This document shows, one piece after another, positions 1 through 64,000 of a stretch of DNA of 64,000 bases (positions are counted from its first letter, which is position 1; every line of letters begins with the position of its first letter). The translations under genes and the position numbers were made by a program. The stretch is taken from NCBI GenBank assembly GCA_938045295.1, contig CALINO010000032.1, forward strand, positions 1 through 64,000, in the 5' to 3' direction. The notes below the pieces were generated by a model, which was given only the letters and a program-made list of their open reading frames with translations, was not told the DNA's origin and did not search any database. Source of the stretch: an uncultured Arenicella sp. (lineage in GTDB: Bacteria; Pseudomonadota; Gammaproteobacteria; Arenicellales; Arenicellaceae).

Positions 1-390
1 ATACACGTAATCGAAACCGCTGGCGGTTAGCCCTGAGTAATCGCCATCAAGCAATTGCATCATAATGCGGGCGGCTGACTGATTTCGCCAGTAAGTAAAA
101 CTGCGCTCGCCGTGCTCATCCACATTGATGGCGTACAAACCGGGCTGACGATCTGGGGAACGCAATATATGAGAAGTGTCTAAGCCCAGATCGTTCCACT
201 GCTCAATCATTTCTTCACTGATTGAGTCGTTACCCAGGGCTGAGAAAAAGCTGATGTCTAGCTGACTGTTCCACAGCTTGGCATAAACCGCTGAGTTATA
301 CGTGTCACCGGCGAAGTCACGCTGGTAGGTGCTTGGGCTGGCTTTACGCAGCTCAAGCATGCATTCACCGGCAAATAAAATAGATGTCAT
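1..390 (-). CDS. kdgK: 2-keto-3-deoxygluconate kinase, PfkB family (partial, cut by window edge)
   Basis: The reading frame starts with ATG at 390 and runs off the left edge, so only the first 130 residues are visible. The start MTSILFAGECMLELRK and the following SYNSAVY-like region (residues about 30-36, DTYNSAVYAKL) match the N-terminal substrate-binding half of PfkB sugar kinases of the KDG kinase type. The expected reaction is ATP-dependent phosphorylation of 2-keto-3-deoxygluconate to KDPG in the cytoplasm, the last-but-one step of AHG breakdown. The catalytic GAGD region would lie outside the window. It is downstream of the GntR gene on the same strand, with a 174-nt gap. A ribokinase-like enzyme for another sugar is possible, but the agar-locus context favours KDG. 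Confidence 0.8.
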   Translation of the reverse strand, partial: MTSILFAGECMLELRKASPSTYQRDFAGDTYNSAVYAKLWNSQLDISFFSALGNDSISEEMIEQWNDLGLDTSHILRSPDRQPGLYAINVDEHGERSFTYWRNQSAARIMMQLLDGDYSGLTASGFDYVY

Positions 391-564
391 GATCAATCAC
401 TGAGAGTTTATAAGATTCATGCTTTACCACTTCCGCACCCGGCAGAGGTGACCTTACTGTTTGAGCCCTCATATGAAGGAAGCCGCCAGAAAAGTTGAGC
501 AAAAATCAAAAACGTAATGGAAAAATGGTGGACGCTATTTTATACCACTAAGGTGTTTCTGGGG
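391..564. other. intergenic gap between GntR gene and kdgK
   Basis: This 174-nt stretch lies downstream of the GntR gene and upstream of kdgK. I see no clear hairpin terminator, and no copy of the 19-bp motif found elsewhere in the agar locus, so kdgK may be read through from the GntR gene or have its own unrecognised promoter. Confidence 0.4.
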
Positions 565-1173
565 CTATTTTATGTTGGCTTTGAGTGCTTGAATGGCGCC
601 TTTGGCGTCTTTATTTTTTAAACACTCAAGAATGGCACGATGCTCTTCTTCACAATCTTCAGCAGAGTCAACACGCTCATAGTTCATGCGCATACGCATG
701 ACCACTGATTGCCAGATATTAGACAAATCTTCACCACCGGCCAAATTAACAATGTAGTAATGAAACTCCATGTCGTCTTTGGTAACTTGAGTGAAATCTT
801 TGTTTTTAAATGACTCGGTAATTCGAGTAATGACCGATTCTAAGTACTCAAAATCAATCTCGTCCATTCTTTTCTTGAGCATTTTAATGGAATGCTCTTC
901 GATACGTCGGCGTATCTCTACCATCAAACTCTGAACTTCAGGGTCTAGTTTCTCATTAACGAAGGAGCCTACGTTGCTCTTTGAAACAACAAGCCCTTCT
1001 TGAGTAAGCTGTAGTAGCACATCTCGAATTGGCCCACGAGACACACCAAAGCGTTCGGCAAGCGACTGCTCGTTGAGTTTGGTGCCTGGCTTAAGGCTAC
1101 CAGCAATAATATCAGAACGAATTTGATCAGCGATCTGCATTCTGACCGGTATAATTTTATTATTATTTAGCAT
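565..1173 (-). CDS. GntR-family (FadR/FCD type) transcriptional regulator
   Basis: A 202-residue protein with an N-terminal winged-helix GntR domain (residues about 8-75, including GTKLNEQSLAERFGVSRG and the recognition-helix region PIRDVLLQL) followed by an all-helical FCD effector domain (about 80-202). In this family the FCD domain binds a sugar acid or other carboxylate, often with a metal held by Asp/His residues. The motifs FHYYIVNLAG and EEHRAILECL are visible. The usual last histidine (pattern A-x-R-x-H-[LI]) appears as Asn in ALKANIK, so the metal site may be altered. It is the only regulator within the agar locus and is the natural candidate to bind the repeated TTGTYAACAA-type motif, since FCD-type GntR proteins commonly bind TTGT-NN-ACAA palindromes. 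Target assignment is inference. Confidence 0.9.
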   Translation of the reverse strand: MLNNNKIIPVRMQIADQIRSDIIAGSLKPGTKLNEQSLAERFGVSRGPIRDVLLQLTQEGLVVSKSNVGSFVNEKLDPEVQSLMVEIRRRIEEHSIKMLKKRMDEIDFEYLESVITRITESFKNKDFTQVTKDDMEFHYYIVNLAGGEDLSNIWQSVVMRMRMNYERVDSAEDCEEEHRAILECLKNKDAKGAIQALKANIK

Positions 1174-1277
1174 CTTTGGTGCTTAACCTATGCAGTTATT
1201 AATTTTAAGTAGCAACGCATTCAACTTTGAACCTTACGTTCCTCCTAGAACACGCAGCCACACTCAACCACCCATCA

Positions 1278-2834
1278 TTATACGGTTTGCATACCGTATT
1301 GGTGAATTTTATTTATTAAAGCCCTGTTACCTGGTAGGTAATCCAGCAACTTATCGGTTCTTGCGGCATTGATCTTTTGCTGCTGAGCATAAAATTCAAG
1401 ATCATGCTTCGCCTGGCCATGAAAACTGGATTCGGTTTCAAACCCCATTCCGTACAGTACATACTGATAACTGGCCGACGGAAATACTTCATCGCGGTGA
1501 ATGAAATCAGAATCCCACGGCGCTTGATAACGCCAGAGCTCCAATAACTCTTTCAAACTGTCTGGAATAGTGTCAGGGTCTTTATTATCCAACCAAAACT
1601 GGCTGTCTTCACGCTTTGTTAAACAATAGTGAAGCTTTAAAAAATCTATAATTCGCTGCCAACGATAATGAAACACTTCATTAAATCGCTTTTCAACCAC
1701 TTTCATTGCCGCTCGACTGACCGGCATTTGATCGGTAATTATTTTCGAGGCCATTTCAACCAACACAATGGCAGAAGCTTCTAAGGGTTCTAAAAAGCCA
1801 GCAGACAAACCAACACCCACTACGTTTTTCTTCCAAAACTGCGTGCGGTGACCTGAATTAATCGGTAAATGGCGAACCTCTAAATCATCAATGTTGCCAC
1901 CGATTTCAGAAATATAGTTGGCCAAATTACGTTCTACTTTTTCTTTGCTGGTATGCCGACTTGAATAAACATGGCCCACACCTCGGCGCGAGGAAAGCCC
2001 AATATCCCATATCCAGCCCGCGTCTTGCGCGGTGGAGATGGTGTGCGATGAAATTTCCGAGTCCTCGTTCTCATAAGGGCACTGAACGGCCAACGCATTA
2101 TCAATAAACAACACGTCGTTACAACTCACAAAATCAACCCCCATCGCTTCGCCCAGTAACAGCGACCGAAAACCAGTACAATCAACAAACAAATCGCCTT
2201 CTATGCGCCCTTCTTGTTCGGTATTAATAGCGGCCACGTAACCCTGCTCATCCAACTCAGCATTCGTCATGTCGGCATAGATATGCGTCACACCTAAGTT
2301 ATCAACCGCGTGTTTTTGAATGAAATTGGAAAATTTACCGGCGTTAAGGTGATACGCGTAATTCAACTGGCCCTCATATTCAGGCGTGGTAATCGACTTT
2401 GGCGCCAGGCTGTTCTCACACACCTGACCTTGCGCACAAACCGCATCGGTAAACGACTGTTTACGCTCGCCTTGCAACCAATCATAGGCCGTGTTGCTTT
2501 GCATAAAACCTTGCGGCAGCACTAAGGGGTGGTAATACGCGTCATCATCGGCACCGGTTACCCATTTGGCAAACTTAGCTCCTTGCTTGAAAGTAGCATC
2601 GCACTCTCTGATAAAATCAGTTTCTCGAATACCCATATCACGCAGCGTTCCGCGCATGGTTGGCCAGGTGCCTTCACCCACACCAATTGTGGGCACATTA
2701 GGCGATTCAACTAAAATCACTTCTAATGCCTGCTCCTTAGGCAAATTTCGATGCCTGGCGGCTATGCTGCCAGCGGCAATCCAACCTGCTGTACCGCCAC
2801 CCACAACAACAACTTTCTTAACTCTATCGACCAA
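1278..2834 (-). CDS. flavin-dependent tryptophan halogenase-like protein
   Basis: A 518-residue protein of the flavin-dependent halogenase (Trp_halogenase) family. The FAD-binding GGGTAG motif is at residues 12-17, after the start of the mature fold at VVVVG. Lys83 in TFKQGAKF is where the catalytic lysine of PrnA/RebH sits, and FLEPLEASAI (348-357) matches the conserved Glu-containing segment. The halogenase signature WxWxIP appears as WIWDIG (274-279), so the proline is lost. Genes of this clade are often found beside SapC and TonB-receptor genes in carbohydrate loci of marine and freshwater Proteobacteria. Their substrate is not established to my knowledge, and tryptophan chlorination should not be assumed. 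An operator-like site lies about 60 nt upstream. The reduced flavin would have to come from a reductase encoded elsewhere. Confidence 0.85.
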   Translation of the reverse strand: MVDRVKKVVVVGGGTAGWIAAGSIAARHRNLPKEQALEVILVESPNVPTIGVGEGTWPTMRGTLRDMGIRETDFIRECDATFKQGAKFAKWVTGADDDAYYHPLVLPQGFMQSNTAYDWLQGERKQSFTDAVCAQGQVCENSLAPKSITTPEYEGQLNYAYHLNAGKFSNFIQKHAVDNLGVTHIYADMTNAELDEQGYVAAINTEQEGRIEGDLFVDCTGFRSLLLGEAMGVDFVSCNDVLFIDNALAVQCPYENEDSEISSHTISTAQDAGWIWDIGLSSRRGVGHVYSSRHTSKEKVERNLANYISEIGGNIDDLEVRHLPINSGHRTQFWKKNVVGVGLSAGFLEPLEASAIVLVEMASKIITDQMPVSRAAMKVVEKRFNEVFHYRWQRIIDFLKLHYCLTKREDSQFWLDNKDPDTIPDSLKELLELWRYQAPWDSDFIHRDEVFPSASYQYVLYGMGFETESSFHGQAKHDLEFYAQQQKINAARTDKLLDYLPGNRALINKIHQYGMQTV

Positions 2835-2894
2835 CTAATTAACCTCGGCAAAGATTTTACAAACAAATTCAACCCACTAGGCTGAATTTCTTAT

Positions 2895-2913
2895 TTTGTC
2901 AACAATCAACAAA
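2895..2913. promoter_or_regulatory. agar-locus operator-like motif, halogenase promoter
   Basis: The copy TTTGTCAACAATCAACAAA is the most divergent of six related sites. Read on the minus strand it contains TTGACA, a good -35 box, about 60 nt upstream of the halogenase start, but no strong -10 follows at 17 nt (TAGTGG). The match to the other sites is seen directly; regulator binding is inferred. Confidence 0.5.
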
Positions 2914-2971
2914 TCAAGAATACCGTAAAAACCTTAAAACCTAAAGCAACTGAAGGTGAAATACCAGACAA

Positions 2972-3003
2972 GGCCGTTTCGTCTATTTTCAACAAAAACG
3001 GCC
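2972..3003 (-). terminator. hairpin after SMP-30 lactonase gene
   Basis: An 8-bp inverted repeat, GGCCGTTT and AAACGGCC, separated by 16 nt, starts 17 nt after the lactonase stop codon. A long T-run is missing on the minus strand, so termination may be weak. Confidence 0.4.
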
Positions 3004-3019
3004 ATAAAGTGGAGTGTTT

Positions 3020-3880
3020 TTAAGCGCCAAATCGAGCCTGCGCCATTCCTTTGCGATCTGTTTTGAAAATGAACAAATCGCCAGCACCTGATTCACCTTG
3101 AGTCTGAACCGCGGCGGAAGTGACCAACAACAAATCAAGATCATCGCCACCAAACGCCACGCACGTTGGCTGAGATACCGTCATTTTTATATCAATGTCT
3201 ACGGAGCCGTCAGTGTTATAACACCTCACCTTAGACCCGCCCCATTCAGCGTTATACATCCGGCCTTGGGCATCGGTGGTTGAGCCATCAGGGAAACAGC
3301 CTTCTTCGGTAGTAGCAAAATCTTCGCCCGCACCTAATTGACTGCCGTTAACGACGTAGCGACGAATGGTTTGGCTGGGAGTATCGGTGTGATAAAGGTA
3401 TTTACCACAAGGGCTCCAACACAATCCATTAGAGGTGCTTAAGTCGCTTAACTGTTGACTCAATTCACCGCTTGCACTGAAGCAATATAACGCGCTTTTC
3501 CCGGTGGCGGTCTCTTCGCTTTCAACCGCACCACCAACCCAAAAATTGCCGCTTGGGTCGGTTTTGCCATCGTTTAAGCGGGTGCCCGGGTTTTGCGCTT
3601 CTACTTTTTCAATCCACTCCACGCTACCGGTGTCAGGCTGATACCACGCCAAACCACTGGAAAACGCTGCCAAAACTCGGTCACTGCCTTGCTCTAAGGC
3701 AAACGAGCACAGAGGCTCAGGAGTATCCCAATGCGCTAACTTGTCGGCAGTTAATTCGTAGCGATACAATTTACTACTTAGAATATCAACCCACCAAATT
3801 GCTTGGGTGTCTTCATCCCACAACACCCCTTCGCCCAACTGATTAGCAACAGGAAGCTGTTTTATCAATTCAGCCTGCAT
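3020..3880 (-). CDS. SMP-30/gluconolactonase/LRE family sugar lactonase
   Basis: A 286-residue cytoplasmic beta-propeller of the SMP-30 family. Recognisable segments are GEGVLWDEDTQAIWWVDI near the N-terminus (family metal ligand Glu in GEG), RLNDGKTDPSGNFWVG (residues about 100-115, metal-binding Asn/Asp), NGLCWSPCGKYLYHTDT and GCFPDGSTTDAQG (about 200-210). The family opens sugar lactones such as gluconolactone, galactonolactone or arabinolactone using a divalent metal. I chose ATG 3880, which overlaps the end of dgoA by 11 nt; a GTG at 3889 would add three residues. Being the last gene of dgoK-dgoA-lactonase, it most likely hydrolyses D-galactono-lactone or an anhydro-sugar lactone. The exact lactone is an inference. 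Confidence 0.85.
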   Translation of the reverse strand: MQAELIKQLPVANQLGEGVLWDEDTQAIWWVDILSSKLYRYELTADKLAHWDTPEPLCSFALEQGSDRVLAAFSSGLAWYQPDTGSVEWIEKVEAQNPGTRLNDGKTDPSGNFWVGGAVESEETATGKSALYCFSASGELSQQLSDLSTSNGLCWSPCGKYLYHTDTPSQTIRRYVVNGSQLGAGEDFATTEEGCFPDGSTTDAQGRMYNAEWGGSKVRCYNTDGSVDIDIKMTVSQPTCVAFGGDDLDLLLVTSAAVQTQGESGAGDLFIFKTDRKGMAQARFGA

Positions 3881-4514
3881 ACACTTCACCTACTTTTTGT
3901 ACAACCTTCAAGGTGCGCTTATGCACTTCTTCGGCCGTGATTCCCGGTGAAAATATCTCACTACCAAAGCCAAAGCCCTTAGCACCAACACTGTGCCACA
4001 GTTCAATTTCATCAAGTTTCACACCACCCACGGCATACACTTCAATGTCTTTTGGTAATACCGCTTTAATGCCTTTGATGTGCCCTGGGCCAGATGTGGA
4101 CGCCGGAAACAACTTTAAATGCTTGGCTCCGGCTTTTACTGCGGCAAACGCTTCGGTTGGCGTTACAAAACCCGGCATTGGCAACATTCCAGCGTCAATA
4201 CAGCCCTCAATGATTTCAGGTTGAGTGGTTGGCGTAACCGCCAATTCAGCGCCCGCATCCACCAACTTTGGAATGTCGGCGGCATCAACCAAAGTACCAC
4301 AACCCACAAAGCACTTGTCTTTCATGCTCTTGGTGAGGTTAGAAATACACGCAAACGCATTGGGCGTATTCAATGGCACTTCGATCACCGACACGCCTGC
4401 CTCGTAAATGGCATTGGACACATCAACCACCTCTTCAGGCTTAACGCCTCGAATGATGGCAACAACTGGCATGCTTTCAACAGCCGAGGTAAATTTCTTT
4501 TCTAATGTACTCAT
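3870..4514 (-). CDS. dgoA: 2-dehydro-3-deoxy-6-phospho(galacto/gluco)nate aldolase
   Basis: A 214-residue class I KDPG/KDPGal aldolase, the usual length for the family. Glu45 (in VIEVPLNTPNA) and the Schiff-base Lys134 (in KHLKLFPAS) sit where the catalytic pair of Eda lies, and the phosphate loop is GGVKLDEIE to GFGFGSEIF near residues 163-190. VIEVPLN is closer to the DgoA (galactonate) branch than to Eda. It splits 6-phospho-2-keto-3-deoxy-galactonate, and perhaps also KDPG, to pyruvate and glyceraldehyde 3-phosphate. It lies 24 nt after dgoK and overlaps the lactonase gene, so the three genes form an operon. Since KDG kinase is also in this locus, a dual-specificity aldolase would complete the L-AHG route too. 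Confidence 0.9.
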   Translation of the reverse strand: MSTLEKKFTSAVESMPVVAIIRGVKPEEVVDVSNAIYEAGVSVIEVPLNTPNAFACISNLTKSMKDKCFVGCGTLVDAADIPKLVDAGAELAVTPTTQPEIIEGCIDAGMLPMPGFVTPTEAFAAVKAGAKHLKLFPASTSGPGHIKGIKAVLPKDIEVYAVGGVKLDEIELWHSVGAKGFGFGSEIFSPGITAEEVHKRTLKVVQKVGEVYAG

Positions 4515-4538
4515 TGTTTTGACTCAAAGGTTCGCTGC

Positions 4539-5474
4539 TTAATTAAAAAATTTTGGATACGCGTACTGCGCTACTTGCTCAGCATCAATGGCTTCGGCCT
4601 CAATACCAAACAACGACAAAGCGTGGGCGTATGTGTCAGAAATTGCATCGCTGGCAACGACGTATATTTTCTTCGGTGTGATTTGGTGATGCTTAGAAAT
4701 AACCCCAAGCCCGCTGGCAATATCTCGCCCCACTACGATGCCTAGCATGTAGGCACTTTCGTTTTTCAACGGTTGATCGCTGGCCAACTGAGTTGAACGC
4801 GTACTAAACAGCAAGTGAACAAGATCAGCGTCACTGTCACGCGCAACCATAACACCGCGCTTGAAGCTCTCTAAGCAAAGCTCGGTCAGGGGTTCACGAC
4901 TGGTTAGAATTGAGTTGGCATTCAAAATTGCGAACAACTCTCCAGTAAACGCGGTAAAAAAGTCTCGGATAGAACCGTTGTCTAACACCACCCACTTATT
5001 GTGAGTACCGGGCAAAATCACCACCGAGCCAGCATCTTCGGCTAACTGCTCGCTGACACCAATCAACTGCGTTTCTTCACCGCGCATGACGTCGGGCAGG
5101 CCAAGCGGGTTAACGGTTTTAACCCCACCTAAAATAGTAAAATTCAAACCACGCGCTGTGAACTCAATGCCACTGGCTAACTGCTTATCAATGGACGTTG
5201 GGCACGGGGCATAACCCGCTTCACGCCAACCAATGGTGGCGCCCACCATGCCTGATAGCAGCACATATTCAATTTGATATTTTGCCAACCAAGGTTCGAC
5301 CGTATCAAAGAAAAATGCCTCAATCTCCGTATTAGCCAATTTGCTAACACCAAGACCTTCTAATGTGTCGATCACCTTATAGCTTGGAACACCATCAACC
5401 TCCGCGCTTTTAAAAAGGTACAAACGGCACGATGAAGTACCCCAGTCACCAGCAATATAATATTTTGAGCCCAT
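4539..5474 (-). CDS. dgoK: 2-dehydro-3-deoxygalactonokinase
   Basis: A 311-residue kinase of the DgoK family. The phosphate-binding DWGTSSCRLYLF motif is at residues 10-21, followed by SGMVGATIGWREAGYAPCP and LPGTHNKWVVL, both typical of DgoK. It phosphorylates 2-keto-3-deoxy-galactonate with ATP in the cytoplasm. The reading frame is open to 5531, but I placed the start at ATG 5474: an AAGAGAG ribosome-binding site lies just upstream, and the operator and promoter (5488-5517 and beyond) would otherwise be inside the gene. First gene of dgoK-dgoA-lactonase, separated from the preceding operon by a strong terminator. Confidence 0.9.
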   Translation of the reverse strand: MGSKYYIAGDWGTSSCRLYLFKSAEVDGVPSYKVIDTLEGLGVSKLANTEIEAFFFDTVEPWLAKYQIEYVLLSGMVGATIGWREAGYAPCPTSIDKQLASGIEFTARGLNFTILGGVKTVNPLGLPDVMRGEETQLIGVSEQLAEDAGSVVILPGTHNKWVVLDNGSIRDFFTAFTGELFAILNANSILTSREPLTELCLESFKRGVMVARDSDADLVHLLFSTRSTQLASDQPLKNESAYMLGIVVGRDIASGLGVISKHHQITPKKIYVVASDAISDTYAHALSLFGIEAEAIDAEQVAQYAYPKFFN

Positions 5475-5487
5475 TGGCACTCTCTTG

Positions 5488-5506
5488 ATTGTTAACAATT
5501 TACAAT
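5488..5506. promoter_or_regulatory. agar-locus operator-like motif, dgoK promoter
   Basis: ATTGTTAACAATTTACAAT starts with the perfect 12-bp palindrome ATTGTTAACAAT. On the minus strand a promoter with -35 TTGGAA, an 18-nt spacer and -10 TACAAT (5517 to 5512) puts the expected transcription start at about 5505, inside the motif, which suits a repressor. It lies 13 nt upstream of the chosen dgoK start. The motif recurs at five other transcription units here. Confidence 0.7.
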
Positions 5507-5511
5507 AAAGG

Positions 5512-5541
5512 ATTGTACTAGAGGTATTCACCTACTTCCAA
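5512..5541 (-). promoter_or_regulatory. sigma-70-type promoter of dgoK operon
   Basis: Minus-strand TTGGAA and TACAAT are spaced 18 nt apart, with the -10 box at 5517-5512. It is downstream of the aldehyde dehydrogenase terminator and directly upstream of the operator-like palindrome. Confidence 0.5.
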
Positions 5542-5574
5542 TCATCTCACTCATTTTGACCACTAGTAAAACGT

Positions 5575-5601
5575 AAAAAGGCCGCAAACTGCGGCCTTTT
5601 T
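5575..5601 (-). terminator. Rho-independent terminator of the AHG operon
   Basis: A 12-bp perfect stem (AAAAAGGCCGCA / TGCGGCCTTTTT) with a 3-nt loop and a T-run on the minus strand, 18 nt after the aldehyde dehydrogenase stop codon. Confidence 0.9.
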
Positions 5602-5618
5602 GACAACGAAAATGTACA

Positions 5619-7067
5619 CTAAACTTCGTTAATGTAAACCGTCTTCTTCTCTAGATATTGCTCAAGACCAAACTTACCGTCTTCACCGCCAAAACCACTT
5701 TGCTTCCAGCCGTTATGGAAACCTTGGTGCTGTTCACCCATTCCACGGTTGATATACACTTCACCCACTTCTAAGTCGTTGATGGCTTTGTTGATGTCGA
5801 AGAAATTTTCAGTAAAAACATAGGCACTTAAACCGTAAATACTGTCATTACAGTATTCAATCGCTTGATCCATGTCTTTCACTTTAATAATAGGCAATAT
5901 CGGCCCAAACGTTTCTTCGTGCACGGCAATGTTGTCTTGCGCAACATCGACCAGCAATGTTGGCTCATACCAGCAACCACCTTCAAAACCGTCTACTGAC
6001 GCGGTTTTACCACCTGTAGCAAGCGTAGCACCTTGCTTAATACTTTCTTGCACAATGTGATCGATGTTTTCGATTTCACGTTGATTGCACTTCGGCCCCA
6101 TTTGCGTGTCTGGGTTCATTGGGTCGCCAACGTTAAGTGCTTTAACGGCCGGTACGAACTTGTCCATGAATTTTTCATACACACTTTCTTGAACGTACAA
6201 ACGCTCAACACAGGTACATACTTGACCACAGTTAGCAAAACGCCCCCAAAGAGCGCTCTCAACCGCTTGATCTAAGTCAGCGTCTTCCATCACAACCATG
6301 GGCGCTTTACCACCAAGCTCTAACATAACAGGCGTCATGTATTCAGCTGAAGTTTTGTAAATTTGCTTACCAGCGGCAGTAGAACCGGTCATGGTGATCA
6401 TTTTAGTGATTGGGCTTTCACACAATGCTTGACCAACCACAGAACCTGAACCGTTAATGACGTTTAACACACCAGCGGGAACACCCGCTTCGTTAGCAAT
6501 ACGGCCTAATTCCGTTGTGGCTAACGGCGTTTCTTGCGTTGGCTTTAAAACAATCGAGTTACCCGTAATTAATGCCGGGCCAATCTTACGACCAGCAAGC
6601 GCCAGTGGAAAGTTCCATGCGGTAATACCAACCACAACACCACGCGGCACTTTATGGATGTAAATTTTTTCGTTTTCGTTATCAGAAGGAAGAATGTCAC
6701 CTTCAATGGTTAACGCGTTATCGCAGGCGTAGTCAATAAACGTAGCGGTAACGTCCACTTCCATCTGCGCAACGGATAATAATTTACCTTGCTCAGCCAC
6801 CAACATTGGAGCAAGGATATCTTTGTTTTCACGAATTTTATTGGCAAAGTCACGCAGAATATTCTGACGAGTACGCGCGGTTAGCTTCGCCCATTTCTTT
6901 TGACCGGCGTCCGCCACTTCAAGCGCGTATTGTGCATCTTCAGCACAACCTTTGGGTATTGAGCCAATCTTTTTACCGGTAGACGGACTTAAAATATCAA
7001 TGGTGCCGCCCACTTTAGAAGCAACGTATTCACCATTGATGAAGTTTACATTATTTTGAAAGTTCAT
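5619..7067 (-). CDS. aldehyde dehydrogenase, probable 3,6-anhydro-L-galactose dehydrogenase
   Basis: A 482-residue NAD(P)-dependent aldehyde dehydrogenase, close to E. coli AldA (lactaldehyde dehydrogenase) in overall pattern. The cofactor segment [15 protein letters not shown], the general base Glu in [11 protein letters not shown] (residues about 248-258), the catalytic Cys in [11 protein letters not shown] (about 282-292) and EETFGPILP are all present. As last gene of the operon with AHG cycloisomerase, its likely job is the first step of L-AHG catabolism, oxidation of the aldehyde to 3,6-anhydro-L-galactonate. I chose ATG 7067 because GGAAGG lies 8 nt upstream, within the end of the preceding gene. 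A start at 7088 would overlap that gene by 16 nt. Substrate is inferred from context; lactaldehyde is the alternative. Confidence 0.85.
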
Positions 7068-7072
7068 TGAGG

Positions 7073-7846
7073 TTACCTTCCCATCCATCCGCCATCTACT
7101 AAAAGAATGGCGCCGTTAACATAACTAGCAGCTTCTGATGATAAGAATACTGCCGGGCCTTTAAAGTCTTCTGGATTGCCCCAGCGACCTTGTGGAATAC
7201 GACCTAAGATTGCCGCATTACGCTCTTCATCAGCACGCAGTGCTTCAGTGTTATCAGTATCGATATAGCCTGGTGCAATGGCATTAACATTCACGCCTTT
7301 ACCAGCCCATTCATTAGAAAGCGCCATGACCAACTGGCCAATAGCACCTTTACTCGCGGCATAACCTGGTACGGTAATACCACCTTGGAAAGTTAACAAT
7401 GAAGCTGTGAAGATGATTTTACCTTCACCACGCTCAACCATTTCTTTACCAATTTCACGGCTAAGAACGAACTGTGAGTTTAAGTTAACATCAATCACTT
7501 TATCCCACAGATCATCGCCATGTTCGGCGGCAGGAGCACGCAAAATAGTGCCCGCGTTATTCACTAAAATATCAATTTTAGGGAAGTCTGCTTTCACTTC
7601 TTTGATAAATGCGTATAAGGCATCACGATCACCAAAGTCACATTGATACGCTTTAAAGTTACGGCCCAATGCTTTTACTTCTTTTTCAACTTCAGAACCT
7701 TCAAGCTCTAAACTGGCTGAAACGGCGATAATGTCAGCACCGGCTTCGGCTAAACCTAACGCGATACCTTTACCAATACCACGCTTAGCACCGGTCACTA
7801 AGGCAACCTTACCTTCTAAACTAAATTTTTCTAACATGTTGTTCAC
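7073..7846 (-). CDS. short-chain dehydrogenase/reductase (KduD-like), probable diketo-deoxygalactonate reductase
   Basis: A 257-residue classical SDR. It has the nucleotide-binding [10 protein letters not shown] (residues about 18-27), NNAG (96-99), the catalytic Ser in [11 protein letters not shown] and YAASKGA (Tyr-x-x-x-Lys, about 158-162). The start [16 protein letters not shown] and length match KduD, 2-dehydro-3-deoxy-gluconate 5-dehydrogenase. In the published L-AHG pathway a KduD-like enzyme reduces 2,5-diketo-3-deoxy-L-galactonate to 2-keto-3-deoxy-D-gluconate, which fits this operon. Residue 1 is a GTG at 7846 with AAGG 8 nt upstream; an ATG at 7837 is the alternative. It ends 5 nt before the chosen dehydrogenase start, so the two are translationally close. 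Confidence 0.88.
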
Positions 7847-7860
7847 TTATAAAACCTTAC

Positions 7861-8883
7861 TTATTGTACCTTGCATTCGACAAGCGCTTTCATGCCTTGA
7901 GGATTGTTATCCATTGACGCAAAAGCGTCACCAATACTATTTAATGGTGTGACAGAACTAATGAATTGCTGAATATCAACTTTGCCTGATGCAACAAGTT
8001 CGATAGCCCAATCGTAATCAGCGGCTTCGTAAACACGAGCGCCCAACAGCTCTAATTCTTTCCAGAAGAATTGGAATAAATCAATTTGCGGCGCTTCAGA
8101 GTGAATGGCAACCATGACAATACGACCACGACGACCAGCAACTTGCGTCATTGCATCAATCGCCGGCTTAACACCCGACACTTCAAACACAACATCCGCG
8201 CCTTTAGTGCCTGTCCATTGGTCAACAAATGCGGCTAAGTCTTCTTCAAGTGGGTTAACTGATTTAACACCCAATTCGTTAGCAAAAGCACGACGTGATT
8301 CATTCGGCTCAGAAACCAATACTTCGGCACCAACACTTTTTGCAACAGCGGCAACTAATTGCCCGATTGGGCCACCGCCCAATACAACCACTTTTTCACC
8401 GGCTTTTAAGCGTGAACGACTGACATCGTGACAAGCCACCGATAAAGGCTCGATTAATGCGCCTTGTTTTAAGTCAACGCCTTCAGGCAATTTATGCAGG
8501 GTACGTGACTTCACTGTCCAACTTGACTGGAAAGCACCGGGAGTATCAATGCCCATGAATTTCAAGTTTTGACAAATATGCGTGTTACCGGCTTCACAGG
8601 TAGGGCATTCACCGCACCAATCTAATGGTCGAACCACCACGCGGTCACCAATTTTAAAGCCTGTTACACCTTCGCCTAACTCAGCCACCGTGCCTGACAT
8701 TTCATGACCAATCACCTGAGGAGGAGCCACTCGTTGATCCATCACCCCGTGATAAATGTGCATGTCGGTACCACAGATACCAACGTAACCCACATCTAGA
8801 CGAACTTCTCCTGCGCCTGGAGCTATGGCTTGGCCTTCGCCAACCGTAAAGGTTTTATTACCCGTATATTGCGCTGCTTGCAT
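7861..8883 (-). CDS. zinc-dependent alcohol dehydrogenase, probable 2-keto-3-deoxy-L-galactonate 5-dehydrogenase
   Basis: A 340-residue medium-chain dehydrogenase of the threonine/sorbitol dehydrogenase type. Catalytic zinc ligands are Cys37 (GICGTD) and His60-Glu61 (GHE). Structural zinc cysteines are at 90, 93, 96 and 104. The nucleotide-binding motif VVLGGGPIGQLVA is at about 166-178. In the L-AHG route a dehydrogenase of this class oxidises C5 of 2-keto-3-deoxy-L-galactonate, and the SDR encoded next reduces it with the opposite stereochemistry. Finding both enzymes beside the cycloisomerase is the main support. Start ATG 8883 follows the cycloisomerase stop by 6 nt and the stop is 14 nt before the SDR gene. 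A threonine or polyol dehydrogenase cannot be excluded from sequence alone. Confidence 0.85.
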   Translation of the reverse strand: MQAAQYTGNKTFTVGEGQAIAPGAGEVRLDVGYVGICGTDMHIYHGVMDQRVAPPQVIGHEMSGTVAELGEGVTGFKIGDRVVVRPLDWCGECPTCEAGNTHICQNLKFMGIDTPGAFQSSWTVKSRTLHKLPEGVDLKQGALIEPLSVACHDVSRSRLKAGEKVVVLGGGPIGQLVAAVAKSVGAEVLVSEPNESRRAFANELGVKSVNPLEEDLAAFVDQWTGTKGADVVFEVSGVKPAIDAMTQVAGRRGRIVMVAIHSEAPQIDLFQFFWKELELLGARVYEAADYDWAIELVASGKVDIQQFISSVTPLNSIGDAFASMDNNPQGMKALVECKVQ

Positions 8884-8889
8884 AATCTT

Positions 8890-10038
8890 CTACTTTTCTT
8901 TTGTTAAATGAGGGCCTAGAAGCTCAGGGTCGAACTCGACTCCAGTACCGGCCACATCGGGGGCAATTGCCAACGCATTGTCATCTAGTTTCAATGGAGC
9001 AATTGTGTATTCATCTATTGGAAACGAGTGTACTTCTAAATAACCCGCATTACTTTGAGACGCCATTAACGACACGTGTAACTCATGCATACCATGACTA
9101 CAAACCGGCAAGCCAGCCTTCTTTGCCATTTCCGCAATCTGCAACCAGCCAGTGATGCCGCCAATATTAGACGCATCGGGCTGCAAGAAACCGAGTTTAG
9201 ACTGGGCAATCGCGTAACCGAATTCGTATGGGGTGTGTAAATTCTCACCCATGGCCAATGGAATGCTGGTCTTAGACGCGATCTCGGCATAACCTTGATA
9301 GTCATCGGGGATCGTTGGTTCTTCAAACCAAACAATGTTGTTCTTTTCAATCTCATTAGCGAACGTAATAGCGCCGTCCACCGTCATTGAATAATTAGCA
9401 TCGACCATGAAATTAATATCAGGGCCAATCAAATTACGTACGGCCTCAACACGTGCCACGTCTTCTTTATAATCTTCTTTACCGACCTTGATCTTAACTG
9501 AGTTAAAACCGCGATCTAAATAGCCTTGAATATTTTGCAACAAGCGCTGTTCGGTAAAGTTCAAATCAATACCGCCGGCATAACACTTTGTGCGATCACT
9601 CGCACCGCCAGCAACTTTCCACAATGGCAAATCTGCGAGCTTACAACGAATATCCCACAAGGCAATATCAACCGCTGAAATGGCAAAACTAACCAAACCA
9701 CCACGACCAACGTAGTGCAAATGCCAATTCATGTCTTCCCAGATGGTTTCTATGTCACTGCAGGGCTTGCCTTTTAAGAAGCCAGACAAATCATGATCAA
9801 TGATAGATTTAATGGCATGACCGCCTTTACCACCCGTGTATGTGTAACCGGTGCCTTTCACCCCATCGTCTGTGGTAATTTCACATACGATCAACTCAAA
9901 ATGAGTGTGGTCTCCGTGCTTAGCATCAGACAACACTTCCGCTAAAGGCACAGAGTAATGATTCACCACCACGTTTTCAATTTTTGACGTGTGTGGTTCT
10001 AAATCACAATATACGTTTGGTTGCATATTGATTGTCAT
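8890..10038 (-). CDS. enolase-superfamily 3,6-anhydro-L-galactonate cycloisomerase
   Basis: A 382-residue member of the mandelate racemase/muconate lactonizing enzyme branch of the enolase superfamily. The catalytic KxK is K182-K184 (VKIKVGK). Metal ligands are Asp213 (VDANYS), Glu239 (WFEEP) and Glu265 (MGENLHT). The general base on the other face is His315 (CSHGMHELH). The N-terminal capping segment with [14 protein letters not shown] and [10 protein letters not shown] closely resembles the Vibrio AHG cycloisomerase as I remember it. This enzyme opens the anhydro ring to give 2-keto-3-deoxy-galactonate. It is first in a four-gene operon with the dehydrogenase, reductase and aldehyde dehydrogenase. 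Another acid-sugar dehydratase activity is the main alternative. Confidence 0.88.
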
Positions 10039-10278
10039 TTAATTTTCCTATTTATTATTTTAATGCGGCAATCCACTGTGAAGCTTACTTTGCGCAAAAC
10101 TAAAAATTTACCCAATAGATGCAACGCATCCAAATAGCCCTTTTGGCTTGTTAAAAGCCAAGCCTTTTTAGGTCTTAAGTGGCTGGTGAGATTTATCACC
10201 TGATTCAGCAATCATTGCTAATTAGCAGCAAGAACAGCTATTGCTTGAACAGAGTTGCCCACAAATACTTATTGAACA

Positions 10279-10307
10279 ATAATATAAATCATTTTGTAAA
10301 TTGTCAA
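10279..10307 (-). promoter_or_regulatory. strong sigma-70 promoter of the AHG operon
   Basis: On the minus strand a perfect -35 TTGACA (10307-10302), a 17-nt spacer and -10 TATTAT (10284-10279). The expected start is near 10272, giving a leader of about 235 nt before the cycloisomerase ATG. The -35 box lies inside the operator-like motif, as expected for repression by occlusion. Confidence 0.75.
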
Positions 10308-10318
10308 CAATTTACTGT
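10300..10318. promoter_or_regulatory. agar-locus operator-like motif, AHG operon
   Basis: ATTGTCAACAATTTACTGT, one of six related sites in the window. It overlaps the -35 box of the minus-strand AHG operon promoter, and its right end touches the -35 of a plus-strand promoter-like sequence. Confidence 0.7.
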
Positions 10319-10352
10319 TGACTGTAGAAAGCTTAAATGCGATAGTTATTTG

Positions 10353-10476
10353 GATGTTTTTAAAGCCTTGCGCTAAAAAACACCATCCTCCTCAGAATAA
10401 GTTCCTTGCAAGTTTGCGAGTTAAACTTACTCCTTCTATTTGGCTCTTCAGATTTTTCTGAAGAGCCTTTTTTTTA
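10353..10476 (+). ncRNA. candidate small RNA (about 120 nt) divergent from the AHG operon
   Basis: No coding gene lies upstream of the strong terminator at 10442-10476 on this strand. A promoter-like pair TTGACT (10318-10323), 17-nt spacer, GATAGT (10341-10346) predicts a start near 10353. The result would be a transcript of about 120 nt ending in a classic hairpin and eight T residues. The body has unpaired C-rich stretches (ACCATCCTCCTC, CTCCTTC) of the kind used to mask ribosome-binding sites. The promoter abuts the agar-locus operator, so it could be co-regulated. No transcript data are available; this is inference from signals. Confidence 0.4.
10442..10476 (+). terminator. orphan Rho-independent terminator
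   Basis: Stem GGCTCTTCAGA / TCTGAAGAGCC (11 bp perfect), loop of five T residues, followed by eight T residues on the plus strand. The genes on both sides are on the minus strand, so it terminates something not annotated as a gene. Confidence 0.85.
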
Positions 10477-10571
10477 CTCGATACACTAACGCCTTTCAAC
10501 GCCGCTAAAACAGGAAATAGCGGCCGCTCACTCAATCTTTGAATGAGCAATCAAACAATTAAAAGAACAAC

Positions 10572-11321
10572 TTATGACTGTTCTTTTTCATTCTTCCACT
10601 GAATCAACTTGCTCATATGCCCTTGCGAATGAAGAATGGCATGACACACCTGCAAGTACCCCTTGCGATGAAAATCCACCACCACATCCGATTCCAACTG
10701 ACTCAATTTTTCTGGAATAATTGAATACAGACCATCAAAACTGATTGTTTCGTCACCCAAAGTCACATCCAACTTGGCCGGCGAGATCAATTCGTGCTTG
10801 GCTAATTCCGCTAAAAACTTCTTGGTTTTCTGCATACCGCCCAACATATTTGACAATATTCCAGAAACCGACTTAATGTATTGCGAAGGCTCACCGCTCT
10901 CGTCAAACAACGGCTCTCCTTTGTCAGAAGACAAGCGATTACTCTGCACATTAATGCCCAACTTCAACTGGTCACTCGCCGTCACGTCTTCCAGATCAAC
11001 CGCTGCATTATTTTCCTCTTTTGATAACACGCAGGCCTGAAAAGGCAAACGCCTGATATCCATAGGAATATAAGAACCAAACCATTTACCGTCTTGAATG
11101 AACAGATTTTCTTTTTCAGAAAAGCCCAAAATCGCTTTCAATTCAAACTGCCCCGTCTCAGGGTGCTTAGTCATAAACACTGGGCAATCTAACGCCAACT
11201 GAGGCAATTCTTCGGCAATGACATCAACCATTGGACGCACATCGTCAAACTCTGACCCCACATTGATATCCAGCTTTAGCTCCCCATGGACTTGAGGGTT
11301 TAGTATTTCTATTTTTGACAC
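10572..11321 (-). CDS. SapC family protein
   Basis: A 249-residue protein of the SapC family (named after a Campylobacter S-layer protein locus). The typical core is visible: CPVFMTKHPETGQFELKAILGF (residues about 47-68), WFGSYIPMDIRRLPF (about 79-93) and LFDESGEPSQYI (about 138-149). No signal peptide or membrane segment is seen, so it is probably cytoplasmic. Members are repeatedly found beside TonB receptors and halogenase-like genes in polysaccharide loci of Proteobacteria. The biochemical role is unknown. It follows the first TonB receptor on the same strand but a terminator lies between them, so expression may depend on read-through. Confidence 0.8.
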   Translation of the reverse strand: MSKIEILNPQVHGELKLDINVGSEFDDVRPMVDVIAEELPQLALDCPVFMTKHPETGQFELKAILGFSEKENLFIQDGKWFGSYIPMDIRRLPFQACVLSKEENNAAVDLEDVTASDQLKLGINVQSNRLSSDKGEPLFDESGEPSQYIKSVSGILSNMLGGMQKTKKFLAELAKHELISPAKLDVTLGDETISFDGLYSIIPEKLSQLESDVVVDFHRKGYLQVCHAILHSQGHMSKLIQWKNEKEQS

Positions 11322-11346
11322 GTAATTTTCTCCAAAGCAAATTAAA

Positions 11347-11377
11347 AAGGCTCGCCATACAATGCATGACGAGCCTT
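11347..11377 (-). terminator. terminator between TonB receptor 1 and sapC-like gene
   Basis: An 8-bp stem AAGGCTCG/CGAGCCTT with T residues on the minus strand, between the receptor stop (11442) and the SapC start (11321). Only about 25 nt remain between it and the SapC start, so a separate promoter downstream of it is unlikely. Confidence 0.75.
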
Positions 11378-11441
11378 CAGCATGATTGAATAATACTAAT
11401 GATTACTCAAATCATAAAGTCATAATGACTCACATAACAAC

Positions 11442-14276
11442 TTAGAAGTTACCACGCAAACCAACAGCGTAACGCGGACCACTACTGCTTACTCTGTTAG
11501 TGATTTGCTCAAAGCGTAAGAAGTTACGGCTCTTCTCGTCAGTCACATTCAAGCCTTCAACAAACACAGTCAAGCTGTCGTTGATGTCGTAACTAGCAGA
11601 GAAGTCAAGCTGAGCAAATGACTCAGTGAAAGCCGGTTCGCCAGCGCCACCTACGAATGCCAAGAAGTCATCGCGCCAGTTGTAAGCAAGACGAACTTGA
11701 TATGGGCCGTTTTCATAGAAACCCACTAAGTTAGCTGAATCACTCAAACCTGGTAATGGAGATGGGTCTGGACCTTCGAAATCGTCAGCCTTGAACTCTA
11801 AATCACCACCCGTAAACGTGTAGTTAGCAATAAAGCCAAAACCATTTTCGAACGTGTGTTGCAACGCAACCTCAAGACCTCTAATGGTAGCTGACTCACC
11901 CGAGTTAACTTGTTGATTTACATCAAATATAATAACTTCATCACCCGGCTGGTTACTACAAGTAGGACCAGGGCAGCCTGCGCGCGCTACTGCCGAAGGG
12001 TTAGTGATTGGCAAGCCGTTAGCGCCATTAATTGGCCTTTCAACCTGGTCAGTTTCCAAGAATGCAGCAACGTCTTTGCTAAAGAAGCCAACCGACGCAT
12101 AACTACCTGGTTTGTAATACCACTCCACTGACAGATCAATATTTTCTGACAATGAAGGCTCTAAGCCTGGGTTACCTTGAGTTGCAAAAAAGATACCTGT
12201 ACCACCTTCCAACGAAGAACCAGGGCGCAATGCACCAAACGTTGTATTAGGTGTTAATAGGTTAATTGGCGAACGAGTAATCGTTTCACTGTATGAAGCA
12301 CGCGCCAACAAATTGTCTGTAATATCCAATTTGAAATCAATGCTTGGCAAGAACACATCGTAATCGTCTTGCGCCGTTTGAAAACCACGCTCTTGACTAC
12401 GAATCAAGCGAATTTCTGCCGCACTCGGGTAAGTAACACCCGTTACCAATTGCTCTTCAAAGAAACCGTCAACGTCGGTTTGCTCATAACGAACACCCGC
12501 ATTAATGGTTAATGGCATGTCGGCAATTTGTGTTTCAAAGTCAGCTTGCAAGAATAACGCTGTTGTTTCCTCACTGATGCCTTGAGCTGCTTCGTCGGCT
12601 GGAGCAAAGAAACCTTGCGCCGTAGCCTGGGCAACCGCTACTCGAGGGTCATAGGTAAACAATCGATCATACAAACCACGACCACCAGAGAAATCGCCAA
12701 ACGTGCTTCCACGCTCAACCGTGGTAATACCTACGTTACTGGCATCGAAGTCTCTACCGGTTGATGTATTACCACCACTCAAGAAGAAGAAGGTAGACGC
12801 GGTTTCAAGACTGTATGAATAGTCTTGGTATGACGCACCAAAAGTTAAGGTCTTTAACGCTGAATCATCAAACGAATACTCACCAATAAACTTAAGCTCA
12901 TCGATTTCGTTGTTAACTTGGCTACCGCGCTGCTGAGCGATATCCGGAATCAACTGACTTGTGTCAAAGATATCAAAATCGGCTTCAACAAGAACGTCTG
13001 GAATGTCGTTGCCGATAAAATCCAGACCCAACTGACTTACATTAGGAGTACGGAAGTTAACAAGCTCTTCGGCATTTTGGCCATCAGGCTGTGACTCACC
13101 AGTTGAATTATGGAAATCTAGGTTGAAACGCAAATTATCATTAACTTGCCAATCAACGTTAATACCAAATGAATCGTTATGCGCTTCTAAGTCTTGAGAG
13201 ATACCAAATGCATCAACGTCAATATTATTACCTGAGTCGCGAACGTCTACAACGCCTTGCGAGTCAGCAAGACCGCGACGCTGACCATCAAAGCCAAACC
13301 AGAAACCGGTTGAAGTTCTTAACGTTTGCTCTTGGTAACGAGACAATGTGTAGTCAAGATCAATTTCAATGTTATCAGTTGGCGCCAACTGAAGTACGAA
13401 CTGAGCATTAGTACGCTCACGGTGCGTGTCACCCACTTCAAAATTGAAGTTACGTGGCAAGTACAATGCATTATTAGGGTTGGTATTTGCACTACCATCA
13501 ACACCGGCATCAGTACCGTTGGTTGGTCTGTCCCAAATGTCTACGAAACCTTGCTCAATACGGCTATCACGCTCTGAATGAGACACCGAAGCCAACAAAC
13601 CTACTTTACCATCAGCAAAAAGGTTACTGGCTAAGAATGAAACCTCAGGAGTAACGTCAGAACCGGTTACGTTAGTGGTGTCAACATTGGCCTTCAATGA
13701 ACCAGACAATTTCAAACCGTCGTAATCGAATGGCTTTGCTGTTCTGATATTAACAGTAGAACCAATACCACCTGTTGGCAAGTGCGCTTGGCCTGTTTTG
13801 TATACTTCAACCGCTGATACGCTTGATGAAGCTAAATGACTAAACTGAAAGCTACGATTAAAGCTGCCGCCAGCCAAAGCCACTGACGTTGGCAATGAAC
13901 GGCCATTTAGTGTTACCAGGTTAAACCCTGGGCCAAAGCCACGTACAGTAACTTGGTTACCTTCGTTATTACTACGGTCAATAGACACACCAGTAATACG
14001 CTGCAAAGATTCAGCTAAGTTTGCATCTGGAAATTTACCGATGTCTTCAGCTGAAATGGCGTCTACAACACCTTTACTGTTACGTTTAATGTCGGCGGCA
14101 CGCTCAAGAGATGAGCGAATGCCGGTTACAACAATTTCTTCAAGCTCATCAGTTTGAGCTCCTTCTTGGGCTAGTGCACTGTGTGCAGATAGACTAAGCA
14201 TTGCTGTTGCAACGGCGGTTAATGCAAACCGGCTACCACTGCGAATGCTTGAATTGGGCAACGTTGCCTTCTTCAT
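11442..14276 (-). CDS. TonB-dependent receptor 1 (agar oligosaccharide uptake)
   Basis: A 944-residue outer-membrane TonB-dependent receptor. A signal peptide covers about residues 1-36 (ALTAVATAMLSLSAHSALAQ). Next come a TonB-box-like EEIVVTG, a plug domain (ADIKRNSKGVVDAISAEDIG, FPDANLAESLQRITGVSIDR, VTRGFGP, LNGRSLPTS, about 55-180) and a large beta-barrel ending in aromatic YAVGLRGNF. This receptor type, without a CarboxypepD-like repeat, is common in oligosaccharide loci of Alteromonadales, Xanthomonadales and Caulobacterales. It has its own promoter region with an operator-like motif about 150 nt upstream. Substrate is inferred from the flanking AHG genes and GH50 agarases: probably agar-derived oligosaccharides. 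Confidence 0.92.
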   Translation of the reverse strand: MKKATLPNSSIRSGSRFALTAVATAMLSLSAHSALAQEGAQTDELEEIVVTGIRSSLERAADIKRNSKGVVDAISAEDIGKFPDANLAESLQRITGVSIDRSNNEGNQVTVRGFGPGFNLVTLNGRSLPTSVALAGGSFNRSFQFSHLASSSVSAVEVYKTGQAHLPTGGIGSTVNIRTAKPFDYDGLKLSGSLKANVDTTNVTGSDVTPEVSFLASNLFADGKVGLLASVSHSERDSRIEQGFVDIWDRPTNGTDAGVDGSANTNPNNALYLPRNFNFEVGDTHRERTNAQFVLQLAPTDNIEIDLDYTLSRYQEQTLRTSTGFWFGFDGQRRGLADSQGVVDVRDSGNNIDVDAFGISQDLEAHNDSFGINVDWQVNDNLRFNLDFHNSTGESQPDGQNAEELVNFRTPNVSQLGLDFIGNDIPDVLVEADFDIFDTSQLIPDIAQQRGSQVNNEIDELKFIGEYSFDDSALKTLTFGASYQDYSYSLETASTFFFLSGGNTSTGRDFDASNVGITTVERGSTFGDFSGGRGLYDRLFTYDPRVAVAQATAQGFFAPADEAAQGISEETTALFLQADFETQIADMPLTINAGVRYEQTDVDGFFEEQLVTGVTYPSAAEIRLIRSQERGFQTAQDDYDVFLPSIDFKLDITDNLLARASYSETITRSPINLLTPNTTFGALRPGSSLEGGTGIFFATQGNPGLEPSLSENIDLSVEWYYKPGSYASVGFFSKDVAAFLETDQVERPINGANGLPITNPSAVARAGCPGPTCSNQPGDEVIIFDVNQQVNSGESATIRGLEVALQHTFENGFGFIANYTFTGGDLEFKADDFEGPDPSPLPGLSDSANLVGFYENGPYQVRLAYNWRDDFLAFVGGAGEPAFTESFAQLDFSASYDINDSLTVFVEGLNVTDEKSRNFLRFEQITNRVSSSGPRYAVGLRGNF

Positions 14277-14425
14277 CTTTACTCTCCTAATCTATTATTT
14301 ATTCAACCCGCTACTTTATAATAGCGATTAGTTTTGATGAATAACCAACAAAAAAACAGTGTTATTACTTTGGTCTATTGGCTATCTGAATTGATGTTAT
14401 ATGTCATTTATCCACAAGACAACAT

Positions 14426-14444
14426 ATTGTTAACAATTAACTGT
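14426..14444. promoter_or_regulatory. agar-locus operator-like motif, TonB receptor 1
   Basis: ATTGTTAACAATTAACTGT, identical to the TonB receptor 2 copy except at one position. The sequence continues so that TTAACA and TGTTAA form an inverted repeat around ATTAAC, a second overlapping dyad besides ATTGTTAACAAT. It lies 150 nt upstream of the start codon. Confidence 0.7.
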
Positions 14445-14566
14445 TAATTATTTAACATTTTAGGCTAAAAACCAACAAATACTAGACGCTCTGTTTGTTA
14501 TTTTGATTTTTCAGACAGAGAGACTATCAATAGAATTAGAATTCCGCCATTCCGAAAACACAAGAA

Positions 14567-14601
14567 AAAGACCCATCAAACAAATTGTTTGATGGGTCTT
14601 T
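14567..14601 (-). terminator. Rho-independent terminator of TonB receptor 2
   Basis: A long perfect stem (AAAGACCCATCAAACAA paired with its complement) with a very short loop and five T residues on the minus strand, about 60 nt after the receptor 2 stop codon. Confidence 0.85.
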
Positions 14602-14661
14602 CATGTAAACCAGTTGAAAACTTAAACTAGCTCACCCCCTGAAAAGCAGGGAAAAGGAAAT

Positions 14662-17460
14662 CTAGAAGCTGCCGCGAATACCGACCGCATAACGAGGGCC
14701 ACTACTAGTTACCCGACTCAAGAATCGACTAGAGCGACCATGATTACGAGAGATCTCATCAGTAACATTCAAACCTTCAATAAATACCGAGTATTGATCG
14801 TTGATATTGTAACTCGCAGAGAAATCTACCTGAGTAAACGCTTCTGTAAACGTTGGCTCACCGCCGCCCACAAACGCTAAAAACTCATCACGCCAATTTG
14901 CCGCAACTCGTGCTTGAAAACGATCATTCTCATAAAAAGCCACTAAGTTTGCCGAATCACTTAAGCCGGTCAACGGCGCAGGCTCCTGAGCAAAAAAGTT
15001 GTCGCGATCAAACTCAATGTCGCCGTCTGTGTAGGTGTAGTTTGCAATAAGGCCAAAACCATTTTCGAACACATGCTGCAACGCAATCTCAGCACCCTTA
15101 ACATTACCCTCTTCTTCAGAATTAAATGTCGTATTGATATCGAACGGGATTTCTGGATCACCAGCTATGCCAAAACACTCATTACCTGGGCATTCAGGGC
15201 GTGACGCTTGATTAAAAGACGGGTCTCGCAGAGGGGTTCCATCTGCGCCTGTTAAGGTGCTGCGGATCTGATCACTGACCAAGAACGCACTCACATCTTT
15301 ACTAAACAAACCAATTGACGCATAACTGCCTTCTTTATAGTACCACTCAAATGAGAGGTCTAAACTTTCAGCAAGCGCAGGTTCTAAATTCGCATTACCT
15401 CGGCTAACAGAACCGGTGGTACCAGGACGAACAACATTGAACTGGAACCGCGGGGTTAGGCCGCCAATCGGCTGACGAGTAATGGTCTCACTGTATGAAG
15501 CACGCGCAACAAAATTGTCACTAACATCCAGCTTTAAGTTCACACTTGGTAAGAGAAAATCGTAGTTACCTTGAAGCTCGTCATCAACCAACCCTTCACC
15601 GCGCACCAGACGAACTTCGGCCTGATTAATGAGTTGGGTATTCAAAATTGGCTGTACAGCACTTCGACCAATCACATCGGTTTCTTCATAACGCGCGCCT
15701 AAATTGACCGTCAGCGGCATGTCACCAATTGCTGTTTCAAAGTCGGCTTGAACAAAAAGAGAGGTTGTTTCTTCGTTTACTGATTCTATGCGAAATTCAG
15801 GCGGCTGGAAAAAACCGTCTACCTGAGCACCTTGCACGGCCACGAGCGGGTCATAAGTAAACAATCTGGTAAACAAGCCTGGGCCACCACCAGTAAAATC
15901 ACTAAATGTGCTACCAATTGGCTCTGAACCAAAGCCTACGCCGCCGTTATTAAAGCCGTTGAGCAAAAAGAACGTGGTGACTTCATCAAACGAGTAAGTA
16001 TACTCTTGAGTGCTCCCACCAAACGTGATTCTTTGCAGCCCACTGTCGGCGCCAAAGTCGTAGGTACCGACAAGCTTGATTTCCTCAATTTCGTTTTCGA
16101 TTTGTCGCCCGCGCTGTTGACCAATATCTGAGATCAATTGGCTAGTATCAAACACGTCAAAATCTGCACCGAAGTTTACGGCTGGAATGTCACCGTCACC
16201 AAAATCAAGCTGTACAAAATCCACATTAGGGGTTCTAAAGTTAATCACTAATTCAGCGATCTCACCACCCGGCTGTGACTCAGAAACAGAGTTATGAGCA
16301 TCTAAATTAAATGACAAATTATCGTTAACCGCCCAATCGAGATTAATACCAAATGAATCATTGTCAGTAACAAGATTATTAACAAAGCCAAACGCATCTA
16401 AATCAATATTGTTACCATCATCAAACGTTGAGACAACACCTTGCTCATCAGACACACCCTGACGCTGCCCATCAAAACCAAACCAAAAGCCGGTTGAATT
16501 ACGTCTTGAAAACTCATCATAACGAGACAAATTATAGTCTAGCGCTATCTCTACGTTGTCAGTTGGGGCAAGCTGCAATACAAACTGACCATTGATGCGC
16601 TCTCGTTCAACATCTTGAGTCTCTAAGTTAAAACTTCGCGAAATGTATAACGCATTTCTATCATTGGTATTGCGGCTAGAGTCAATATTGCCAGGGTTAC
16701 CATCTAAAATTCGTGCCGTGCCAGCAATATTACCTGACTCAAGACGACTGTCTCGCTCAGAGTACGAAACCGCAGCCAGAAGCCCCACTTTCTTGTCGGC
16801 AAAATGATCGCTGACAATAAACGACACATCAGGGGTGTAATCAGAGCCCCGTTTATTTGTGGTGTCATGAGTGGCTTTTGCGTTAAAGGTTGCCTTAAAG
16901 CCATCAAAATCAAATGGCTTAGGAGTACGAACGTTTACAGTCGAACCGATACCGCCCGTTGGAAGGTCTGCTCTACCGGTTTTGTAAACTTCAACCGCCG
17001 ACACACCGCCTGCAGCTAACTCATTAAAATTGAAGCTTCGGTCAAGAAAACGCTGAAACAATGCGTTCGATGTTGGCATTGAACGACCATTCAATGTCAC
17101 CAAGTTAAAACGCGGCCCAAAACCACGCACCGTGATTTGGTTACCTTCATTATTACTGCGATCAATTGACACACCCGTAATACGCTGCAGTGATTCCGCT
17201 AAGTTTGAGTCTGGGAATTTACCAATATCTTCCGCTGAGATTGCATCTACGACGCCTTGTCCATTTCGTTTAATATCGGATGCGCGCTCCAATGAACTGC
17301 GAATACCGGTTACAACAATTTCCTCTAACTCAGCGTTCGGCTCAGCCCCTTCTTGAGAAAATGCAGTTTGTGCAGACAAACCTAGCATGGCAGTAGCGAC
17401 AGCTGTTAATGCGAATCGTCCATTACGAAAACTAGATGGGGATGTATTTAATTTCCTCAT
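14662..17460 (-). CDS. TonB-dependent receptor 2 (tandem paralogue)
   Basis: A 932-residue paralogue of the receptor encoded next. It has the same signal peptide style (ALTAVATAMLGLSAQTAFSQ), near-identical plug motifs (FPDSNLAESLQRITGVSIDR, TVRGFGPRFNLVTLNGRS, residues about 80-135), and a barrel ending in YAVGIRGSF. The strong identity of plug and C-terminus with diverged middle loops suggests duplication followed by ligand specialisation, for example different oligosaccharide lengths or 6-O-methyl/sulfate decorations. That specialisation is inference. The gene has its own operator-bearing promoter and its own terminator, so the two receptors are separate transcription units. Confidence 0.92.
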   Translation of the reverse strand: MRKLNTSPSSFRNGRFALTAVATAMLGLSAQTAFSQEGAEPNAELEEIVVTGIRSSLERASDIKRNGQGVVDAISAEDIGKFPDSNLAESLQRITGVSIDRSNNEGNQITVRGFGPRFNLVTLNGRSMPTSNALFQRFLDRSFNFNELAAGGVSAVEVYKTGRADLPTGGIGSTVNVRTPKPFDFDGFKATFNAKATHDTTNKRGSDYTPDVSFIVSDHFADKKVGLLAAVSYSERDSRLESGNIAGTARILDGNPGNIDSSRNTNDRNALYISRSFNLETQDVERERINGQFVLQLAPTDNVEIALDYNLSRYDEFSRRNSTGFWFGFDGQRQGVSDEQGVVSTFDDGNNIDLDAFGFVNNLVTDNDSFGINLDWAVNDNLSFNLDAHNSVSESQPGGEIAELVINFRTPNVDFVQLDFGDGDIPAVNFGADFDVFDTSQLISDIGQQRGRQIENEIEEIKLVGTYDFGADSGLQRITFGGSTQEYTYSFDEVTTFFLLNGFNNGGVGFGSEPIGSTFSDFTGGGPGLFTRLFTYDPLVAVQGAQVDGFFQPPEFRIESVNEETTSLFVQADFETAIGDMPLTVNLGARYEETDVIGRSAVQPILNTQLINQAEVRLVRGEGLVDDELQGNYDFLLPSVNLKLDVSDNFVARASYSETITRQPIGGLTPRFQFNVVRPGTTGSVSRGNANLEPALAESLDLSFEWYYKEGSYASIGLFSKDVSAFLVSDQIRSTLTGADGTPLRDPSFNQASRPECPGNECFGIAGDPEIPFDINTTFNSEEEGNVKGAEIALQHVFENGFGLIANYTYTDGDIEFDRDNFFAQEPAPLTGLSDSANLVAFYENDRFQARVAANWRDEFLAFVGGGEPTFTEAFTQVDFSASYNINDQYSVFIEGLNVTDEISRNHGRSSRFLSRVTSSGPRYAVGIRGSF

Positions 17461-17900
17461 ATCTCCTCTCCTCTGTGTATTTAATTTATTTCGCTATTGA
17501 TAGCGTTTAATTTTTAATAACAGTCAACATGTCAGTTAAGGAATATTAACTTGACTAATTGACTATTAAATATAATGTTATCTCTCATTCCAAAACAAAA
17601 CAATATACTGTTAACAATTAACTGTATAAAATGTAGCGTGGTACTGAAATAAAAAAATGGACGCACTGTCTCAATACACAAAGAACAAAAACAACGAGCC
17701 ACCTAAAAATACACGTAACTATTTATATTTAAATACGTTTCCTTGTATTTTTATTTGATGTTTTGTCTGCCAATTCTCAAATCTCAACCCTGAATTATCA
17801 GACAAATATGATTCAGGACAAATGCATAACATCCACTGTTATTCAGCATTTTTTGATAAAAATCAGGCCCGAAATTCTAAAATACGCCAAAAAAGCACAA
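17461..17900. other. 440-nt gap between TonB receptor 2 and the TRAP genes
   Basis: It holds the receptor 2 promoter region with an operator-like motif at 17607-17625. The remaining 17650-17900 is AT-rich and, apart from being the 3' flank of the TRAP operon, shows no clear terminator, RNA or gene. This is the junction between the agar locus and the inserted catabolic region. Confidence 0.5.
17607..17625. promoter_or_regulatory. agar-locus operator-like motif, TonB receptor 2
   Basis: ACTGTTAACAATTAACTGT, the same distance from its gene (147 nt) as the receptor 1 copy. A possible minus-strand promoter, TTGTTT - 17 nt - TAACAT, begins just downstream of it. Confidence 0.7.
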
Positions 17901-19178
17901 TCAATTAAGCACTGAAGGCAACCACAAAACCAAGTCAGGAAAGGCAACCAATAAAGCCAATACCGCTAACAGCGGCAGCAAAAAGGGCGCGGTTGATTTC
18001 ACACATTCTTCAAACGGAGTGTCCGCCACTTTAGCCAATACGTAGAGCACCATACCAACCGGCGGGGTCAGTAAGCCAATCATTAAATTTAGCACCACGA
18101 TCACGCCTAAAAACACGGGGTCAATCCCCACTTCTAGGGCAACGGGCAATAACAATGGCACTAAAATGGTGATTGCGGCAATGGTTTCCATAAACAAGCC
18201 AACGGTAAATACCACCAACATGATCATCAACAAAACAACAATCTTATTATTAGAAATATCAAGAAAGGCACCAGCAAGCTGGTCGGCCGCTTGATTGGCA
18301 GTGAGCACCCACGCAAAAAGCGCTGCCGATGCCACGATCATCAACACTGAGGCGGTGGTCTTTACCGTTTCAATAGCCACCCCCACAATGCTGGCCAAGG
18401 TCAGCGAGCGATAGACAAACACTCCCAAGAACAGCGTATACGCCACCGCGGCCACCGCCGCCTCAGTGGGAGTAAAAACGCCGGAGATAATGCCACCCAC
18501 AATTAATATGGGGCTAATCAACGGCAGCACTGCCTTTTTGGCAGTTGTACGCAACCGCCACCAGTCAAACGAGGCATCTACCGGATAGTTTCGCCGTTTT
18601 GCATACCAAAACACCATTGCCATTAAGGCCACAGCCATCAACAAACCCGGCACAATACCAGCGGCAAACAACGCCCCAATCGAGACTTCCGCCATCACAC
18701 CATAAATAATCAACGGCAATGATGGTGGCACAATCGGCCCAATGGTTGAAGAAGCGGCCGTAACGCCAACCGCAAAGCCTCGATCATAACCGGCATTGCG
18801 CATGGCTTTTATTTCAATGGCGCCCAGCCCGCCCGCATCGGCCACCGCTGCCCCCGACATACCGGCAAAGATGACACTCGAGCCAACGTTTACATGACCA
18901 AGCCCACCTGGCACCCAGCCCACAATGGCACGGGCAAAGTTAAATATGCGGTCTGTGATTTCAGCCGCATTCATTATTTGCCCGGCAAAAATAAAAAACG
19001 GAATCGCAATTAGCGGAAAGCTGTTCACGCCATTAATAATGGTATGAACCGCAGCTGTACTGGGCAAACCATCGGACAAAAACATGGCTAAAGCACTAAA
19101 GCCTAAAGCCACATGAATCGGCGCGCCCAAACCAATAAGGGCAAACAACAACAACAGCGCAAGCAATATTTCAGTCAT
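17901..19178 (-). CDS. TRAP transporter large permease (DctM/SiaM-like)
   Basis: A 425-residue, very hydrophobic protein with about 11-12 membrane segments, the normal size of DctM. Family hallmarks are ALGFSALAMFLSDG near the start, IPFFIFAGQIMNAAEIT (residues about 58-74), GMSGAAVADAGGLGAIEI (about 107-124), TAASSTIGPIVPPSLP (about 140-155) and LTPPVGMVLYVLA (about 360-372). It forms the sodium-driven channel subunit of a TRAP transporter for an organic acid. It overlaps nothing and starts 6 nt after dctQ ends. The operon is next to, but not obviously co-transcribed with, the CoA-pathway genes, so its substrate is unknown. Confidence 0.93.
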   Translation of the reverse strand: MTEILLALLLLFALIGLGAPIHVALGFSALAMFLSDGLPSTAAVHTIINGVNSFPLIAIPFFIFAGQIMNAAEITDRIFNFARAIVGWVPGGLGHVNVGSSVIFAGMSGAAVADAGGLGAIEIKAMRNAGYDRGFAVGVTAASSTIGPIVPPSLPLIIYGVMAEVSIGALFAAGIVPGLLMAVALMAMVFWYAKRRNYPVDASFDWWRLRTTAKKAVLPLISPILIVGGIISGVFTPTEAAVAAVAYTLFLGVFVYRSLTLASIVGVAIETVKTTASVLMIVASAALFAWVLTANQAADQLAGAFLDISNNKIVVLLMIMLVVFTVGLFMETIAAITILVPLLLPVALEVGIDPVFLGVIVVLNLMIGLLTPPVGMVLYVLAKVADTPFEECVKSTAPFLLPLLAVLALLVAFPDLVLWLPSVLN

Positions 19179-19184
19179 TTGGAT

Positions 19185-19712
19185 TTACTCAGAATGCGTA
19201 CGTTTATCAAACAATGCCGTTACGCCCGGCAAACTAGCTAATGCACAGACCACCAAACAAACAGCAACAAACCCATAAACCACGGCCTTAGGTAAGGCAA
19301 TCGACACTAAGTTCTGAGTACTCTGGCTGGCCAACACAATGGCCGCTACCGCCAAAAAAGCGTAGTAAATAAATGACAGCCCACCCACAAACAACCTCAT
19401 TGGCCGCACATTTTGCGGTTGAACCCAAGTTTCAACCGCTTCTAGGCGAATATGCTCACGCCGGAGCATGACACTAACGCACCCGGAAAAAACCACACCT
19501 ATGAGTAGATAGCGTGAAATTTCTTCCGTCCATGCCCAGCTGTCATTAAGAACATAGCGGGTAAAAAATTGCGCAAACACCACCACCGCCAACACAAAAA
19601 TCAATATCAACGCCGGCCAGTCATACCAACGCAATGATTCTTCTTGGGTGCTAACATGTAGGCTATTGTCGCCATCGGCACCGGTTTCATTATTTTGCTT
19701 CATATTCGCCAC
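19185..19712 (-). CDS. TRAP transporter small permease (DctQ-like)
   Basis: A 175-residue protein with four predicted membrane helices (ALILIFVLAVVVFAQFFTRYV, LIGVVFSGCVSVML, LSFIYYAFLAVAAIVLA, VYGFVAVCLVVCALASL) and the family pattern W-x-x-E-x-x-R-Y-L (WAWTEEISRYLLIG, residues about 59-72). An unusually hydrophilic N-terminal tail of about 30 residues precedes the first helix. Position between the binding protein and the large permease, with 3-6 nt gaps, makes the three genes one operon. Confidence 0.92.
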   Translation of the reverse strand: MANMKQNNETGADGDNSLHVSTQEESLRWYDWPALILIFVLAVVVFAQFFTRYVLNDSWAWTEEISRYLLIGVVFSGCVSVMLRREHIRLEAVETWVQPQNVRPMRLFVGGLSFIYYAFLAVAAIVLASQSTQNLVSIALPKAVVYGFVAVCLVVCALASLPGVTALFDKRTHSE

Positions 19713-19715
19713 TCT

Positions 19716-20786
19716 TTAACGTAGGGACTGATTGCTCGCCTTGTCGGACTGAGCATTAACAGAAAGTGCTTGCAAACGCGCCAATTGCGCTTGGCTAAAC
19801 GGCAAGCCCTGAGCAGACAGCCGCGGCTGTACACGTCGCTTAAAGGCATCGCGGTCGGTTTCAACAATAGTGATGCCATTGGCCACATACCACTGCAACA
19901 ACTCTAATTCTTGCTTGCGTATTTCAGTCGTCACCCTAGCCGCGGTCTCGGCCACCACTTGGCGTAAAATGTCGGCATCTTGTTTTGGTAAACGCTCCAA
20001 CGTTTTACCCGCGCCGATGATGACCAAAGAATTAGCAATGTGCCCAGTGAGATTGATGTGCGTCTGCACTTCATAAAAGCGTTTGTACTTGATCGTAGTC
20101 AACGGATTTTCTTGCGCCTCAACCACCCCTTGCTGCAATGCCAAATACACCTCTGAAAATGGAATGGGTGCCGGGTTTGCCCCCACACTTTCAGGCATCA
20201 TCAAAAACGGCGCGGCATTAGGAACGCGTATCTTTAGCTTATGCATGTCTTCGGGCGTTTTAATGGGCAAATTTGAAGTGGTCTGGCGAAAGCCGTAATA
20301 CACCAAGCTCATTATTTCATCACCGGTAGCGGCGCCATAACCTGAAGCCAACTCATCAAAAAGCGCACTGTCGCGATACGCTTGCCAATGAGTAAAGTCA
20401 TCAATAACGTACGGGTAATCTGATATCGCCAACGGCGGGTGGCGCTGCGCCGCCAACGACGAGCCGGTGTAGATAATGTCAATGGCGCCTAAGTTAACCG
20501 CCTCATTAATGCTCACTTCTTTGCCCAGCGATGACGCAGGGTACACCTTAATGTTGTAACGCCCGCCAGTGCGGCTGGCAAATTCCTTGGCCGCCCAAAG
20601 CGCTTGCTGATGATACGGAGACCCAACCTCATACACGTGAGCCCAGCGTAAAACAGGCACACTGTAAAAATAGCGCGATGCAAAAAAAACAATTACCGAC
20701 AATGCTGTGCCAATCAAAATTAGGCTAGATAGGTATTTTTTTAATGTGCGCAAGAATCCGAACCTCTGATAAGAAAAATACGCCAA
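19716..20786 (-). CDS. TRAP transporter substrate-binding protein (DctP-like)
   Basis: A 356-residue DctP-family binding protein. A membrane-spanning signal or anchor (LSSLILIGTALSVIVFFASRYF, about residues 18-39) has no obvious cleavage site. It is followed by LRWAHVYEVGSPYHQQALWAAKEF, the usual mature start. The substrate-binding signature KIRVPNAAPFLMMPESVGANPAPIPFSEVYLALQQGVVE (about 185-225) includes the conserved Arg (RVP) that binds a carboxylate. The ligand is therefore expected to be a carboxylic acid. A long uncleaved-looking leader suggests it may be membrane tethered. A divergent promoter region with an ATTGTATACAAT palindrome lies upstream. Confidence 0.9.
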   Translation of the reverse strand: MAYFSYQRFGFLRTLKKYLSSLILIGTALSVIVFFASRYFYSVPVLRWAHVYEVGSPYHQQALWAAKEFASRTGGRYNIKVYPASSLGKEVSINEAVNLGAIDIIYTGSSLAAQRHPPLAISDYPYVIDDFTHWQAYRDSALFDELASGYGAATGDEIMSLVYYGFRQTTSNLPIKTPEDMHKLKIRVPNAAPFLMMPESVGANPAPIPFSEVYLALQQGVVEAQENPLTTIKYKRFYEVQTHINLTGHIANSLVIIGAGKTLERLPKQDADILRQVVAETAARVTTEIRKQELELLQWYVANGITIVETDRDAFKRRVQPRLSAQGLPFSQAQLARLQALSVNAQSDKASNQSLR

Positions 20787-20870
20787 TCAACGTTTATTAA
20801 ACCAACGCGTCGGCTTACTTTTTAGCGTGATATGGCGTTGCTTATCTATGTGTATTTTAGTTAAATGTAA

Positions 20871-20882
20871 ATTGTATACAAT
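20871..20882. promoter_or_regulatory. 12-bp palindrome between TRAP operon and MRJP gene
   Basis: ATTGTATACAAT is a perfect palindrome in the 143-nt gap between divergent genes. It has the TTGT-NN-ACAA form favoured by FCD-type GntR regulators, but its centre (AT) differs from the agar-locus motif (YA) and it lacks the second half WACWRT. Probably an operator for the TRAP and MRJP genes. Confidence 0.45.
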
Positions 20883-20929
20883 ATATCCCATAAAACAAAT
20901 TCATACCAATAATAACCTGGAGTCCTTAT

Positions 20930-22000
20930 ATGACTTTTCGCATACTGCTGATTAGCCTACTGACGCTGATTGCCACTAATACCACTTACGCCGAAAAAGA
21001 CACAAGCTTTAAAATATTTCGCGAACTCAATAGCGAAGTGCCACCCGCCAACATTGCCGTGAGTCAAAAAGGCCGCATTTTCATGAGCACGCATTTAGCG
21101 TATGGCCCTGAATTAAAAACGGTGGAACTGCTCAGTGACGGCAGCCACCGCAAGTACCCCGATGCTGAATTTTTTCCACCGATTAATGGCGTACTTGGTG
21201 CCATTGTTGATAAGCACGACATCTTTTGGTTTTTAGACACCATTTGGGGCAAAGATGGTATGGGCCGGGTTATCGGCTGGGACATTAACAAAAACGAGCT
21301 GCATAAAATTTACTACATTGCGCGCCCAATCGTAAACGACGCCTACATTCTCAATGACATGGCCGTCGACCGCGACAATGACGCCATTTACATTTCTGAG
21401 ACAGCCGCTGAAACCACCTCGGCTCTTTTGGTGTTAGATCTAAAAACAGGCTTAGTAAGGCGCGTTCTAAGCGGCTCTTCGGCCACCATCCCTGAAGACA
21501 AAGATCTGGTTATTGATGGCGAGGCAGTCACCATGCAAGGCAACAAGGCTCGCGTGGGGGTTAACCCAATCACCATTGATGTCACTAATGAGTGGGTGTA
21601 TTTCGCGCCGATGAGCAGCGAATCATTGTACCGAGTGAAAACCGCGGACTTAAATAACGTTGCGTTAACCGCCGACGAATTAGAAAAGCGCGTAGAACGT
21701 TACTCTGATCGCCCGAAAGGCGATGGCATCACCATTGATGCAGATAACAACATTTATGTGTCGGACCTTGAAAATAACGCCATTGGCGTGATCGACAGCA
21801 ATCGAAAGTACCGCATTCTGCACCAAGATAAATCGGTTTTAAGTTGGGTAGAAGGGTTTGCCAATGCCGGCGGCAATAAAATCATAGCCACCGCCAACAA
21901 GCTGCACCGCTCTCCGGCTTTTATGAACAAAAAGCCGACACCCAATGCCTTTTATATTGTGGAGTTTGACTCTCTAGGTGAAGCCACTAAAGGGCGATAG
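20930..22000 (+). CDS. secreted MRJP/yellow-family beta-propeller protein
   Basis: A 356-residue protein with a signal peptide (ILLISLLTLIATNTTYA, cleaved near residue 21). The rest resembles major royal jelly/yellow family proteins: VSQKGRIFMSTHLAYGP, VLGAIVDKHDIFWFLDT, YILNDMAVDRDNDAIYISET (residues about 139-158), GVNPITIDVTNEWVYFAPMSSESLYRV (about 204-230) and GDGITIDADNNIYVSDLENNAIG (about 265-287). It is predicted to be a periplasmic six-bladed propeller, related in fold to SMP-30 lactonases. Bacterial members have no settled activity. Being divergent from a TRAP operon, it may process the imported compound in the periplasm; that is inference. Confidence 0.75.
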   Translation: MTFRILLISLLTLIATNTTYAEKDTSFKIFRELNSEVPPANIAVSQKGRIFMSTHLAYGPELKTVELLSDGSHRKYPDAEFFPPINGVLGAIVDKHDIFWFLDTIWGKDGMGRVIGWDINKNELHKIYYIARPIVNDAYILNDMAVDRDNDAIYISETAAETTSALLVLDLKTGLVRRVLSGSSATIPEDKDLVIDGEAVTMQGNKARVGVNPITIDVTNEWVYFAPMSSESLYRVKTADLNNVALTADELEKRVERYSDRPKGDGITIDADNNIYVSDLENNAIGVIDSNRKYRILHQDKSVLSWVEGFANAGGNKIIATANKLHRSPAFMNKKPTPNAFYIVEFDSLGEATKGR

Positions 22001-22063
22001 GTCTAGACTCTTAGGCGGTAAACGCGGGAAGGTTTAGATGCATTTTTAGTTTATACATCCAAG

Positions 22064-22090
22064 GGTAGCGAGCACAACGTGCTCGCTACC
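22064..22090. terminator. hairpin between convergent genes
   Basis: A perfect 12-bp stem GGTAGCGAGCAC/GTGCTCGCTACC with a 3-nt loop, between the MRJP gene (plus) and an aldehyde dehydrogenase gene (minus). There is no T-run on either strand, so it may act as an mRNA 3'-end stabiliser or Rho-dependent boundary rather than a classic terminator. Confidence 0.5.
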
Positions 22091-22101
22091 TCAGCGTTAA
22101 C

Positions 22102-23568
22102 CTAGCTCGGCAGAGCGCTGTCTAAATAAATGGTGCGCTTCTGCAAGAACCCCTCAATACCATAGATACCGTCTTCCCCACCCATGCCACTGTGCTTATG
22201 GCCTGAATGGTAACCTTGAATGTAGCCCACAATACCGCGATTAATAAAAATAGTGCCCACCTGCATGGACGACACCGCGTGCATAAACTTACGATAATCT
22301 TCAGTGTATAAATAGGCTGACAAACCATCGTCACGAGAGTTCGTGATATCTAAGGCTTCGTCGAAGTCCGAAATGGTCATGATTGGCAAGACCGGCCCAA
22401 AAATTTCTTCTTTCACCGCTCGCGTGTCGCGCTCACAGTTAAGCAGCACAGTCGGTTCCATCCAGTTGCCTTTTTCAAACTCGCTGCCGTCAGGGCGGCC
22501 ACCGCCCAAGACCAGTTCGGCACCTTGCTGCACACTGTCTTTAACTATCTGATCAATTCGAGTCAAACCTTGGCTACTGGTGCTGGGGCCCATACCAATG
22601 TTATTCATTGGGTCACCCACTTTAATGTCGCGCACTTTATCCAACAGTTTGGCGGTGAACTCGTCGGCCACTTTTTCATGCACTAACACGTGTTCATTAC
22701 AAATACACACTTGACCGCAGTTAGCGTAACGAGCAATCACCGCATCTTCTACGGCCTTATCAATGTTGGCATCCTCAAGCACGATAAACGGCGCTTTGCC
22801 GCCCAGCTCAAGAGACATGGCGGTAATATTGTCCGCCGCCGACGCGCAAATACCTTGCCCAGCACGAATACTGCCAGTGACCGACACCAGTTGCGTAATT
22901 TTGCTGGAGACCAATTTCGAACCAATCGGCACACCTTGCCCAGCCACCATATTAATAACGCCTTTTGGTAAACCCACCTTCTCCACCAACTTACAGAACT
23001 CAGACGCGGTAATGGGGGTGAGTTCATGCGGCTTGATCACCATGGTGTTGCCGGTCACCAGCGCTGGGCCCACTTTTCGCCCAATTAGGGCCAGAGGATA
23101 ATTGAACGCCATTAAGCCAACGGTCACACCGTACGGCACTTTGTAAATCCAAAGCTGTTCACCGGACTGCTCAGACGGAAAAATATTACCTTCAATACGC
23201 CGAGCCGCCTCAGCCGAGTAGGTCATATAACGAATAGTATCGTCCACTTCGGCACGAGCATCGTTTAACGGCTTACCTTGCTCTAACACCAATAAGCGTG
23301 CAAAGCGCTCCTTTGCTTTTTTTAGCTCATCCGCCAATGCATAAATATAATTTGCCCGCTCAATGGCCGGAAGTGCTTGCCAAGCGGGCTGCGCGCGATG
23401 CGATGATGCCAAGGCTTCATCCACTTGCTCAGAATTACACGCGTAGACGTCGGCCACATGCTCATCATTCGCGGGGTTGTTAACGGCAAAAGAATCGTCG
23501 CCAGGCTTACCAACCCACTGCCCATCAATATAACAAGAGTAAAACGCTTCGGGTTCAACAGTACTCAC
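22102..23568 (-). CDS. aldehyde dehydrogenase (AldA-like) of the CoA-transferase cluster
   Basis: A 488-residue NAD(P)-dependent aldehyde dehydrogenase, paralogous to the one in the AHG operon and also AldA-like. It has [20 protein letters not shown], base Glu in [11 protein letters not shown] (residues about 255-265), catalytic Cys in [12 protein letters not shown] (about 288-299) and [10 protein letters not shown]. It is the third gene of an iclR, enoyl-CoA hydratase, aldehyde dehydrogenase operon (gap to the hydratase 36 nt). In such a cluster it could oxidise an aldehyde released from a hydroxyacyl-CoA, as in retro-aldol side-chain cleavage, or a semialdehyde. The substrate cannot be read from sequence. 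Confidence 0.88.
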
Positions 23569-23604
23569 TTAAAGTTCCTCACTTGATTGGCCACACGAAT
23601 GTGC

Positions 23605-24375
23605 TTAACGGCCTTTAAATTTAGCATCTCGTTTTTCAATAAAAGCCATTAGCCCCTCATTCGCATCGTAGGTGTCGTACAGCGAATCGGCTAAGTTTTT
23701 TTCTAAGGTCAGTGCCGCCGGCAAATCTAACGCTGCGCCCTGATACAGCGATTGTTTAATAGCCGCAATCGCCAGTGGCGCGCCTTTCGCCATACGCTGA
23801 CAATACGCCTTGGCCTGATTATTAAAATCATCGGCCGAAAGAAGCTGATTATACAGCCCTATTTGTTTTGCTTTTTGTGGCCCAAAATACTCACCAGACA
23901 CACAATACTCCAGCGCCGCCGCTAAACCGACAATGCGTGCAAAGCGTTGGGTTCCACCATTACCGGGCATTAAACCAAGCGCCACTTCGGACATACCCAA
24001 TTTGTAATTAGCGTCACTGCCTATTCGTAAATCAGCGGCCAACATAAGCTCTAGCCCGCCACCCAAGGCATGACCATTGACCGCGCACACTACCAATTTT
24101 GGGCTGGCCTGCATTTTGGCCGTGGCGGAGTTCGCCAACTCCACCAAGCAACGATTCTGCTCAGTGTCATTATCGGCAAATTCTTTAATGTCAGCGCCAG
24201 CACAGAAAAAACCACTCACCGCGCTTTGCATGCAAATAACACGAACGTCGGCATTCTCGTTCATGCCATCTAAGGCTTCATTAAGCGCTTGCATGAAGCT
24301 TAAGTTATACGCATTTGCTTTAGGGCGATTAAACTCGATCACCCCAACGTGACCATCAATATAGGTACTGATCAT
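23605..24375 (-). CDS. enoyl-CoA hydratase/isomerase (crotonase family)
   Basis: A 256-residue crotonase-family protein. The oxyanion-hole region SGFFCAGADIKEFA (residues about 54-67) is intact, and both catalytic glutamates of true hydratases are present, in GGGLELMLAADLRIG and in SEVALGLMPGNGGTQR (about 103-142). Hydration of a 2-enoyl-CoA, or a hydratase/lyase reaction as in feruloyl-CoA breakdown, is therefore possible. It lies 7 nt after iclR and before an aldehyde dehydrogenase, opposite a CoA-transferase gene. That supports a pathway of acid, acyl-CoA, hydration and aldehyde oxidation. Confidence 0.9.
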   Translation of the reverse strand: MISTYIDGHVGVIEFNRPKANAYNLSFMQALNEALDGMNENADVRVICMQSAVSGFFCAGADIKEFADNDTEQNRCLVELANSATAKMQASPKLVVCAVNGHALGGGLELMLAADLRIGSDANYKLGMSEVALGLMPGNGGTQRFARIVGLAAALEYCVSGEYFGPQKAKQIGLYNQLLSADDFNNQAKAYCQRMAKGAPLAIAAIKQSLYQGAALDLPAALTLEKNLADSLYDTYDANEGLMAFIEKRDAKFKGR

Positions 24376-24382
24376 ATTCTGC

Positions 24383-25150
24383 TTACTCTAAGCCTAAACT
24401 CTGATTAATTTGCTCAGCGCATACCTGAACTTGTTTTAACAAGGTTTCATGGGCGCCGCTGTCAGCATTGCCCTGCAACGCCAAACACGACAGCGCCAAA
24501 ACCGCCGACTCAGCCCCCTTAATGCCCACGCCAATGGCGATGTCATAGACACCGTCCGTCATGTCACTGCTTTGAGCCAAGTAACCTTTATTGTTCGCCA
24601 ATTCGGCCACTTGATGTACGCGCTTCTGAAACGCCGATGGCAGCCGATTAAATGATTCGTCACCTTTAAGCAATGCATTGCGCTCATCAGGCGTCATCAT
24701 GCCCAACAACACCTTACCCGACGCGGTACGCCACAACGGAAAATTAGAACCTTCACCAACAGACAAACATAAGGTTTTCGACGGCATTCTTTCTAATGTC
24801 ACCAACAACTCGCCAGCGTGCTGCACGCTCAAGTGGCATGAATGACCACTGACCTCAGCCAAGCGTTCCATCGGCACTCTCGACGCCCGCCTAAGCTCGG
24901 TCATCAACTGTTGCGAACGCCCAACTTGGTACATGCGCAAGGTGAGACCATACAAATTACCATCACGGCGAATATAACCACGACGCTCTAAGCACGACAG
25001 CATGCGGTAGATTTCGCTTTGCTTTCTCCCCAATGCATCCGCAATCTCCCCTTGGCTTCGAGAAACATGCTCACGAGCCAAAAACTCAATAATATCCAGC
25101 CCCTTCTCTAATGCAGGAGCCTGATAATTTTGTTGTTTTTGTGCGCTCAT
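24383..25150 (-). CDS. IclR-family transcriptional regulator
   Basis: A 255-residue IclR protein. The N-terminal winged helix covers about residues 12-70 (ALEKGLDIIEFLA, QGEIADALGRKQSEIYRMLSCLERRGYI), and the C-terminal effector domain about 85-250 (GHSCHLSVQHAGELLVTL, PLWRTASGKVLLGMM, DMTDGVYDIAIGV). It lies first in its operon and divergent from the solute-binding-protein homologue, so it most likely controls both arms through the 173-nt intergenic region, which holds two inverted repeats. The effector is probably the acid degraded by the cluster. Confidence 0.93.
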   Translation of the reverse strand: MSAQKQQNYQAPALEKGLDIIEFLAREHVSRSQGEIADALGRKQSEIYRMLSCLERRGYIRRDGNLYGLTLRMYQVGRSQQLMTELRRASRVPMERLAEVSGHSCHLSVQHAGELLVTLERMPSKTLCLSVGEGSNFPLWRTASGKVLLGMMTPDERNALLKGDESFNRLPSAFQKRVHQVAELANNKGYLAQSSDMTDGVYDIAIGVGIKGAESAVLALSCLALQGNADSGAHETLLKQVQVCAEQINQSLGLE

Positions 25151-25262
25151 AAAAAATTCAAATTAACGTTAATACGTGGCAGCGTTGCTGTTTAAACAGG
25201 CTCAAAGCCATGCTCGACCAATGCTCACCAGCGGCTTATTTTCAAATTAAACACGATAATTA

Positions 25263-25292
25263 TTGACACACCGCATGTCAATCAAATATAAA
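25263..25292 (+). promoter_or_regulatory. promoter of sbp-caiB-cupin operon with overlapping inverted repeat
   Basis: -35 TTGACA (25263-25268), 18-nt spacer, -10 TATAAA (25287-25292). The -35 box is one arm of the perfect repeat TTGACA-N7-TGTCAA (25263-25281). Expected start is near 25299, only about 25 nt from the first ATG, and no clear ribosome-binding site precedes that ATG. Confidence 0.65.
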
Positions 25293-25310
25293 TATTTTTT
25301 TCATATTTGA
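25282..25310. repeat. inverted repeat, candidate IclR operator
   Basis: TCAAATAT (25282-25289) and ATATTTGA (25303-25310), an 8-bp perfect dyad spanning the -10 box and predicted start site of the divergent operon. IclR proteins often bind such AT-rich dyads overlapping promoters. Confidence 0.5.
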
Positions 25311-25323
25311 TTTAACTCAGTAA

Positions 25324-26481
25324 ATGGCGAATTCCATCACTCTCCGCGGCATTACGTGGAACCACACTCGCGGCTATGTGCCAATGACGGCTACGGCTCA
25401 ACGTTTTCATGAGCTCAACCCTCACATCGACATTCAATGGTCAAAACGTTCACTGCAAGAATTTGCCGACAGCCCACTTGACCAACTATCAAAACAATAC
25501 GACTTATTGATCATTGATCACCCGTGGGCCGGCTTTGCCGCCAGCAGTGGCGTGCTAACCCCATTAGAGCCATTGCTGCCCGCTGAATTTCTTAAAGATC
25601 AAGCCAGTAATTCTGTGGGCAAGTCTCACCAAAGCTATGAGTTCTCAGGCTCTCAATGGGCACTGGCGGTAGATGCCGCCTGCCCTGTATCCGCATACCG
25701 ACAAGACCTGCTTGATCGCGCAGAAAGCAAAGCGCCACAGACATTCGACCAATTAATTGCACTGGCAAAACGCGGCCTAGTTGGCTGCCCCAGCATCCCT
25801 CTGGACGTTTATGGCAATTTCTTAAATCTACTCTCAGCCGCAAATGAAACGTTGTTTCCAAACGAGGAAGAAATTGCTCATCAAGATGCAGCCATTACCG
25901 CACTGGAAAGACTAAGAGAGTTAATGAGCTTTATTCCAAAACCGTTTTACGACTTAAACCCCATTCAATCACTGGAGGTGATGTCAAAAACGGATGAGGT
26001 TGCCTACATGCCCTACACCTATGGTTACACCATCTATTCTCGTGAAGGCTACGCATCAAACTTGATTAAATTCGGTGACGTTATTGGCGTGCAAGAAAAT
26101 TTACCCGGCGCCACCATGCTGGGCGGCACTGGCATAGCGATTTCTTCAGGCTGCAAGCACAAGCAAGAAGCCGCCGCTTACGCTCAGTTTGTTGCCGCAC
26201 CGCAAACGCAAAACAACGTGTTCTATATCACTGGTGGCCAACCCGGGCACCGTTCTGCGTGGCTTAACACCAAATTAGATCAAGACTGCAACCAGTTTTT
26301 CTCTAACACACTGCCCACACTAGACCGCGCATTTGTACGCCCAAGATACTCCGGCTATCTGGACTTTCAAGACAATGCTGGCTTCCCCATTCATGAATAC
26401 CTACAACATGGCGGCAACACCCAACAGTTATTAACAAAACTGAACACCATGTATCAGCAATCCAGGCTCGAGAACCAATGA
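25324..26481 (+). CDS. solute-binding-protein family 1 homologue without signal peptide
   Basis: A 385-residue protein with the fold pattern of ABC-type extracellular solute-binding proteins, family 1: [30 protein letters not shown] (residues about 9-38), [28 protein letters not shown] (about 60-87), [20 protein letters not shown], and [30 protein letters not shown] (about 263-293). An in-frame stop codon directly precedes the ATG and the N-terminus is polar, so it cannot carry a signal peptide and should stay in the cytoplasm. No ABC permease or ATPase gene is nearby. Its stop overlaps the CoA-transferase start by 4 nt, so the two are tightly co-translated. A role as ligand sensor, substrate carrier or enzyme partner is speculation. 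Confidence 0.75.
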
Positions 26482-28814
26482 AAGACCTACCACTTAGCGG
26501 CGTTACCGTTCTTGAGTTTTCACAATACTTAGCCGGCCCCTATGCCGGCTTACGCTTAGCCGACTTGGGCGCGCGGGTGATAAAAATAGAACGCCCTCAA
26601 TGCGGCGATGCCTGCCGCCAACTCGCCACTAAGAACATGACTCTCGATGGCGACAGTTTGGTGTTTCATACCGTCAATAGAAACAAAGAGTCGTACGCCG
26701 CGGACCTGAAAAACCCCGATGACCTAGAGCGAGTCAAACAACTGATTGCACAGGCCGATGTGATGACACACAACTTCAGGCCTGGCGTAATGGAAAAAAT
26801 AGGGCTGGATTTTGAGCAAGTCATTAACATTAACCCCAACATTGTTTACGGTGAAGTCAGTGGCTATGGCAAAGAAGGGCCGTGGGTAAAAAAACCAGGG
26901 CAAGACTTACTGGCACAAGCTCTTTCTGGCCTAACCTGGCTCAGTGGCAGCCAAACAGATGGCCCCACGCCGTTTGGCATGGCGGTGGGCGACATGATCT
27001 GCGGTACGCATTTTGCCCAAGGCTTATTAGCCGCGTTAATAAGGCGAGCCAAAACCGGCGTTGGTGCCCGCGTAGAGGTGAGCCTGTTGGAATCGTTGGT
27101 CGACTTTCAATTTGAAGCCTTAACCGCCGAACTCAACAAGCCTAAAAGCCAACCGGCGTATCAACGCGCCCAAACCGACGAGCACGCACACGCACTGTTA
27201 GGCGCCCCTTACGGCATTTTTGCAACACAAGACGCGCGCATTGCTCTGGCCATGGGCAGCTTAGAACAACTGGCGCACGCCATTGAACTGCCAGAACTCA
27301 ACCAGTACGTAGATGAAAATTTTGCTCATCGAGACCGCATCAATGAGCTGCTACGCGCACGCTTAAGTTCGCGCACAACCGAGTTTTGGTTAAACAAACT
27401 AAGGGGCATCGACTTCTGGTGTTCGCCGGTCTTTAATTATGCCGAGCTAATGCACGAAAAGGGTTTCAAAGACTTGGCAATGAAACAAACCGTTAAGCGA
27501 AGCAATGGCAGTGAAGTAACCACATTACGCTGCCCTATCCGCCTCAATAACACCCGACTGTTCTCAGAAACCGCCGCACCGATGCTTGGCCAAGACAATA
27601 CTCACATTGACGCCAGCCTTAACAAGGCGACAACAGCGAGCACACAAGCTGCACCCCAATCAAGCAACAACCCTGCATTGCCATTAGACGGCATCACCGT
27701 ATTAGACTTTAGCCAATTTTTATCTGGCCCTTCGGCCAGCTTGCGCAGGGCCGATTTGGGCGCTCGGGTTATTAAAGTAGAGCAGCCGGGTACTGGCGAT
27801 ATTGCGCGAACACTTTACTCACCCAACACCGACATCAACGGCACGTCGGCTTTCTTTTGCGCCATTAACCGCAATAAAGAGAGCGTTAGCCTAGATTTAA
27901 AAGACCCAAAGCAACGAGACAAATTTGAACACTTAGTGCGCAAGGCCAACGTTGTTTTGCATAATTTCAGACCCGAGGTTGCCGCCCGTTTAGGCATTGA
28001 TGAAACATCAATAAAGGCGATCAACCCGCAAGCTATCTATGGTGAAATTTCAGGCTATGGCAAAGAAGGCGATTGGGCATCATTGCCTGGGCAAGACTTA
28101 TTATTGCAAAGCATCAGTGGCATGAGCTGGCTGTCTGGCAACGATCATCACGGCCCCACCCCCATGGGGCTGCCTGTCGTCGATATATTCTCTGGAGCGC
28201 AGTTAGCGCAAGGAGTGCTGGCCTTACTCTACCAACAAACCACTCAGGGCATCAGCGGAAGCGCCGAGGTGATTATGTTGGAGTCTGCGCTGGATTTTCA
28301 ATTCGAACCACTCACCATTTACTTTCAAGATGGCGGCCAACAGCCGCTCAGAACTCAAACCAATAATGCCCACAGCCTACTGGGCGCACCTTATGGTGTG
28401 TACCAATGCCAAGAAGGCTATTTGGCCATTGCCATGGCCGACATTAATCAACTTGCAGAACTCCTTAGCTGCCACACTCTGGCCGAATTCAGCTCGCCGG
28501 CTAGCTGGTTTGAACGCCGCAATGAAATAAAACAACGCCTAGCGCAACACCTAAAGCAAGAACCCGCAACCCACTGGCTGGCCATTTTAGAACCCGCCGA
28601 CGTATGGTGCGCTCACGTCTACGATTGGCCACAACTACGCGCGAGCCAAGCTTATCAGTGCCTTGACCTAGAGCAATACGTAGAAAACAGCGACGGGCAA
28701 CGATTTTTAACCACTCGCTGCCCCATCCGCTTAGACAGCCGAGTACTCAAATCCACTCAAGGCACACCCACCTTGGGCGAACACAATCAACAACTGAGGC
28801 CTAACCATGAATAA
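26478..28814 (+). CDS. tandem CaiB/BaiF (family III) CoA-transferase fusion
   Basis: A 778-residue protein with two complete family III CoA-transferase domains (about 1-385 and 400-778). Each begins with the same pattern ([62 protein letters not shown]). Each keeps the catalytic aspartate that carries the CoA anhydride: Asp172 in VGDMICG and Asp569 in VVDIFSG. These enzymes act as interlocked dimers, so a fused pair could form the whole dimer in one chain. It would transfer CoA from a donor acyl-CoA to an acid. The linker (about 380-400, rich in Ala, Thr, Gln, Ser) is clear. Overlaps both neighbours (4 nt and 8 nt). Donor and acceptor are unknown. Confidence 0.92.
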
Positions 28815-29178
28815 ACACATCACTATGAGCAAAGTAGACAACATGAGTGTTCTACACGAAACCAACGCTCCCGCCTTTTCGCTGCAGAAGCACACCGGTT
28901 GGCAAGGGCTAAGTTTTGATGATGTTGGAGTGAGCTTATTTATTTTCAACATAGCCGAAGATGCCACCGAGTTCCCGATTCACAGCGCACCAGACACATG
29001 GATCGCTTATGTAGCCTCAGGGTCGGGCACCTTATTTTCAGGCACAGACAGCGGCAATAAGGACACAAGCACCACATACCAAGCCGGCGACTTCATTACC
29101 TTTCACCCGCATACCCCTCACGGCTGGCTAAACAACAACGCCGCGAGCAAGATACTTTTCGTAAAAAGCAACCCTTAA
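28807..29178 (+). CDS. small cupin-domain protein
   Basis: A 123-residue single-domain cupin. Cupin motif 1 region is [19 protein letters not shown] (residues about 59-77) and motif 2 is [17 protein letters not shown] (about 97-113), giving His residues suitable for a metal. The start overlaps the CoA-transferase stop by 8 nt, so it belongs to the same operon. Small cupins in catabolic clusters may be lyases, isomerases or ligand-binding accessory proteins. The exact role cannot be told. Confidence 0.8.
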
Positions 29179-29372
29179 GTCGTCTGGCAAACTTGCCTCT
29201 ATGACATATTTAGTGAACAATAATGTTAACAATCTACAATAATGATATTTCAATAGTTGTTAAAACGGCCAGAGCATAGACCTGAACCCGATGCACCACT
29301 TCAGGCTTCATTAGGCTTGTCAGTAAATAAATTTGCTCACGACTATTGATTAATATGCCATAGGAGAACGCA
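29179..29372. other. promoter region of the GH50 operon
   Basis: This 194-nt stretch holds the operator-like motif at 29222-29240 and an AT-rich segment with no strong consensus promoter. A good ribosome-binding site (AGGAG) lies 8 nt before the GH50 start. Confidence 0.5.
29222..29240. promoter_or_regulatory. agar-locus operator-like motif, GH50 operon
   Basis: AATGTTAACAATCTACAAT, 133 nt upstream of the first GH50 gene. It is the only copy on the far side of the CoA-pathway region and links the agarase operon with the AHG, dgoK and receptor promoters. Confidence 0.65.
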
Positions 29373-31769
29373 ATGACTTTACCCCTACATCAATCTGGTT
29401 GTGGTAAAAAACGTAAGATTCGGTTAGCCCCTCTTGCCGCCGCGGTAGCAATACTAACCGCTGGCTGCAGTCACACCAGTGATCTAGGCAGCGGCAGCCT
29501 TGAATTGACTAAACTGGTTAGCTTTGAATCATCAGAGCAAATTACTATTTTGCCCAGCGGGGGCGCGTCAGCCACCAAAAAAGCGTCATCTGGCGGTTTT
29601 GGCGATGACACCACTCTGGATATTACCTTTTCGTCCGATGATTACTTTTCTGGGGTACGCTTTATTCCTAACACACCTTGGGATTGGAGCAAATTATCTG
29701 AATACAACTTAGCCGTTGATCTAAAAAACAATGGCGACGAGTCTGTTCAAATATATTTATCATTGACTGATGAGCGCGGCAAAGCGGTTGGCGATAAAGT
29801 CGTTGGTCACCGAGCGGCCTCTGGTAACCGAGCGGTTAACCTTGCTCCCGGCGAGTCAGGCACGTACTACTTAATTATAGATGGCAAGTTTCTACAAACC
29901 GACGCAGGCATGCGCGAGAAACCGGCGCCATGGCAATCTGACGACGAAATGTTTGTTTGGCGCTACGGCCAAGAAGACCTGAATAAAGCCAATATTGCCG
30001 AAATGTCGCTTTTTGTGCGTGGCACACTGCAAGACAAAAGCATCAGCGTTGATAATATTCGACTGCGCAAAAACCCTGACTACGACAACAGTTATTTAGA
30101 AGGGTTTGTCGATCAATTCGGACAGAATAGCCGAGTTGATTTTCCAATCAAGGTGGACTCTGAAGAAGAGTTACAACAGGTTGCTGAAGCCGAATTAGCC
30201 GCACTTGCCAAGTCTGGCCTAATGAAAGACCGCTCGCGCTTTGGTGGCTGGAAAGACGGCCCCAAATTTGAAGGTACTGGCTATTTTAGAACCAAAAAAA
30301 TAGACGACCAGTGGTGGATGGTAGACCCTGAAGGGTATCTGTTCTTTTCACACGGCGTGGCCAACGTTCGTATGGCCAACTCAACCACAGTGACAGGCGT
30401 TGACTTTAAAGACCCGTCGATACGCACCATTGACCCAAATGAAGTCACGCCGGAAGATTCCATTGGCATTATCAACGTGTCAGACGAGGTTCGTAAAACA
30501 CGTTACGTACGCTCAGAGCTTCGACACAATATGTTCAATTGGTTGCCAAGCTACGACGATAAATTGGCGGACCACTACAGCTACCGCCGCAAAGTACACA
30601 GAGGCCCTGTTGACTCTGGAGAAACCTTTAGCTTTTATCGCGCCAACCTAGAACGCCGCTATGGCGAGCAAGAGCCCGAATCGTATCTACGCCAATGGGA
30701 GCAAACCACGCTTGACCGCATGAACGATTGGGGTTTCACCTCATTCGGCAACTGGGTTGATCCTGCGTTCTACCCAAACCAGCAAGTGCCATACTTTGCT
30801 AACGGTTGGATTATCGGCGACTTTAAAACACTGGCCGCTGAAAACTCTCACTGGGCAGAAATGCCAGACCCGTTTGACCCAGAGTTTGTGCGTCGCGCAA
30901 AAATCACCATTGATGTCATTGCTGAAGAAATCAAAGGCTCACCATGGTGTGTGGGTGTGTTCGTTGATAATGAAAAAAGCTGGGGCTTTCGTACCGGGTC
31001 ACTAGAACAACGCTACGGCGTTATCCTTAGCGCATTATCAAAAGACGCCAACGAAAGCCCGGCAAAAGCCGCTTTCAGCCAACACTTGCAAGACAAATAT
31101 GGCTCAATCAGCGAGTTAAATGACGCTTGGGGTTCGGCCTTCGCATCATGGAGTGAACTGCAAGCCGGAATAACGCAAGAGTACAGCGCTGAGCCGTATG
31201 TAGCAGACTTATCAACGCTACTGGAAATGTTGTCAGAAGAGTATTTTCGCGTGGTTCATAACACGCTTGAAACCGCTTTACCCAACCATCTTTACATGGG
31301 CGCCCGCATGGCCAACTTTGGCATGCCGGATGAAACCATTAAAGCATCGGTTAAATATTCTGACGTACTGAGCTTCAATATTTACGAAGAAGGCGTGCAA
31401 GAAAACGAATGGTCATTCTTGAACGACATCGACTTGCCGTCGGTGATCGGCGAATTTCACATTGGCTCTTACTCAGAAAACGGGCTTTACCACCCAGGCC
31501 TAGTGCAAGCTCACGACCAAAAAGACCGTGCGCAAATGTATTACAACTACATGCAAAGTGTGGCAAATCATAAAAACATGGTCGGCGCGCATTGGTTTCA
31601 ATACCTTGACTCACCGATTACTGGGCGTGCGTTTGACGGTGAACCGTACAACGTTGGTTTTGTCTCCATCACTGACATTCCGTACCCAGAAATGGTGGCC
31701 GCCGCCAAGAAGTTCAACTCTGGGCTTTACCCAAATCGATATAAAATGCGTAAGACTAAAGAGCAATAG
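29373..31769 (+). CDS. GH50 exo-beta-agarase, lipoprotein (copy 1)
   Basis: A 798-residue GH50 enzyme. A lipoprotein signal ends LTAGC-S (Cys about residue 32); Ser at +2 suggests outer-membrane anchoring. A CBM-like beta-sandwich covers about 45-235 (NTPWDWSKLSEYNLAVDL, ISVDNIRLRKNP) and the catalytic barrel follows. The acid/base Glu534 is in VDNEKSWG and the nucleophile Glu694 in VIGEFHIG; these match the positions of Glu534 and Glu695 in Saccharophagus Aga50D. Other conserved segments are FFSHGVANVRMANS, GFTSFGNW and GAHWFQYLDSPITGRAFDG. Characterised relatives release neoagarobiose from agarose ends. It heads an operon with a secreted protein and a second GH50. Confidence 0.95.
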   Translation: MTLPLHQSGCGKKRKIRLAPLAAAVAILTAGCSHTSDLGSGSLELTKLVSFESSEQITILPSGGASATKKASSGGFGDDTTLDITFSSDDYFSGVRFIPNTPWDWSKLSEYNLAVDLKNNGDESVQIYLSLTDERGKAVGDKVVGHRAASGNRAVNLAPGESGTYYLIIDGKFLQTDAGMREKPAPWQSDDEMFVWRYGQEDLNKANIAEMSLFVRGTLQDKSISVDNIRLRKNPDYDNSYLEGFVDQFGQNSRVDFPIKVDSEEELQQVAEAELAALAKSGLMKDRSRFGGWKDGPKFEGTGYFRTKKIDDQWWMVDPEGYLFFSHGVANVRMANSTTVTGVDFKDPSIRTIDPNEVTPEDSIGIINVSDEVRKTRYVRSELRHNMFNWLPSYDDKLADHYSYRRKVHRGPVDSGETFSFYRANLERRYGEQEPESYLRQWEQTTLDRMNDWGFTSFGNWVDPAFYPNQQVPYFANGWIIGDFKTLAAENSHWAEMPDPFDPEFVRRAKITIDVIAEEIKGSPWCVGVFVDNEKSWGFRTGSLEQRYGVILSALSKDANESPAKAAFSQHLQDKYGSISELNDAWGSAFASWSELQAGITQEYSAEPYVADLSTLLEMLSEEYFRVVHNTLETALPNHLYMGARMANFGMPDETIKASVKYSDVLSFNIYEEGVQENEWSFLNDIDLPSVIGEFHIGSYSENGLYHPGLVQAHDQKDRAQMYYNYMQSVANHKNMVGAHWFQYLDSPITGRAFDGEPYNVGFVSITDIPYPEMVAAAKKFNSGLYPNRYKMRKTKEQ

Positions 31770-33031
31770 TGGTTCACGGATTAAGAGTGATCAACAAAGG
31801 TATTGCGCGCCGCATAAGCGGCGTGCGATATCGTGTGACACCCTCCATCATTACTTCGCTTACCGCTTCTTTCATTGTTCTATACTCATCAACCACCACT
31901 GCTCAAATGGCCAACTTTTCAAGCGATCTGAAGCTGCTTAAAAAGCACTTCCAACCGATTGTTCTGCAAGATCAAGAACGCCGCGTGGCGGTACTTGGTG
32001 AACTGCAAGGCCGCATTATGATTGCCACTGCGGGTGGCGATCACGGTGAAAGCATTGGTTGGATCAAACGCACCAGTCTAAGCAACGGCGACCAGCCCGA
32101 TGGGTCAATTGGCGGGGTTGACCGCTTGTGGTTTGGCCCAGATGGCGGCGCTTTATCGGTTTTCTTTGAGCCTGGCGCTGACACAGTGCCCGACAATATT
32201 AGAGTACCTGCGGCGGTCAATACGGTTAAATTCAACACCGTTGAACAATCTGAACAGGCGGCTAAATTTGAACAAGAAGTCCGCTTCACTAATCACCAAG
32301 GCTTTGAGTTCAATGCGTTGGTTGAACGCTCAGTGCAATTACTCAGCCAACAACAAACAAGTGAGGCTCTTAGTACGCCAATACCCAGTGATATTGACTG
32401 GGTGGCTTACGGCAGCTCAACCAAAGTAACCAACATTAGCCAGCAAGCTTGGCGTCAGGAAACGGGGCTATTTTCCATTTGGAATTTAGGCATGTTCGCT
32501 CCGTCGGCCACCATTATCATTCCGCTGTCTAAACCTCTGGATAAGCTAACCTCGTATTTCGAAAACACCTCGCTCGAACGACAATTGGTCACCGAGTCAG
32601 CCGCGTTCTATTTTGCAGACGCCAAAAGCATGGACAAAATCGGCATACCGGTGGAGCACACAAAACCGTTTATGGGCAGTTACAACCCACAAACGAAGAT
32701 GCTCACGGTTGTGCACTTTGCTATCAACGATCAAGCACCGGCGGGTTACGTTAATGCCGTGTGGGATTGGGATGCCGAACCCTACCAGGGCGAAATCATC
32801 AATGTCTTTAATGACGGGCCACAAGAGAACGGCAAACCTTTTGGGCCATTTTATGAAATGGAAACCAGCTCTCGAGCCTTAGCGTTAAAACCGCAAGAAA
32901 GTGACCGGCATTTTCACAATACCTATCACTTTATTGGCGACCCATCGTCTCTCAATAAAATCAGCACCCACGTGCTCGGCGTCACCATTAAAGACATCGA
33001 AAAAGCATTTAAAACGTTTGCAAATAAATAG
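31769..33031 (+). CDS. secreted protein of the agar locus, unknown function (DUF6786-like)
   Basis: Up to 420 residues. A signal peptide (SIITSLTASFIVLYSSTTTAQ) ends near residue 47 if translation starts at GTG 31769, which overlaps the upstream stop codon by one base. Later GTG codons are possible and there is no ATG before the signal peptide. The mature part has RRVAVLGELQGRIMIATAGGDHGESIGWIK, GGVDRLWFGPDGGALSVFFEPG, WNLGMFAPSATIIIPL and GPFYEMETSSRALALKP, and a concluding HTYHFIGD-like segment with NTYHFIGDPSSLNKIS. I believe this is the family called DUF6786, which resembles mutarotase-like sandwich proteins, but I am not sure. Lying between two GH50 genes, it probably acts on or binds agar oligosaccharides in the periplasm. 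Confidence 0.6.
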   Translation: MVHGLRVINKGIARRISGVRYRVTPSIITSLTASFIVLYSSTTTAQMANFSSDLKLLKKHFQPIVLQDQERRVAVLGELQGRIMIATAGGDHGESIGWIKRTSLSNGDQPDGSIGGVDRLWFGPDGGALSVFFEPGADTVPDNIRVPAAVNTVKFNTVEQSEQAAKFEQEVRFTNHQGFEFNALVERSVQLLSQQQTSEALSTPIPSDIDWVAYGSSTKVTNISQQAWRQETGLFSIWNLGMFAPSATIIIPLSKPLDKLTSYFENTSLERQLVTESAAFYFADAKSMDKIGIPVEHTKPFMGSYNPQTKMLTVVHFAINDQAPAGYVNAVWDWDAEPYQGEIINVFNDGPQENGKPFGPFYEMETSSRALALKPQESDRHFHNTYHFIGDPSSLNKISTHVLGVTIKDIEKAFKTFANK

Positions 33032-33083
33032 TTGTTCTCACTCGTAATCTAATCATCAACCACCGCCTCTTTTCTCGTTCATT

Positions 33084-35504
33084 ATGAAAATAAAACATCA
33101 CATCCACCGAGGTTCGCGACTGACATCCATCGCCATTGCAGCGCTGCTTATCGCGGGCTGTCAAGACGACCAAAAAGCATCCAACACTCCAGCACCAAGC
33201 AAACCAAGCTCGAATGCCAGCAACGAGAAAGGCAGCATGAGCGAGGTCATGATTGCAGACTTCAATGACGGCAACATTCCAAGCTTTGTAAAAATCGCTC
33301 ACGCTAATGTCAAAATTGTCGACAGCCGCGACAACGACGGTAAAGCGCTGGACGTACACCTGCTTTCAAAAGACAACTGGTCAACCGCGTTATCGTTACA
33401 ACCTGACACCCCGTGGGATTGGAGCGCTTACCAAGATTTTCACATTGCTTTCGATGTTGCCAACTATGGCAGCGAGTCGGTCGAGCTTAAGCTAAATATG
33501 AGCGACAAAAACGGCGACAGCTACACCCGCGTATTTGTGGTACCAGTCGGCCCAGCAAGCACCGTTTACGCAAAAATGGACGGGCACGATCAAACTCATG
33601 CCGACGGCACCCCCATTAACGAATTCAATTTTGTCTCGGGCTTACGCTCTAATCCGCCAACTTGGGAATCGGAAGACCGACAGGTGTATTCTTTGTGGGG
33701 CAAAAAGTCGCTGGATTTATCCGGCATCACCAACATTAGCTTTAATCGCTCGGGCAGCTTAAGTGACCGTCACTTCACCATCGACAACATTCGCTTACGC
33801 CCGAACCCAGAAATGAACAAAGACTTTCTGGTGAACATTGTTGATGAATTTGGCCAATTCACGCGCGCCGACTTCGCGAATAAAATACATTCAACCGAAC
33901 AACTGCGCGATGCCGCTAATAAAGAAGTAGCCGAACTGAAAGGCAAACCCTTGGCCGGCCGCAGCCAATTTCATGGCTGGACTGACGGCCCCAAACTTGA
34001 GGCTACGGGTTATTTTCGTACTGAGAAAGTAAATGGAAAGTGGTGGTTGGTTGACCCCGAAGGCTACCTGTACTTTTCAAGCGGCTTAGACATTATTCGT
34101 TTATCAAATTCATCCACCATCACCGGGTATGACTTTGACCAATCAAAGATTACCAAACGCGATGTAAACGAAATTATTTCAGAAGACGACCAACCGCTGA
34201 ATCGTGTCAATGATGATGCCATACCGTCTCGCAAGCTAATCAACGAAACACGCGCAAAAATGTTCTCTTGGTTGCCAGAATACGACGATGAGCTAGGCGA
34301 GCATTATGGCTACCGCCGTTCAGTGCAATCAGGCCCAATGAAGCACGGCGAAACATACAGTTTCTACAGTGCTAACCTAGAACGACGCTATGGCCAAACG
34401 TATGAAAAATCGTACATGGACACTTGGCGCGACGTCACCATTAAACGCATGATTGACTGGGGTTTTACCTCGTTTGGTAACTGGGCAGAACCTGAGTTCT
34501 ACTCCAACAAACGCATCCCGTTCATTGCGTTTGCCGATATTAATGGCGACTTTGGCACACTCAAAAGTGGCTTTGATTTCTGGCACCCATTGCCTGACCC
34601 TTTCGATCCTAAGTTTTACGATCGAGCCGTGGTGTCAGCCGAGTTTGTGGCTGAGCAAATGAAAGGCAGCCCTTGGTGCATGGGTATTTTTTACGACAAC
34701 GAGCAAAGCTTTGGCCGCCCAGAAACCGACAAACTGTATTTCGGCCTGGTGTTGAACACGCTTAAACGCAACGCCAGCGACACCCCCGCTAAAGCCGCAT
34801 TCACTGACATAATAAAGCGCAAGTACAACAGCATTGATGCGCTGAACAAAGCGTGGAACACCAGCATTGCCTCTTGGCAAGATTTTGCCACCGGTGTTGA
34901 TGCGGGCTTCACCACGCCTGAGCAGCGCCAAGACTATTCAGACTTACTGTACGCCTATGGCAAACAGTACTTTGGCACAATACGCAAAGCCACCAAGTCA
35001 GTACTGCCAAATCACATGTACTTAGGCGCGCGCATGGCCGACTGGGGTCGCCCAGATGAAATTGTGCGAGCTGCCGCTGAAGAATCCGACGCACTGTCGT
35101 TCAATTTATATGAAGACGGCTACGTGCAAAGCCACTGGGAAATTTTAGACAAGCTTGACCGCCCAACACTGATTGGCGAATTTGGTTTTGGCGCGGCTGA
35201 CTCCGGATATTTTCACCCAGGCATTGTGGTCGCCGCCGACCAGAAAGACCGCGGCCGCAAATACAAAGAGTACATGCACACCATCATCGACAGCCCGCAC
35301 TTTGTTGGCGCCCACATGTTTCAATACATGGACGGCCCCATCACAGGCCGAGCTTACGATGGTGAAAACTACAACTTTGGTTTTGTTACCGTCACCGACG
35401 TGCCCTACGCACCGTTAGTAAAAGTCGCTAAGGAGCTACACAGCGAAATGTACACTCGCCGTTACTACGGAAAACAAGCTAAAGGAAAAGAAGCTAAAAA
35501 GTAG
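33084..35504 (+). CDS. GH50 exo-beta-agarase, lipoprotein (copy 2)
   Basis: An 806-residue paralogue of the first GH50. The lipoprotein signal ends LIAGC-Q near residue 23 and is followed by a Ser/Asn/Lys-rich linker. A CBM-like domain covers about 55-245 (DTPWDWSAYQDFHIAFDV, FTIDNIRLRPNP). Catalytic residues are Glu540 (FYDNEQSFG) and Glu699 (LIGEFGFG), with GFTSFGNW, ARMADWGRPDE and GAHMFQYMDGPITGRAYDG. Around the acid/base it differs from copy 1 (NEQSF for NEKSW), and after the nucleophile it has GFGAAD instead of HIGSYS, so the substrate subsite may differ. It ends with a short basic tail. Likely complements copy 1 on different chain lengths or decorations. Confidence 0.95.
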   Translation: MKIKHHIHRGSRLTSIAIAALLIAGCQDDQKASNTPAPSKPSSNASNEKGSMSEVMIADFNDGNIPSFVKIAHANVKIVDSRDNDGKALDVHLLSKDNWSTALSLQPDTPWDWSAYQDFHIAFDVANYGSESVELKLNMSDKNGDSYTRVFVVPVGPASTVYAKMDGHDQTHADGTPINEFNFVSGLRSNPPTWESEDRQVYSLWGKKSLDLSGITNISFNRSGSLSDRHFTIDNIRLRPNPEMNKDFLVNIVDEFGQFTRADFANKIHSTEQLRDAANKEVAELKGKPLAGRSQFHGWTDGPKLEATGYFRTEKVNGKWWLVDPEGYLYFSSGLDIIRLSNSSTITGYDFDQSKITKRDVNEIISEDDQPLNRVNDDAIPSRKLINETRAKMFSWLPEYDDELGEHYGYRRSVQSGPMKHGETYSFYSANLERRYGQTYEKSYMDTWRDVTIKRMIDWGFTSFGNWAEPEFYSNKRIPFIAFADINGDFGTLKSGFDFWHPLPDPFDPKFYDRAVVSAEFVAEQMKGSPWCMGIFYDNEQSFGRPETDKLYFGLVLNTLKRNASDTPAKAAFTDIIKRKYNSIDALNKAWNTSIASWQDFATGVDAGFTTPEQRQDYSDLLYAYGKQYFGTIRKATKSVLPNHMYLGARMADWGRPDEIVRAAAEESDALSFNLYEDGYVQSHWEILDKLDRPTLIGEFGFGAADSGYFHPGIVVAADQKDRGRKYKEYMHTIIDSPHFVGAHMFQYMDGPITGRAYDGENYNFGFVTVTDVPYAPLVKVAKELHSEMYTRRYYGKQAKGKEAKK

Positions 35505-35532
35505 AATACGATTTAAGTTATTCAGCAACACT

Positions 35533-35562
35533 AAAAAAGCCCACCATAGAGTGGGCTTTTTT
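35533..35562. terminator. bidirectional terminator after GH50 operon
   Basis: Stem AAAAAAGCCCAC/GTGGGCTTTTTT with a short loop. Runs of A and T on the two sides allow it to serve both the GH50 operon (plus) and the convergent XRE regulator gene (minus). Confidence 0.9.
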
Positions 35563-35602
35563 ATGCATGTCTACAATGTGATGTGTTCCTATTTATTATG
35601 GG

Positions 35603-36085
35603 TTAATCGACCTTTCTGCCTAAGCGTTTTTCCAACATCCTTTTTTCCCAACCTTTACCAAAAAAGTCGCGCGCATCAAAAACATCAAACGCTTCCCATG
35701 CTAAATATCCACCCCAAAACACCAACATCAACAAGAACCATTCACCATTAAAGGTGTCGACCATATTGAGTATTAAAGCAATGGGGATCGATACCAAGAA
35801 AAACACCAAGTCACGTAAAAACCTTTGCACTTCTCGAACGTGTTTCAGCTCGTTTAGCTCATCATCATTGAGCTTGCTCTCGTCAACTTCTAAACAGTCA
35901 AAGTCTACTATAAGCTCATTGAAATTAACTTCAAATACTGCTGCAAGAGACTTTAATGTTTCTATAGTGGGTGTCTGCCCTGTTTCTATCCGCTGAATCG
36001 TCCGCAAGCTCAAACCCGCAAATTCAGCAAGCTGTAGCTGTGACCAGCCCTTTTCAATACGTCGCTGTCTAATAGTCATATTCAT
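35603..36085 (-). CDS. XRE-family HTH regulator with C-terminal membrane segments
   Basis: A 160-residue protein. Residues 1-65 form a classic XRE helix-turn-helix (RQRRIEKGWSQLQLAEFAGLS, LRTIQRIETGQTPTIETLKSL). An acidic linker (VDFDCLEVDESKLNDDELNE) follows, then two hydrophobic helices (LVFFLVSIPIALILNMV; FLLMLVFWGGYLAWEAF), ending in a basic tail. This is a membrane-attached regulator of a type found widely with 2TM domains; the target is unknown. It is convergent with the GH50 operon and divergent from the next gene, and nothing links it to agar. Confidence 0.82.
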   Translation of the reverse strand: MNMTIRQRRIEKGWSQLQLAEFAGLSLRTIQRIETGQTPTIETLKSLAAVFEVNFNELIVDFDCLEVDESKLNDDELNELKHVREVQRFLRDLVFFLVSIPIALILNMVDTFNGEWFLLMLVFWGGYLAWEAFDVFDARDFFGKGWEKRMLEKRLGRKVD

Positions 36086-36263
36086 ACTCCAAATACATTA
36101 ACTGATAGGGTTAGAATATGCAAAATCGCGTCCGCCAGTGACGACTTGGGTACGTCATACATATGACAAAAAGCCACCAGAGCTTCTATATTTAACAACT
36201 GCGGCAACATTCACACTCGGTATCATCCACACTTTTTTCATTGCCCTCGCCTACACTGGCGAA

Positions 36264-37007
36264 ATGAAAATTAAGCCCCCGATCCCTTTAGCACTGACGT
36301 TACTTTCACTGCTAGCCATTTTTGCCAACACCGCTAACTCGCAGACCCGTTCGTCAGTGGGCGATGTGTATGAGGTGGAAAGCGGCACGCTGATTTACCG
36401 AGAGTTTCATACTTTCAGTAGTGAGCCCGGTAATGAATTTATGCAAACCCAATACAAAGCGCCCACGGGGGAGTTGCTTGCTGAACGCGCCGTTGACTTT
36501 AATAACGGCTACGCCAGCGCTTATGTGTTTAAGCAACTCGAACCGCTGACGGTGAAGCAAGTAACGCGCAACGATGAAGGCATTGAATACAAGGAAGTGA
36601 ACGGCGATAAAGTAAAAAACCATTCGTTCACTGTGAAAAACCTGAATAAGGCTGTGGTCAATGCCGGTATGTTTAATGCGGTGCAGCGCGCGTGGCCACA
36701 ACTGATCAACGGTGAGGCCACGCTTATTGATATTGTGGTGCCTAACCGTAAACGCGCATTCACCATGGAACTTAAAGCGGTTGATGTAACCACCACCAAC
36801 ATGGCGAAGTACTTAGCAACCGACTCGTTAATCGCGTTCAAACTACGCTTGAAAAGCCGCTTACTGCGTTTAATTGTGCCGCCAATTGAGCTCGGTTATA
36901 ACAAAAACAGCAAGCGCTTAGTGTTCTATCACGGCCCGTCTAACATTCTCAAAAGCAACGGCAAACCTTATAAAAAGATCCGCGTGCTGTACACCAACAG
37001 CGAATAG
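36264..37007 (+). CDS. periplasmic hypothetical protein
   Basis: A 247-residue protein if started at ATG 36264, giving a clean signal peptide (IPLALTLLSLLAIFANTANSQ). The frame is open further upstream to 36138, but that would put a second hydrophobic stretch before the signal. The mature part has YEVESGTLIYREFHTF, AERAVDFNNGYASAYVFKQLEP, AGMFNAVQRAWPQLINGEATLIDIVVPNRKRAFTMELKAV and ends with YKKIRVLYTNSE. I do not recognise a named family, though it resembles conserved hypothetical proteins of marine Gammaproteobacteria with lipocalin-like beta strands. It is alone between an XRE regulator and a C25 peptidase gene. Confidence 0.6.
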   Translation: MKIKPPIPLALTLLSLLAIFANTANSQTRSSVGDVYEVESGTLIYREFHTFSSEPGNEFMQTQYKAPTGELLAERAVDFNNGYASAYVFKQLEPLTVKQVTRNDEGIEYKEVNGDKVKNHSFTVKNLNKAVVNAGMFNAVQRAWPQLINGEATLIDIVVPNRKRAFTMELKAVDVTTTNMAKYLATDSLIAFKLRLKSRLLRLIVPPIELGYNKNSKRLVFYHGPSNILKSNGKPYKKIRVLYTNSE

Positions 37008-37048
37008 CGCCACACCGCCAGCGTTTACGATTAACTGACCAGCTTAAG

Positions 37049-40000
37049 TTATTGAACCGGCAAGCTCGGGTCACCGAGTAAGGCCCAGTTACTGATGGCG
37101 GTGCGGTAATTCACCGGCAAGGTGCGCATGCCCAAACGAATGGATTCGCCCAGCGTTTGACCACTTTTCATTTGATCAGCAATAAAGTCAGACAAGCGGC
37201 GCTGATTATTATAGCCGCCCACCACTGATGGCCCGTGAATGGCAACGGCGGCATTCGCCCCTGAAAACATAAGCTGCAACGCCAGTGAATTATGACTGGG
37301 GCTTTCATAGTAGGTGGTGTAACAGCCCAACGACGTGATGAGCACCGGCGCGTCATTACCCAACGTTGGCACTTGAGACGCGGCCAACATTTGCGTAAAT
37401 GACCAAGCATTGGGTGAGGCGTGGCCGTTATAAAACACCCAAGAGTTATTGTTTGCAAAGCCGTCTAGCACACGCTGCTGAACTGTCTTATTGAGCTCGC
37501 TGGCAGGCACTGCTGGGTCGGCCGAAATATCGTCGACGTAAACGCGCTCCACATTGGCAATAGTGATGTCGGTCAAGCGAGCAAAATGGGCATCTAAATC
37601 AGCCGCAAAATCGGCCTCTCGAGTTTTGTCACCCAACAACAATACACCATGGCCTTGCTGCGTACGTTCAGCCTCTTTACTGGCCCAAGCAATACTTTTG
37701 TTGGCAATGGTGGCCACCTGACTCAATTCACGCACCGGCCAGCGGCCAATGGCTTTTTCCGGAAAGCCGTCGCCATCAAAATCAACAAACGGTTGGTCGC
37801 TAGGGGTAAAACGAGAGGTGCCTATTGAGGTGTAAAAGGTGGGGATAAAATTAATATTATCGGCGTTTTGACGGCCTAAATAGTCGAACGTATGACCACC
37901 AACAATCAACACGTATTTATAATTAATCTCTTGATCGGCCGCCTTTAAAAAGCGTTGAATTGCAATGTGCAGTGGCACATCGCGGCCGAACTGGTCGGCA
38001 ATATCATCAGTACTAATAATGCTGCTTTGCACCCCTTGTAAGCCACGCGCTTGCGCGAACTCTTCCAAGGCTGGGCCAATAAAATTAGGATGGCTGATGA
38101 TTAGTAAATCACTGTCCAGCAAATTGATTGCCGCAGGCACGGCCAGCGCTTCCATAGTCTCAGGCTTGCGTAATGCACTTTCAGAGCCGATGAAATACCG
38201 GCTTTCACCGGCCGCGCTAAACGCAATATCCAGCGCGCCCTTTTCAAGCGTTGAACGGTAAGGCTTAATGCGCACGGCGTTGTGATCTTCACGGTAGGCG
38301 TAGGCAATAAAACCGCGGCGGCGCTGTGGCATGATACTAATGCCATCAAATTCAGAGCTCTGCGCCGAACCGTCTAAAGCGTCGGCGGCGGTGAATTCAA
38401 TGCTGGCTGCCTTGGAATTGGCAACGGGGTAATTTAACGCCAATGAATCAACCACGATGGCATCAAAATCATAGCCGCTGTTTTGCACGGTGATGGTCAC
38501 TGAGTTATCGCCTGCTCGTAACAGACCAGCCGGCAAAGTCACCACCGCTGAACGCTCTTGCTGACCATCAAAACTCAAGGTGTTCACCAACTGACCGTTC
38601 ACTTGCATGCTAATAATGTGGTGCGGGTCTAAGCGGCCGTCGTCGTCAAAGTCTTGCAACGGTGCGTTGGCAATACCGCCTAAATAAAAATCCAACTCAC
38701 CGCTTTGATCGGCCAACACTTCAGGCAATTCAAAGGTGTATTCTTTGCTCGCTGGTTGCTCGGTGCGGAAAATTAAGTCCATCACCCAGGGCGAAGATAA
38801 CGGGCTAAAAATAACGTGCTGATTATCCAATGCCAGTTCTTGACGCTGGTAATGCCACGACTGCACCGAGCTTGGCTTACGCTTGATCATTCTTATGGGC
38901 AACACCAATTCTGGCGCACGGCTTATTTGATAAAAACGTTGGTCTTGATAAATAGATAACGCCGCATCAGGCGCCACCCCAACAAAGTCTATACTGCTGC
39001 CCTTGCCGAACACGCCGCGCTTAGCGGATCGAATCACTCGCGGTATGGCCTTGCCGTCTAAGCTAACGGCAATGTCATTATGCCTAACTCCATTCCAATC
39101 AATGCCTTGGGAGATTAGGTCAGCGTAGGTCAAACGGTACATGCCGGTTGTTTTAATGCCAACTTGCAAGCTCGGCAACGATTCGCTGCTTTGCTGTGCA
39201 GAGCGTTGCTTTTTCCAGCGGTTATTAATTTTAGTAAAGCCACGAGCACGCATGGTTTGCTCGTACTCCTTACTTACCTTAGCCCAATCAATGGGCTGCG
39301 ACTGAAAAGACTCGCCGTAAGTTTCGCCAATATCAAAAGGGCCAAAAAATTCTTCCACCCCATTAATATCAACGCTGGAAATAACCACGTTGGTCAAAGG
39401 CTGTTTTCCTTTGTGGTTATAACGCCAGCGGTAATGCTCGGTTTCCATTGAATCAATATGACGACTGCGCAATAGGTGCTTATTTAATCGCACCAACGAT
39501 TCTTGAGTGCCGTCTTGACCATGACCATCTTGCAGCAACGACCAAATATTAAAACCCGCATTAAAGGTTTCATCGGCCGTTTCCCAATTCAACTTAATGA
39601 AGGGGCCAATTTTCGCACTGCTGAATTTAGCCAAGGTAACCGGCACGGTGGTGACTGGGCCAATCACCACATCGGCCGTTGGGCACGACGGTGCTAACAA
39701 AGTTAAGCCCGGTGAGGTGGTGGTCAGCAATGAAAATGTTTCATCCGCCAATGAACCATCGCCGTCTGAATCGTAACGGTATTCCAACTCAGCGCGCCCA
39801 TCACAACAACGCTCATAGCCGAGCGCTCTTAATGTGTGCGAGCCTGCGGTTAATAATGTAGAGCCTTGCAATACATCGGGGTTACCAAAACTTAACGCCC
39901 ACCATAAATCGTCTGTCCAATCGGCTTCTAAGGCATTGCCATCAATGTAAAGCTCACCGCCACTGCCAAAGTCAGCGCCTAAACGAAATTCATACAACGC

Positions 40001-40699
40001 ATCGGCCGGCACCACAACCTGAGTACTGATGGATAAACCAAAATCCCCATTTTCGGTGAACACACCGCTGTGGTCATCCATAATTTCGGTTAAGTTTGTG
40101 CAGCCGTAATTAGGGTTAGAGGTAACTTCGTCAAAATTGAATTCGGCTTCCGCCGCCGCACGTGACTCGGGGCCGGGTGCCGCACTGGTGTGTGGCTGGC
40201 TATGGTATTTAAAACCCTGATTCACAAACGTGTCTGGCGCACTGCTTAATGGTGTGGTCACGTCAGTGCGGTTGTAATCAAGAAAAAATTGAGTGGTGGG
40301 CGGGCTTGGCGGCACGCTTGGCAAGCGCACCCAAACCACGGCGGTTTGACTGGCGGAGTCAACGTCTTCGACATAAAAGTCTAACTGTGCCGTTGTGTCT
40401 GAATTCCACGCAATAATGTCGTCACCATTATTAGTGAAATCAAACCCCGGTGCATTGGTCGCGTTTAAATCTAAACGTACGGTGTAATCGGTCAGCGTCG
40501 CCGCGGGCAATGCCGTATTTGAAACCGTAATCGGCAACCTAGATTGCGCATTAGCGCTGCTGGCATAAGCCAACACAAACAGGCATAACAACAAGGCCGC
40601 CACCCGTTTAGTCCACTCATTAGCCCGTTCAGAAAAACAAATAATTAACCGCTCCATAGATACATCGCCCCCAGCAATAATATTCATGCTACCCACCAT
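37049..40699 (-). CDS. gingipain-like C25 cysteine peptidase 1
   Basis: A 1216-residue secreted protein. A signal peptide (VAALLLCLFVLAYASSANAQ) ends near residue 52. An ATG at 40657, just before it and preceded by GGGGG, may be the real start. A DUF2341/PA14-like region with paired cysteines follows (about 55-340), then a VPVTLAKFSSAKIGPFIKLNW module, the GMYRLTYADLISQGID region, and a C-terminal C25 catalytic domain (about 860-1216). The catalytic His is 1093 (NGHASPNAW) and Cys 1126 (GCYTTYYES), 33 residues apart as in gingipain RgpB (His211/Cys244). A Ca-binding-like DFDGDGFPEKAIGRWPVR precedes them. The protein ends at GDPSLPVQ with no T9SS sorting domain. Confidence 0.88.
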   Translation of the reverse strand: MVGSMNIIAGGDVSMERLIICFSERANEWTKRVAALLLCLFVLAYASSANAQSRLPITVSNTALPAATLTDYTVRLDLNATNAPGFDFTNNGDDIIAWNSDTTAQLDFYVEDVDSASQTAVVWVRLPSVPPSPPTTQFFLDYNRTDVTTPLSSAPDTFVNQGFKYHSQPHTSAAPGPESRAAAEAEFNFDEVTSNPNYGCTNLTEIMDDHSGVFTENGDFGLSISTQVVVPADALYEFRLGADFGSGGELYIDGNALEADWTDDLWWALSFGNPDVLQGSTLLTAGSHTLRALGYERCCDGRAELEYRYDSDGDGSLADETFSLLTTTSPGLTLLAPSCPTADVVIGPVTTVPVTLAKFSSAKIGPFIKLNWETADETFNAGFNIWSLLQDGHGQDGTQESLVRLNKHLLRSRHIDSMETEHYRWRYNHKGKQPLTNVVISSVDINGVEEFFGPFDIGETYGESFQSQPIDWAKVSKEYEQTMRARGFTKINNRWKKQRSAQQSSESLPSLQVGIKTTGMYRLTYADLISQGIDWNGVRHNDIAVSLDGKAIPRVIRSAKRGVFGKGSSIDFVGVAPDAALSIYQDQRFYQISRAPELVLPIRMIKRKPSSVQSWHYQRQELALDNQHVIFSPLSSPWVMDLIFRTEQPASKEYTFELPEVLADQSGELDFYLGGIANAPLQDFDDDGRLDPHHIISMQVNGQLVNTLSFDGQQERSAVVTLPAGLLRAGDNSVTITVQNSGYDFDAIVVDSLALNYPVANSKAASIEFTAADALDGSAQSSEFDGISIMPQRRRGFIAYAYREDHNAVRIKPYRSTLEKGALDIAFSAAGESRYFIGSESALRKPETMEALAVPAAINLLDSDLLIISHPNFIGPALEEFAQARGLQGVQSSIISTDDIADQFGRDVPLHIAIQRFLKAADQEINYKYVLIVGGHTFDYLGRQNADNINFIPTFYTSIGTSRFTPSDQPFVDFDGDGFPEKAIGRWPVRELSQVATIANKSIAWASKEAERTQQGHGVLLLGDKTREADFAADLDAHFARLTDITIANVERVYVDDISADPAVPASELNKTVQQRVLDGFANNNSWVFYNGHASPNAWSFTQMLAASQVPTLGNDAPVLITSLGCYTTYYESPSHNSLALQLMFSGANAAVAIHGPSVVGGYNNQRRLSDFIADQMKSGQTLGESIRLGMRTLPVNYRTAISNWALLGDPSLPVQ

Positions 40700-40771
40700 T
40701 TATGTTACCCAATCTTATAAATTACCCATCAATACCTTTTAGCGCAAGCTGACACAACATTAAAGCCAAGC

Positions 40772-40798
40772 CAAAAAGTTAGACAAATAGTACATCTA
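40772..40798 (+). repeat. conserved intergenic element, copy 1
   Basis: CAAAAA, 4 nt, GACAAATA then GTACATCTA. The same arrangement, with one extra C before GTACATCTA, occurs at 49030-49057. It lies between C25 peptidase 1 (minus) and iscR (plus). Confidence 0.55.
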
Positions 40799-40846
40799 AG
40801 GCGAATTTAAAGTCACAAATTGTACGTAAATTTAAGCAAAAACCGC

Positions 40847-40875
40847 TTGATTACAGGGTTTTGGACTCCTATACT
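40847..40875 (+). promoter_or_regulatory. iscR-suf operon promoter
   Basis: -35 TTGATT (40847-40852), 17-nt spacer, -10 TATACT (40870-40875). The IscR-type dyad starts 6 nt downstream of the -10 box, which fits autorepression. Confidence 0.75.
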
Positions 40876-40881
40876 CCGATT

Positions 40882-40900
40882 CCCGAGTAAAATACTCAGG
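40882..40900. promoter_or_regulatory. IscR type-1-like binding site
   Basis: CCCGAGTAAAATACTCAGG is an inverted repeat (CCCGAGTA / TACTCAGG) closely matching the type-1 site bound by [2Fe-2S]-IscR in Proteobacteria. It overlaps the transcription start of iscR. Confidence 0.7.
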
Positions 40901-40929
40901 TTTCACACAACCTAATTTATACTTTTGTC

Positions 40930-41415
40930 ATGAAACTCACTACCAAAGGGCGTTATGCGGTTACCGCAATGATGGACTTGGCGTTGCACGCCAAGATCGA
41001 TTGCGTGTCTTTGGTGGACGTGTCTGAACGCCAAACTATTTCTTTATCGTATTTAGAACAACTGTTTCGCAACCTAAAAAAGGCCGGGCTGGTGAACTCG
41101 GTTCGTGGCGCGAAAGGTGGCTACATGCTGGCCAAAGCCGATAAAGACATTTCACTGGCCGACATACTTGTTGCCGCTGACGAGCAAATTAACTTGGCTT
41201 GTGGCGGCAGCGCCTGCAGCGATGAAACGCCTTGCTTAACGCATGGCTTGTGGGTCAATTTGAGCCAACAGTTTTACCAGTTTCTTAATAGCAAAAGTTT
41301 GAACGATCTTGTTAAAAGCCGTGATGTGCAAACCATGGCCACCATGCAAGACGTGACCCAAATCGGCAATATTCCGGTACACATTAGTAACGATACAGAG
41401 AATGACTATGTCTGA
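40930..41415 (+). CDS. iscR: Fe-S cluster assembly regulator IscR (Rrf2 family)
   Basis: A 161-residue Rrf2 protein starting [20 protein letters not shown], the IscR hallmark. The helix-turn-helix is at about 28-65 ([28 protein letters not shown]). Cluster ligands are Cys91, Cys96 and Cys102, with His105 in CLTH. The first spacing is four residues instead of the five of E. coli IscR (92/98/104). It is the first gene of iscR-sufBCDS-sufT and overlaps sufB by 14 nt. With an IscR-type dyad at its own promoter, it should repress the operon when clusters are plentiful and release it under iron or oxidative stress. Confidence 0.95.
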
Positions 41416-42883
41416 TCACAGCACCAACCCAAGCACTTTAGAAGAACCAAATAAGGAACTCAAAGAGCTCGTTAAACGCGAGTATAAAGAAGGGTTTGTC
41501 ACCGACATTGAGTCGGACACCTTTGAGCCTGGGTTAAATGAAGACATTGTTCGTCGTATTTCAGCGAAAAAAGGCGAACCAGAGTTCATGCTCGAATACC
41601 GTCTTAAGGCGTTTCGCCGCTGGCAAAAAATGAAAGAGCCAGACTGGGCACACATTGACTACCCAAAAATAGACTTTCAAGACATCGCCTATTACTCTGC
41701 GCCTAAAGAAATGCCTAAGCTCAACAGCTTGGATGAGGTAGATCCGAAGCTATTAGAAACCTATGAAAAACTAGGCATTCCTCTAGAAGAGCAAAAAATG
41801 CTGGCGAACGTGGCGGTGGACGCCGTTTTTGACAGTGTGTCGGTGCGCACCACGTTTCGTGAAACGCTATCAGAAGCCGGCGTTATTTTTATGCCCATTT
41901 CTGAAGCGGTGCACGAGCACCCTGAATTGATTAAGCAATATTTGGGCAGTGTGGTGCCCACTCAAGACAACTATTACGCGGCCCTAAACGCGGCGGTTTT
42001 TTCTGATGGCTCGTTTGTCTACATTCCTAAAGGCGTGCGTTGCCCCATGGAACTGTCAACGTATTTTCGTATTAACGAAGTGAACACCGGGCAATTTGAA
42101 CGTACGCTGATCATTGCCGATGAAGGCGCATACGTAAGCTATTTAGAAGGTTGCACGGCCCCTCAGCGTGATGAAAACCAATTGCATGCGGCCGTGGTTG
42201 AGTTGGTTGCGCACAAAGACGCTGAAATCAAATACTCAACCGTACAAAACTGGTACCCCGGCGATGAAAACGGCAAAGGCGGTATTTACAACTTTGTTAC
42301 CAAGCGCGGTATTTGCAAAGGCGACAACTCAAAAATTTCATGGACCCAGGTTGAAACCGGTTCAGCCATTACTTGGAAATACCCAAGTGTGGTATTGCAA
42401 GGCGATAACTCAGTGGGTGAATTTTACTCAGTAGCGCTGACGCACAACAAACAACAAGCCGACACCGGCACTAAGATGATTCACATGGGGAAAAACACCT
42501 CCAGCACCATCATCTCAAAAGGCATTTCAGCCGGTCATGGGCAAAATGCCTACCGCGGCTTGGTCAAAATATTAAAGGGCGCTGACAACGCAAGAAACTT
42601 TTCACAGTGTGATTCGTTATTGATGGGCGACCGATGCGGTGCCCACACTTACCCTTACGTGGAAGTTCAGAACCCAAGTGCCAACTTAGAACACGAAGCC
42701 ACCACTTCAAAAATTTCAGAAGATCAGTTGTTTTACTTAATGCAACGGGGCTTAGACGAAGAAGCGGCGGTGTCCATGATTGTGAATGGTTTCTGTAAAG
42801 AAGTGTTCAGAGAGCTGCCCATGGAATTCGCCGTGGAAGCACAAAAATTATTAGAGATTTCTCTTGAGGGCGCCGTAGGTTAG
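41402..42883 (+). CDS. sufB: Fe-S cluster assembly scaffold SufB
   Basis: A 493-residue SufB, the normal length. Signature regions are [36 protein letters not shown]-like [16 protein letters not shown] (residues about 203-218), [20 protein letters not shown] (about 248-267), and [31 protein letters not shown]-type [18 protein letters not shown] (about 396-413) with the conserved Cys. It forms the SufBC2D scaffold on which clusters are built. Start codons at 41402 and 41408 are equally possible (MTMSDH). The overlap with iscR indicates translational coupling. Confidence 0.97.
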
Positions 42884-42962
42884 GCGCTCGCAAAGCAATA
42901 GACAAGTAAGAAGTATTGATTGGGCCAATGGCCGTATTTACCTAAACCGAGAAGGTAGAAAA

Positions 42963-43718
42963 ATGTTAGTAGTGAAAGATTTACACGCCAGCGTATTTGG
43001 CACCCCGATTTTAAAAGGCTTAAACCTAACGGTGAATGCAGGCGAAGTGCACGCCATCATGGGGCCTAATGGCGCAGGTAAAAGTACGCTATCGAACGTG
43101 GTTGCCGGCCGTGACGGTTATGAAATCACCAGCGGTTCAATTGAATACTTTGGTAAAGATTTGACCGAGCTTGAAACCGAAGAACGCGCTTGCGAAGGCA
43201 TTTTCTTGGCATTTCAATACCCCGTTGAAATTCCGGGCGTAAGCAACATGGCAATGCTCAAAGCGGCGGTCAATTCAATTCGCAAATACAATGGCGAAGA
43301 TGAAATGAGCGCGGGCGACTTCCTTAAGTTAATTCGTGAAAAAGCCGCCTTGGTGGAAATGAAACAGGAATTTCTGAAACGTTCAGTGAACGAAGGCTTT
43401 TCTGGCGGTGAGAAAAAACGTAACGAAATTCTGCAAATGGCAATGCTTGAACCTAAGCTGGCGCTTTTAGACGAAACCGATTCTGGCTTAGACATTGACG
43501 CACTCAAAATTGTATCGCAAGGCGTTAACGCGTTGCGCTCACCGGATCGCGCCATGGTGGTGGTCACCCACTACCAACGTTTGTTAGATCATATTGTGCC
43601 TGACTTTGTGCACGTATTGGCCGACGGAAAAATTGTTAAATCTGGCGATAAGTCATTAGCACTGGAGCTTGAAGAAAAAGGCTACGGTTGGATCGAAGGA
43701 TTACAAGAGGCAAGCTAA
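42963..43718 (+). CDS. sufC: Fe-S assembly ATPase SufC
   Basis: A 251-residue ABC-type ATPase. Walker A is GPNGAGKST (residues about 36-44), the SufC-specific signature is [15 protein letters not shown] (about 142-156), and Walker B plus the catalytic Glu is [14 protein letters not shown]. It drives conformational change of the SufB-SufD pair in the cytoplasm. A 79-nt gap separates it from sufB, and sufD begins one base after its stop. Confidence 0.97.
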
Positions 43719-43719
43719 G

Positions 43720-45003
43720 ATGATTGCGGCAGATCAAAATCAAAGCTGGCTTGATGCGCATGCATCCACCCACTTTGCGAACATTTCATGGCTGAACGAG
43801 CTGCGTAATAACGCGCTGGCCGCCTTTGAACAACAAGGCTTGCCAACGGTGCGCGATGAAGAATGGCGTTACACAAATTTGCGCAGCCTAAAGAGCCACT
43901 CATACCATTTGAGCATGGCCTCGCCGTTAAGCATGGAGTTGCCGGCTACCGACAACCCACGCTTGGTGTTTGTCGACGGTTATCTTGATGCCGAGCATTC
44001 AAGCGCATTAGAACTCGATGGCGTTAATTTTGTGGCTGGGCATTTAGAGCAAAGCGACAGTTCACTGGCGCAGTATCACAGCACCACACTGCCGAGCTCG
44101 CAACACGGGTTTACGGCACTGAACACCGCCTACGCTCAAGACGGCTACGTGATTGAATTGGCCAACAATCAAGTTATTGAAAACGTGATTGAAGTGGTGT
44201 TCGTTTCGCAAAACGAAGGCGCGGTAAATCATACCCGCAACTTTATTATTGCCGGCGCTAATACAAAATGCAGTGTGGTTGAACGCCACATCGGCAAAGC
44301 CGGCTCAGTGTACTTAGCCAACAACGTTACTGAAATTATTGCTGGTGATAATGCGCACATAGACCATTACAAAATTCAGCAAGAGTCCGAAGAAGCGTTT
44401 CATATTGGCGGCGTGTTTATTCAACAGCAACGCAGCTCGCTGGTTAAAAACCACAACATTGCCCTAAGCGGCCTAGTCACGCGTAATGACATTTACACTA
44501 CGCTGCAAGGCGAAGGCGCGCACATGGAAATGAACGGTTTGGTGTTTGGCACTGGTCGTCAACACATCGACAACCACACCCAAGTGGATCACGCGGTGCC
44601 TAACTGCACCAGCGACGAATATTATAAAACCGTGCTCGACGATAACTCGCGCAGTGTGTTTCGTGGCCGCATTATCGTGGCGCAAGACGCGCAACAAACC
44701 AACGCCGACCAGCAAAACAACAACCTATTGTTGTCACCCAACGCGGAAGCCGACACCAAACCGCAGTTAGAAATTTACGCGGACGATGTTAAGTGCTCGC
44801 ATGGCGCCACCGTGGGTCAACTCGATGAAGGCTCTTTGTTTTACCTAAAGTCTCGCGGCATCAATAACGACTCTGCACGCGCCCTGCTGACCTTTGCTTT
44901 TGCTAACGAAGTGATTGATCGTGTGAACATTGAGTCCATTAAAGACGAGTTAACACAGCTTGTTGCTGGCGAATTGCTAAGCGGCTTAGAAGAGCTGGTG
45001 TAG
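43720..45003 (+). CDS. sufD: Fe-S cluster assembly protein SufD
   Basis: A 427-residue SufD with DEEWRYTNLRSLKSHSY near the N-terminus (the W-[KR]-[YF]-[TS] motif), MEMNGLVFGTGRQHIDNHTQVDHAVPNCTSDEYYKTVLDD (residues about 268-307) and GQLDEGSLFYLKSRGI (about 367-382). It pairs with SufB in the scaffold. The frame is open 17 codons further upstream, but ATG 43720 just after the sufC stop (TAAGATG) fits the operon and family start better. Confidence 0.95.
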   Translation: MIAADQNQSWLDAHASTHFANISWLNELRNNALAAFEQQGLPTVRDEEWRYTNLRSLKSHSYHLSMASPLSMELPATDNPRLVFVDGYLDAEHSSALELDGVNFVAGHLEQSDSSLAQYHSTTLPSSQHGFTALNTAYAQDGYVIELANNQVIENVIEVVFVSQNEGAVNHTRNFIIAGANTKCSVVERHIGKAGSVYLANNVTEIIAGDNAHIDHYKIQQESEEAFHIGGVFIQQQRSSLVKNHNIALSGLVTRNDIYTTLQGEGAHMEMNGLVFGTGRQHIDNHTQVDHAVPNCTSDEYYKTVLDDNSRSVFRGRIIVAQDAQQTNADQQNNNLLLSPNAEADTKPQLEIYADDVKCSHGATVGQLDEGSLFYLKSRGINNDSARALLTFAFANEVIDRVNIESIKDELTQLVAGELLSGLEELV

Positions 45004-45013
45004 TGAGGCCACA

Positions 45014-46270
45014 ATGAACCAAGTTGCCACCAACACACAAAAACACAGCCCAGTGTTTGATATTAACGCCATAAGAGCGGATTTCCCGGCGCTGCAACAG
45101 CAGGTGTCGGGGCACGACTTAGTGTATCTTGATAATGGTGCATCAACACAAAAACCACAGGCTGTGATTGACACCATCAAGCAATATTACGAACGTGACA
45201 ATTCGAATATTCATCGCGGCATACACACCTTAAGTCAACGTGCGACCGATCAATTTGAGGCCGCACGCGTTACCGTACAACAATTTATTAACGCGCCGTC
45301 AGATGCACAAATCATTTTTACGGCAGGCACCACCGAGTCAATAAATTTGGTAGCGCAATCGTATGTGCGCTCGTTCTTAAAGGCCGGAGATGAAGTCATT
45401 GTTTCAATGATGGAACACCATTCCAATATTGTGCCATGGCAAATATTAGAACAGCAGATTGGCATCAAATTAGTCGTGGCGCCCATCAATGAGCAAGGCG
45501 AGTTTTTATTTGATGAGTTCAAAGCGCTGCTTAATGAAAACACCAAATTTGTGTCAATAACTCAATTGTCTAACGCGCTTGGCACCATTACGCCAATCAA
45601 AGACATTATTGACGCGGCTCACGCCGCTGGTGCCAAAGTCATGGTTGATGGCGCGCAAGCCATCGCGCACGCCGAAGTCGACGTGCAAGCCTTAGATTGC
45701 GATTTTTATGCCTTCTCTGGGCACAAAATATTCGCACCAACAGGCGTTGGCGTGCTGTATGGAAAACGCGAACTTCTCGATGCCATGCCACCGTATCAAG
45801 GCGGCGGCGACATGATCAAAGAAGTGAGTTTTTCTGGCACCACCTACAACGAAGTGCCGCATAAGTTTGAAGCTGGAACACCCAACATCGCCGGTGTTAT
45901 TGGCTTGGCCGCTGGGTTAAATTACGTGAGCAATATTGGCATTGCCAACATTGCCGCCCACGAGCAAGAACTGCTGCAATACGGCACAGAAAAACTGCTG
46001 GAGATTGACGGTTTGCACATTGTTGGCACGGCCGCTAATAAAGCCAGCATTTTATCGTTCAAAATAGACGGTGTGCACGCTTCGGATTTAGGCACACTGC
46101 TTGACCATCAAGGCGTGGCCATTCGTGTGGGTCACCACTGCGCCATGCCAGTGATGCATTTTTTCGGCCTTGACGCCATTGCCCGTGCCTCGCTCGCTTT
46201 TTACAACTCTAAACAAGATATTGACGCTTTGGTGGCCGCTATTAAAAAAGCCGTCGCCATGTTGAAGTAA
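45014..46270 (+). CDS. sufS: cysteine desulfurase SufS
   Basis: A 418-residue group II cysteine desulfurase. It has VYLDNGASTQKPQAV, the PLP-binding Lys in FSGHKIFAPTGVG (residues about 236-248), the TPNIAG segment and the active-site Cys376 in RVGHHCAMPVMH, which takes sulfur from cysteine as persulfide. SufS normally needs SufE or SufU as sulfur acceptor. Neither gene is next to it here, so the partner must be encoded elsewhere. It starts 10 nt after sufD and is followed 4 nt later by sufT. Confidence 0.96.
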   Translation: MNQVATNTQKHSPVFDINAIRADFPALQQQVSGHDLVYLDNGASTQKPQAVIDTIKQYYERDNSNIHRGIHTLSQRATDQFEAARVTVQQFINAPSDAQIIFTAGTTESINLVAQSYVRSFLKAGDEVIVSMMEHHSNIVPWQILEQQIGIKLVVAPINEQGEFLFDEFKALLNENTKFVSITQLSNALGTITPIKDIIDAAHAAGAKVMVDGAQAIAHAEVDVQALDCDFYAFSGHKIFAPTGVGVLYGKRELLDAMPPYQGGGDMIKEVSFSGTTYNEVPHKFEAGTPNIAGVIGLAAGLNYVSNIGIANIAAHEQELLQYGTEKLLEIDGLHIVGTAANKASILSFKIDGVHASDLGTLLDHQGVAIRVGHHCAMPVMHFFGLDAIARASLAFYNSKQDIDALVAAIKKAVAMLK

Positions 46271-46274
46271 TGCC

Positions 46275-46664
46275 ATGAATGAAGAATTGAAACCTTATAT
46301 TGTACCGCGCGACAAGCCTGAACAAACGGTTGACGAAGCCGCACTACGCCAACGCAGCCCAGAAGAACTCGGCCCAGACATTGTGGAAGCATTACGCACC
46401 GTCTACGACCCAGAAATACCGGTTAATATTTATGACTTAGGGCTGATCTACGACTTTGAAGTGGATGAAAACTATTTTGTCGACGTGAGCATGACACTCA
46501 CCGCGCCCGGCTGCCCAGTGGCGGAAACCTTTCCAGGCATTGTGGAAAACGCCGTAAAAAGCGTGATTGGCGTGTCTGATGCCAAAGTTGAACTGACCTT
46601 TGACCCACCGTGGACAATGGACAACATGTCTGAAGAAGCAAAGCTAGAACTGGGCATGATTTAA
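46275..46664 (+). CDS. sufT: MIP18/DUF59-family Fe-S maturation protein SufT
   Basis: A 129-residue SufT. A variable N-terminal 30 residues precede the DUF59 core: TVYDPEIPVNIYDLGLIYDFEV (residues about 36-57), MTLTAPGCPVAETFPG (about 67-82) with the conserved Cys75, and DPPWTMDNMSEEAKLELGM at the end. It helps deliver Fe-S clusters to target proteins, especially under high demand. It closes the suf operon; the next gene starts 10 nt after its stop but belongs to an unrelated family. Confidence 0.93.
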   Translation: MNEELKPYIVPRDKPEQTVDEAALRQRSPEELGPDIVEALRTVYDPEIPVNIYDLGLIYDFEVDENYFVDVSMTLTAPGCPVAETFPGIVENAVKSVIGVSDAKVELTFDPPWTMDNMSEEAKLELGMI

Positions 46665-46673
46665 TTCGCGGCC

Positions 46674-47396
46674 ATGCTGTTCATTTCCAAAGCACTGAAA
46701 TCATGCTTTGAACGGCTGCCTTCGCTATCAGTCAAGATTCCTTTTGGACACATGAAAGGGGTGCGTTGGATCGGCGCTTCTGCCAACCCTGGGCAAGTAT
46801 TCGGCAAATATGAGCCCGAGCAAGAAGCAACGTTCATTGAATTATTGCAAAGCTGCAATACCTTCTGGGACGTAGGCGCACACGTAGGTTGGTACTCACT
46901 TTTATCGGCCAAAGTGTTACCAAAGCAGTGCAAAATCTTCAGCTTTGAGCCCAATCCTAACAATCTTGCTTTTTTGAAAAAGCACATTCAGCTCAATAAC
47001 GTTAACAATATCGAAGTTATCAATATTGCACTCAGCGATTTTAATGGACAAGCGCAGTTCTCGGACTCAGCACAGCAAAGCTCATTAAACCAAACCGGCC
47101 AGCATACCGTCACGGTAGCGTCAGCAGACTCACTGATTAGCGACACGTCAAATGACACACCAAATGTAGTTGCACCGGACTTCATTAAACTGGATGTAGA
47201 GGGAGCCGAACTTGCTTTCTTACACGGCGCAAAACAAATGATTTGCGCATCACAGCCCCGCATTCTACTTTCTGCCCACGGCTATCAAAAGCGTGACCAG
47301 TGCGTGCAATGGCTTGAACAAAACAATTACAACATAGAACACTTAGTATCGAACGCCGACCACGGCGACTATGTGTTTTACGCAACCCCTCAATAG
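46674..47396 (+). CDS. FkbM-family SAM-dependent methyltransferase
   Basis: A 240-residue methyltransferase. The SAM-binding motif I is FWDVGAHVGWYSLLSAKV (residues about 63-80), the acidic loop SFEPNPNNLAFLKKHI and the FkbM signature DFIKLDVEGAELAFLHGA (about 169-186). FkbM proteins O-methylate sugars, glycans or secondary metabolites. It is directly downstream of sufT with almost no gap, but function does not suggest a link. The target is unknown; a cell-surface glycan is plausible. Confidence 0.88.
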   Translation: MLFISKALKSCFERLPSLSVKIPFGHMKGVRWIGASANPGQVFGKYEPEQEATFIELLQSCNTFWDVGAHVGWYSLLSAKVLPKQCKIFSFEPNPNNLAFLKKHIQLNNVNNIEVINIALSDFNGQAQFSDSAQQSSLNQTGQHTVTVASADSLISDTSNDTPNVVAPDFIKLDVEGAELAFLHGAKQMICASQPRILLSAHGYQKRDQCVQWLEQNNYNIEHLVSNADHGDYVFYATPQ

Positions 47397-47431
47397 TTGT
47401 TATTTCGCACTAAACTCCAGCGTACGTAAAC

Positions 47432-48151
47432 ATGCAAGAACCTGAAATATTAACCGTATTGAAAGACGCGCAAACGGCTCATCAAGCCGGTGATTTTGTT
47501 AATGCACTGAAATTTTATGAGCACTTTTTTGATCACGCGCTAGACGATGACCCTTATGCGCTCTACGCCGTCAGGTTGTCTCACTGCTTACACGGTTGGG
47601 TTGAATTGGCGCAGGTTTTCCCCGGGGCAAAAAACGCACTGGAGCGTAAAAAGCGCAGCGTGTTGGACTTATATGAAACGCAGCGCCACCCAGAACAGTT
47701 TCATGACTACCTATCCATCAGCCGCGCATTAGGGCTTGAAGCCGATGCGTTAGAAACCTTTCTGGCATTGCATAACAGCCACCCTAAATCCGCCACCAAG
47801 TTAACAAAGTACATCTGGAATGATCTGATCAATGCCGAGCATTGGCAAGTGTGCAGCGAGCTCATGGTTGAGAGTAACCAGAAGCTGGATGAGTTATTCG
47901 CGGTGTACGATGAAGCGGCAAAGCTAAAAGAGTTTGATTCCTCATTTGACAACCCGTCGTTCGAACAGCATATTGTGGACAACCTGTTAAACGATTTGCA
48001 ATGCGTGGTGATGGTGCTGCGCCATACAAACCGGGTTGAAGAGCTCGAGGCAATGCAACGACAGTTCTATCAAGGCGTAGAGCAACGAAACCACTCATTG
48101 CTCAGCAAACAAGTTCACGCAAAAGGGGCGTTTTTATTTGCGGGGCATTAA
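47432..48151 (+). CDS. TPR-like hypothetical protein
   Basis: A 239-residue all-helical protein beginning ILTVLKDAQTAHQAGDFVNALKFYEHFFDHAL, a TPR-like pair (residues about 6-40). It is followed by helices with LSHCLHGWVELAQVFPGAKNALERKKRS and HDYLSISRALGLEADALETFLALH. No signal peptide or membrane segment is present. I recall similar conserved hypothetical proteins in marine Gammaproteobacteria but no known role. It sits alone between the FkbM gene and a lipase-like gene. Confidence 0.65.
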   Translation: MQEPEILTVLKDAQTAHQAGDFVNALKFYEHFFDHALDDDPYALYAVRLSHCLHGWVELAQVFPGAKNALERKKRSVLDLYETQRHPEQFHDYLSISRALGLEADALETFLALHNSHPKSATKLTKYIWNDLINAEHWQVCSELMVESNQKLDELFAVYDEAAKLKEFDSSFDNPSFEQHIVDNLLNDLQCVVMVLRHTNRVEELEAMQRQFYQGVEQRNHSLLSKQVHAKGAFLFAGH

Positions 48152-48178
48152 TTAAACACATTAGCAAGAGGCCGATTT

Positions 48179-48994
48179 ATGAAGGTTACGGAGCGTCATC
48201 AACACGGTTGTTACTATCGCACTTGGCATGCCGAGAACCCCAAAGGTGCCATTCAACTTGTTCACGGCCTAGCTGAACACTGCCAGCGCTATGAGCACTT
48301 GGCACAAGCCGTCACCCAGGCCGGTTACTCTTTATACGCAATAGACCTGCCCAACCACGGAAAGTCAGATGGAAAACGCGGCCACCTGCACAGCTTTGCA
48401 GAATTTGAAACCGCCTGCCAACACCTGTATGAGAGCATGCAAGGTGAACTGCCAAACGCAAAAAAGTTTTTACTAGGCCACAGCATGGGCGGTTTAATAG
48501 CCAGTTGTTTTTTACTCAATCACCAGCACCAGTACAATGGGGCAATGCTTTCAGGGCCCGCCATTCAAAGCCCTCAAGAGCCACCGGCTTGGCAAGTTCA
48601 CCTTATTACGTTGATTTCAAAGTTATTTCCCAAAGCGGGCATGCTAACACTTGAGTCCAGCGGCATTAGTCGTGACAAGGCAGTGTATGAGCGATACATG
48701 AATGACCCACTGGTATTCAAAAGCAAACTGTCGGCCAAATTTTTAGTAGAACTTAATGCCGCCATGGCACGTATTACGCAACACGCGGCCGACATCAATG
48801 TGCCGTTACTAATCATGCACGGAAGCAGTGACAACATTACCGCGCCCGCAGGCTCGCAATACTTGTATGACAACTGCCAAAGCGATGATAAAACTCTCAA
48901 ATTATACGAAGGCTTATATCACGAAATTTTTAATGAGCCTGAGCACCCCGGCGTATTTAAAGACCTGATTGAATGGTTGGATAAGCGCGTGTAA
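48179..48994 (+). CDS. alpha/beta hydrolase, monoacylglycerol lipase/lysophospholipase type
   Basis: A 271-residue alpha/beta hydrolase of the PldB/monoglyceride lipase group. The nucleophile is Ser102 in GHSMGG. The acid is probably the Asp in HGSSDNITAP (residues about 215-225) and the catalytic His is in GLYHEIFNEPE (about 243-253). HGLAEHCQRYEHLA and DLPNHGKSDGKRGH are typical of this group. Cytoplasmic, no signal peptide. It probably hydrolyses monoacylglycerols or lysophospholipids. AGAGG ribosome-binding site precedes the ATG. Confidence 0.88.
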   Translation: MKVTERHQHGCYYRTWHAENPKGAIQLVHGLAEHCQRYEHLAQAVTQAGYSLYAIDLPNHGKSDGKRGHLHSFAEFETACQHLYESMQGELPNAKKFLLGHSMGGLIASCFLLNHQHQYNGAMLSGPAIQSPQEPPAWQVHLITLISKLFPKAGMLTLESSGISRDKAVYERYMNDPLVFKSKLSAKFLVELNAAMARITQHAADINVPLLIMHGSSDNITAPAGSQYLYDNCQSDDKTLKLYEGLYHEIFNEPEHPGVFKDLIEWLDKRV

Positions 48995-49029
48995 ACGGTC
49001 GCTTTTCATTAAACTGAGGCTTTTTTTAG

Positions 49030-49057
49030 CAAAAACGGTGACAAATACGTACATCTA
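49030..49057 (+). repeat. conserved intergenic element, copy 2
   Basis: CAAAAA, 4 nt, GACAAATAC then GTACATCTA, 42 nt before the start of C25 peptidase 2. A promoter-like GTGACA - 16 nt - TAGTAT overlaps it. The same element occurs at 40772-40798. Confidence 0.55.
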
Positions 49058-49098
49058 GGTAGTATAGGATGGGTTAATAGCTAATCTGGGGGGGTTAA

Positions 49099-52000
49099 AT
49101 GGCTAATCTATTCGTATTTCTTCAACGACACATTCCACTTAATATCATGTTTCGTCTGCTGCTTATTATAAGTGCATCACTGTTTGCTGCATTACCGGCA
49201 CTGGGGCAAATTTGCTCCACTGACCCTAATCTAAACATTCCCGACGGTTCTGGCAGTGCGGGTTCTGGCGGCCCAGCCTCAATCACCATTGACGTACCGG
49301 CTTTTTACACCAATGCAATCACTGATCTGACGTTTGATGTTCAAGTAAATCACACCTACGTGGGTGATTTAATCATCACCTTGCAAAGCCCTTCAGGCAC
49401 CGTCGTTACTTTGATGGACAGACCCGGTGTGCCTGCCAGCACCTTTGGCTGCAGCCAGAATAATGTTGCTGCCACCTTTGATGACGCTTCAGGTATTCCA
49501 GTCGAAACACAATGCCCAGCGGCCACCCCTACTATCGCCGGTGTACTCAACCCACAAGGCTCATTAAGCGATTTTGACGGTGAAATACCGGCCGGCACAT
49601 GGACCTTGACCGTAACCGACAACGCTGGCCAAGACACCGGCTCTATTATTTCCGCGGCTAATTGTTTAGACCTAACCACGGTGCCAGTGGTACTCAGTTC
49701 ATTTAAATCAAAGCAACGCGGCCAACGCTTAAACATGCAGTGGCAAACCGCCAGTGAAGCCTTTAATTTAGGCTTTAACCTTTGGGGCAACCTAGACGGT
49801 GAATGGACTCAACTCAATAATCGCCTAATACCCAGTCACACGGTAGACTCGGTAGAACCGCAGCACTATCGCCGTAAAATCAACCTCAACAAACTGGCAA
49901 GCCAACCAACTCACATTGGTATTTCATCGGTTTCAAGCTCTGGGTTTGAAGAGTTTTATGGGCCGTTCGAAGTGGGCGAAAACTACGGTGAGCTCACTGT
50001 GCCAGAAGCCATTGATTGGAGCGAGCAGCGAGCGCAACACGCCCAAACAATGCGAAACAACGGTTTCGAATTTCGCCATAATCGTTGGCGTAAAAAAACT
50101 CAGCGTTCAGAAAAACAAGCCGCTCGTTTGCAGCAGCGTTTTTCAGACCTTTGGTTACGTATTGAAGAAACCGGCGTATACCGCATCACTCACCAAGACC
50201 TAGTTGCCCAAGGCATTGATCTAAGCGGGCTGCCTATTAAGCATCTGGCATTAAGTCAGGCTGGCAAACCAATTGCGCGTATAGTAAGCAACCCGAATCC
50301 GTCGAAAAATAAGCCGGGGAAAAGGCAACGCTTTGGCGAGGGCAGTGAAATTATTTTCTACGCACAGACGCCCAACGGCGAACAGGCCCGTTATGTTGAT
50401 TACACCAATATTCGCCTTTCGGCTGACATTAGCAAAGCCCTTAATGCTCAATCAGCCAGTGAATTACTTGATGTAGATGGCGCTGTTAGCCGCACCCACA
50501 TCCAACGAGTAAACTTTGGCAAACCGAACGGTTATTCGTTCATTATTCCGGGCTATAGCCCTTGGTATGACGAAGTCATTTATGCCTTTGGTGATACCGG
50601 CACCAAAGTAATGTCGTTTGACGTTGAACAATCGGCTGACCTTAACGCTCCGGTTAACATTGAGTTGAATTTGATGGGCGGCACCAGTTTTGACAATGTG
50701 GATAACGACGGTGATGGCGTGGTGGAACCCGACCATCACTTTAAGGTTTATCTGAATCGCGATGAATTTTCTGCGCCCATTTACGAAGGTTACAGCGAAA
50801 AAGTAGACGCGATACATGTTCAAATCAGCAACACTGGCCAACTCAAACATGGCAGCAATAGTATTGAAATTGAGGTTATTCCAGACAACGGTCATAACCT
50901 TGATGCCCTTTACTTTTTAAACGCCCAAGCCGCCTATCAGGTTGCTAATTCGGTAAACGGTACACATAACAAGTTCGAGTTGCTGGCTAACCAAGAGTGG
51001 GTTCAAGTCAACGACGCCAGTAACATTGAACGCGTGTTTGTTTATGACTCAGCCAATAACTTTGCAGAGGTCAATACCGTTCGCACGGCTGAACAGCTGG
51101 TATTTAAAGCGCCAAGCGCCATTGGCGAAAGTACGCAACGCACCGCGTGGCTGGCCAGCACTGATGGTTATTTAAGCCCTACTGAGATAAGCACCGTGCC
51201 TTCGCTAAGCGCACAAAGTTTAGACTTAACCGACATTAACTATGTCATCATCGCGGCACCGTCATTGATTGGCGCCGACCTTGAACGATTTGCACACACG
51301 CAACGCGAACTTGGCCGGCACGTTAAAATTGTCTCTGCTCACGACATCTACACTCAATACGCCGACGGCTTAGAGATACCCAGCGCCATTGCCCAATACC
51401 TAAAAGACGCCGCTAGTAACACCACCAGTAACAACGGGGCGCAAACCGCAGTACCACTGCAATACGCATTATTAGTCGGTGGGCACACGTACAATTATCG
51501 AGGTTATAACAGCACCCCCGAAGACCGCCCGATTAATTTAATTCCCTCGTTTTATCGAAATGGCGAGAGTTCAATAAACCGTCAAATACCCACTGCGGTT
51601 CCTTTCGTTGATTTTAACAATGATGGCCTGCCTGAACTGGCTATCGGCCGCTGGCCGGTGCGTAATTTAGAGCAATTAAATTCGGTGGTGAACAAAACCA
51701 TTGCTTGGCACCAAGACGGCTCAAACAAAAGTAACCGGCACGCATTATTCGTAGCACAACAAGACGAAGAGCTGAATAACTTCAGCGCTTCTTTGGAGCG
51801 ACTTAAAGCAAACGTTGGCCATATCAGCCAACCGTGGCCAATATTCAATCAAGTCTACTTTTCTGAGATTCTTGCTGACAACACGGTACCTGACAATGAA
51901 AAAGTGGCTACCGCACGCAAGCGGCTGATAGACGGCATCAATCAAGGCCCGGCATTAACGGTGTACAGTGGCCATGCGTCACCCACAACTTGGGGCAAGC

Positions 52001-52440
52001 AAAACTTGCTAACCACCTCAGTGGTGGATGAGTTCACTAATGCCGACAGCCCAACCTTAATTATTCCACTGGCGTGCTACACCACTTACTATGAAACGCC
52101 AAACGTGAAATCATTATCGGAACGCTTATTCACTGACAATCAAGCCGGTGCCGTGGGCATAAGTGGCCCAGCTCTCTTAAGCTATGCATCTAATAATGAG
52201 CGCTTTGCTAAAAGTTTGCTCGGGCTAATGACCCAACAAGGGCATGATCTTGGCACCGCCGTTATGTTGGCTAAAAACGCATTACGCAACAGCGGTGAGC
52301 GAGGGCAAACCGTGGTTTACAATTGGGTGACCTTAGCCGACCCCACGCTGAATTTTGCTTCTGTGCCAATTGACACACCGCCGCCATCAGACGATGAAAA
52401 GAAGAATCCAGCGCCTTCGCTTACCGTCACTAAGCAATAA
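49099..52440 (+). CDS. gingipain-like C25 cysteine peptidase 2 with P-domain
   Basis: A 1113-residue secreted protein. A signal peptide (LLLIISASLFAALPALGQ) ends near residue 36. A proprotein-convertase P/Homo B domain follows (about 45-190: VNHTYVGDLIITLQSPSGT, GTWTLTVTDNAGQDTG), then the same VPVVLSSFKSKQRGQRLNMQW module and GVYRITHQDLVAQGIDL region as peptidase 1. The C25 domain (about 715-1090) has DFNNDGLPELAIGRWPVR, catalytic His959 (SGHASPTTW) and Cys993 (LACYTTYYET). A short acidic, Pro-rich tail follows. No sorting domain for type IX secretion is seen. The domain swap at the N-terminus is the main difference from its paralogue. Confidence 0.88.
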   Translation: MANLFVFLQRHIPLNIMFRLLLIISASLFAALPALGQICSTDPNLNIPDGSGSAGSGGPASITIDVPAFYTNAITDLTFDVQVNHTYVGDLIITLQSPSGTVVTLMDRPGVPASTFGCSQNNVAATFDDASGIPVETQCPAATPTIAGVLNPQGSLSDFDGEIPAGTWTLTVTDNAGQDTGSIISAANCLDLTTVPVVLSSFKSKQRGQRLNMQWQTASEAFNLGFNLWGNLDGEWTQLNNRLIPSHTVDSVEPQHYRRKINLNKLASQPTHIGISSVSSSGFEEFYGPFEVGENYGELTVPEAIDWSEQRAQHAQTMRNNGFEFRHNRWRKKTQRSEKQAARLQQRFSDLWLRIEETGVYRITHQDLVAQGIDLSGLPIKHLALSQAGKPIARIVSNPNPSKNKPGKRQRFGEGSEIIFYAQTPNGEQARYVDYTNIRLSADISKALNAQSASELLDVDGAVSRTHIQRVNFGKPNGYSFIIPGYSPWYDEVIYAFGDTGTKVMSFDVEQSADLNAPVNIELNLMGGTSFDNVDNDGDGVVEPDHHFKVYLNRDEFSAPIYEGYSEKVDAIHVQISNTGQLKHGSNSIEIEVIPDNGHNLDALYFLNAQAAYQVANSVNGTHNKFELLANQEWVQVNDASNIERVFVYDSANNFAEVNTVRTAEQLVFKAPSAIGESTQRTAWLASTDGYLSPTEISTVPSLSAQSLDLTDINYVIIAAPSLIGADLERFAHTQRELGRHVKIVSAHDIYTQYADGLEIPSAIAQYLKDAASNTTSNNGAQTAVPLQYALLVGGHTYNYRGYNSTPEDRPINLIPSFYRNGESSINRQIPTAVPFVDFNNDGLPELAIGRWPVRNLEQLNSVVNKTIAWHQDGSNKSNRHALFVAQQDEELNNFSASLERLKANVGHISQPWPIFNQVYFSEILADNTVPDNEKVATARKRLIDGINQGPALTVYSGHASPTTWGKQNLLTTSVVDEFTNADSPTLIIPLACYTTYYETPNVKSLSERLFTDNQAGAVGISGPALLSYASNNERFAKSLLGLMTQQGHDLGTAVMLAKNALRNSGERGQTVVYNWVTLADPTLNFASVPIDTPPPSDDEKKNPAPSLTVTKQ

Positions 52441-52466
52441 AGCAAACACGGCCCTCACTCAACTTT

Positions 52467-52492
52467 GATAAAGTGCTGCAAAGCACTTTATC
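52467..52492 (+). terminator. hairpin after C25 peptidase 2
   Basis: An 11-bp stem, GATAAAGTGCT/AGCACTTTATC with a 4-nt loop, begins 26 nt after the stop codon. No T-run follows, so termination strength is uncertain. Confidence 0.5.
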
Positions 52493-52549
52493 TCGGCCAT
52501 AACATTGATTGAAGAAATCAGCGATAGCACTAAAACCAAAATTATATTG

Positions 52550-53008
52550 ATGCCAAACAGATCCATGTCTTGGCAAAGTAACAAAAAAATACTGCTGGGT
52601 ATTTTTTGTTTGAACGCCACCATTGCTTTGGCATGGACGTATATGGGCGCTTGGATGGTATTGCCTTTTGCCGGTTTAGAGGTGCTATTGGTGGGTTTGG
52701 GTATGTACTACGTGTCGTGGAAGCTCAGCTTCAAACAAGTCATTACGCTTGAGAATGACTCTTTCATATTGCAAAAAGGCGTGTATTTTCCAAAACAAGA
52801 ATGGCACTGGCAACGCAGCCAAATAAGGCTAATAAAAACACCGAATCAATACCGAATGAGTGCGCCCAAGCTGCAGTTACAACATTTGAATCAAGTGGTG
52901 GAAGTGGGTGATTTTTTAAACCGAGATGAGAAAAAGCAACTGCGCGAGCTCATGGTGAATTTAAACATTCCTTTGCGCACACAAACCGCCGGCCGCACAA
53001 ACTATTGA
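52550..53008 (+). CDS. DUF2244-family integral membrane protein
   Basis: About 152 residues if started at ATG 52550; the frame is open to a TTG at 52505. Two adjacent membrane helices (LLGIFCLNATIALAWTYMGAWMVLPFAGLEVLLVGLGMYYVSWKL, residues about 17-60) are followed by a soluble part with QEWHWQRSQIRLI and VEVGDFLNRDEKKQLRELMVNL, as in DUF2244 proteins often found near cytochrome oxidase genes. Here no oxidase is nearby. Role unknown. Confidence 0.72.
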   Translation: MPNRSMSWQSNKKILLGIFCLNATIALAWTYMGAWMVLPFAGLEVLLVGLGMYYVSWKLSFKQVITLENDSFILQKGVYFPKQEWHWQRSQIRLIKTPNQYRMSAPKLQLQHLNQVVEVGDFLNRDEKKQLRELMVNLNIPLRTQTAGRTNY

Positions 53009-53011
53009 GCG

Positions 53012-54073
53012 ATGCAGTTATTCAAGTCATCTACTTGGGGTTCAATACTGGCCGCTCTGTTGTTCGTATTTTTAAGCGCGTGCAGTAACAACAACGCCCC
53101 CTACAGTGATTACAGCCAACGGTTATCAAACGTACTGGAAATCAACTTAGCGACAGCCGAGATAACCACAGTCACTGCACGCTACCCCAATTTCACCACG
53201 CCTAAGCTAGACACTGTTTATTCACAAAAAAACCGCATTAGCATTCGAGAGTTTTTAGGTTTACGCCAATGTAAATTACACACGGTGATTGCTCAAAGAA
53301 ATAGCCAAATGGGCAAAGTGGCAACGGCATCACAACTATTGAAAAACGATTTGGCCATTCTTGACACGGGGCCCCACTGCCTTCGTGTATTAGAAGAATC
53401 TGATCTGAAAAAAACGCTATCACAATACCTATCAGCAAAGCGCCAACAACTGCCAACCGTTCTTTGGAATGCGTTATTAGCGCAAGCAGAATACCGCACC
53501 TTATGGCGACAACGCTCCCATGACGCCAGTTACCCAGACACAGTTTCAAGTGCGTCGGTGGTCGATGACTTAGTATTACTAGATACTTTTGTGCGTCGTG
53601 TTTTAAGCGGCGATTATAAGGTCAGCGAAGCGCAATTTAGCCACATAGAGTTGGCATTAGGGCGCATACGCCACGGTGATGCGGGGCAATTATTATCCGA
53701 GTTATTACAGCTGCAATCGGCATTACAAATAGCCAACACTGTTGTTGAAAGCCGGTTAACCCAAAAGCTGTGTTTACAAGCAACACCCACGCCTAAAGCG
53801 AAACACGTTCAGAACGTGGTGAACAAATTTTTCATTACCAACGTTCAGGCAAGAGCGGTTAAATTACAACAACGCCATCAAGCGTTAATGCCAGCCATTC
53901 ATTCACTCGAAGGTTTATTACTCAAGTACGCCAACACCGATTATCAACAATGGGTTTCACAACGAAACCAATTGCTTAAAAGTGGCTTAAGGGCTGCGCA
54001 ACAGCATGCTAATAAACTGCAAGCCCTGTACAAACAATGCGGTTTGACGGTTGGCATTACACCACACGATTAA
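53012..54073 (+). CDS. DUF3080-family lipoprotein
   Basis: A 353-residue predicted lipoprotein with lipobox LSAC (Cys near residue 26) followed by Ser-Asn-Asn. SDYSQRLSNVLEI, the LRQCKLHTVIAQRNSQMGKVA region (residues about 88-110), DTGPHCLRVL, and WRQRSHD are typical of the DUF3080 family of gammaproteobacterial lipoproteins. The rest is helical. No function is known. It starts 3 nt after the DUF2244 gene, so the two are probably co-transcribed, and its end overlaps the convergent rhomboid gene by 4 nt. Confidence 0.75.
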   Translation: MQLFKSSTWGSILAALLFVFLSACSNNNAPYSDYSQRLSNVLEINLATAEITTVTARYPNFTTPKLDTVYSQKNRISIREFLGLRQCKLHTVIAQRNSQMGKVATASQLLKNDLAILDTGPHCLRVLEESDLKKTLSQYLSAKRQQLPTVLWNALLAQAEYRTLWRQRSHDASYPDTVSSASVVDDLVLLDTFVRRVLSGDYKVSEAQFSHIELALGRIRHGDAGQLLSELLQLQSALQIANTVVESRLTQKLCLQATPTPKAKHVQNVVNKFFITNVQARAVKLQQRHQALMPAIHSLEGLLLKYANTDYQQWVSQRNQLLKSGLRAAQQHANKLQALYKQCGLTVGITPHD

Positions 54074-54693
54074 AGCCGTTTTCTTTTCCAAGCCAAGGTT
54101 AAAACAGCGCCTATAATGGCACCGCCTATGTGCGCGAAGTGCGCAATATTGCCGCCAAAAATTGAAAAGCCAGTGATGCCACCGGTTAAGTCTATTAATA
54201 ACAACACCGGCACAAATACTTTTGCCGGTATCGGCACGGGCAGAAAAATCAACATGATTTTCTGATTGGGGAACAACATGGCAAACGCCACTAAAACCCC
54301 ATAGATTGCACCCGATGCGCCCACCATTGGTGGGCTAAATTGTTGCAGTGCGTATTGATACACCAGCTGAGAAATAATGGCCGCGCCAACGCCGCAACTC
54401 ATGTAAAAAGCCAATAAACGGCGACCGCCCCATACACGCTCCAATACTTGGCCAAAAAACCACAGCCCCATCATATTGAAAAGCAAATGAGTAAAACCAC
54501 CATGCAAGAACATGTGACTCAGTAATTGCCACACATCAAAATACGACGTTTGCCAACTGTACAACTCAAGCCCAGTTCTAGCGCCAGCAAATAATGCTTC
54601 TAGCGCAAAGTAAATCACAGTGGTGACGGCAATAATTCGATTGGTTGTTGAGTTGAGTAACGCTTTTACATTAATCATAAATTTATAATTCAC
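54070..54693 (-). CDS. rhomboid-family intramembrane serine protease
   Basis: A 207-residue protein with six membrane helices. The catalytic Ser127 is in VGASGAIYG, the His188 in AHFAHIGGAI, and the L1 loop/helix 2 motif HMFLHGGFTHLLFNMMGLWFFG (residues about 60-81) is complete. It cleaves membrane proteins within or near the bilayer of the inner membrane. No linked substrate is evident. Start at 54693, with an alternative ATG five codons downstream. Confidence 0.92.
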   Translation of the reverse strand: MNYKFMINVKALLNSTTNRIIAVTTVIYFALEALFAGARTGLELYSWQTSYFDVWQLLSHMFLHGGFTHLLFNMMGLWFFGQVLERVWGGRRLLAFYMSCGVGAAIISQLVYQYALQQFSPPMVGASGAIYGVLVAFAMLFPNQKIMLIFLPVPIPAKVFVPVLLLIDLTGGITGFSIFGGNIAHFAHIGGAIIGAVLTLAWKRKRL

Positions 54694-54738
54694 CGTCGCT
54701 ATATCATCATCAAGTCAACTTAAGGTTATACTTAAGCC

Positions 54739-55701
54739 ATGCAAACAATAAGTATAAACTCTAATGAATTGCGCGTGTCTCTTATTCCCTTAGGGGCACG
54801 CATTGTTGATATTGAATTTTCCGGTCATGGTTTATCGCTGCGATACAACCGTCTGGATGACTACAATAATGACGTTTTTTATTTAGGCGCTTCTGTTGGC
54901 CCTATTGCTAACCGTATTGCTGATGCCAGCATCACGATTGAAGGGCAGCACTTTTCGTTACCCAAAAATGAGGGTCATAATTGCTTGCACAGCGGCGGTG
55001 TTGGTTTTGACACCAAACTTTGGTCATTGGTTGAACACACTCAGAGCCAAGCCGTGTTTGAACTAAGCTATGACTTAGCTGATATTGGCATGGTAGGCAT
55101 ATTAAATACGCAAGCCATCTATCGTATTGAGGGCAACCAACTGAACATCGAATATCGTACGCGGTGCGATCACACCACGTACGTTAATACCACCAATCAT
55201 GTTTATTTGAACCTTTCTGGCCACCACAGCGAAAGCGATAATAAAGCCATCAACGATCATGAGTTCGAGTGTTACGGTGATAGCTATGTCATCGTTGACG
55301 AACAAAACATTCCAACCGGCCAAGTAACGAATTTTGAAGCACCACTGCATTGCAACATTAACGATTCATCGCCTACCGCAGGCGCTAACAAAGAGTTTGA
55401 AGGGCACGCAGACCATCACTTTAATGTTCAAAACAGCGATCACGCTGAGCAAACCACGCGCATGGCCAAAATAACGTCGAAAATCAGCAATATTGCGCTC
55501 GAAGTTTTCGGCAACTCACCGGGTTATCAGCTCTATACTGGCGCATTTTTAACCGAGCCGTTTGCAACATCCGGCGGCTTTTGTATTGAAACCCAATGCG
55601 CACCAGACGCCATCAATCAGCCCGGTTTATTCTCACCCTTACTTATTAAAGACCAACTGCGAATTCAAAAAACCGCGTTTATATTCACGCACAATAATTA
55701 G
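54739..55701 (+). CDS. aldose 1-epimerase (galactose mutarotase family)
   Basis: A 320-residue mutarotase. It shows GPIANRIADASI (residues about 55-66), the catalytic His in NCLHSGGVGFDTKLW (about 78-92), TNHVYLNLSGH (about 152-162, second His), and FEGHADHHF near residue 220-228 (family Asp). It interconverts anomers of galactose or glucose. It could assist the agar pathway by supplying alpha-galactose but sits 19 kb away with no agar-locus operator, so a general role is more likely. Confidence 0.9.
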   Translation: MQTISINSNELRVSLIPLGARIVDIEFSGHGLSLRYNRLDDYNNDVFYLGASVGPIANRIADASITIEGQHFSLPKNEGHNCLHSGGVGFDTKLWSLVEHTQSQAVFELSYDLADIGMVGILNTQAIYRIEGNQLNIEYRTRCDHTTYVNTTNHVYLNLSGHHSESDNKAINDHEFECYGDSYVIVDEQNIPTGQVTNFEAPLHCNINDSSPTAGANKEFEGHADHHFNVQNSDHAEQTTRMAKITSKISNIALEVFGNSPGYQLYTGAFLTEPFATSGGFCIETQCAPDAINQPGLFSPLLIKDQLRIQKTAFIFTHNN

Positions 55702-55729
55702 GCTAATACCCCAAGGCTTGCAGGCGGGT

Positions 55730-56473
55730 TTATTGAATCAAATTAGTAAGCTGTTGCTTAATAAGCATTAAGTCTTGTGGCCGCGAAAGCCGGTGATCAC
55801 CTGACTTCACATTAATCAGCGTCACGTCATCGCCTTGCAAGCACTCCAACACCTGTTGCGAACGCTGCCATGGCACCACGTCGTCAAGGCAGCCGTGTAT
55901 TAAACACACCGGTATCGTCAGCGGTATTGATTGCTCTAACAAACAGTGCTGCTGGCCGTCATTAAGCAAGTGTTGGTAAATTCGGTAAGGCTGCTGATCA
56001 TCGTATTGATTGGCCACGGAGTAATATCGTCGCGCTTCATCACGGTCATCGGCTTCTAAGTTTGCGTTTTTAAGGCGCTCGGTGTAATAGCGCGTCATAT
56101 CCGCCGCACAAGCAATCAGCAATAAACCGCGCGCAATATCGGGCCGTTTGAGTGCGGCCAGCAGTGCAATCCAAGCGCCCATTGAGCTGCCCACTAACAC
56201 AACTTTTTTATTACACGCCACACGGTCAATAATGCTTAAGGTGTCGCTTAGCCACGCAGAAATACTACCGTCAGCAAAATCACCGCCTGAATCGCCATGG
56301 CCTGAATAATCAAAGCGCACATATTCGACGCCATGAACTTGGCAAAATTGCTCCAGCGCTACGGCTTTATCACCGTGGCGGTTTGAATTAAAACCACCGC
56401 AAAAAATCACGCACACCTTGTCACCGGCGCAGTGATCATACGCAATGCGAAGGCCATTATTAAGTAGAGTCAT
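55730..56473 (-). CDS. alpha/beta hydrolase
   Basis: About 247 residues from ATG 56473; the frame is open to 56518. The nucleophile elbow is VGSSMGAW (Ser near residue 93), preceded by FCGGFNSNRHGDKAVALE and YVRFDYSGHGDSGGDFADGS. The Asp is in HGCLDDVVPW and the His in SGDHRLSRP near the end. Similar to short palmitoyl-protein-thioesterase/ABHD10-like hydrolases. Substrate unknown. Convergent with the epimerase gene and divergent from polB. Confidence 0.85.
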   Translation of the reverse strand: MTLLNNGLRIAYDHCAGDKVCVIFCGGFNSNRHGDKAVALEQFCQVHGVEYVRFDYSGHGDSGGDFADGSISAWLSDTLSIIDRVACNKKVVLVGSSMGAWIALLAALKRPDIARGLLLIACAADMTRYYTERLKNANLEADDRDEARRYYSVANQYDDQQPYRIYQHLLNDGQQHCLLEQSIPLTIPVCLIHGCLDDVVPWQRSQQVLECLQGDDVTLINVKSGDHRLSRPQDLMLIKQQLTNLIQ

Positions 56474-56602
56474 CAAAACACAAACACCGTTACTGTCATA
56501 CACACCATTGATACACAATCCGCCAATCTAACATGCAACAGCGGTATACTCACCAAAGAAACTAATACTCAACGCATTTACTCGCAATATTAAAGCCCCC
56601 AG

Positions 56603-59050
56603 ATGAACGCCCAACAACGACACGGTTTTTTGTTATCAAATTCCAGTCGTGACGTGGGCCAACACACGGAAGTGGAATACTGGCTAGCAACCGACGAGGG
56701 GCCGGTGCGCTTGTGCGTTGCATTGCAAAAACAGATATTTTTTATTCCAGCCCAAGATAAAGAAACGGCTTGGTCATTGTGCGCAAAATACCGCGGCTTA
56801 GTTAGTTTCAAAGAGCTTGAACTAAAGACATTTTCTGGGCAAGCCGTGGTCGGCGTGTATTGCGACACTCTGCATGTTGCATACCAATTACAAAAGTCAT
56901 TTAAGGCGGCGAGCATTGAGGTATTAGAAGGCGATATTCGAGCGCACGAGCGTTACTTAATTGAACGCTTTATTTATGGCAGCCTTAGTTTTAGTGGCGA
57001 ACGCGTGAGTGATAGCCGCCTTACTGACCAGAACATTCAATACGCTCAATATTCGCAGGTCAAGGTTAAACCATCGCATTACCAACCTGCCTTAAGCGCC
57101 ATTTCCTTAGACATTGAGTGCGCCATGAACGGCGAGTTATTTTCAATTGGCTTAGCCGGTGACTATACCAGTAACGATAGCAGCGACTGTACAAGCAAGC
57201 ATCCTGGCGACACTGATGGTCAACCCATCAGAGAAGTGTTAATGATTGGCACGCCCGAGCCTTGTGCCACTCAAGTGCGGTGGTTTGCTAATGAAAAGTC
57301 ATTGCTATTGGGCCTAGTCGAGCGCATTGCATTGCATGATCCAGATCTCATTATCGGTTGGAATGTGGTCAACTTTGATTTTCAAGTTTTAATGAAACGC
57401 GCTCAGCGGCACGGTTTACAGCTGGCGCTTGGGCGAGCCAACACACACGCCACATGGCGCGCTGACCGCAATGATCGCCACAAAGGCTATATTACAGTGC
57501 CGGGGCGAATGGTCATTGATGGCATTGCCGCGCTTAAGTCTGCCACTTGGAGCTTTGACAGTTTTTCCTTAGAAAACGTGGCGCAAACCTTACTCAATAA
57601 AGGCAAAAAAGTGGCCCGCACGGTGGAAGATCGCGTGGCCGAAATTGTGCACAACTTTCATCATGACAAACCCGCACTTGCGGCTTATAACTTACAAGAC
57701 TGCACCTTAGTTCTAGAGGTCTTTAAACACACCAACATTATTGACTATTTAGTATTACGCAGCCAAATGACGGGCTTAGAGCTGGATCGCATTGGTGGGT
57801 CGGTGGCGGCGTTTACCAACCTGTATTTGCCGCACTTGCATCGCGGCGGTTACATCGCCCCTAATTTGCCAGCCGACGGTGGCCTTGCCAGCCCTGGGGG
57901 TTACGTCATGGACTCCAAACCCGGTTTGTATCGTAATGTGTTGGTGCTTGATTTTAAAAGCCTGTACCCGTCGATTATTCGTACCTTTAAAGTCGACCCC
58001 ATGGGGTTAATCGAAGGCTTGGCCAACCCCGAGCAAAGCATACCGGGCTTTCGTGGCGCCAAATTTGATCGTGAGAAACACTTTTTACCCAAAATCATCA
58101 GCGACCTTTGGCAACAACGAGACCACGCTAAAAAGAACCATGACGGTGTGCGTTCGCAAGCCATCAAAATCATTATGAATTCTTTTTACGGCGTATTGGG
58201 CTCTGGCGGTTGCCGCTTTTACGATACCCGCCTAGCCAGCTCCATCACCATGCGCGGCCATGAAATCATGCAGACCACCAGCCAATGGATAGAACAACAG
58301 GGCTACACCGTTATCTACGGTGACACTGACTCAACCTTTGTGTCTCTAGACGACCATCTCAGCCCCAGTGCATGCCGAGACATCGGCCAGCAACTCACTG
58401 ACCACATTAACCAGCAATGGCGAACGCACTTACAGCAACAGTATCAATTAGAGTGCCTATTAGAAATTGAGTTTGAAACTCATTTTAGCCGTTTCTTAAT
58501 GCCGACAATTCGCGGCTCTGACACGGGCAGTAAAAAACGCTACGCCGGTTTAACCGTCGACACAAAGACCGAGCAAGAAACCATTATATTTAAAGGGCTG
58601 GAAAACGTACGCACCGACTGGACACAACTAGCGCGCTCGTTTCAAGCCCAGCTATTCGACCGCATCTTTCACGAACAAGACCCCACCGAACTGGTGCAGA
58701 GTACCGTCAACGAAGTTCTAACTGGCCAACGCGACGCCGACTTAGTCTACAGTAAACGCTTACGCCGCAAGCTCAGCCATTACGTGAAAAATGTGCCGCC
58801 GCAAGTGCGTGCGGCCAGACTCGCCGACCAAGAAAATCAACGGCAGGGTAAGTCGCTGAAGTATCAAAACAAAGGGCTTATCGCCTATCTAATCACCAAT
58901 AATGGCCCAGAGCCCGTTGAATACCAACACAGCCCTATTGACTATGATCACTACATAGAAAAGCAGCTAAAACCCATCGCCGATGGCATTTTACCGTTTG
59001 TTGGGCTGAATTTTGATCGCTTAATTTCAGCCCAAGGAGAGTTGTTTTAA
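56603..59050 (+). CDS. polB: DNA polymerase II (family B)
   Basis: An 815-residue family B polymerase, slightly longer than E. coli PolB (783). The proofreading exonuclease motif I is LDIECAMNGELFSIG (residues about 170-184) and Exo II is IIGWNVVNFDF (about 250-260). Polymerase motif A is DFKSLYPSIIRTF (about 449-461), motif B KIIMNSFYGVLGSGG (about 527-541) and motif C YGDTDSTF (about 572-579). All catalytic acids are present. It is used in translesion and restart synthesis. I found no clear LexA box upstream. Extra residues lie between about 190-215, a Ser/Asp-rich insertion. Confidence 0.96.
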   Translation: MNAQQRHGFLLSNSSRDVGQHTEVEYWLATDEGPVRLCVALQKQIFFIPAQDKETAWSLCAKYRGLVSFKELELKTFSGQAVVGVYCDTLHVAYQLQKSFKAASIEVLEGDIRAHERYLIERFIYGSLSFSGERVSDSRLTDQNIQYAQYSQVKVKPSHYQPALSAISLDIECAMNGELFSIGLAGDYTSNDSSDCTSKHPGDTDGQPIREVLMIGTPEPCATQVRWFANEKSLLLGLVERIALHDPDLIIGWNVVNFDFQVLMKRAQRHGLQLALGRANTHATWRADRNDRHKGYITVPGRMVIDGIAALKSATWSFDSFSLENVAQTLLNKGKKVARTVEDRVAEIVHNFHHDKPALAAYNLQDCTLVLEVFKHTNIIDYLVLRSQMTGLELDRIGGSVAAFTNLYLPHLHRGGYIAPNLPADGGLASPGGYVMDSKPGLYRNVLVLDFKSLYPSIIRTFKVDPMGLIEGLANPEQSIPGFRGAKFDREKHFLPKIISDLWQQRDHAKKNHDGVRSQAIKIIMNSFYGVLGSGGCRFYDTRLASSITMRGHEIMQTTSQWIEQQGYTVIYGDTDSTFVSLDDHLSPSACRDIGQQLTDHINQQWRTHLQQQYQLECLLEIEFETHFSRFLMPTIRGSDTGSKKRYAGLTVDTKTEQETIIFKGLENVRTDWTQLARSFQAQLFDRIFHEQDPTELVQSTVNEVLTGQRDADLVYSKRLRRKLSHYVKNVPPQVRAARLADQENQRQGKSLKYQNKGLIAYLITNNGPEPVEYQHSPIDYDHYIEKQLKPIADGILPFVGLNFDRLISAQGELF

Positions 59051-59242
59051 CGCTTTTTAAAAAAGTAAGCCAACTTGAGTTTTAAAGATAATTTACATTT
59101 CAAACGCCACTTAATAGTCAAAACGCCCATTAAGCGACAAATGCACACTCGCCTATAACACTTTTTTACAAAAGAGTTAAAAGCCACCCCCTATACTGAG
59201 CACAATCAATAACCATACCAAGTCATACAGAGGGGTATTACT
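59051..59242. other. gap upstream of the TM-helix gene
   Basis: 192 nt with AT-rich, promoter-like sequence in its second half and a strong ribosome-binding site (AGAGGGG) before 59243. No other feature was seen. Confidence 0.4.
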
Positions 59243-60397
59243 ATGAGTAGTTTGATAGAGCAGGTTCAGGCCACCCTAGGGCCTGTTTTTTCCAGCACGT
59301 TGGGGCATGCATTAATCGGTCTTGCGATCTTGATTATTGGCCTTATTGTGGTGAAGTTTATCACTGGCATATTTAAGAAGTTGCTGGCCAAGGTTGATTT
59401 CTTACAAGAGCACAATTTGGCCACTCCGGTTGTGTCTTTAATAAAAGCCGTGCTAACCATCTTTGTTTTAATGGCGGTATTACAGCACTTTGGCTTAACC
59501 GATGTGTTAGCACCACTGAAAAATATGGTGGATCAATTTCTGGCCGCCGTGCCGCGCATTATTGGTGCCGGTGTGGTTGGTTATGCAGGCTGGGTCATCG
59601 CTAAAATTGTGTCTGAGCTGGTTGGGGTCGGCTTAGGCAGCGTAGATAAACAACTGGCGTTAAGAACCGGCAATGACGAACTTAAAGTATCTAAGTTTGG
59701 CAGTGCCTTTATCTTCGGTGGCATTTTATTACCGATCGTGGTGGCCGCATTGGGTGTATTAAACATTCCTTCGATCACCTTACCTGCCACTGACATGATC
59801 AATAAATTAATGTCGGCCGTGCCGAATGTCGTTGGCGCTGGCATCATTTTATTAGTGACTTACTTTGTGGCCAAATTCGTGGTGTATATGTTAAGCGGCT
59901 TATTAGATGGCATGGGCGTCAACGAATTGCCAGCAAAAATGGGCTTCAGTAATTTGTTTTCTGAATCATTCACACTGAACAAATTAATTGGCTCTGCGGT
60001 TATCTTTTTCTCAATGCTGACCGCCACCACCGCCGCAGTTAACTTACTCGGCATAGAAGTGGTTTCAAACATCTTTGCCAAAGTACTTGAGTTTGGCGGC
60101 GGTATATTAGTTGGCGGCGTCATCTTAGTCATCGGTAACTTCTTAAGCACACTGGCACACCAAAAATTAGTGGCCGCTGGCAATGGCGGTATAGCCAACA
60201 TTGCTCGCGTGGCAATTTTAGGCTTGGTGCTGGCAATGGGCTTACGTTCAATGGGCTTGGCCGACAACATCGTTAACATGGCCTTTGGTTTCACCATCGG
60301 TGCCGTGGCCGTAGCCACCGCGTTGGCCTTTGGCTTAGGTGGTCGTGATGCAGCGAAAACCGTTGCGGATAACTGGGCCGAGAAAATTAAAAAATAA
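59243..60397 (+). CDS. TM-helix-repeat (mechanosensitive-channel-like) membrane protein
   Basis: A 384-residue inner-membrane protein with about nine hydrophobic segments, organised as repeats of the conserved TM-helix unit (LGHALIGLAILIIGLIVVKFI; AVPRIIGAGVVGYAGWVIAKIVSEL; AVPNVVGAGIILLVTYFVAKFV). It ends in an MscS TM3-like segment, TALAFGLGGRDAAKTVADNW (residues about 358-377). The beta and alpha-beta cytosolic domains of MscS are absent. Relatives such as Pseudomonas CmpX influence membrane stress signalling. It heads a group with a DUF481 protein and a true MscS, suggesting an osmotic or salt response. Confidence 0.82.
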   Translation: MSSLIEQVQATLGPVFSSTLGHALIGLAILIIGLIVVKFITGIFKKLLAKVDFLQEHNLATPVVSLIKAVLTIFVLMAVLQHFGLTDVLAPLKNMVDQFLAAVPRIIGAGVVGYAGWVIAKIVSELVGVGLGSVDKQLALRTGNDELKVSKFGSAFIFGGILLPIVVAALGVLNIPSITLPATDMINKLMSAVPNVVGAGIILLVTYFVAKFVVYMLSGLLDGMGVNELPAKMGFSNLFSESFTLNKLIGSAVIFFSMLTATTAAVNLLGIEVVSNIFAKVLEFGGGILVGGVILVIGNFLSTLAHQKLVAAGNGGIANIARVAILGLVLAMGLRSMGLADNIVNMAFGFTIGAVAVATALAFGLGGRDAAKTVADNWAEKIKK

Positions 60398-60422
60398 ACA
60401 CGTACCTTTTTACTAGTATCAG

Positions 60423-60446
60423 AAGGGGCTCACTCGAGCCCCTTTT
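60423..60446 (+). terminator. terminator-like hairpin after TM-helix gene
   Basis: Stem AAGGGGCT/AGCCCCTT with a 6-nt loop and four T residues, 25 nt after the stop codon. Confidence 0.75.
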
Positions 60447-60495
60447 CAATACCATTAATATTTTATTCATTTCATACATTTAAGAGAGAACCACT

Positions 60496-61227
60496 ATGAT
60501 TAAAAAAACCCTACCAGCACTTTTAGTAGCAATGTTAGCCGCAAGCAATGTGAGCGCTGAAGGCTGGAAAGGCCAAGGCGAAGCTGGCCTCATTAAAGCC
60601 AGCGGTAACACTGAAAGCGAGAATATCAACGCTGGCCTTAACTTTAAAAAAGAAGGCGATGTTATTACGCATGAAATTGATTTTTCAACTTACAAAGCAT
60701 CTACCGACAGTGTAGATTCAGCCGACAGCCTAGCGGCGTCTTACACACTAAAGTATAAGTTCACTGAACGCAGCTTCGCGTTTGGCTCGCTGAGTTATTT
60801 AGACGACGACTTTGATGGTTTTACCGAACAAACAAGTGCGGCTATTGGTTATGGCTATTCGGTGATTGATACCGAGCCAACTAAATGGGATTTAGGGATT
60901 GGCGTGGGCTACAGAGACACCAGCGAATTAATTAAATTAGAAGACGGTACTGAATTAGAAGGCATGGACTTAAGTGGTGCGACGTTAGTGTTATTGTCTG
61001 ACTACGCAAGTCAGTTGACCGAGAACACTCAGTTAGTCGACAAATTTCGCGCAGAAATTGGTTCCGACAATTCGTTTATTGAAAACGATTTGGCATTAGT
61101 TGTTTCCATGAACGAGAAATTCGCCTTAAAAGCAGGTATCTTAGTTCGCCACAACACCGATCCTGCGCCAGGTGCGGATGACACCGACACCATTACAAGC
61201 TTGAATTTGGTGTATAACTTCAACTAA
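60496..61227 (+). CDS. DUF481-family outer-membrane protein (YdiY-like)
   Basis: A 243-residue protein with a signal peptide (LPALLVAMLAASNVSAEG, cleaved near residue 22). It has the DUF481 start GWKGQGEAGLIKASGNTESENINAGLNF and then alternating beta strands ending in LNLVYNFN with terminal Asn after Phe. It is a predicted small beta-barrel of the outer membrane. Members such as YdiY are acid- or salt-inducible, though function is unknown. It lies between two mechanosensitive-type genes. Confidence 0.85.
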   Translation: MIKKTLPALLVAMLAASNVSAEGWKGQGEAGLIKASGNTESENINAGLNFKKEGDVITHEIDFSTYKASTDSVDSADSLAASYTLKYKFTERSFAFGSLSYLDDDFDGFTEQTSAAIGYGYSVIDTEPTKWDLGIGVGYRDTSELIKLEDGTELEGMDLSGATLVLLSDYASQLTENTQLVDKFRAEIGSDNSFIENDLALVVSMNEKFALKAGILVRHNTDPAPGADDTDTITSLNLVYNFN

Positions 61228-61264
61228 GTTTTATTGTAAAAACTCATCCAACAACGGAGACACC

Positions 61265-62080
61265 ATGGAACAGTTAGAAGCCTATCTGCCTATGATCAAA
61301 GAGAATGCAATGCTGTACGGCATTAACTTTGTTAAAGCACTTGCCATTTTCATTATTGGTAAGTTTATTGTAAAAATCATTGCCAACGCCATTGGTCGAG
61401 GCATGGCAAAATCTGGCTCAGATGAAATGCTGGCCAAGTTTGTTACTAACATTGCGTTCGCACTAATGCTTACCTTTGTGGTGATTGCCGCCATTTCGCA
61501 ACTGGGCGTTCAAACCGCATCGTTGGTCGCCATACTCGGTGCCGCTGGTTTGGCCGTTGGCTTAGCCCTACAAGGCTCTTTAGCCAACTTTGCGGCCGGT
61601 GTAATGGCGATTATTTTTCGCCCTTACAACGTGGGCGATGTGGTTGAAGTGGCGGGCATGACCGGTCAAGTGGAAGAGGTGGATATTTTCACCACCACAT
61701 TGCGTTTGCCTGATAAAACTAAAATCATCATTCCTAACGGGCAAGCACTGGAAGGGCCAATCACTAATTTCACTGAAGCAGGCAACCGCCGCATGGACTT
61801 GGCAGTTGGCATTTCGTACGACGCCGATATTGAACAGGCACGTAAGGTGATTTTAGAAGCTATTTCAACTTCTGATTACGTACTAGACTCACCGGCACCA
61901 AGTGTGGGTGTAAGCGAACTGGCCGATAACAGCGTCAACTTAACCGTACGCCCATGGGCAAAAGCGGCGGATCACCCGGCAGCAACGCTGGAGCTATTAG
62001 AGAAAATCAAAGTAGCACTGGATGCGGCTGACATTGGCATTCCGTACCCACAACGTGACGTGCATATTTATAACCACTAA
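61265..62080 (+). CDS. small-conductance mechanosensitive channel MscS
   Basis: A 271-residue MscS, near the E. coli length (286). The pore helix TM3 is AILGAAGLAVGLALQGSLANFAAGVMAI (residues about 89-116), followed by the beta domain FRPYNVGDVVEVAGMTGQVEEVDIFTTTLRLPDKTKIIIPNG (about 118-159). The C-terminal alpha-beta domain ends IPYPQRDVHIYN. It opens under membrane tension to release solutes on hypo-osmotic shock. Starts 37 nt after the DUF481 gene, so co-transcription is likely. Confidence 0.95.
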   Translation: MEQLEAYLPMIKENAMLYGINFVKALAIFIIGKFIVKIIANAIGRGMAKSGSDEMLAKFVTNIAFALMLTFVVIAAISQLGVQTASLVAILGAAGLAVGLALQGSLANFAAGVMAIIFRPYNVGDVVEVAGMTGQVEEVDIFTTTLRLPDKTKIIIPNGQALEGPITNFTEAGNRRMDLAVGISYDADIEQARKVILEAISTSDYVLDSPAPSVGVSELADNSVNLTVRPWAKAADHPAATLELLEKIKVALDAADIGIPYPQRDVHIYNH

Positions 62081-62103
62081 AAATATACACCCAGTCACAC
62101 ATT

Positions 62104-62144
62104 AAAAACGGCGATGCTTTTTGTTAAGCATCGCCGTTTTTTTA
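62104..62144. terminator. bidirectional Rho-independent terminator
   Basis: A long perfect stem (AAAAACGGCGATGCTT with its complement) and seven T residues on the plus strand. It separates the convergent MscS and C25 peptidase 3 genes. Confidence 0.92.
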
Positions 62145-62176
62145 TTGAAGACTAGACTAAGAGAAACTCATCAGGG

Positions 62177-64000
62177 CTACTGCAACGACAAGCTCGGGTC
62201 ACCCAAAATAGTCCAGTTAGTCACCGCGTCGTTCCATGGGCTCATGCGCGATTTTACTTTCTTCATCGCTTGCCCCCATGTGTTTTTGCCGCCTTTCATG
62301 GCCTTAAGCATGTTAACGCCGAAAATCGAATTTTCTCGATCTTCGCTTAGGTAGGCCGCGCCGGCAATTAGCACCGCCCCACCGTCGCTTTCAAATAACA
62401 ATTGGTGCGCCATGCTATTAACCGACGGCGTTTCATAGTAGGTGGTATAGCACGCCAACGGCATCACCGTGGTTGGCTTGCCACTGTTGTGCATTTGGCC
62501 AACGTCGGCGGCATTGAGTAAATTACGATACGTCCAACGACTGCTGCTTGCGTGGCCGCTGAACACGGTTAAGCCAATGCCCGCCGAATCTGGTTGATAA
62601 TGCGACAACAACTCAGCTTTAGCCTCTTGCACGGCCTGACCGCGCTCAAGGTAATGGTCTAGGTAAACTTCATTCACGTTCACACTACTACGGTCGATAC
62701 CCACTTGCTCTGTCATGGTATCGATTTGTGTGGCAAAACGCTGCCCGCGTGCTTGATCAGTGGCATCGGCCACGAGCATAAGGCGATGACTATATTTGTG
62801 CTGATTTTCTTCCCACGCTTTGGTTTTGGCAATGATGGTTTTTAAATCATCGGTGGTTCTCACCGGCCAACGGCCTAAAGCCACATCGGGCAAACCATCA
62901 TCATTCAGATCAGCAAAATGATTGTCTGTAGGAGCATACTGAAAGTGGCGCGAGACGGCTTCGTACTGGGTTGGCAAAAAGGTGACATTGCCGTTCGATA
63001 AATAATCGTTGTAATCGTAACTGTGCCCGCCCACTAACAATACATAGTCTATCTTGTTATTGGCACTGGCAGCCTTTAAATAGTTACGCAACGCGGTTGG
63101 CTCATGCACCCCGTAACCATAGCTATTGACAATGTCTAACCAGCTGACGATGCTTACCGTATGCCCATTGGCAATTTTAGTGTCTGCAAACTGGCTTAAC
63201 TCTTCGCCAAGAAAGGCTGGGTGAGCAACAATCAAATAATTGGCATCGAGCTTACGAACTAAGTTTTTGGGCTCAACTCGTTGTATGTGATCAAGCGTTA
63301 AATACGCCGACGGATCAACGATTGTGTAATGCGTCGTGTTGTTCGAATGAAGCTCGTCTATACCACCGTCTATACCACCAAAGCCCAAGGCATTGTTATC
63401 CAACGCCACGGTTTTTAACTGGGTGAAATTGCCGTTATCTTGATGCGCGTACACGGCCACTTGATCGACTGATGTGTCAACTTTATAAAACGGCGCTTGT
63501 TCATCGCTACCGGTAAATGTGAATGCCAGCCCGGGCTCATTAACCAACGGCTTAGGCGCACTCAAACCCACCGAATCGATGTAAACAATGTCGGCAAATT
63601 TTCCGGTGTCACCAACAACACTCACCTCAACCGTATTCGCGCCATCAACCAACCACTCGGCTGGCACCGAATATTCACGCTCTACATAACTGAATCCATC
63701 AAATCGCTCATCGGCAATATGATTGCCATTTAAGCTCACTTGCAAATGATGGTCGTCCACCGAACCGGGTAAATCAATGCCGCCAGACACGTTGATCGAT
63801 ACCAGTGCGTTATTTATCTGCGAGTCAATTGACAATACGTTAGTTGAAGAAGCCGATATCGTATGATTAAACACGTACTGTTTACTGGCCGGCGAGCCTG
63901 TAGACAACAGCATGGTGTCGTACCACGGGTCACCGCTGGTACTGGCCACAAAGTATTCAGAGTTTTCACCTTGCCATTGTGGCTGCAAGCCTGTTTGATG
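62177..64000 (-). CDS. gingipain-like C25 cysteine peptidase 3 (partial, cut by window edge)
   Basis: The last 607 residues of a third C25 peptidase; the frame continues past 64000. It has the same layout as the other two: YDTMLLSTGSPASKQYVF, VDDHHLQVSLNGNHIADERFDG, the AHPAFLGEELSQFADTKIANGH segment, LLVGGHSYDYNDYLS, DLNDDGLPDVALGRWPVR, catalytic His (codon 62552-62554, SGHASSSRW) and Cys (codon 62450-62452, LACYTTYYETPS), 34 residues apart. It ends at GDPSLSLQ. The N-terminal module and start lie outside the window. The C-terminus again lacks any sorting domain. Confidence 0.88.
   Translation of the reverse strand, partial: HQTGLQPQWQGENSEYFVASTSGDPWYDTMLLSTGSPASKQYVFNHTISASSTNVLSIDSQINNALVSINVSGGIDLPGSVDDHHLQVSLNGNHIADERFDGFSYVEREYSVPAEWLVDGANTVEVSVVGDTGKFADIVYIDSVGLSAPKPLVNEPGLAFTFTGSDEQAPFYKVDTSVDQVAVYAHQDNGNFTQLKTVALDNNALGFGGIDGGIDELHSNNTTHYTIVDPSAYLTLDHIQRVEPKNLVRKLDANYLIVAHPAFLGEELSQFADTKIANGHTVSIVSWLDIVNSYGYGVHEPTALRNYLKAASANNKIDYVLLVGGHSYDYNDYLSNGNVTFLPTQYEAVSRHFQYAPTDNHFADLNDDGLPDVALGRWPVRTTDDLKTIIAKTKAWEENQHKYSHRLMLVADATDQARGQRFATQIDTMTEQVGIDRSSVNVNEVYLDHYLERGQAVQEAKAELLSHYQPDSAGIGLTVFSGHASSSRWTYRNLLNAADVGQMHNSGKPTTVMPLACYTTYYETPSVNSMAHQLLFESDGGAVLIAGAAYLSEDRENSIFGVNMLKAMKGGKNTWGQAMKKVKSRMSPWNDAVTNWTILGDPSLSLQ

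What the first reader, a model, noticed from the sequence alone, without database searches (positions are those of the whole stretch)
37049..64000. Three gingipain-like C25 peptidases with swapped N-terminal modules and no sorting domain
Three large secreted C25 proteins (37049-40699, 49099-52440, 62177-64000) keep the His-Cys pair (33-34 residues apart, as in RgpB). They share a middle module but begin differently: DUF2341/PA14-like in one, a proprotein-convertase P-domain in another. Gingipains depend on type IX secretion and a C-terminal signal; these end directly after the catalytic domain. How they leave the cell and what they cut is open; matrix degradation, self-processing or predation are possible.
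Basis: partly seen in the sequence, partly recalled or inferred. Interest (0 to 1): 0.65.

Follow-up and report, generated by a model that had tools for sequence, protein, structure and literature searches.

The report
Adhesin-like proteins wired to peptidases
In a marine bacterium of the genus Arenicella, cysteine peptidases related to a gum-disease bacterium's protein-sorting enzyme are joined, as one gene or as a tightly coupled gene pair, to adhesin-like proteins through a shared small domain, which suggests a protein-processing or protease-targeting system that may work without the secretion machine such enzymes normally serve.

Summary
Three intact C25 genes lie where stated (the third runs 1.9 kb past the window), with His and Cys 33-34 residues apart. 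They share a middle module ("M") and differ before it. The reading changes. (1) Their nearest full-length relative is PorU, the type IX signal peptidase/sortase, minus PorU's own C-terminal part; gingipains match only the catalytic domain. (2) M is an FnIII-like domain without a Pfam match. Elsewhere in the genome M ends separate SdrD/DUF11-type proteins whose next, abutting or overlapping gene is a C25 peptidase; in the window both are fused. (3) In 18 Arenicella genomes 62 of 67 M hits have C25 1.05-1.35 kb downstream; the 12 unpaired hits (5 M, 7 C25) lie near contig ends. Outside the genus the link is looser, with one counterexample. (4) In a relative, six M-bearing genes begin with different heads while M is 73-94% identical in DNA. 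SprA was not found (no positive control); a type II secretion marker is present. Best reading: a head-M-peptidase cassette in which M docks a variable head to its own PorU-like peptidase. Whether the peptidase trims or anchors the head, or the head aims the peptidase, is unsettled.

The parts
37049..40699 (-). W1: fused head-M-PorU-like C25 gene, 1216 aa
39653..40699 (-). W1 head (aa 1-349): signal-peptide-like N-terminus (by eye), DUF2341 (aa 91-149), CCXG-type stretch (aa 183-312)
39230..39652 (-). W1 M-module (aa 350-490); basic linker follows (39188-39229)
37052..39187 (-). W1 PorU-like N-terminal region plus C25 catalytic domain (aa 505-1216); Pfam C25 at 37058-38104; His 37421-37423, Cys 37322-37324
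49099..52440 (+). W2: fused head-M-PorU-like C25 gene, 1113 aa
49324..49647 (+). W2 head: proprotein-convertase P-domain (aa 76-183)
49675..50067 (+). W2 M-module (aa 193-323): predicted 7-strand FnIII-like sandwich and the helix after it
50068..50124 (+). W2 basic linker (aa 324-342) between M and the PorU-like part
50125..52356 (+). W2 PorU-like N-terminal domain, CBM35-like jelly roll and C25 catalytic domain (aa 343-1086); Pfam C25 51241-52353; His 51973-51975, Cys 52075-52077
62177..64000 (-). W3: C-terminal half of a 1233-aa fused gene (contig 62177-65878); Pfam C25 62183-63238; His 62552-62554, Cys 62450-62452; its M-module (contig 64400-64804) and H-lectin head lie beyond the window

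Best explanation
The three genes are fused copies of a modular cassette: [variable secreted head]-[M: FnIII-like domain + tail]-[PorU-like C25 peptidase]. Other copies in the same genome encode head-M and peptidase as two abutting or overlapping genes. M is most likely the recognition/docking domain that ties a head to its own peptidase, in cis when fused and in trans when split. After Sec export (and probably type II secretion; no sign of type IX), the PorU-like peptidase most likely acts on its cognate head protein just C-terminal of M: it would trim it, or perhaps re-attach it to a surface acceptor, as PorU does with type IX cargo. Shown: architecture, linkage, intact catalytic dyad, PorU-type full-length homology and predicted fold, differing heads on a common cassette. 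Inferred: docking, cleavage site, anchoring, export route.
For: Linkage: in 18 Arenicella genomes 62 of 67 M hits have C25 downstream on the same strand at 1052-1352 bp, and 61 of 68 C25 hits have M; the 5 + 7 exceptions lie near contig ends (lengths); one congener, G275, has neither. In split pairs the C25 frame opens within 69 nt before to 4 nt after the partner's end and carries its own signal-peptide-like start. M and C25 distances correlate (r 0.788 over 45 loci, 0 of 2000 shuffles as high). In 274 class genomes C25 is in 10 of 12 M-positive and 6 of 262 M-negative ones; without the genus 7 of 9 and 6 of 262 (relatedness not corrected). In three of these (G032, G177, G232) weaker M-like domains lie away from the C25 gene, in four of five proteins at the C-terminus. 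PorU is the full-length relative (Foldseek 5.4e-26; Z 19.3 over 572 residues; profile E 2.2e-47). Four giant one-frame fusions keep a signal-peptide-like stretch ending A-H-A between M and C25, as if still meant to be separated. Linkers are 29% K+R against 7.3% overall (32 linkers).
Against: Tails after M are not uniform: basic in one split lineage, acidic in the other. The column aligned with RgpB Asp163 (S1 role recalled) is Asp in 17 of 17 Arenicella split peptidases but Ser/Thr in W2-type (8 of 8) and Gln/Ser in W3-type (10 of 10), although their linkers are just as basic, so simple Arg-directed self-cleavage is doubtful there. SprA was not found but without a control; PorV/PorZ were not searched. 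G320 has an M-like domain with no C25 in the 3 kb downstream, and six class genomes have C25 without M. FnIII-like domains are common, so weak M-like hits outside the order may mean little. Free-standing or dockerin-borne exported C25 peptidases of other phyla are described as digestive enzymes (PMC6752024, PMC8542988; passages), which favours the rival.
Confidence: 0.41

Rival explanations
1. Targeted proteases: the head (lectin, P-domain, SdrD/DUF11 fibre) binds a surface or polymer, and M holds the C25 peptidase next to it, covalently or as a complex, so that it digests external protein. This resembles the adhesin-protease complexes of RgpA/Kgp (recalled) with the order of parts reversed.
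For: Small heads with H-lectin and P-domains; the S1-aligned residue is steady within most paralogue types but differs between them (D, S, Q, G), which suits different external substrates; several copies per genome (up to 7 C25 hits in Arenicella); a type II secretion marker; precedent: exported C25 genes as the largest class of exported peptidases in an estuary sediment (PMC6752024) and a dockerin-bearing C25 beside a scaffoldin in Cloacimonadota (PMC8542988) (passages).
Against: Does not by itself explain why every copy that the contig allows, even one beside a 3427-residue repeat protein, keeps the same M at the same spacing, nor why PorU is the closest full-length relative.
Confidence: 0.39
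2. Ordinary modular secreted peptidases: M is a neutral FnIII spacer carried along, and pairing only reflects common descent of one gene that was split or fused a few times.
For: M has an FnIII-like predicted fold (best Z 9.7, FnIII domains at about 7-9); the tree needs few changes between fused and split.
Against: Split pairs keep the M-bearing partner next to C25 in every Arenicella copy that the contig allows; in G312 DNA similarity between paralogues begins at M while heads differ, so M belongs to the conserved cassette, not to the head.
Confidence: 0.14
3. True type IX cargo, or a hidden type IX system.
For: PorU relationship.
Against: No SprA in 18 of 18 genomes (uncontrolled); no domain after the catalytic one; a published survey found type IX systems only in Bacteroidetes (PMC4793230, passages); the single Por_Secre_tail match, in the C37 partner, lies inside SdrD_B repeats with 0 stretches passing.
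Confidence: 0.02

Closest known systems
PorU, type IX secretion signal peptidase/sortase (Porphyromonas gingivalis; PDB 6ZA2)
   Same: N-terminal region, jelly roll and C25 domain align over PorU 40-791 (Z 19.3, 572 residues) and by profile (E 2.2e-47); catalytic His/Cys intact; in the literature acts on the C-terminal Ig-like domain of cargo (PMC11285876, passages).
   Different: Lacks PorU's region after about residue 790, which includes its CTD; scores far below the NCBIfam PorU cut-off (117-181 bits against 420); no SprA found; fused or paired 1:1 with one head protein instead of serving many cargoes.
Gingipains RgpB, RgpA, Kgp
   Same: Catalytic domain fold (RgpB Z 35.7, 318 residues), His-Cys spacing, adhesive domains on the same polypeptide as in RgpA/Kgp (recalled).
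   Different: Profile match to RgpB only over positions 350-700; no CTD; adhesive part N-terminal instead of C-terminal.
Type IX CTD (sorting domain)
   Same: Small Ig-like beta-sandwich at the C-terminus of the exported protein that a PorU-type enzyme handles (3+4 sandwich, PMC11285876, passages).
   Different: M has no family match; its best structural matches are FnIII-type domains; it is followed by a charged tail or by the peptidase itself.
Exported C25 peptidases of other phyla (sediment archaea, Cloacimonadota with dockerin)
   Same: C25 outside Bacteroidota, exported, in Cloacimonadota docked to a scaffold (PMC6752024, PMC8542988; passages).
   Different: No M-module or adhesin pairing is mentioned in the passages I saw; I did not compare the sequences.
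Gram-positive sortases encoded beside their own substrates
   Same: Dedicated transpeptidase gene next to a repeat-rich surface adhesin (recalled).
   Different: Unrelated enzyme family, Gram-negative host; anchoring is not shown here.

Membership tests
Pfam/MEROPS family C25 | Peptidase_C25 over cut-off with catalytic His-Cys dyad | tested here: met
   173-211 bits against 23; His 51 of 51, Cys 50 of 50 with letters
PorU (NCBIfam NF033707 equivalog) | Score over the curated cut-off (420 bits) | tested here: not met
   117, 170.9 and 180.7 bits, model positions up to 733 of 1095; whole W3 178.2
PorU | Own C-terminal region with CTD after the catalytic domain | tested here: not met
   W1 and W3 end 2 and 1 residues after the C25 match, W2 28 residues later
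PorU | Works inside a type IX system (SprA/Sov, PorV, PorZ) | tested here: inconclusive
   SprA_N 0 of 18 genomes but no control rang; PorV and PorZ not searched
PorU-type activity (C-terminal signal peptidase/transpeptidase) | Cleaves cargo before its C-terminal domain and attaches it to the surface | not testable with these tools
   needs biochemistry
Gingipain | CTD at the C-terminus | tested here: not met
   0-28 residues follow the catalytic match
Gingipain | Gingipain pro-domain before the catalytic domain | tested here: inconclusive
   The N-terminal part falls in the PorU match (positions 10-349), and the listed gingipain matches start at 350 or later; distant kinship not excluded
Gingipain R | Asp at the RgpB Asp163 position (role recalled) | tested here: inconclusive
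   Asp in W1, Ser in W2, Gln in W3 by sequence alignment only
Fibronectin type III (M-module) | Seven-strand FnIII sandwich | tested here: inconclusive
   Model pLDDT 83 with 7 strands; FnIII domains up to Z 8.9, top hit Z 9.7; no Foldseek E under 1e-3; no Pfam match

The most novel reading that the evidence does not exclude
A sorting system built on a PorU-type peptidase but without type IX secretion: surface proteins of Arenicellales carry a C-terminal FnIII-like signal (M) that a cognate PorU-like transpeptidase recognises to trim and covalently anchor them. The enzyme is encoded either as the next gene or fused to its own substrate (a self-sorting adhesin), and the M-peptidase cassette is shuffled behind new heads. 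It would be a candidate for what PorU did before, or does outside, type IX secretion.
Probability: 0.25. Interest if true: 0.85.

Novelty: new variant of a known kind. Interest (0 to 1): 0.55.

Why it matters
PorU and gingipains are known as parts of the Bacteroidota type IX world, and exported C25 peptidases are also reported from sediment archaea and Cloacimonadota (PMC6752024, PMC8542988; passages). Here full-length PorU-like peptidases occur as a multi-copy family in Gammaproteobacteria in which SprA was not found, and each is tied to one adhesin-like protein. That makes 'what does a PorU-type enzyme recognise and do without type IX secretion' testable with a two-gene system, offers fused natural partners for structure work, and points to exchange of protein heads over a conserved peptidase cassette. 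My paper searches (open-licence PubMed Central only, judged by titles and abstract beginnings apart from the passages cited) listed none on this pairing or on C25 peptidases of Gammaproteobacteria.

Tried and rejected
Gingipain membership: not supported, as above. Predation/toxin role: nothing seen for it. PEP-CTERM sorting: the CCXG match in W1 covers only the head, and the split tails printed show no hydrophobic C-terminal segment to my eye. Type IX CTD in the C37 partner: TIGR04183 27.8 bits, over its cut-off of 23, but inside SdrD_B repeats with 0 stretches passing; taken as spurious. Arg-specific self-cleavage at the basic linker: considered, weakened by the S1-column result. Paper search was nearly useless (one common word was enough to match). 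T2SSK (12 of 18, not in the home genome) was a weak marker; T2SSG was used instead (15 of 18, home genome included). A genome-contig scan with P0002 found nothing; a second with A5 gave 16 loci and the genus name. Sequence search of M against PDB chains: 0 matches at E<=1. Tree labels: 'split' for outgroup rows L053 and L054 only means that no M is in that frame; L048 and L073 were relabelled by hand from 'fused' to 'fusedSP' because their linkers hold the hydrophobic stretch; L012 (truncated) was left out. In the order outside the genus 10 of 26 C25 hits lack a linked M: six start within 600 bp of a contig start, four (G321, G337, G340, G367) were not followed. In the class sample six genomes have C25 but no M, two have M but no C25.
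Full report
OBSERVATION. The window is contig C32:1-64000 of a 2.99 Mb genome in 92 contigs. The third continues to contig position 65878 and is 1233 aa long. His-Cys spacing is 33, 34 and 34. They are scattered among other genes, not one operon: between them lie, by my reading of the translations, a SUF iron-sulfur cluster, a family-B DNA polymerase and mechanosensitive-channel-like genes.

WHAT THE PEPTIDASE IS. NCBIfam's best model is PorU for all three, well below its cut-off. A profile of 16 C25 proteins (A3) against PDB sequences gives PorU E 2.2e-47 over positions 10-700 of 701, RgpB 5.2e-33 over 350-700 and Kgp 2e-19 over 449-642. The AlphaFold model of W2 (pLDDT 71.7, pTM 0.62) matches RgpB's catalytic domain (Z 35.7, 318 residues) and PorU residues 40-791 (Z 19.3, 572 residues), and has a CBM35-like jelly roll at about 469-615 (Z about 10); Foldseek's top hit is PorU, 5.4e-26. 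The proteins stop where PorU goes on to its last part and CTD.

THE MODULE AND ITS TWO GENE FORMS. The genome has seven C25 hits. On C15, C26 and C37 the C25 gene directly follows another gene whose C-terminus is the same module. The partner on C15 is a 3427-aa SdrD_B repeat protein with a signal-peptide-like start; the one on C26 carries DUF7507/DUF11 repeats, the one on C37 SdrD_B. A fourth pair is cut by contig ends: C21 holds a partner and the start of a C25, C59 a C25 without a start; that C21 and C59 are one locus is inferred. On that reading there are seven M and seven C25: three fused (in or reaching into this window) and four split. M has no Pfam or NCBIfam match. Folded alone it is a seven-strand sandwich followed by helix, hairpin and basic helix (pLDDT 83). 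Its best structural matches are FnIII-like (top Z 9.7; Foldseek best E 6e-3), so FnIII kinship is likely but not proven.

LINKAGE. In 18 Arenicella genomes, 17 have C25 and the same 17 have M. 62 of 67 M hits have a C25 hit downstream on the same strand, 1052-1352 bp away, and 61 of 68 C25 hits have M. The 5 and 7 exceptions lie so near a contig end that the partner match would fall off or be cut (contig lengths; the tightest case is G283:C246, whose fuller M hit leaves about 900 bp). In the order, outside the genus, 17 of 33 M hits are linked (1024-1536 bp). Of the other 16, nine end at or within 150 bp of a contig edge and four (two hits of one M in G305:C97; G296:C120 and C61) are followed by the first part of a C25 protein; two (G295:C81, G301:C41) were not checked; one (G320) has no C25 in the 3 kb downstream. 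In 274 class genomes, C25 is present in 10 of 12 M-positive and 6 of 262 M-negative genomes; without the genus 7 of 9 and 6 of 262 (Fisher 3e-9; several genomes share a family, so they are not independent). In G032, G177 and G232 weaker M-like domains (E about 1e-7 to 1e-16) lie away from C25, in four of five proteins at the C-terminus.

JUNCTIONS. In the split pairs printed the C25 frame (stop to stop) opens between 69 nt before and 4 nt after the last sense codon of the partner; in C37 start and stop overlap as ATGA. Small fusions have linkers of 18-44 residues; K+R is 29% on average over 32 linkers (giant fusions and two from outside the genus included) against 7.3% in the whole proteins. 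Four giant single frames (L048, L073, L130, L131) keep a hydrophobic stretch ending in A-H-A between M and the peptidase: they look like read-through fusions of split pairs whose internal signal peptide could still be cut (judged by eye, no predictor). In the tree of 50 C25 sequences the 26 small Arenicella fusions form one side of a branch (100/99) and 16 split plus 4 giant fusions another (100/99); the giant fusions need 3 changes.

DIFFERING HEADS. Among the 18 members of A6 (two of them partial), Pfam finds P-domains in 6, H-lectin in 4, DUF2341 in 2. In G312 six contigs end in or within 150 bp after M. The six genes start differently (GEVED in two, SdrD_B in one, a below-cut-off SpaA_4 in one, nothing in two). 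DNA similarity between them (73-94% over 129-366 bp, seen in 13 of 15 pairs) begins within about 10 bp of the M start for the three I placed by hand (L147, L148, L149), with no other match over 120 bp at E 1e-10. In the home genome the C37 and C59 peptidase ends are 94.4% identical over 627 bp, whereas the C37 and C21 partners are 67-69% identical in the stretches that match. This fits exchange of heads over a conserved M-peptidase cassette. Within Arenicella the head types follow the peptidase clades (the eight W2-type rows form one clade), so swapping there is old.

SPECIFICITY HINT. The column aligned with RgpB Asp163 (whose S1 role I recall) is Asp in 17 of 17 Arenicella split enzymes, 3 of 3 W1-type and 3 of 4 giant fusions, Ser/Thr in 8 of 8 W2-type, Gln/Ser in 10 of 10 W3-type. 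This is sequence alignment only. It speaks for different substrates among paralogues, hence for the targeting rival, and against one common Arg-directed self-cleavage.

EXPORT. SprA was not found in 18 of 18 genomes, but no control rang; a published survey found type IX systems only in Bacteroidetes (PMC4793230, passages). T2SSG is present here (E 7.1e-34) and in 15 of 18, 11 of 11 of good quality. Use of type II secretion by these proteins is inference.

LITERATURE. Nine searches listed no paper on C25 peptidases of Gammaproteobacteria or on this pairing; I saw listings with abstract beginnings. I read passages of PMC11285876, PMC9426571, PMC6752024, PMC8542988 and PMC4793230. Exported C25 peptidases outside Bacteroidota are reported: abundant in estuary sediment metagenomes and in sediment archaea, and with a dockerin in Cloacimonadota. 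Subscription papers and preprints are mostly outside that library.

VERDICT. Confirmed and widened: a multi-copy system found in 17 of 18 Arenicella genomes, of PorU-like C25 peptidases coupled through an FnIII-like module to variable adhesin-like heads, fused or split. The mechanism is open between cognate processing/anchoring (0.41) and head-guided proteolysis (0.39).

Noticed in passing
window 29373-31769 and 33084-35504: Two proteins with Agarase_CBM domains; with TonB receptors at 11442-14276 and 14662-17460 and a tryptophan-halogenase-family gene at 1278-2834 this may be an algal-polysaccharide region.
   Followed up: no
L008:5321-8542 (contig C32, about 66.3-69.5 kb), beside W3: TonB-dependent receptor with an STN-like N-terminus (28.0 bits, just under the cut-off of 28.4), upstream of W3, next to what looks by eye like a FecR-type fragment; possible signal-controlled neighbour.
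   Followed up: no
window 20930-22000: Gene of the major royal jelly protein family (PF03022, 61 bits) in a marine bacterium.
   Followed up: no
L071:1430-5176 and 5231-8932 (G279:C162): Two tandem fused head-M-C25 genes whose C25 parts are identical in protein, a very recent duplication.
   Followed up: no
L147-L152 (G312): The assembly breaks in or just after M in six different genes, as expected if the downstream M-peptidase sequence is a near-identical repeat; suggests ongoing recombination or gene conversion.
   Followed up: partly
L103, L104, L105, L107 (G032, G177, G232): Secreted-looking proteins ending in an M-like domain in genomes with a C25 gene found elsewhere; possible in-trans partners of one peptidase.
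   Followed up: partly
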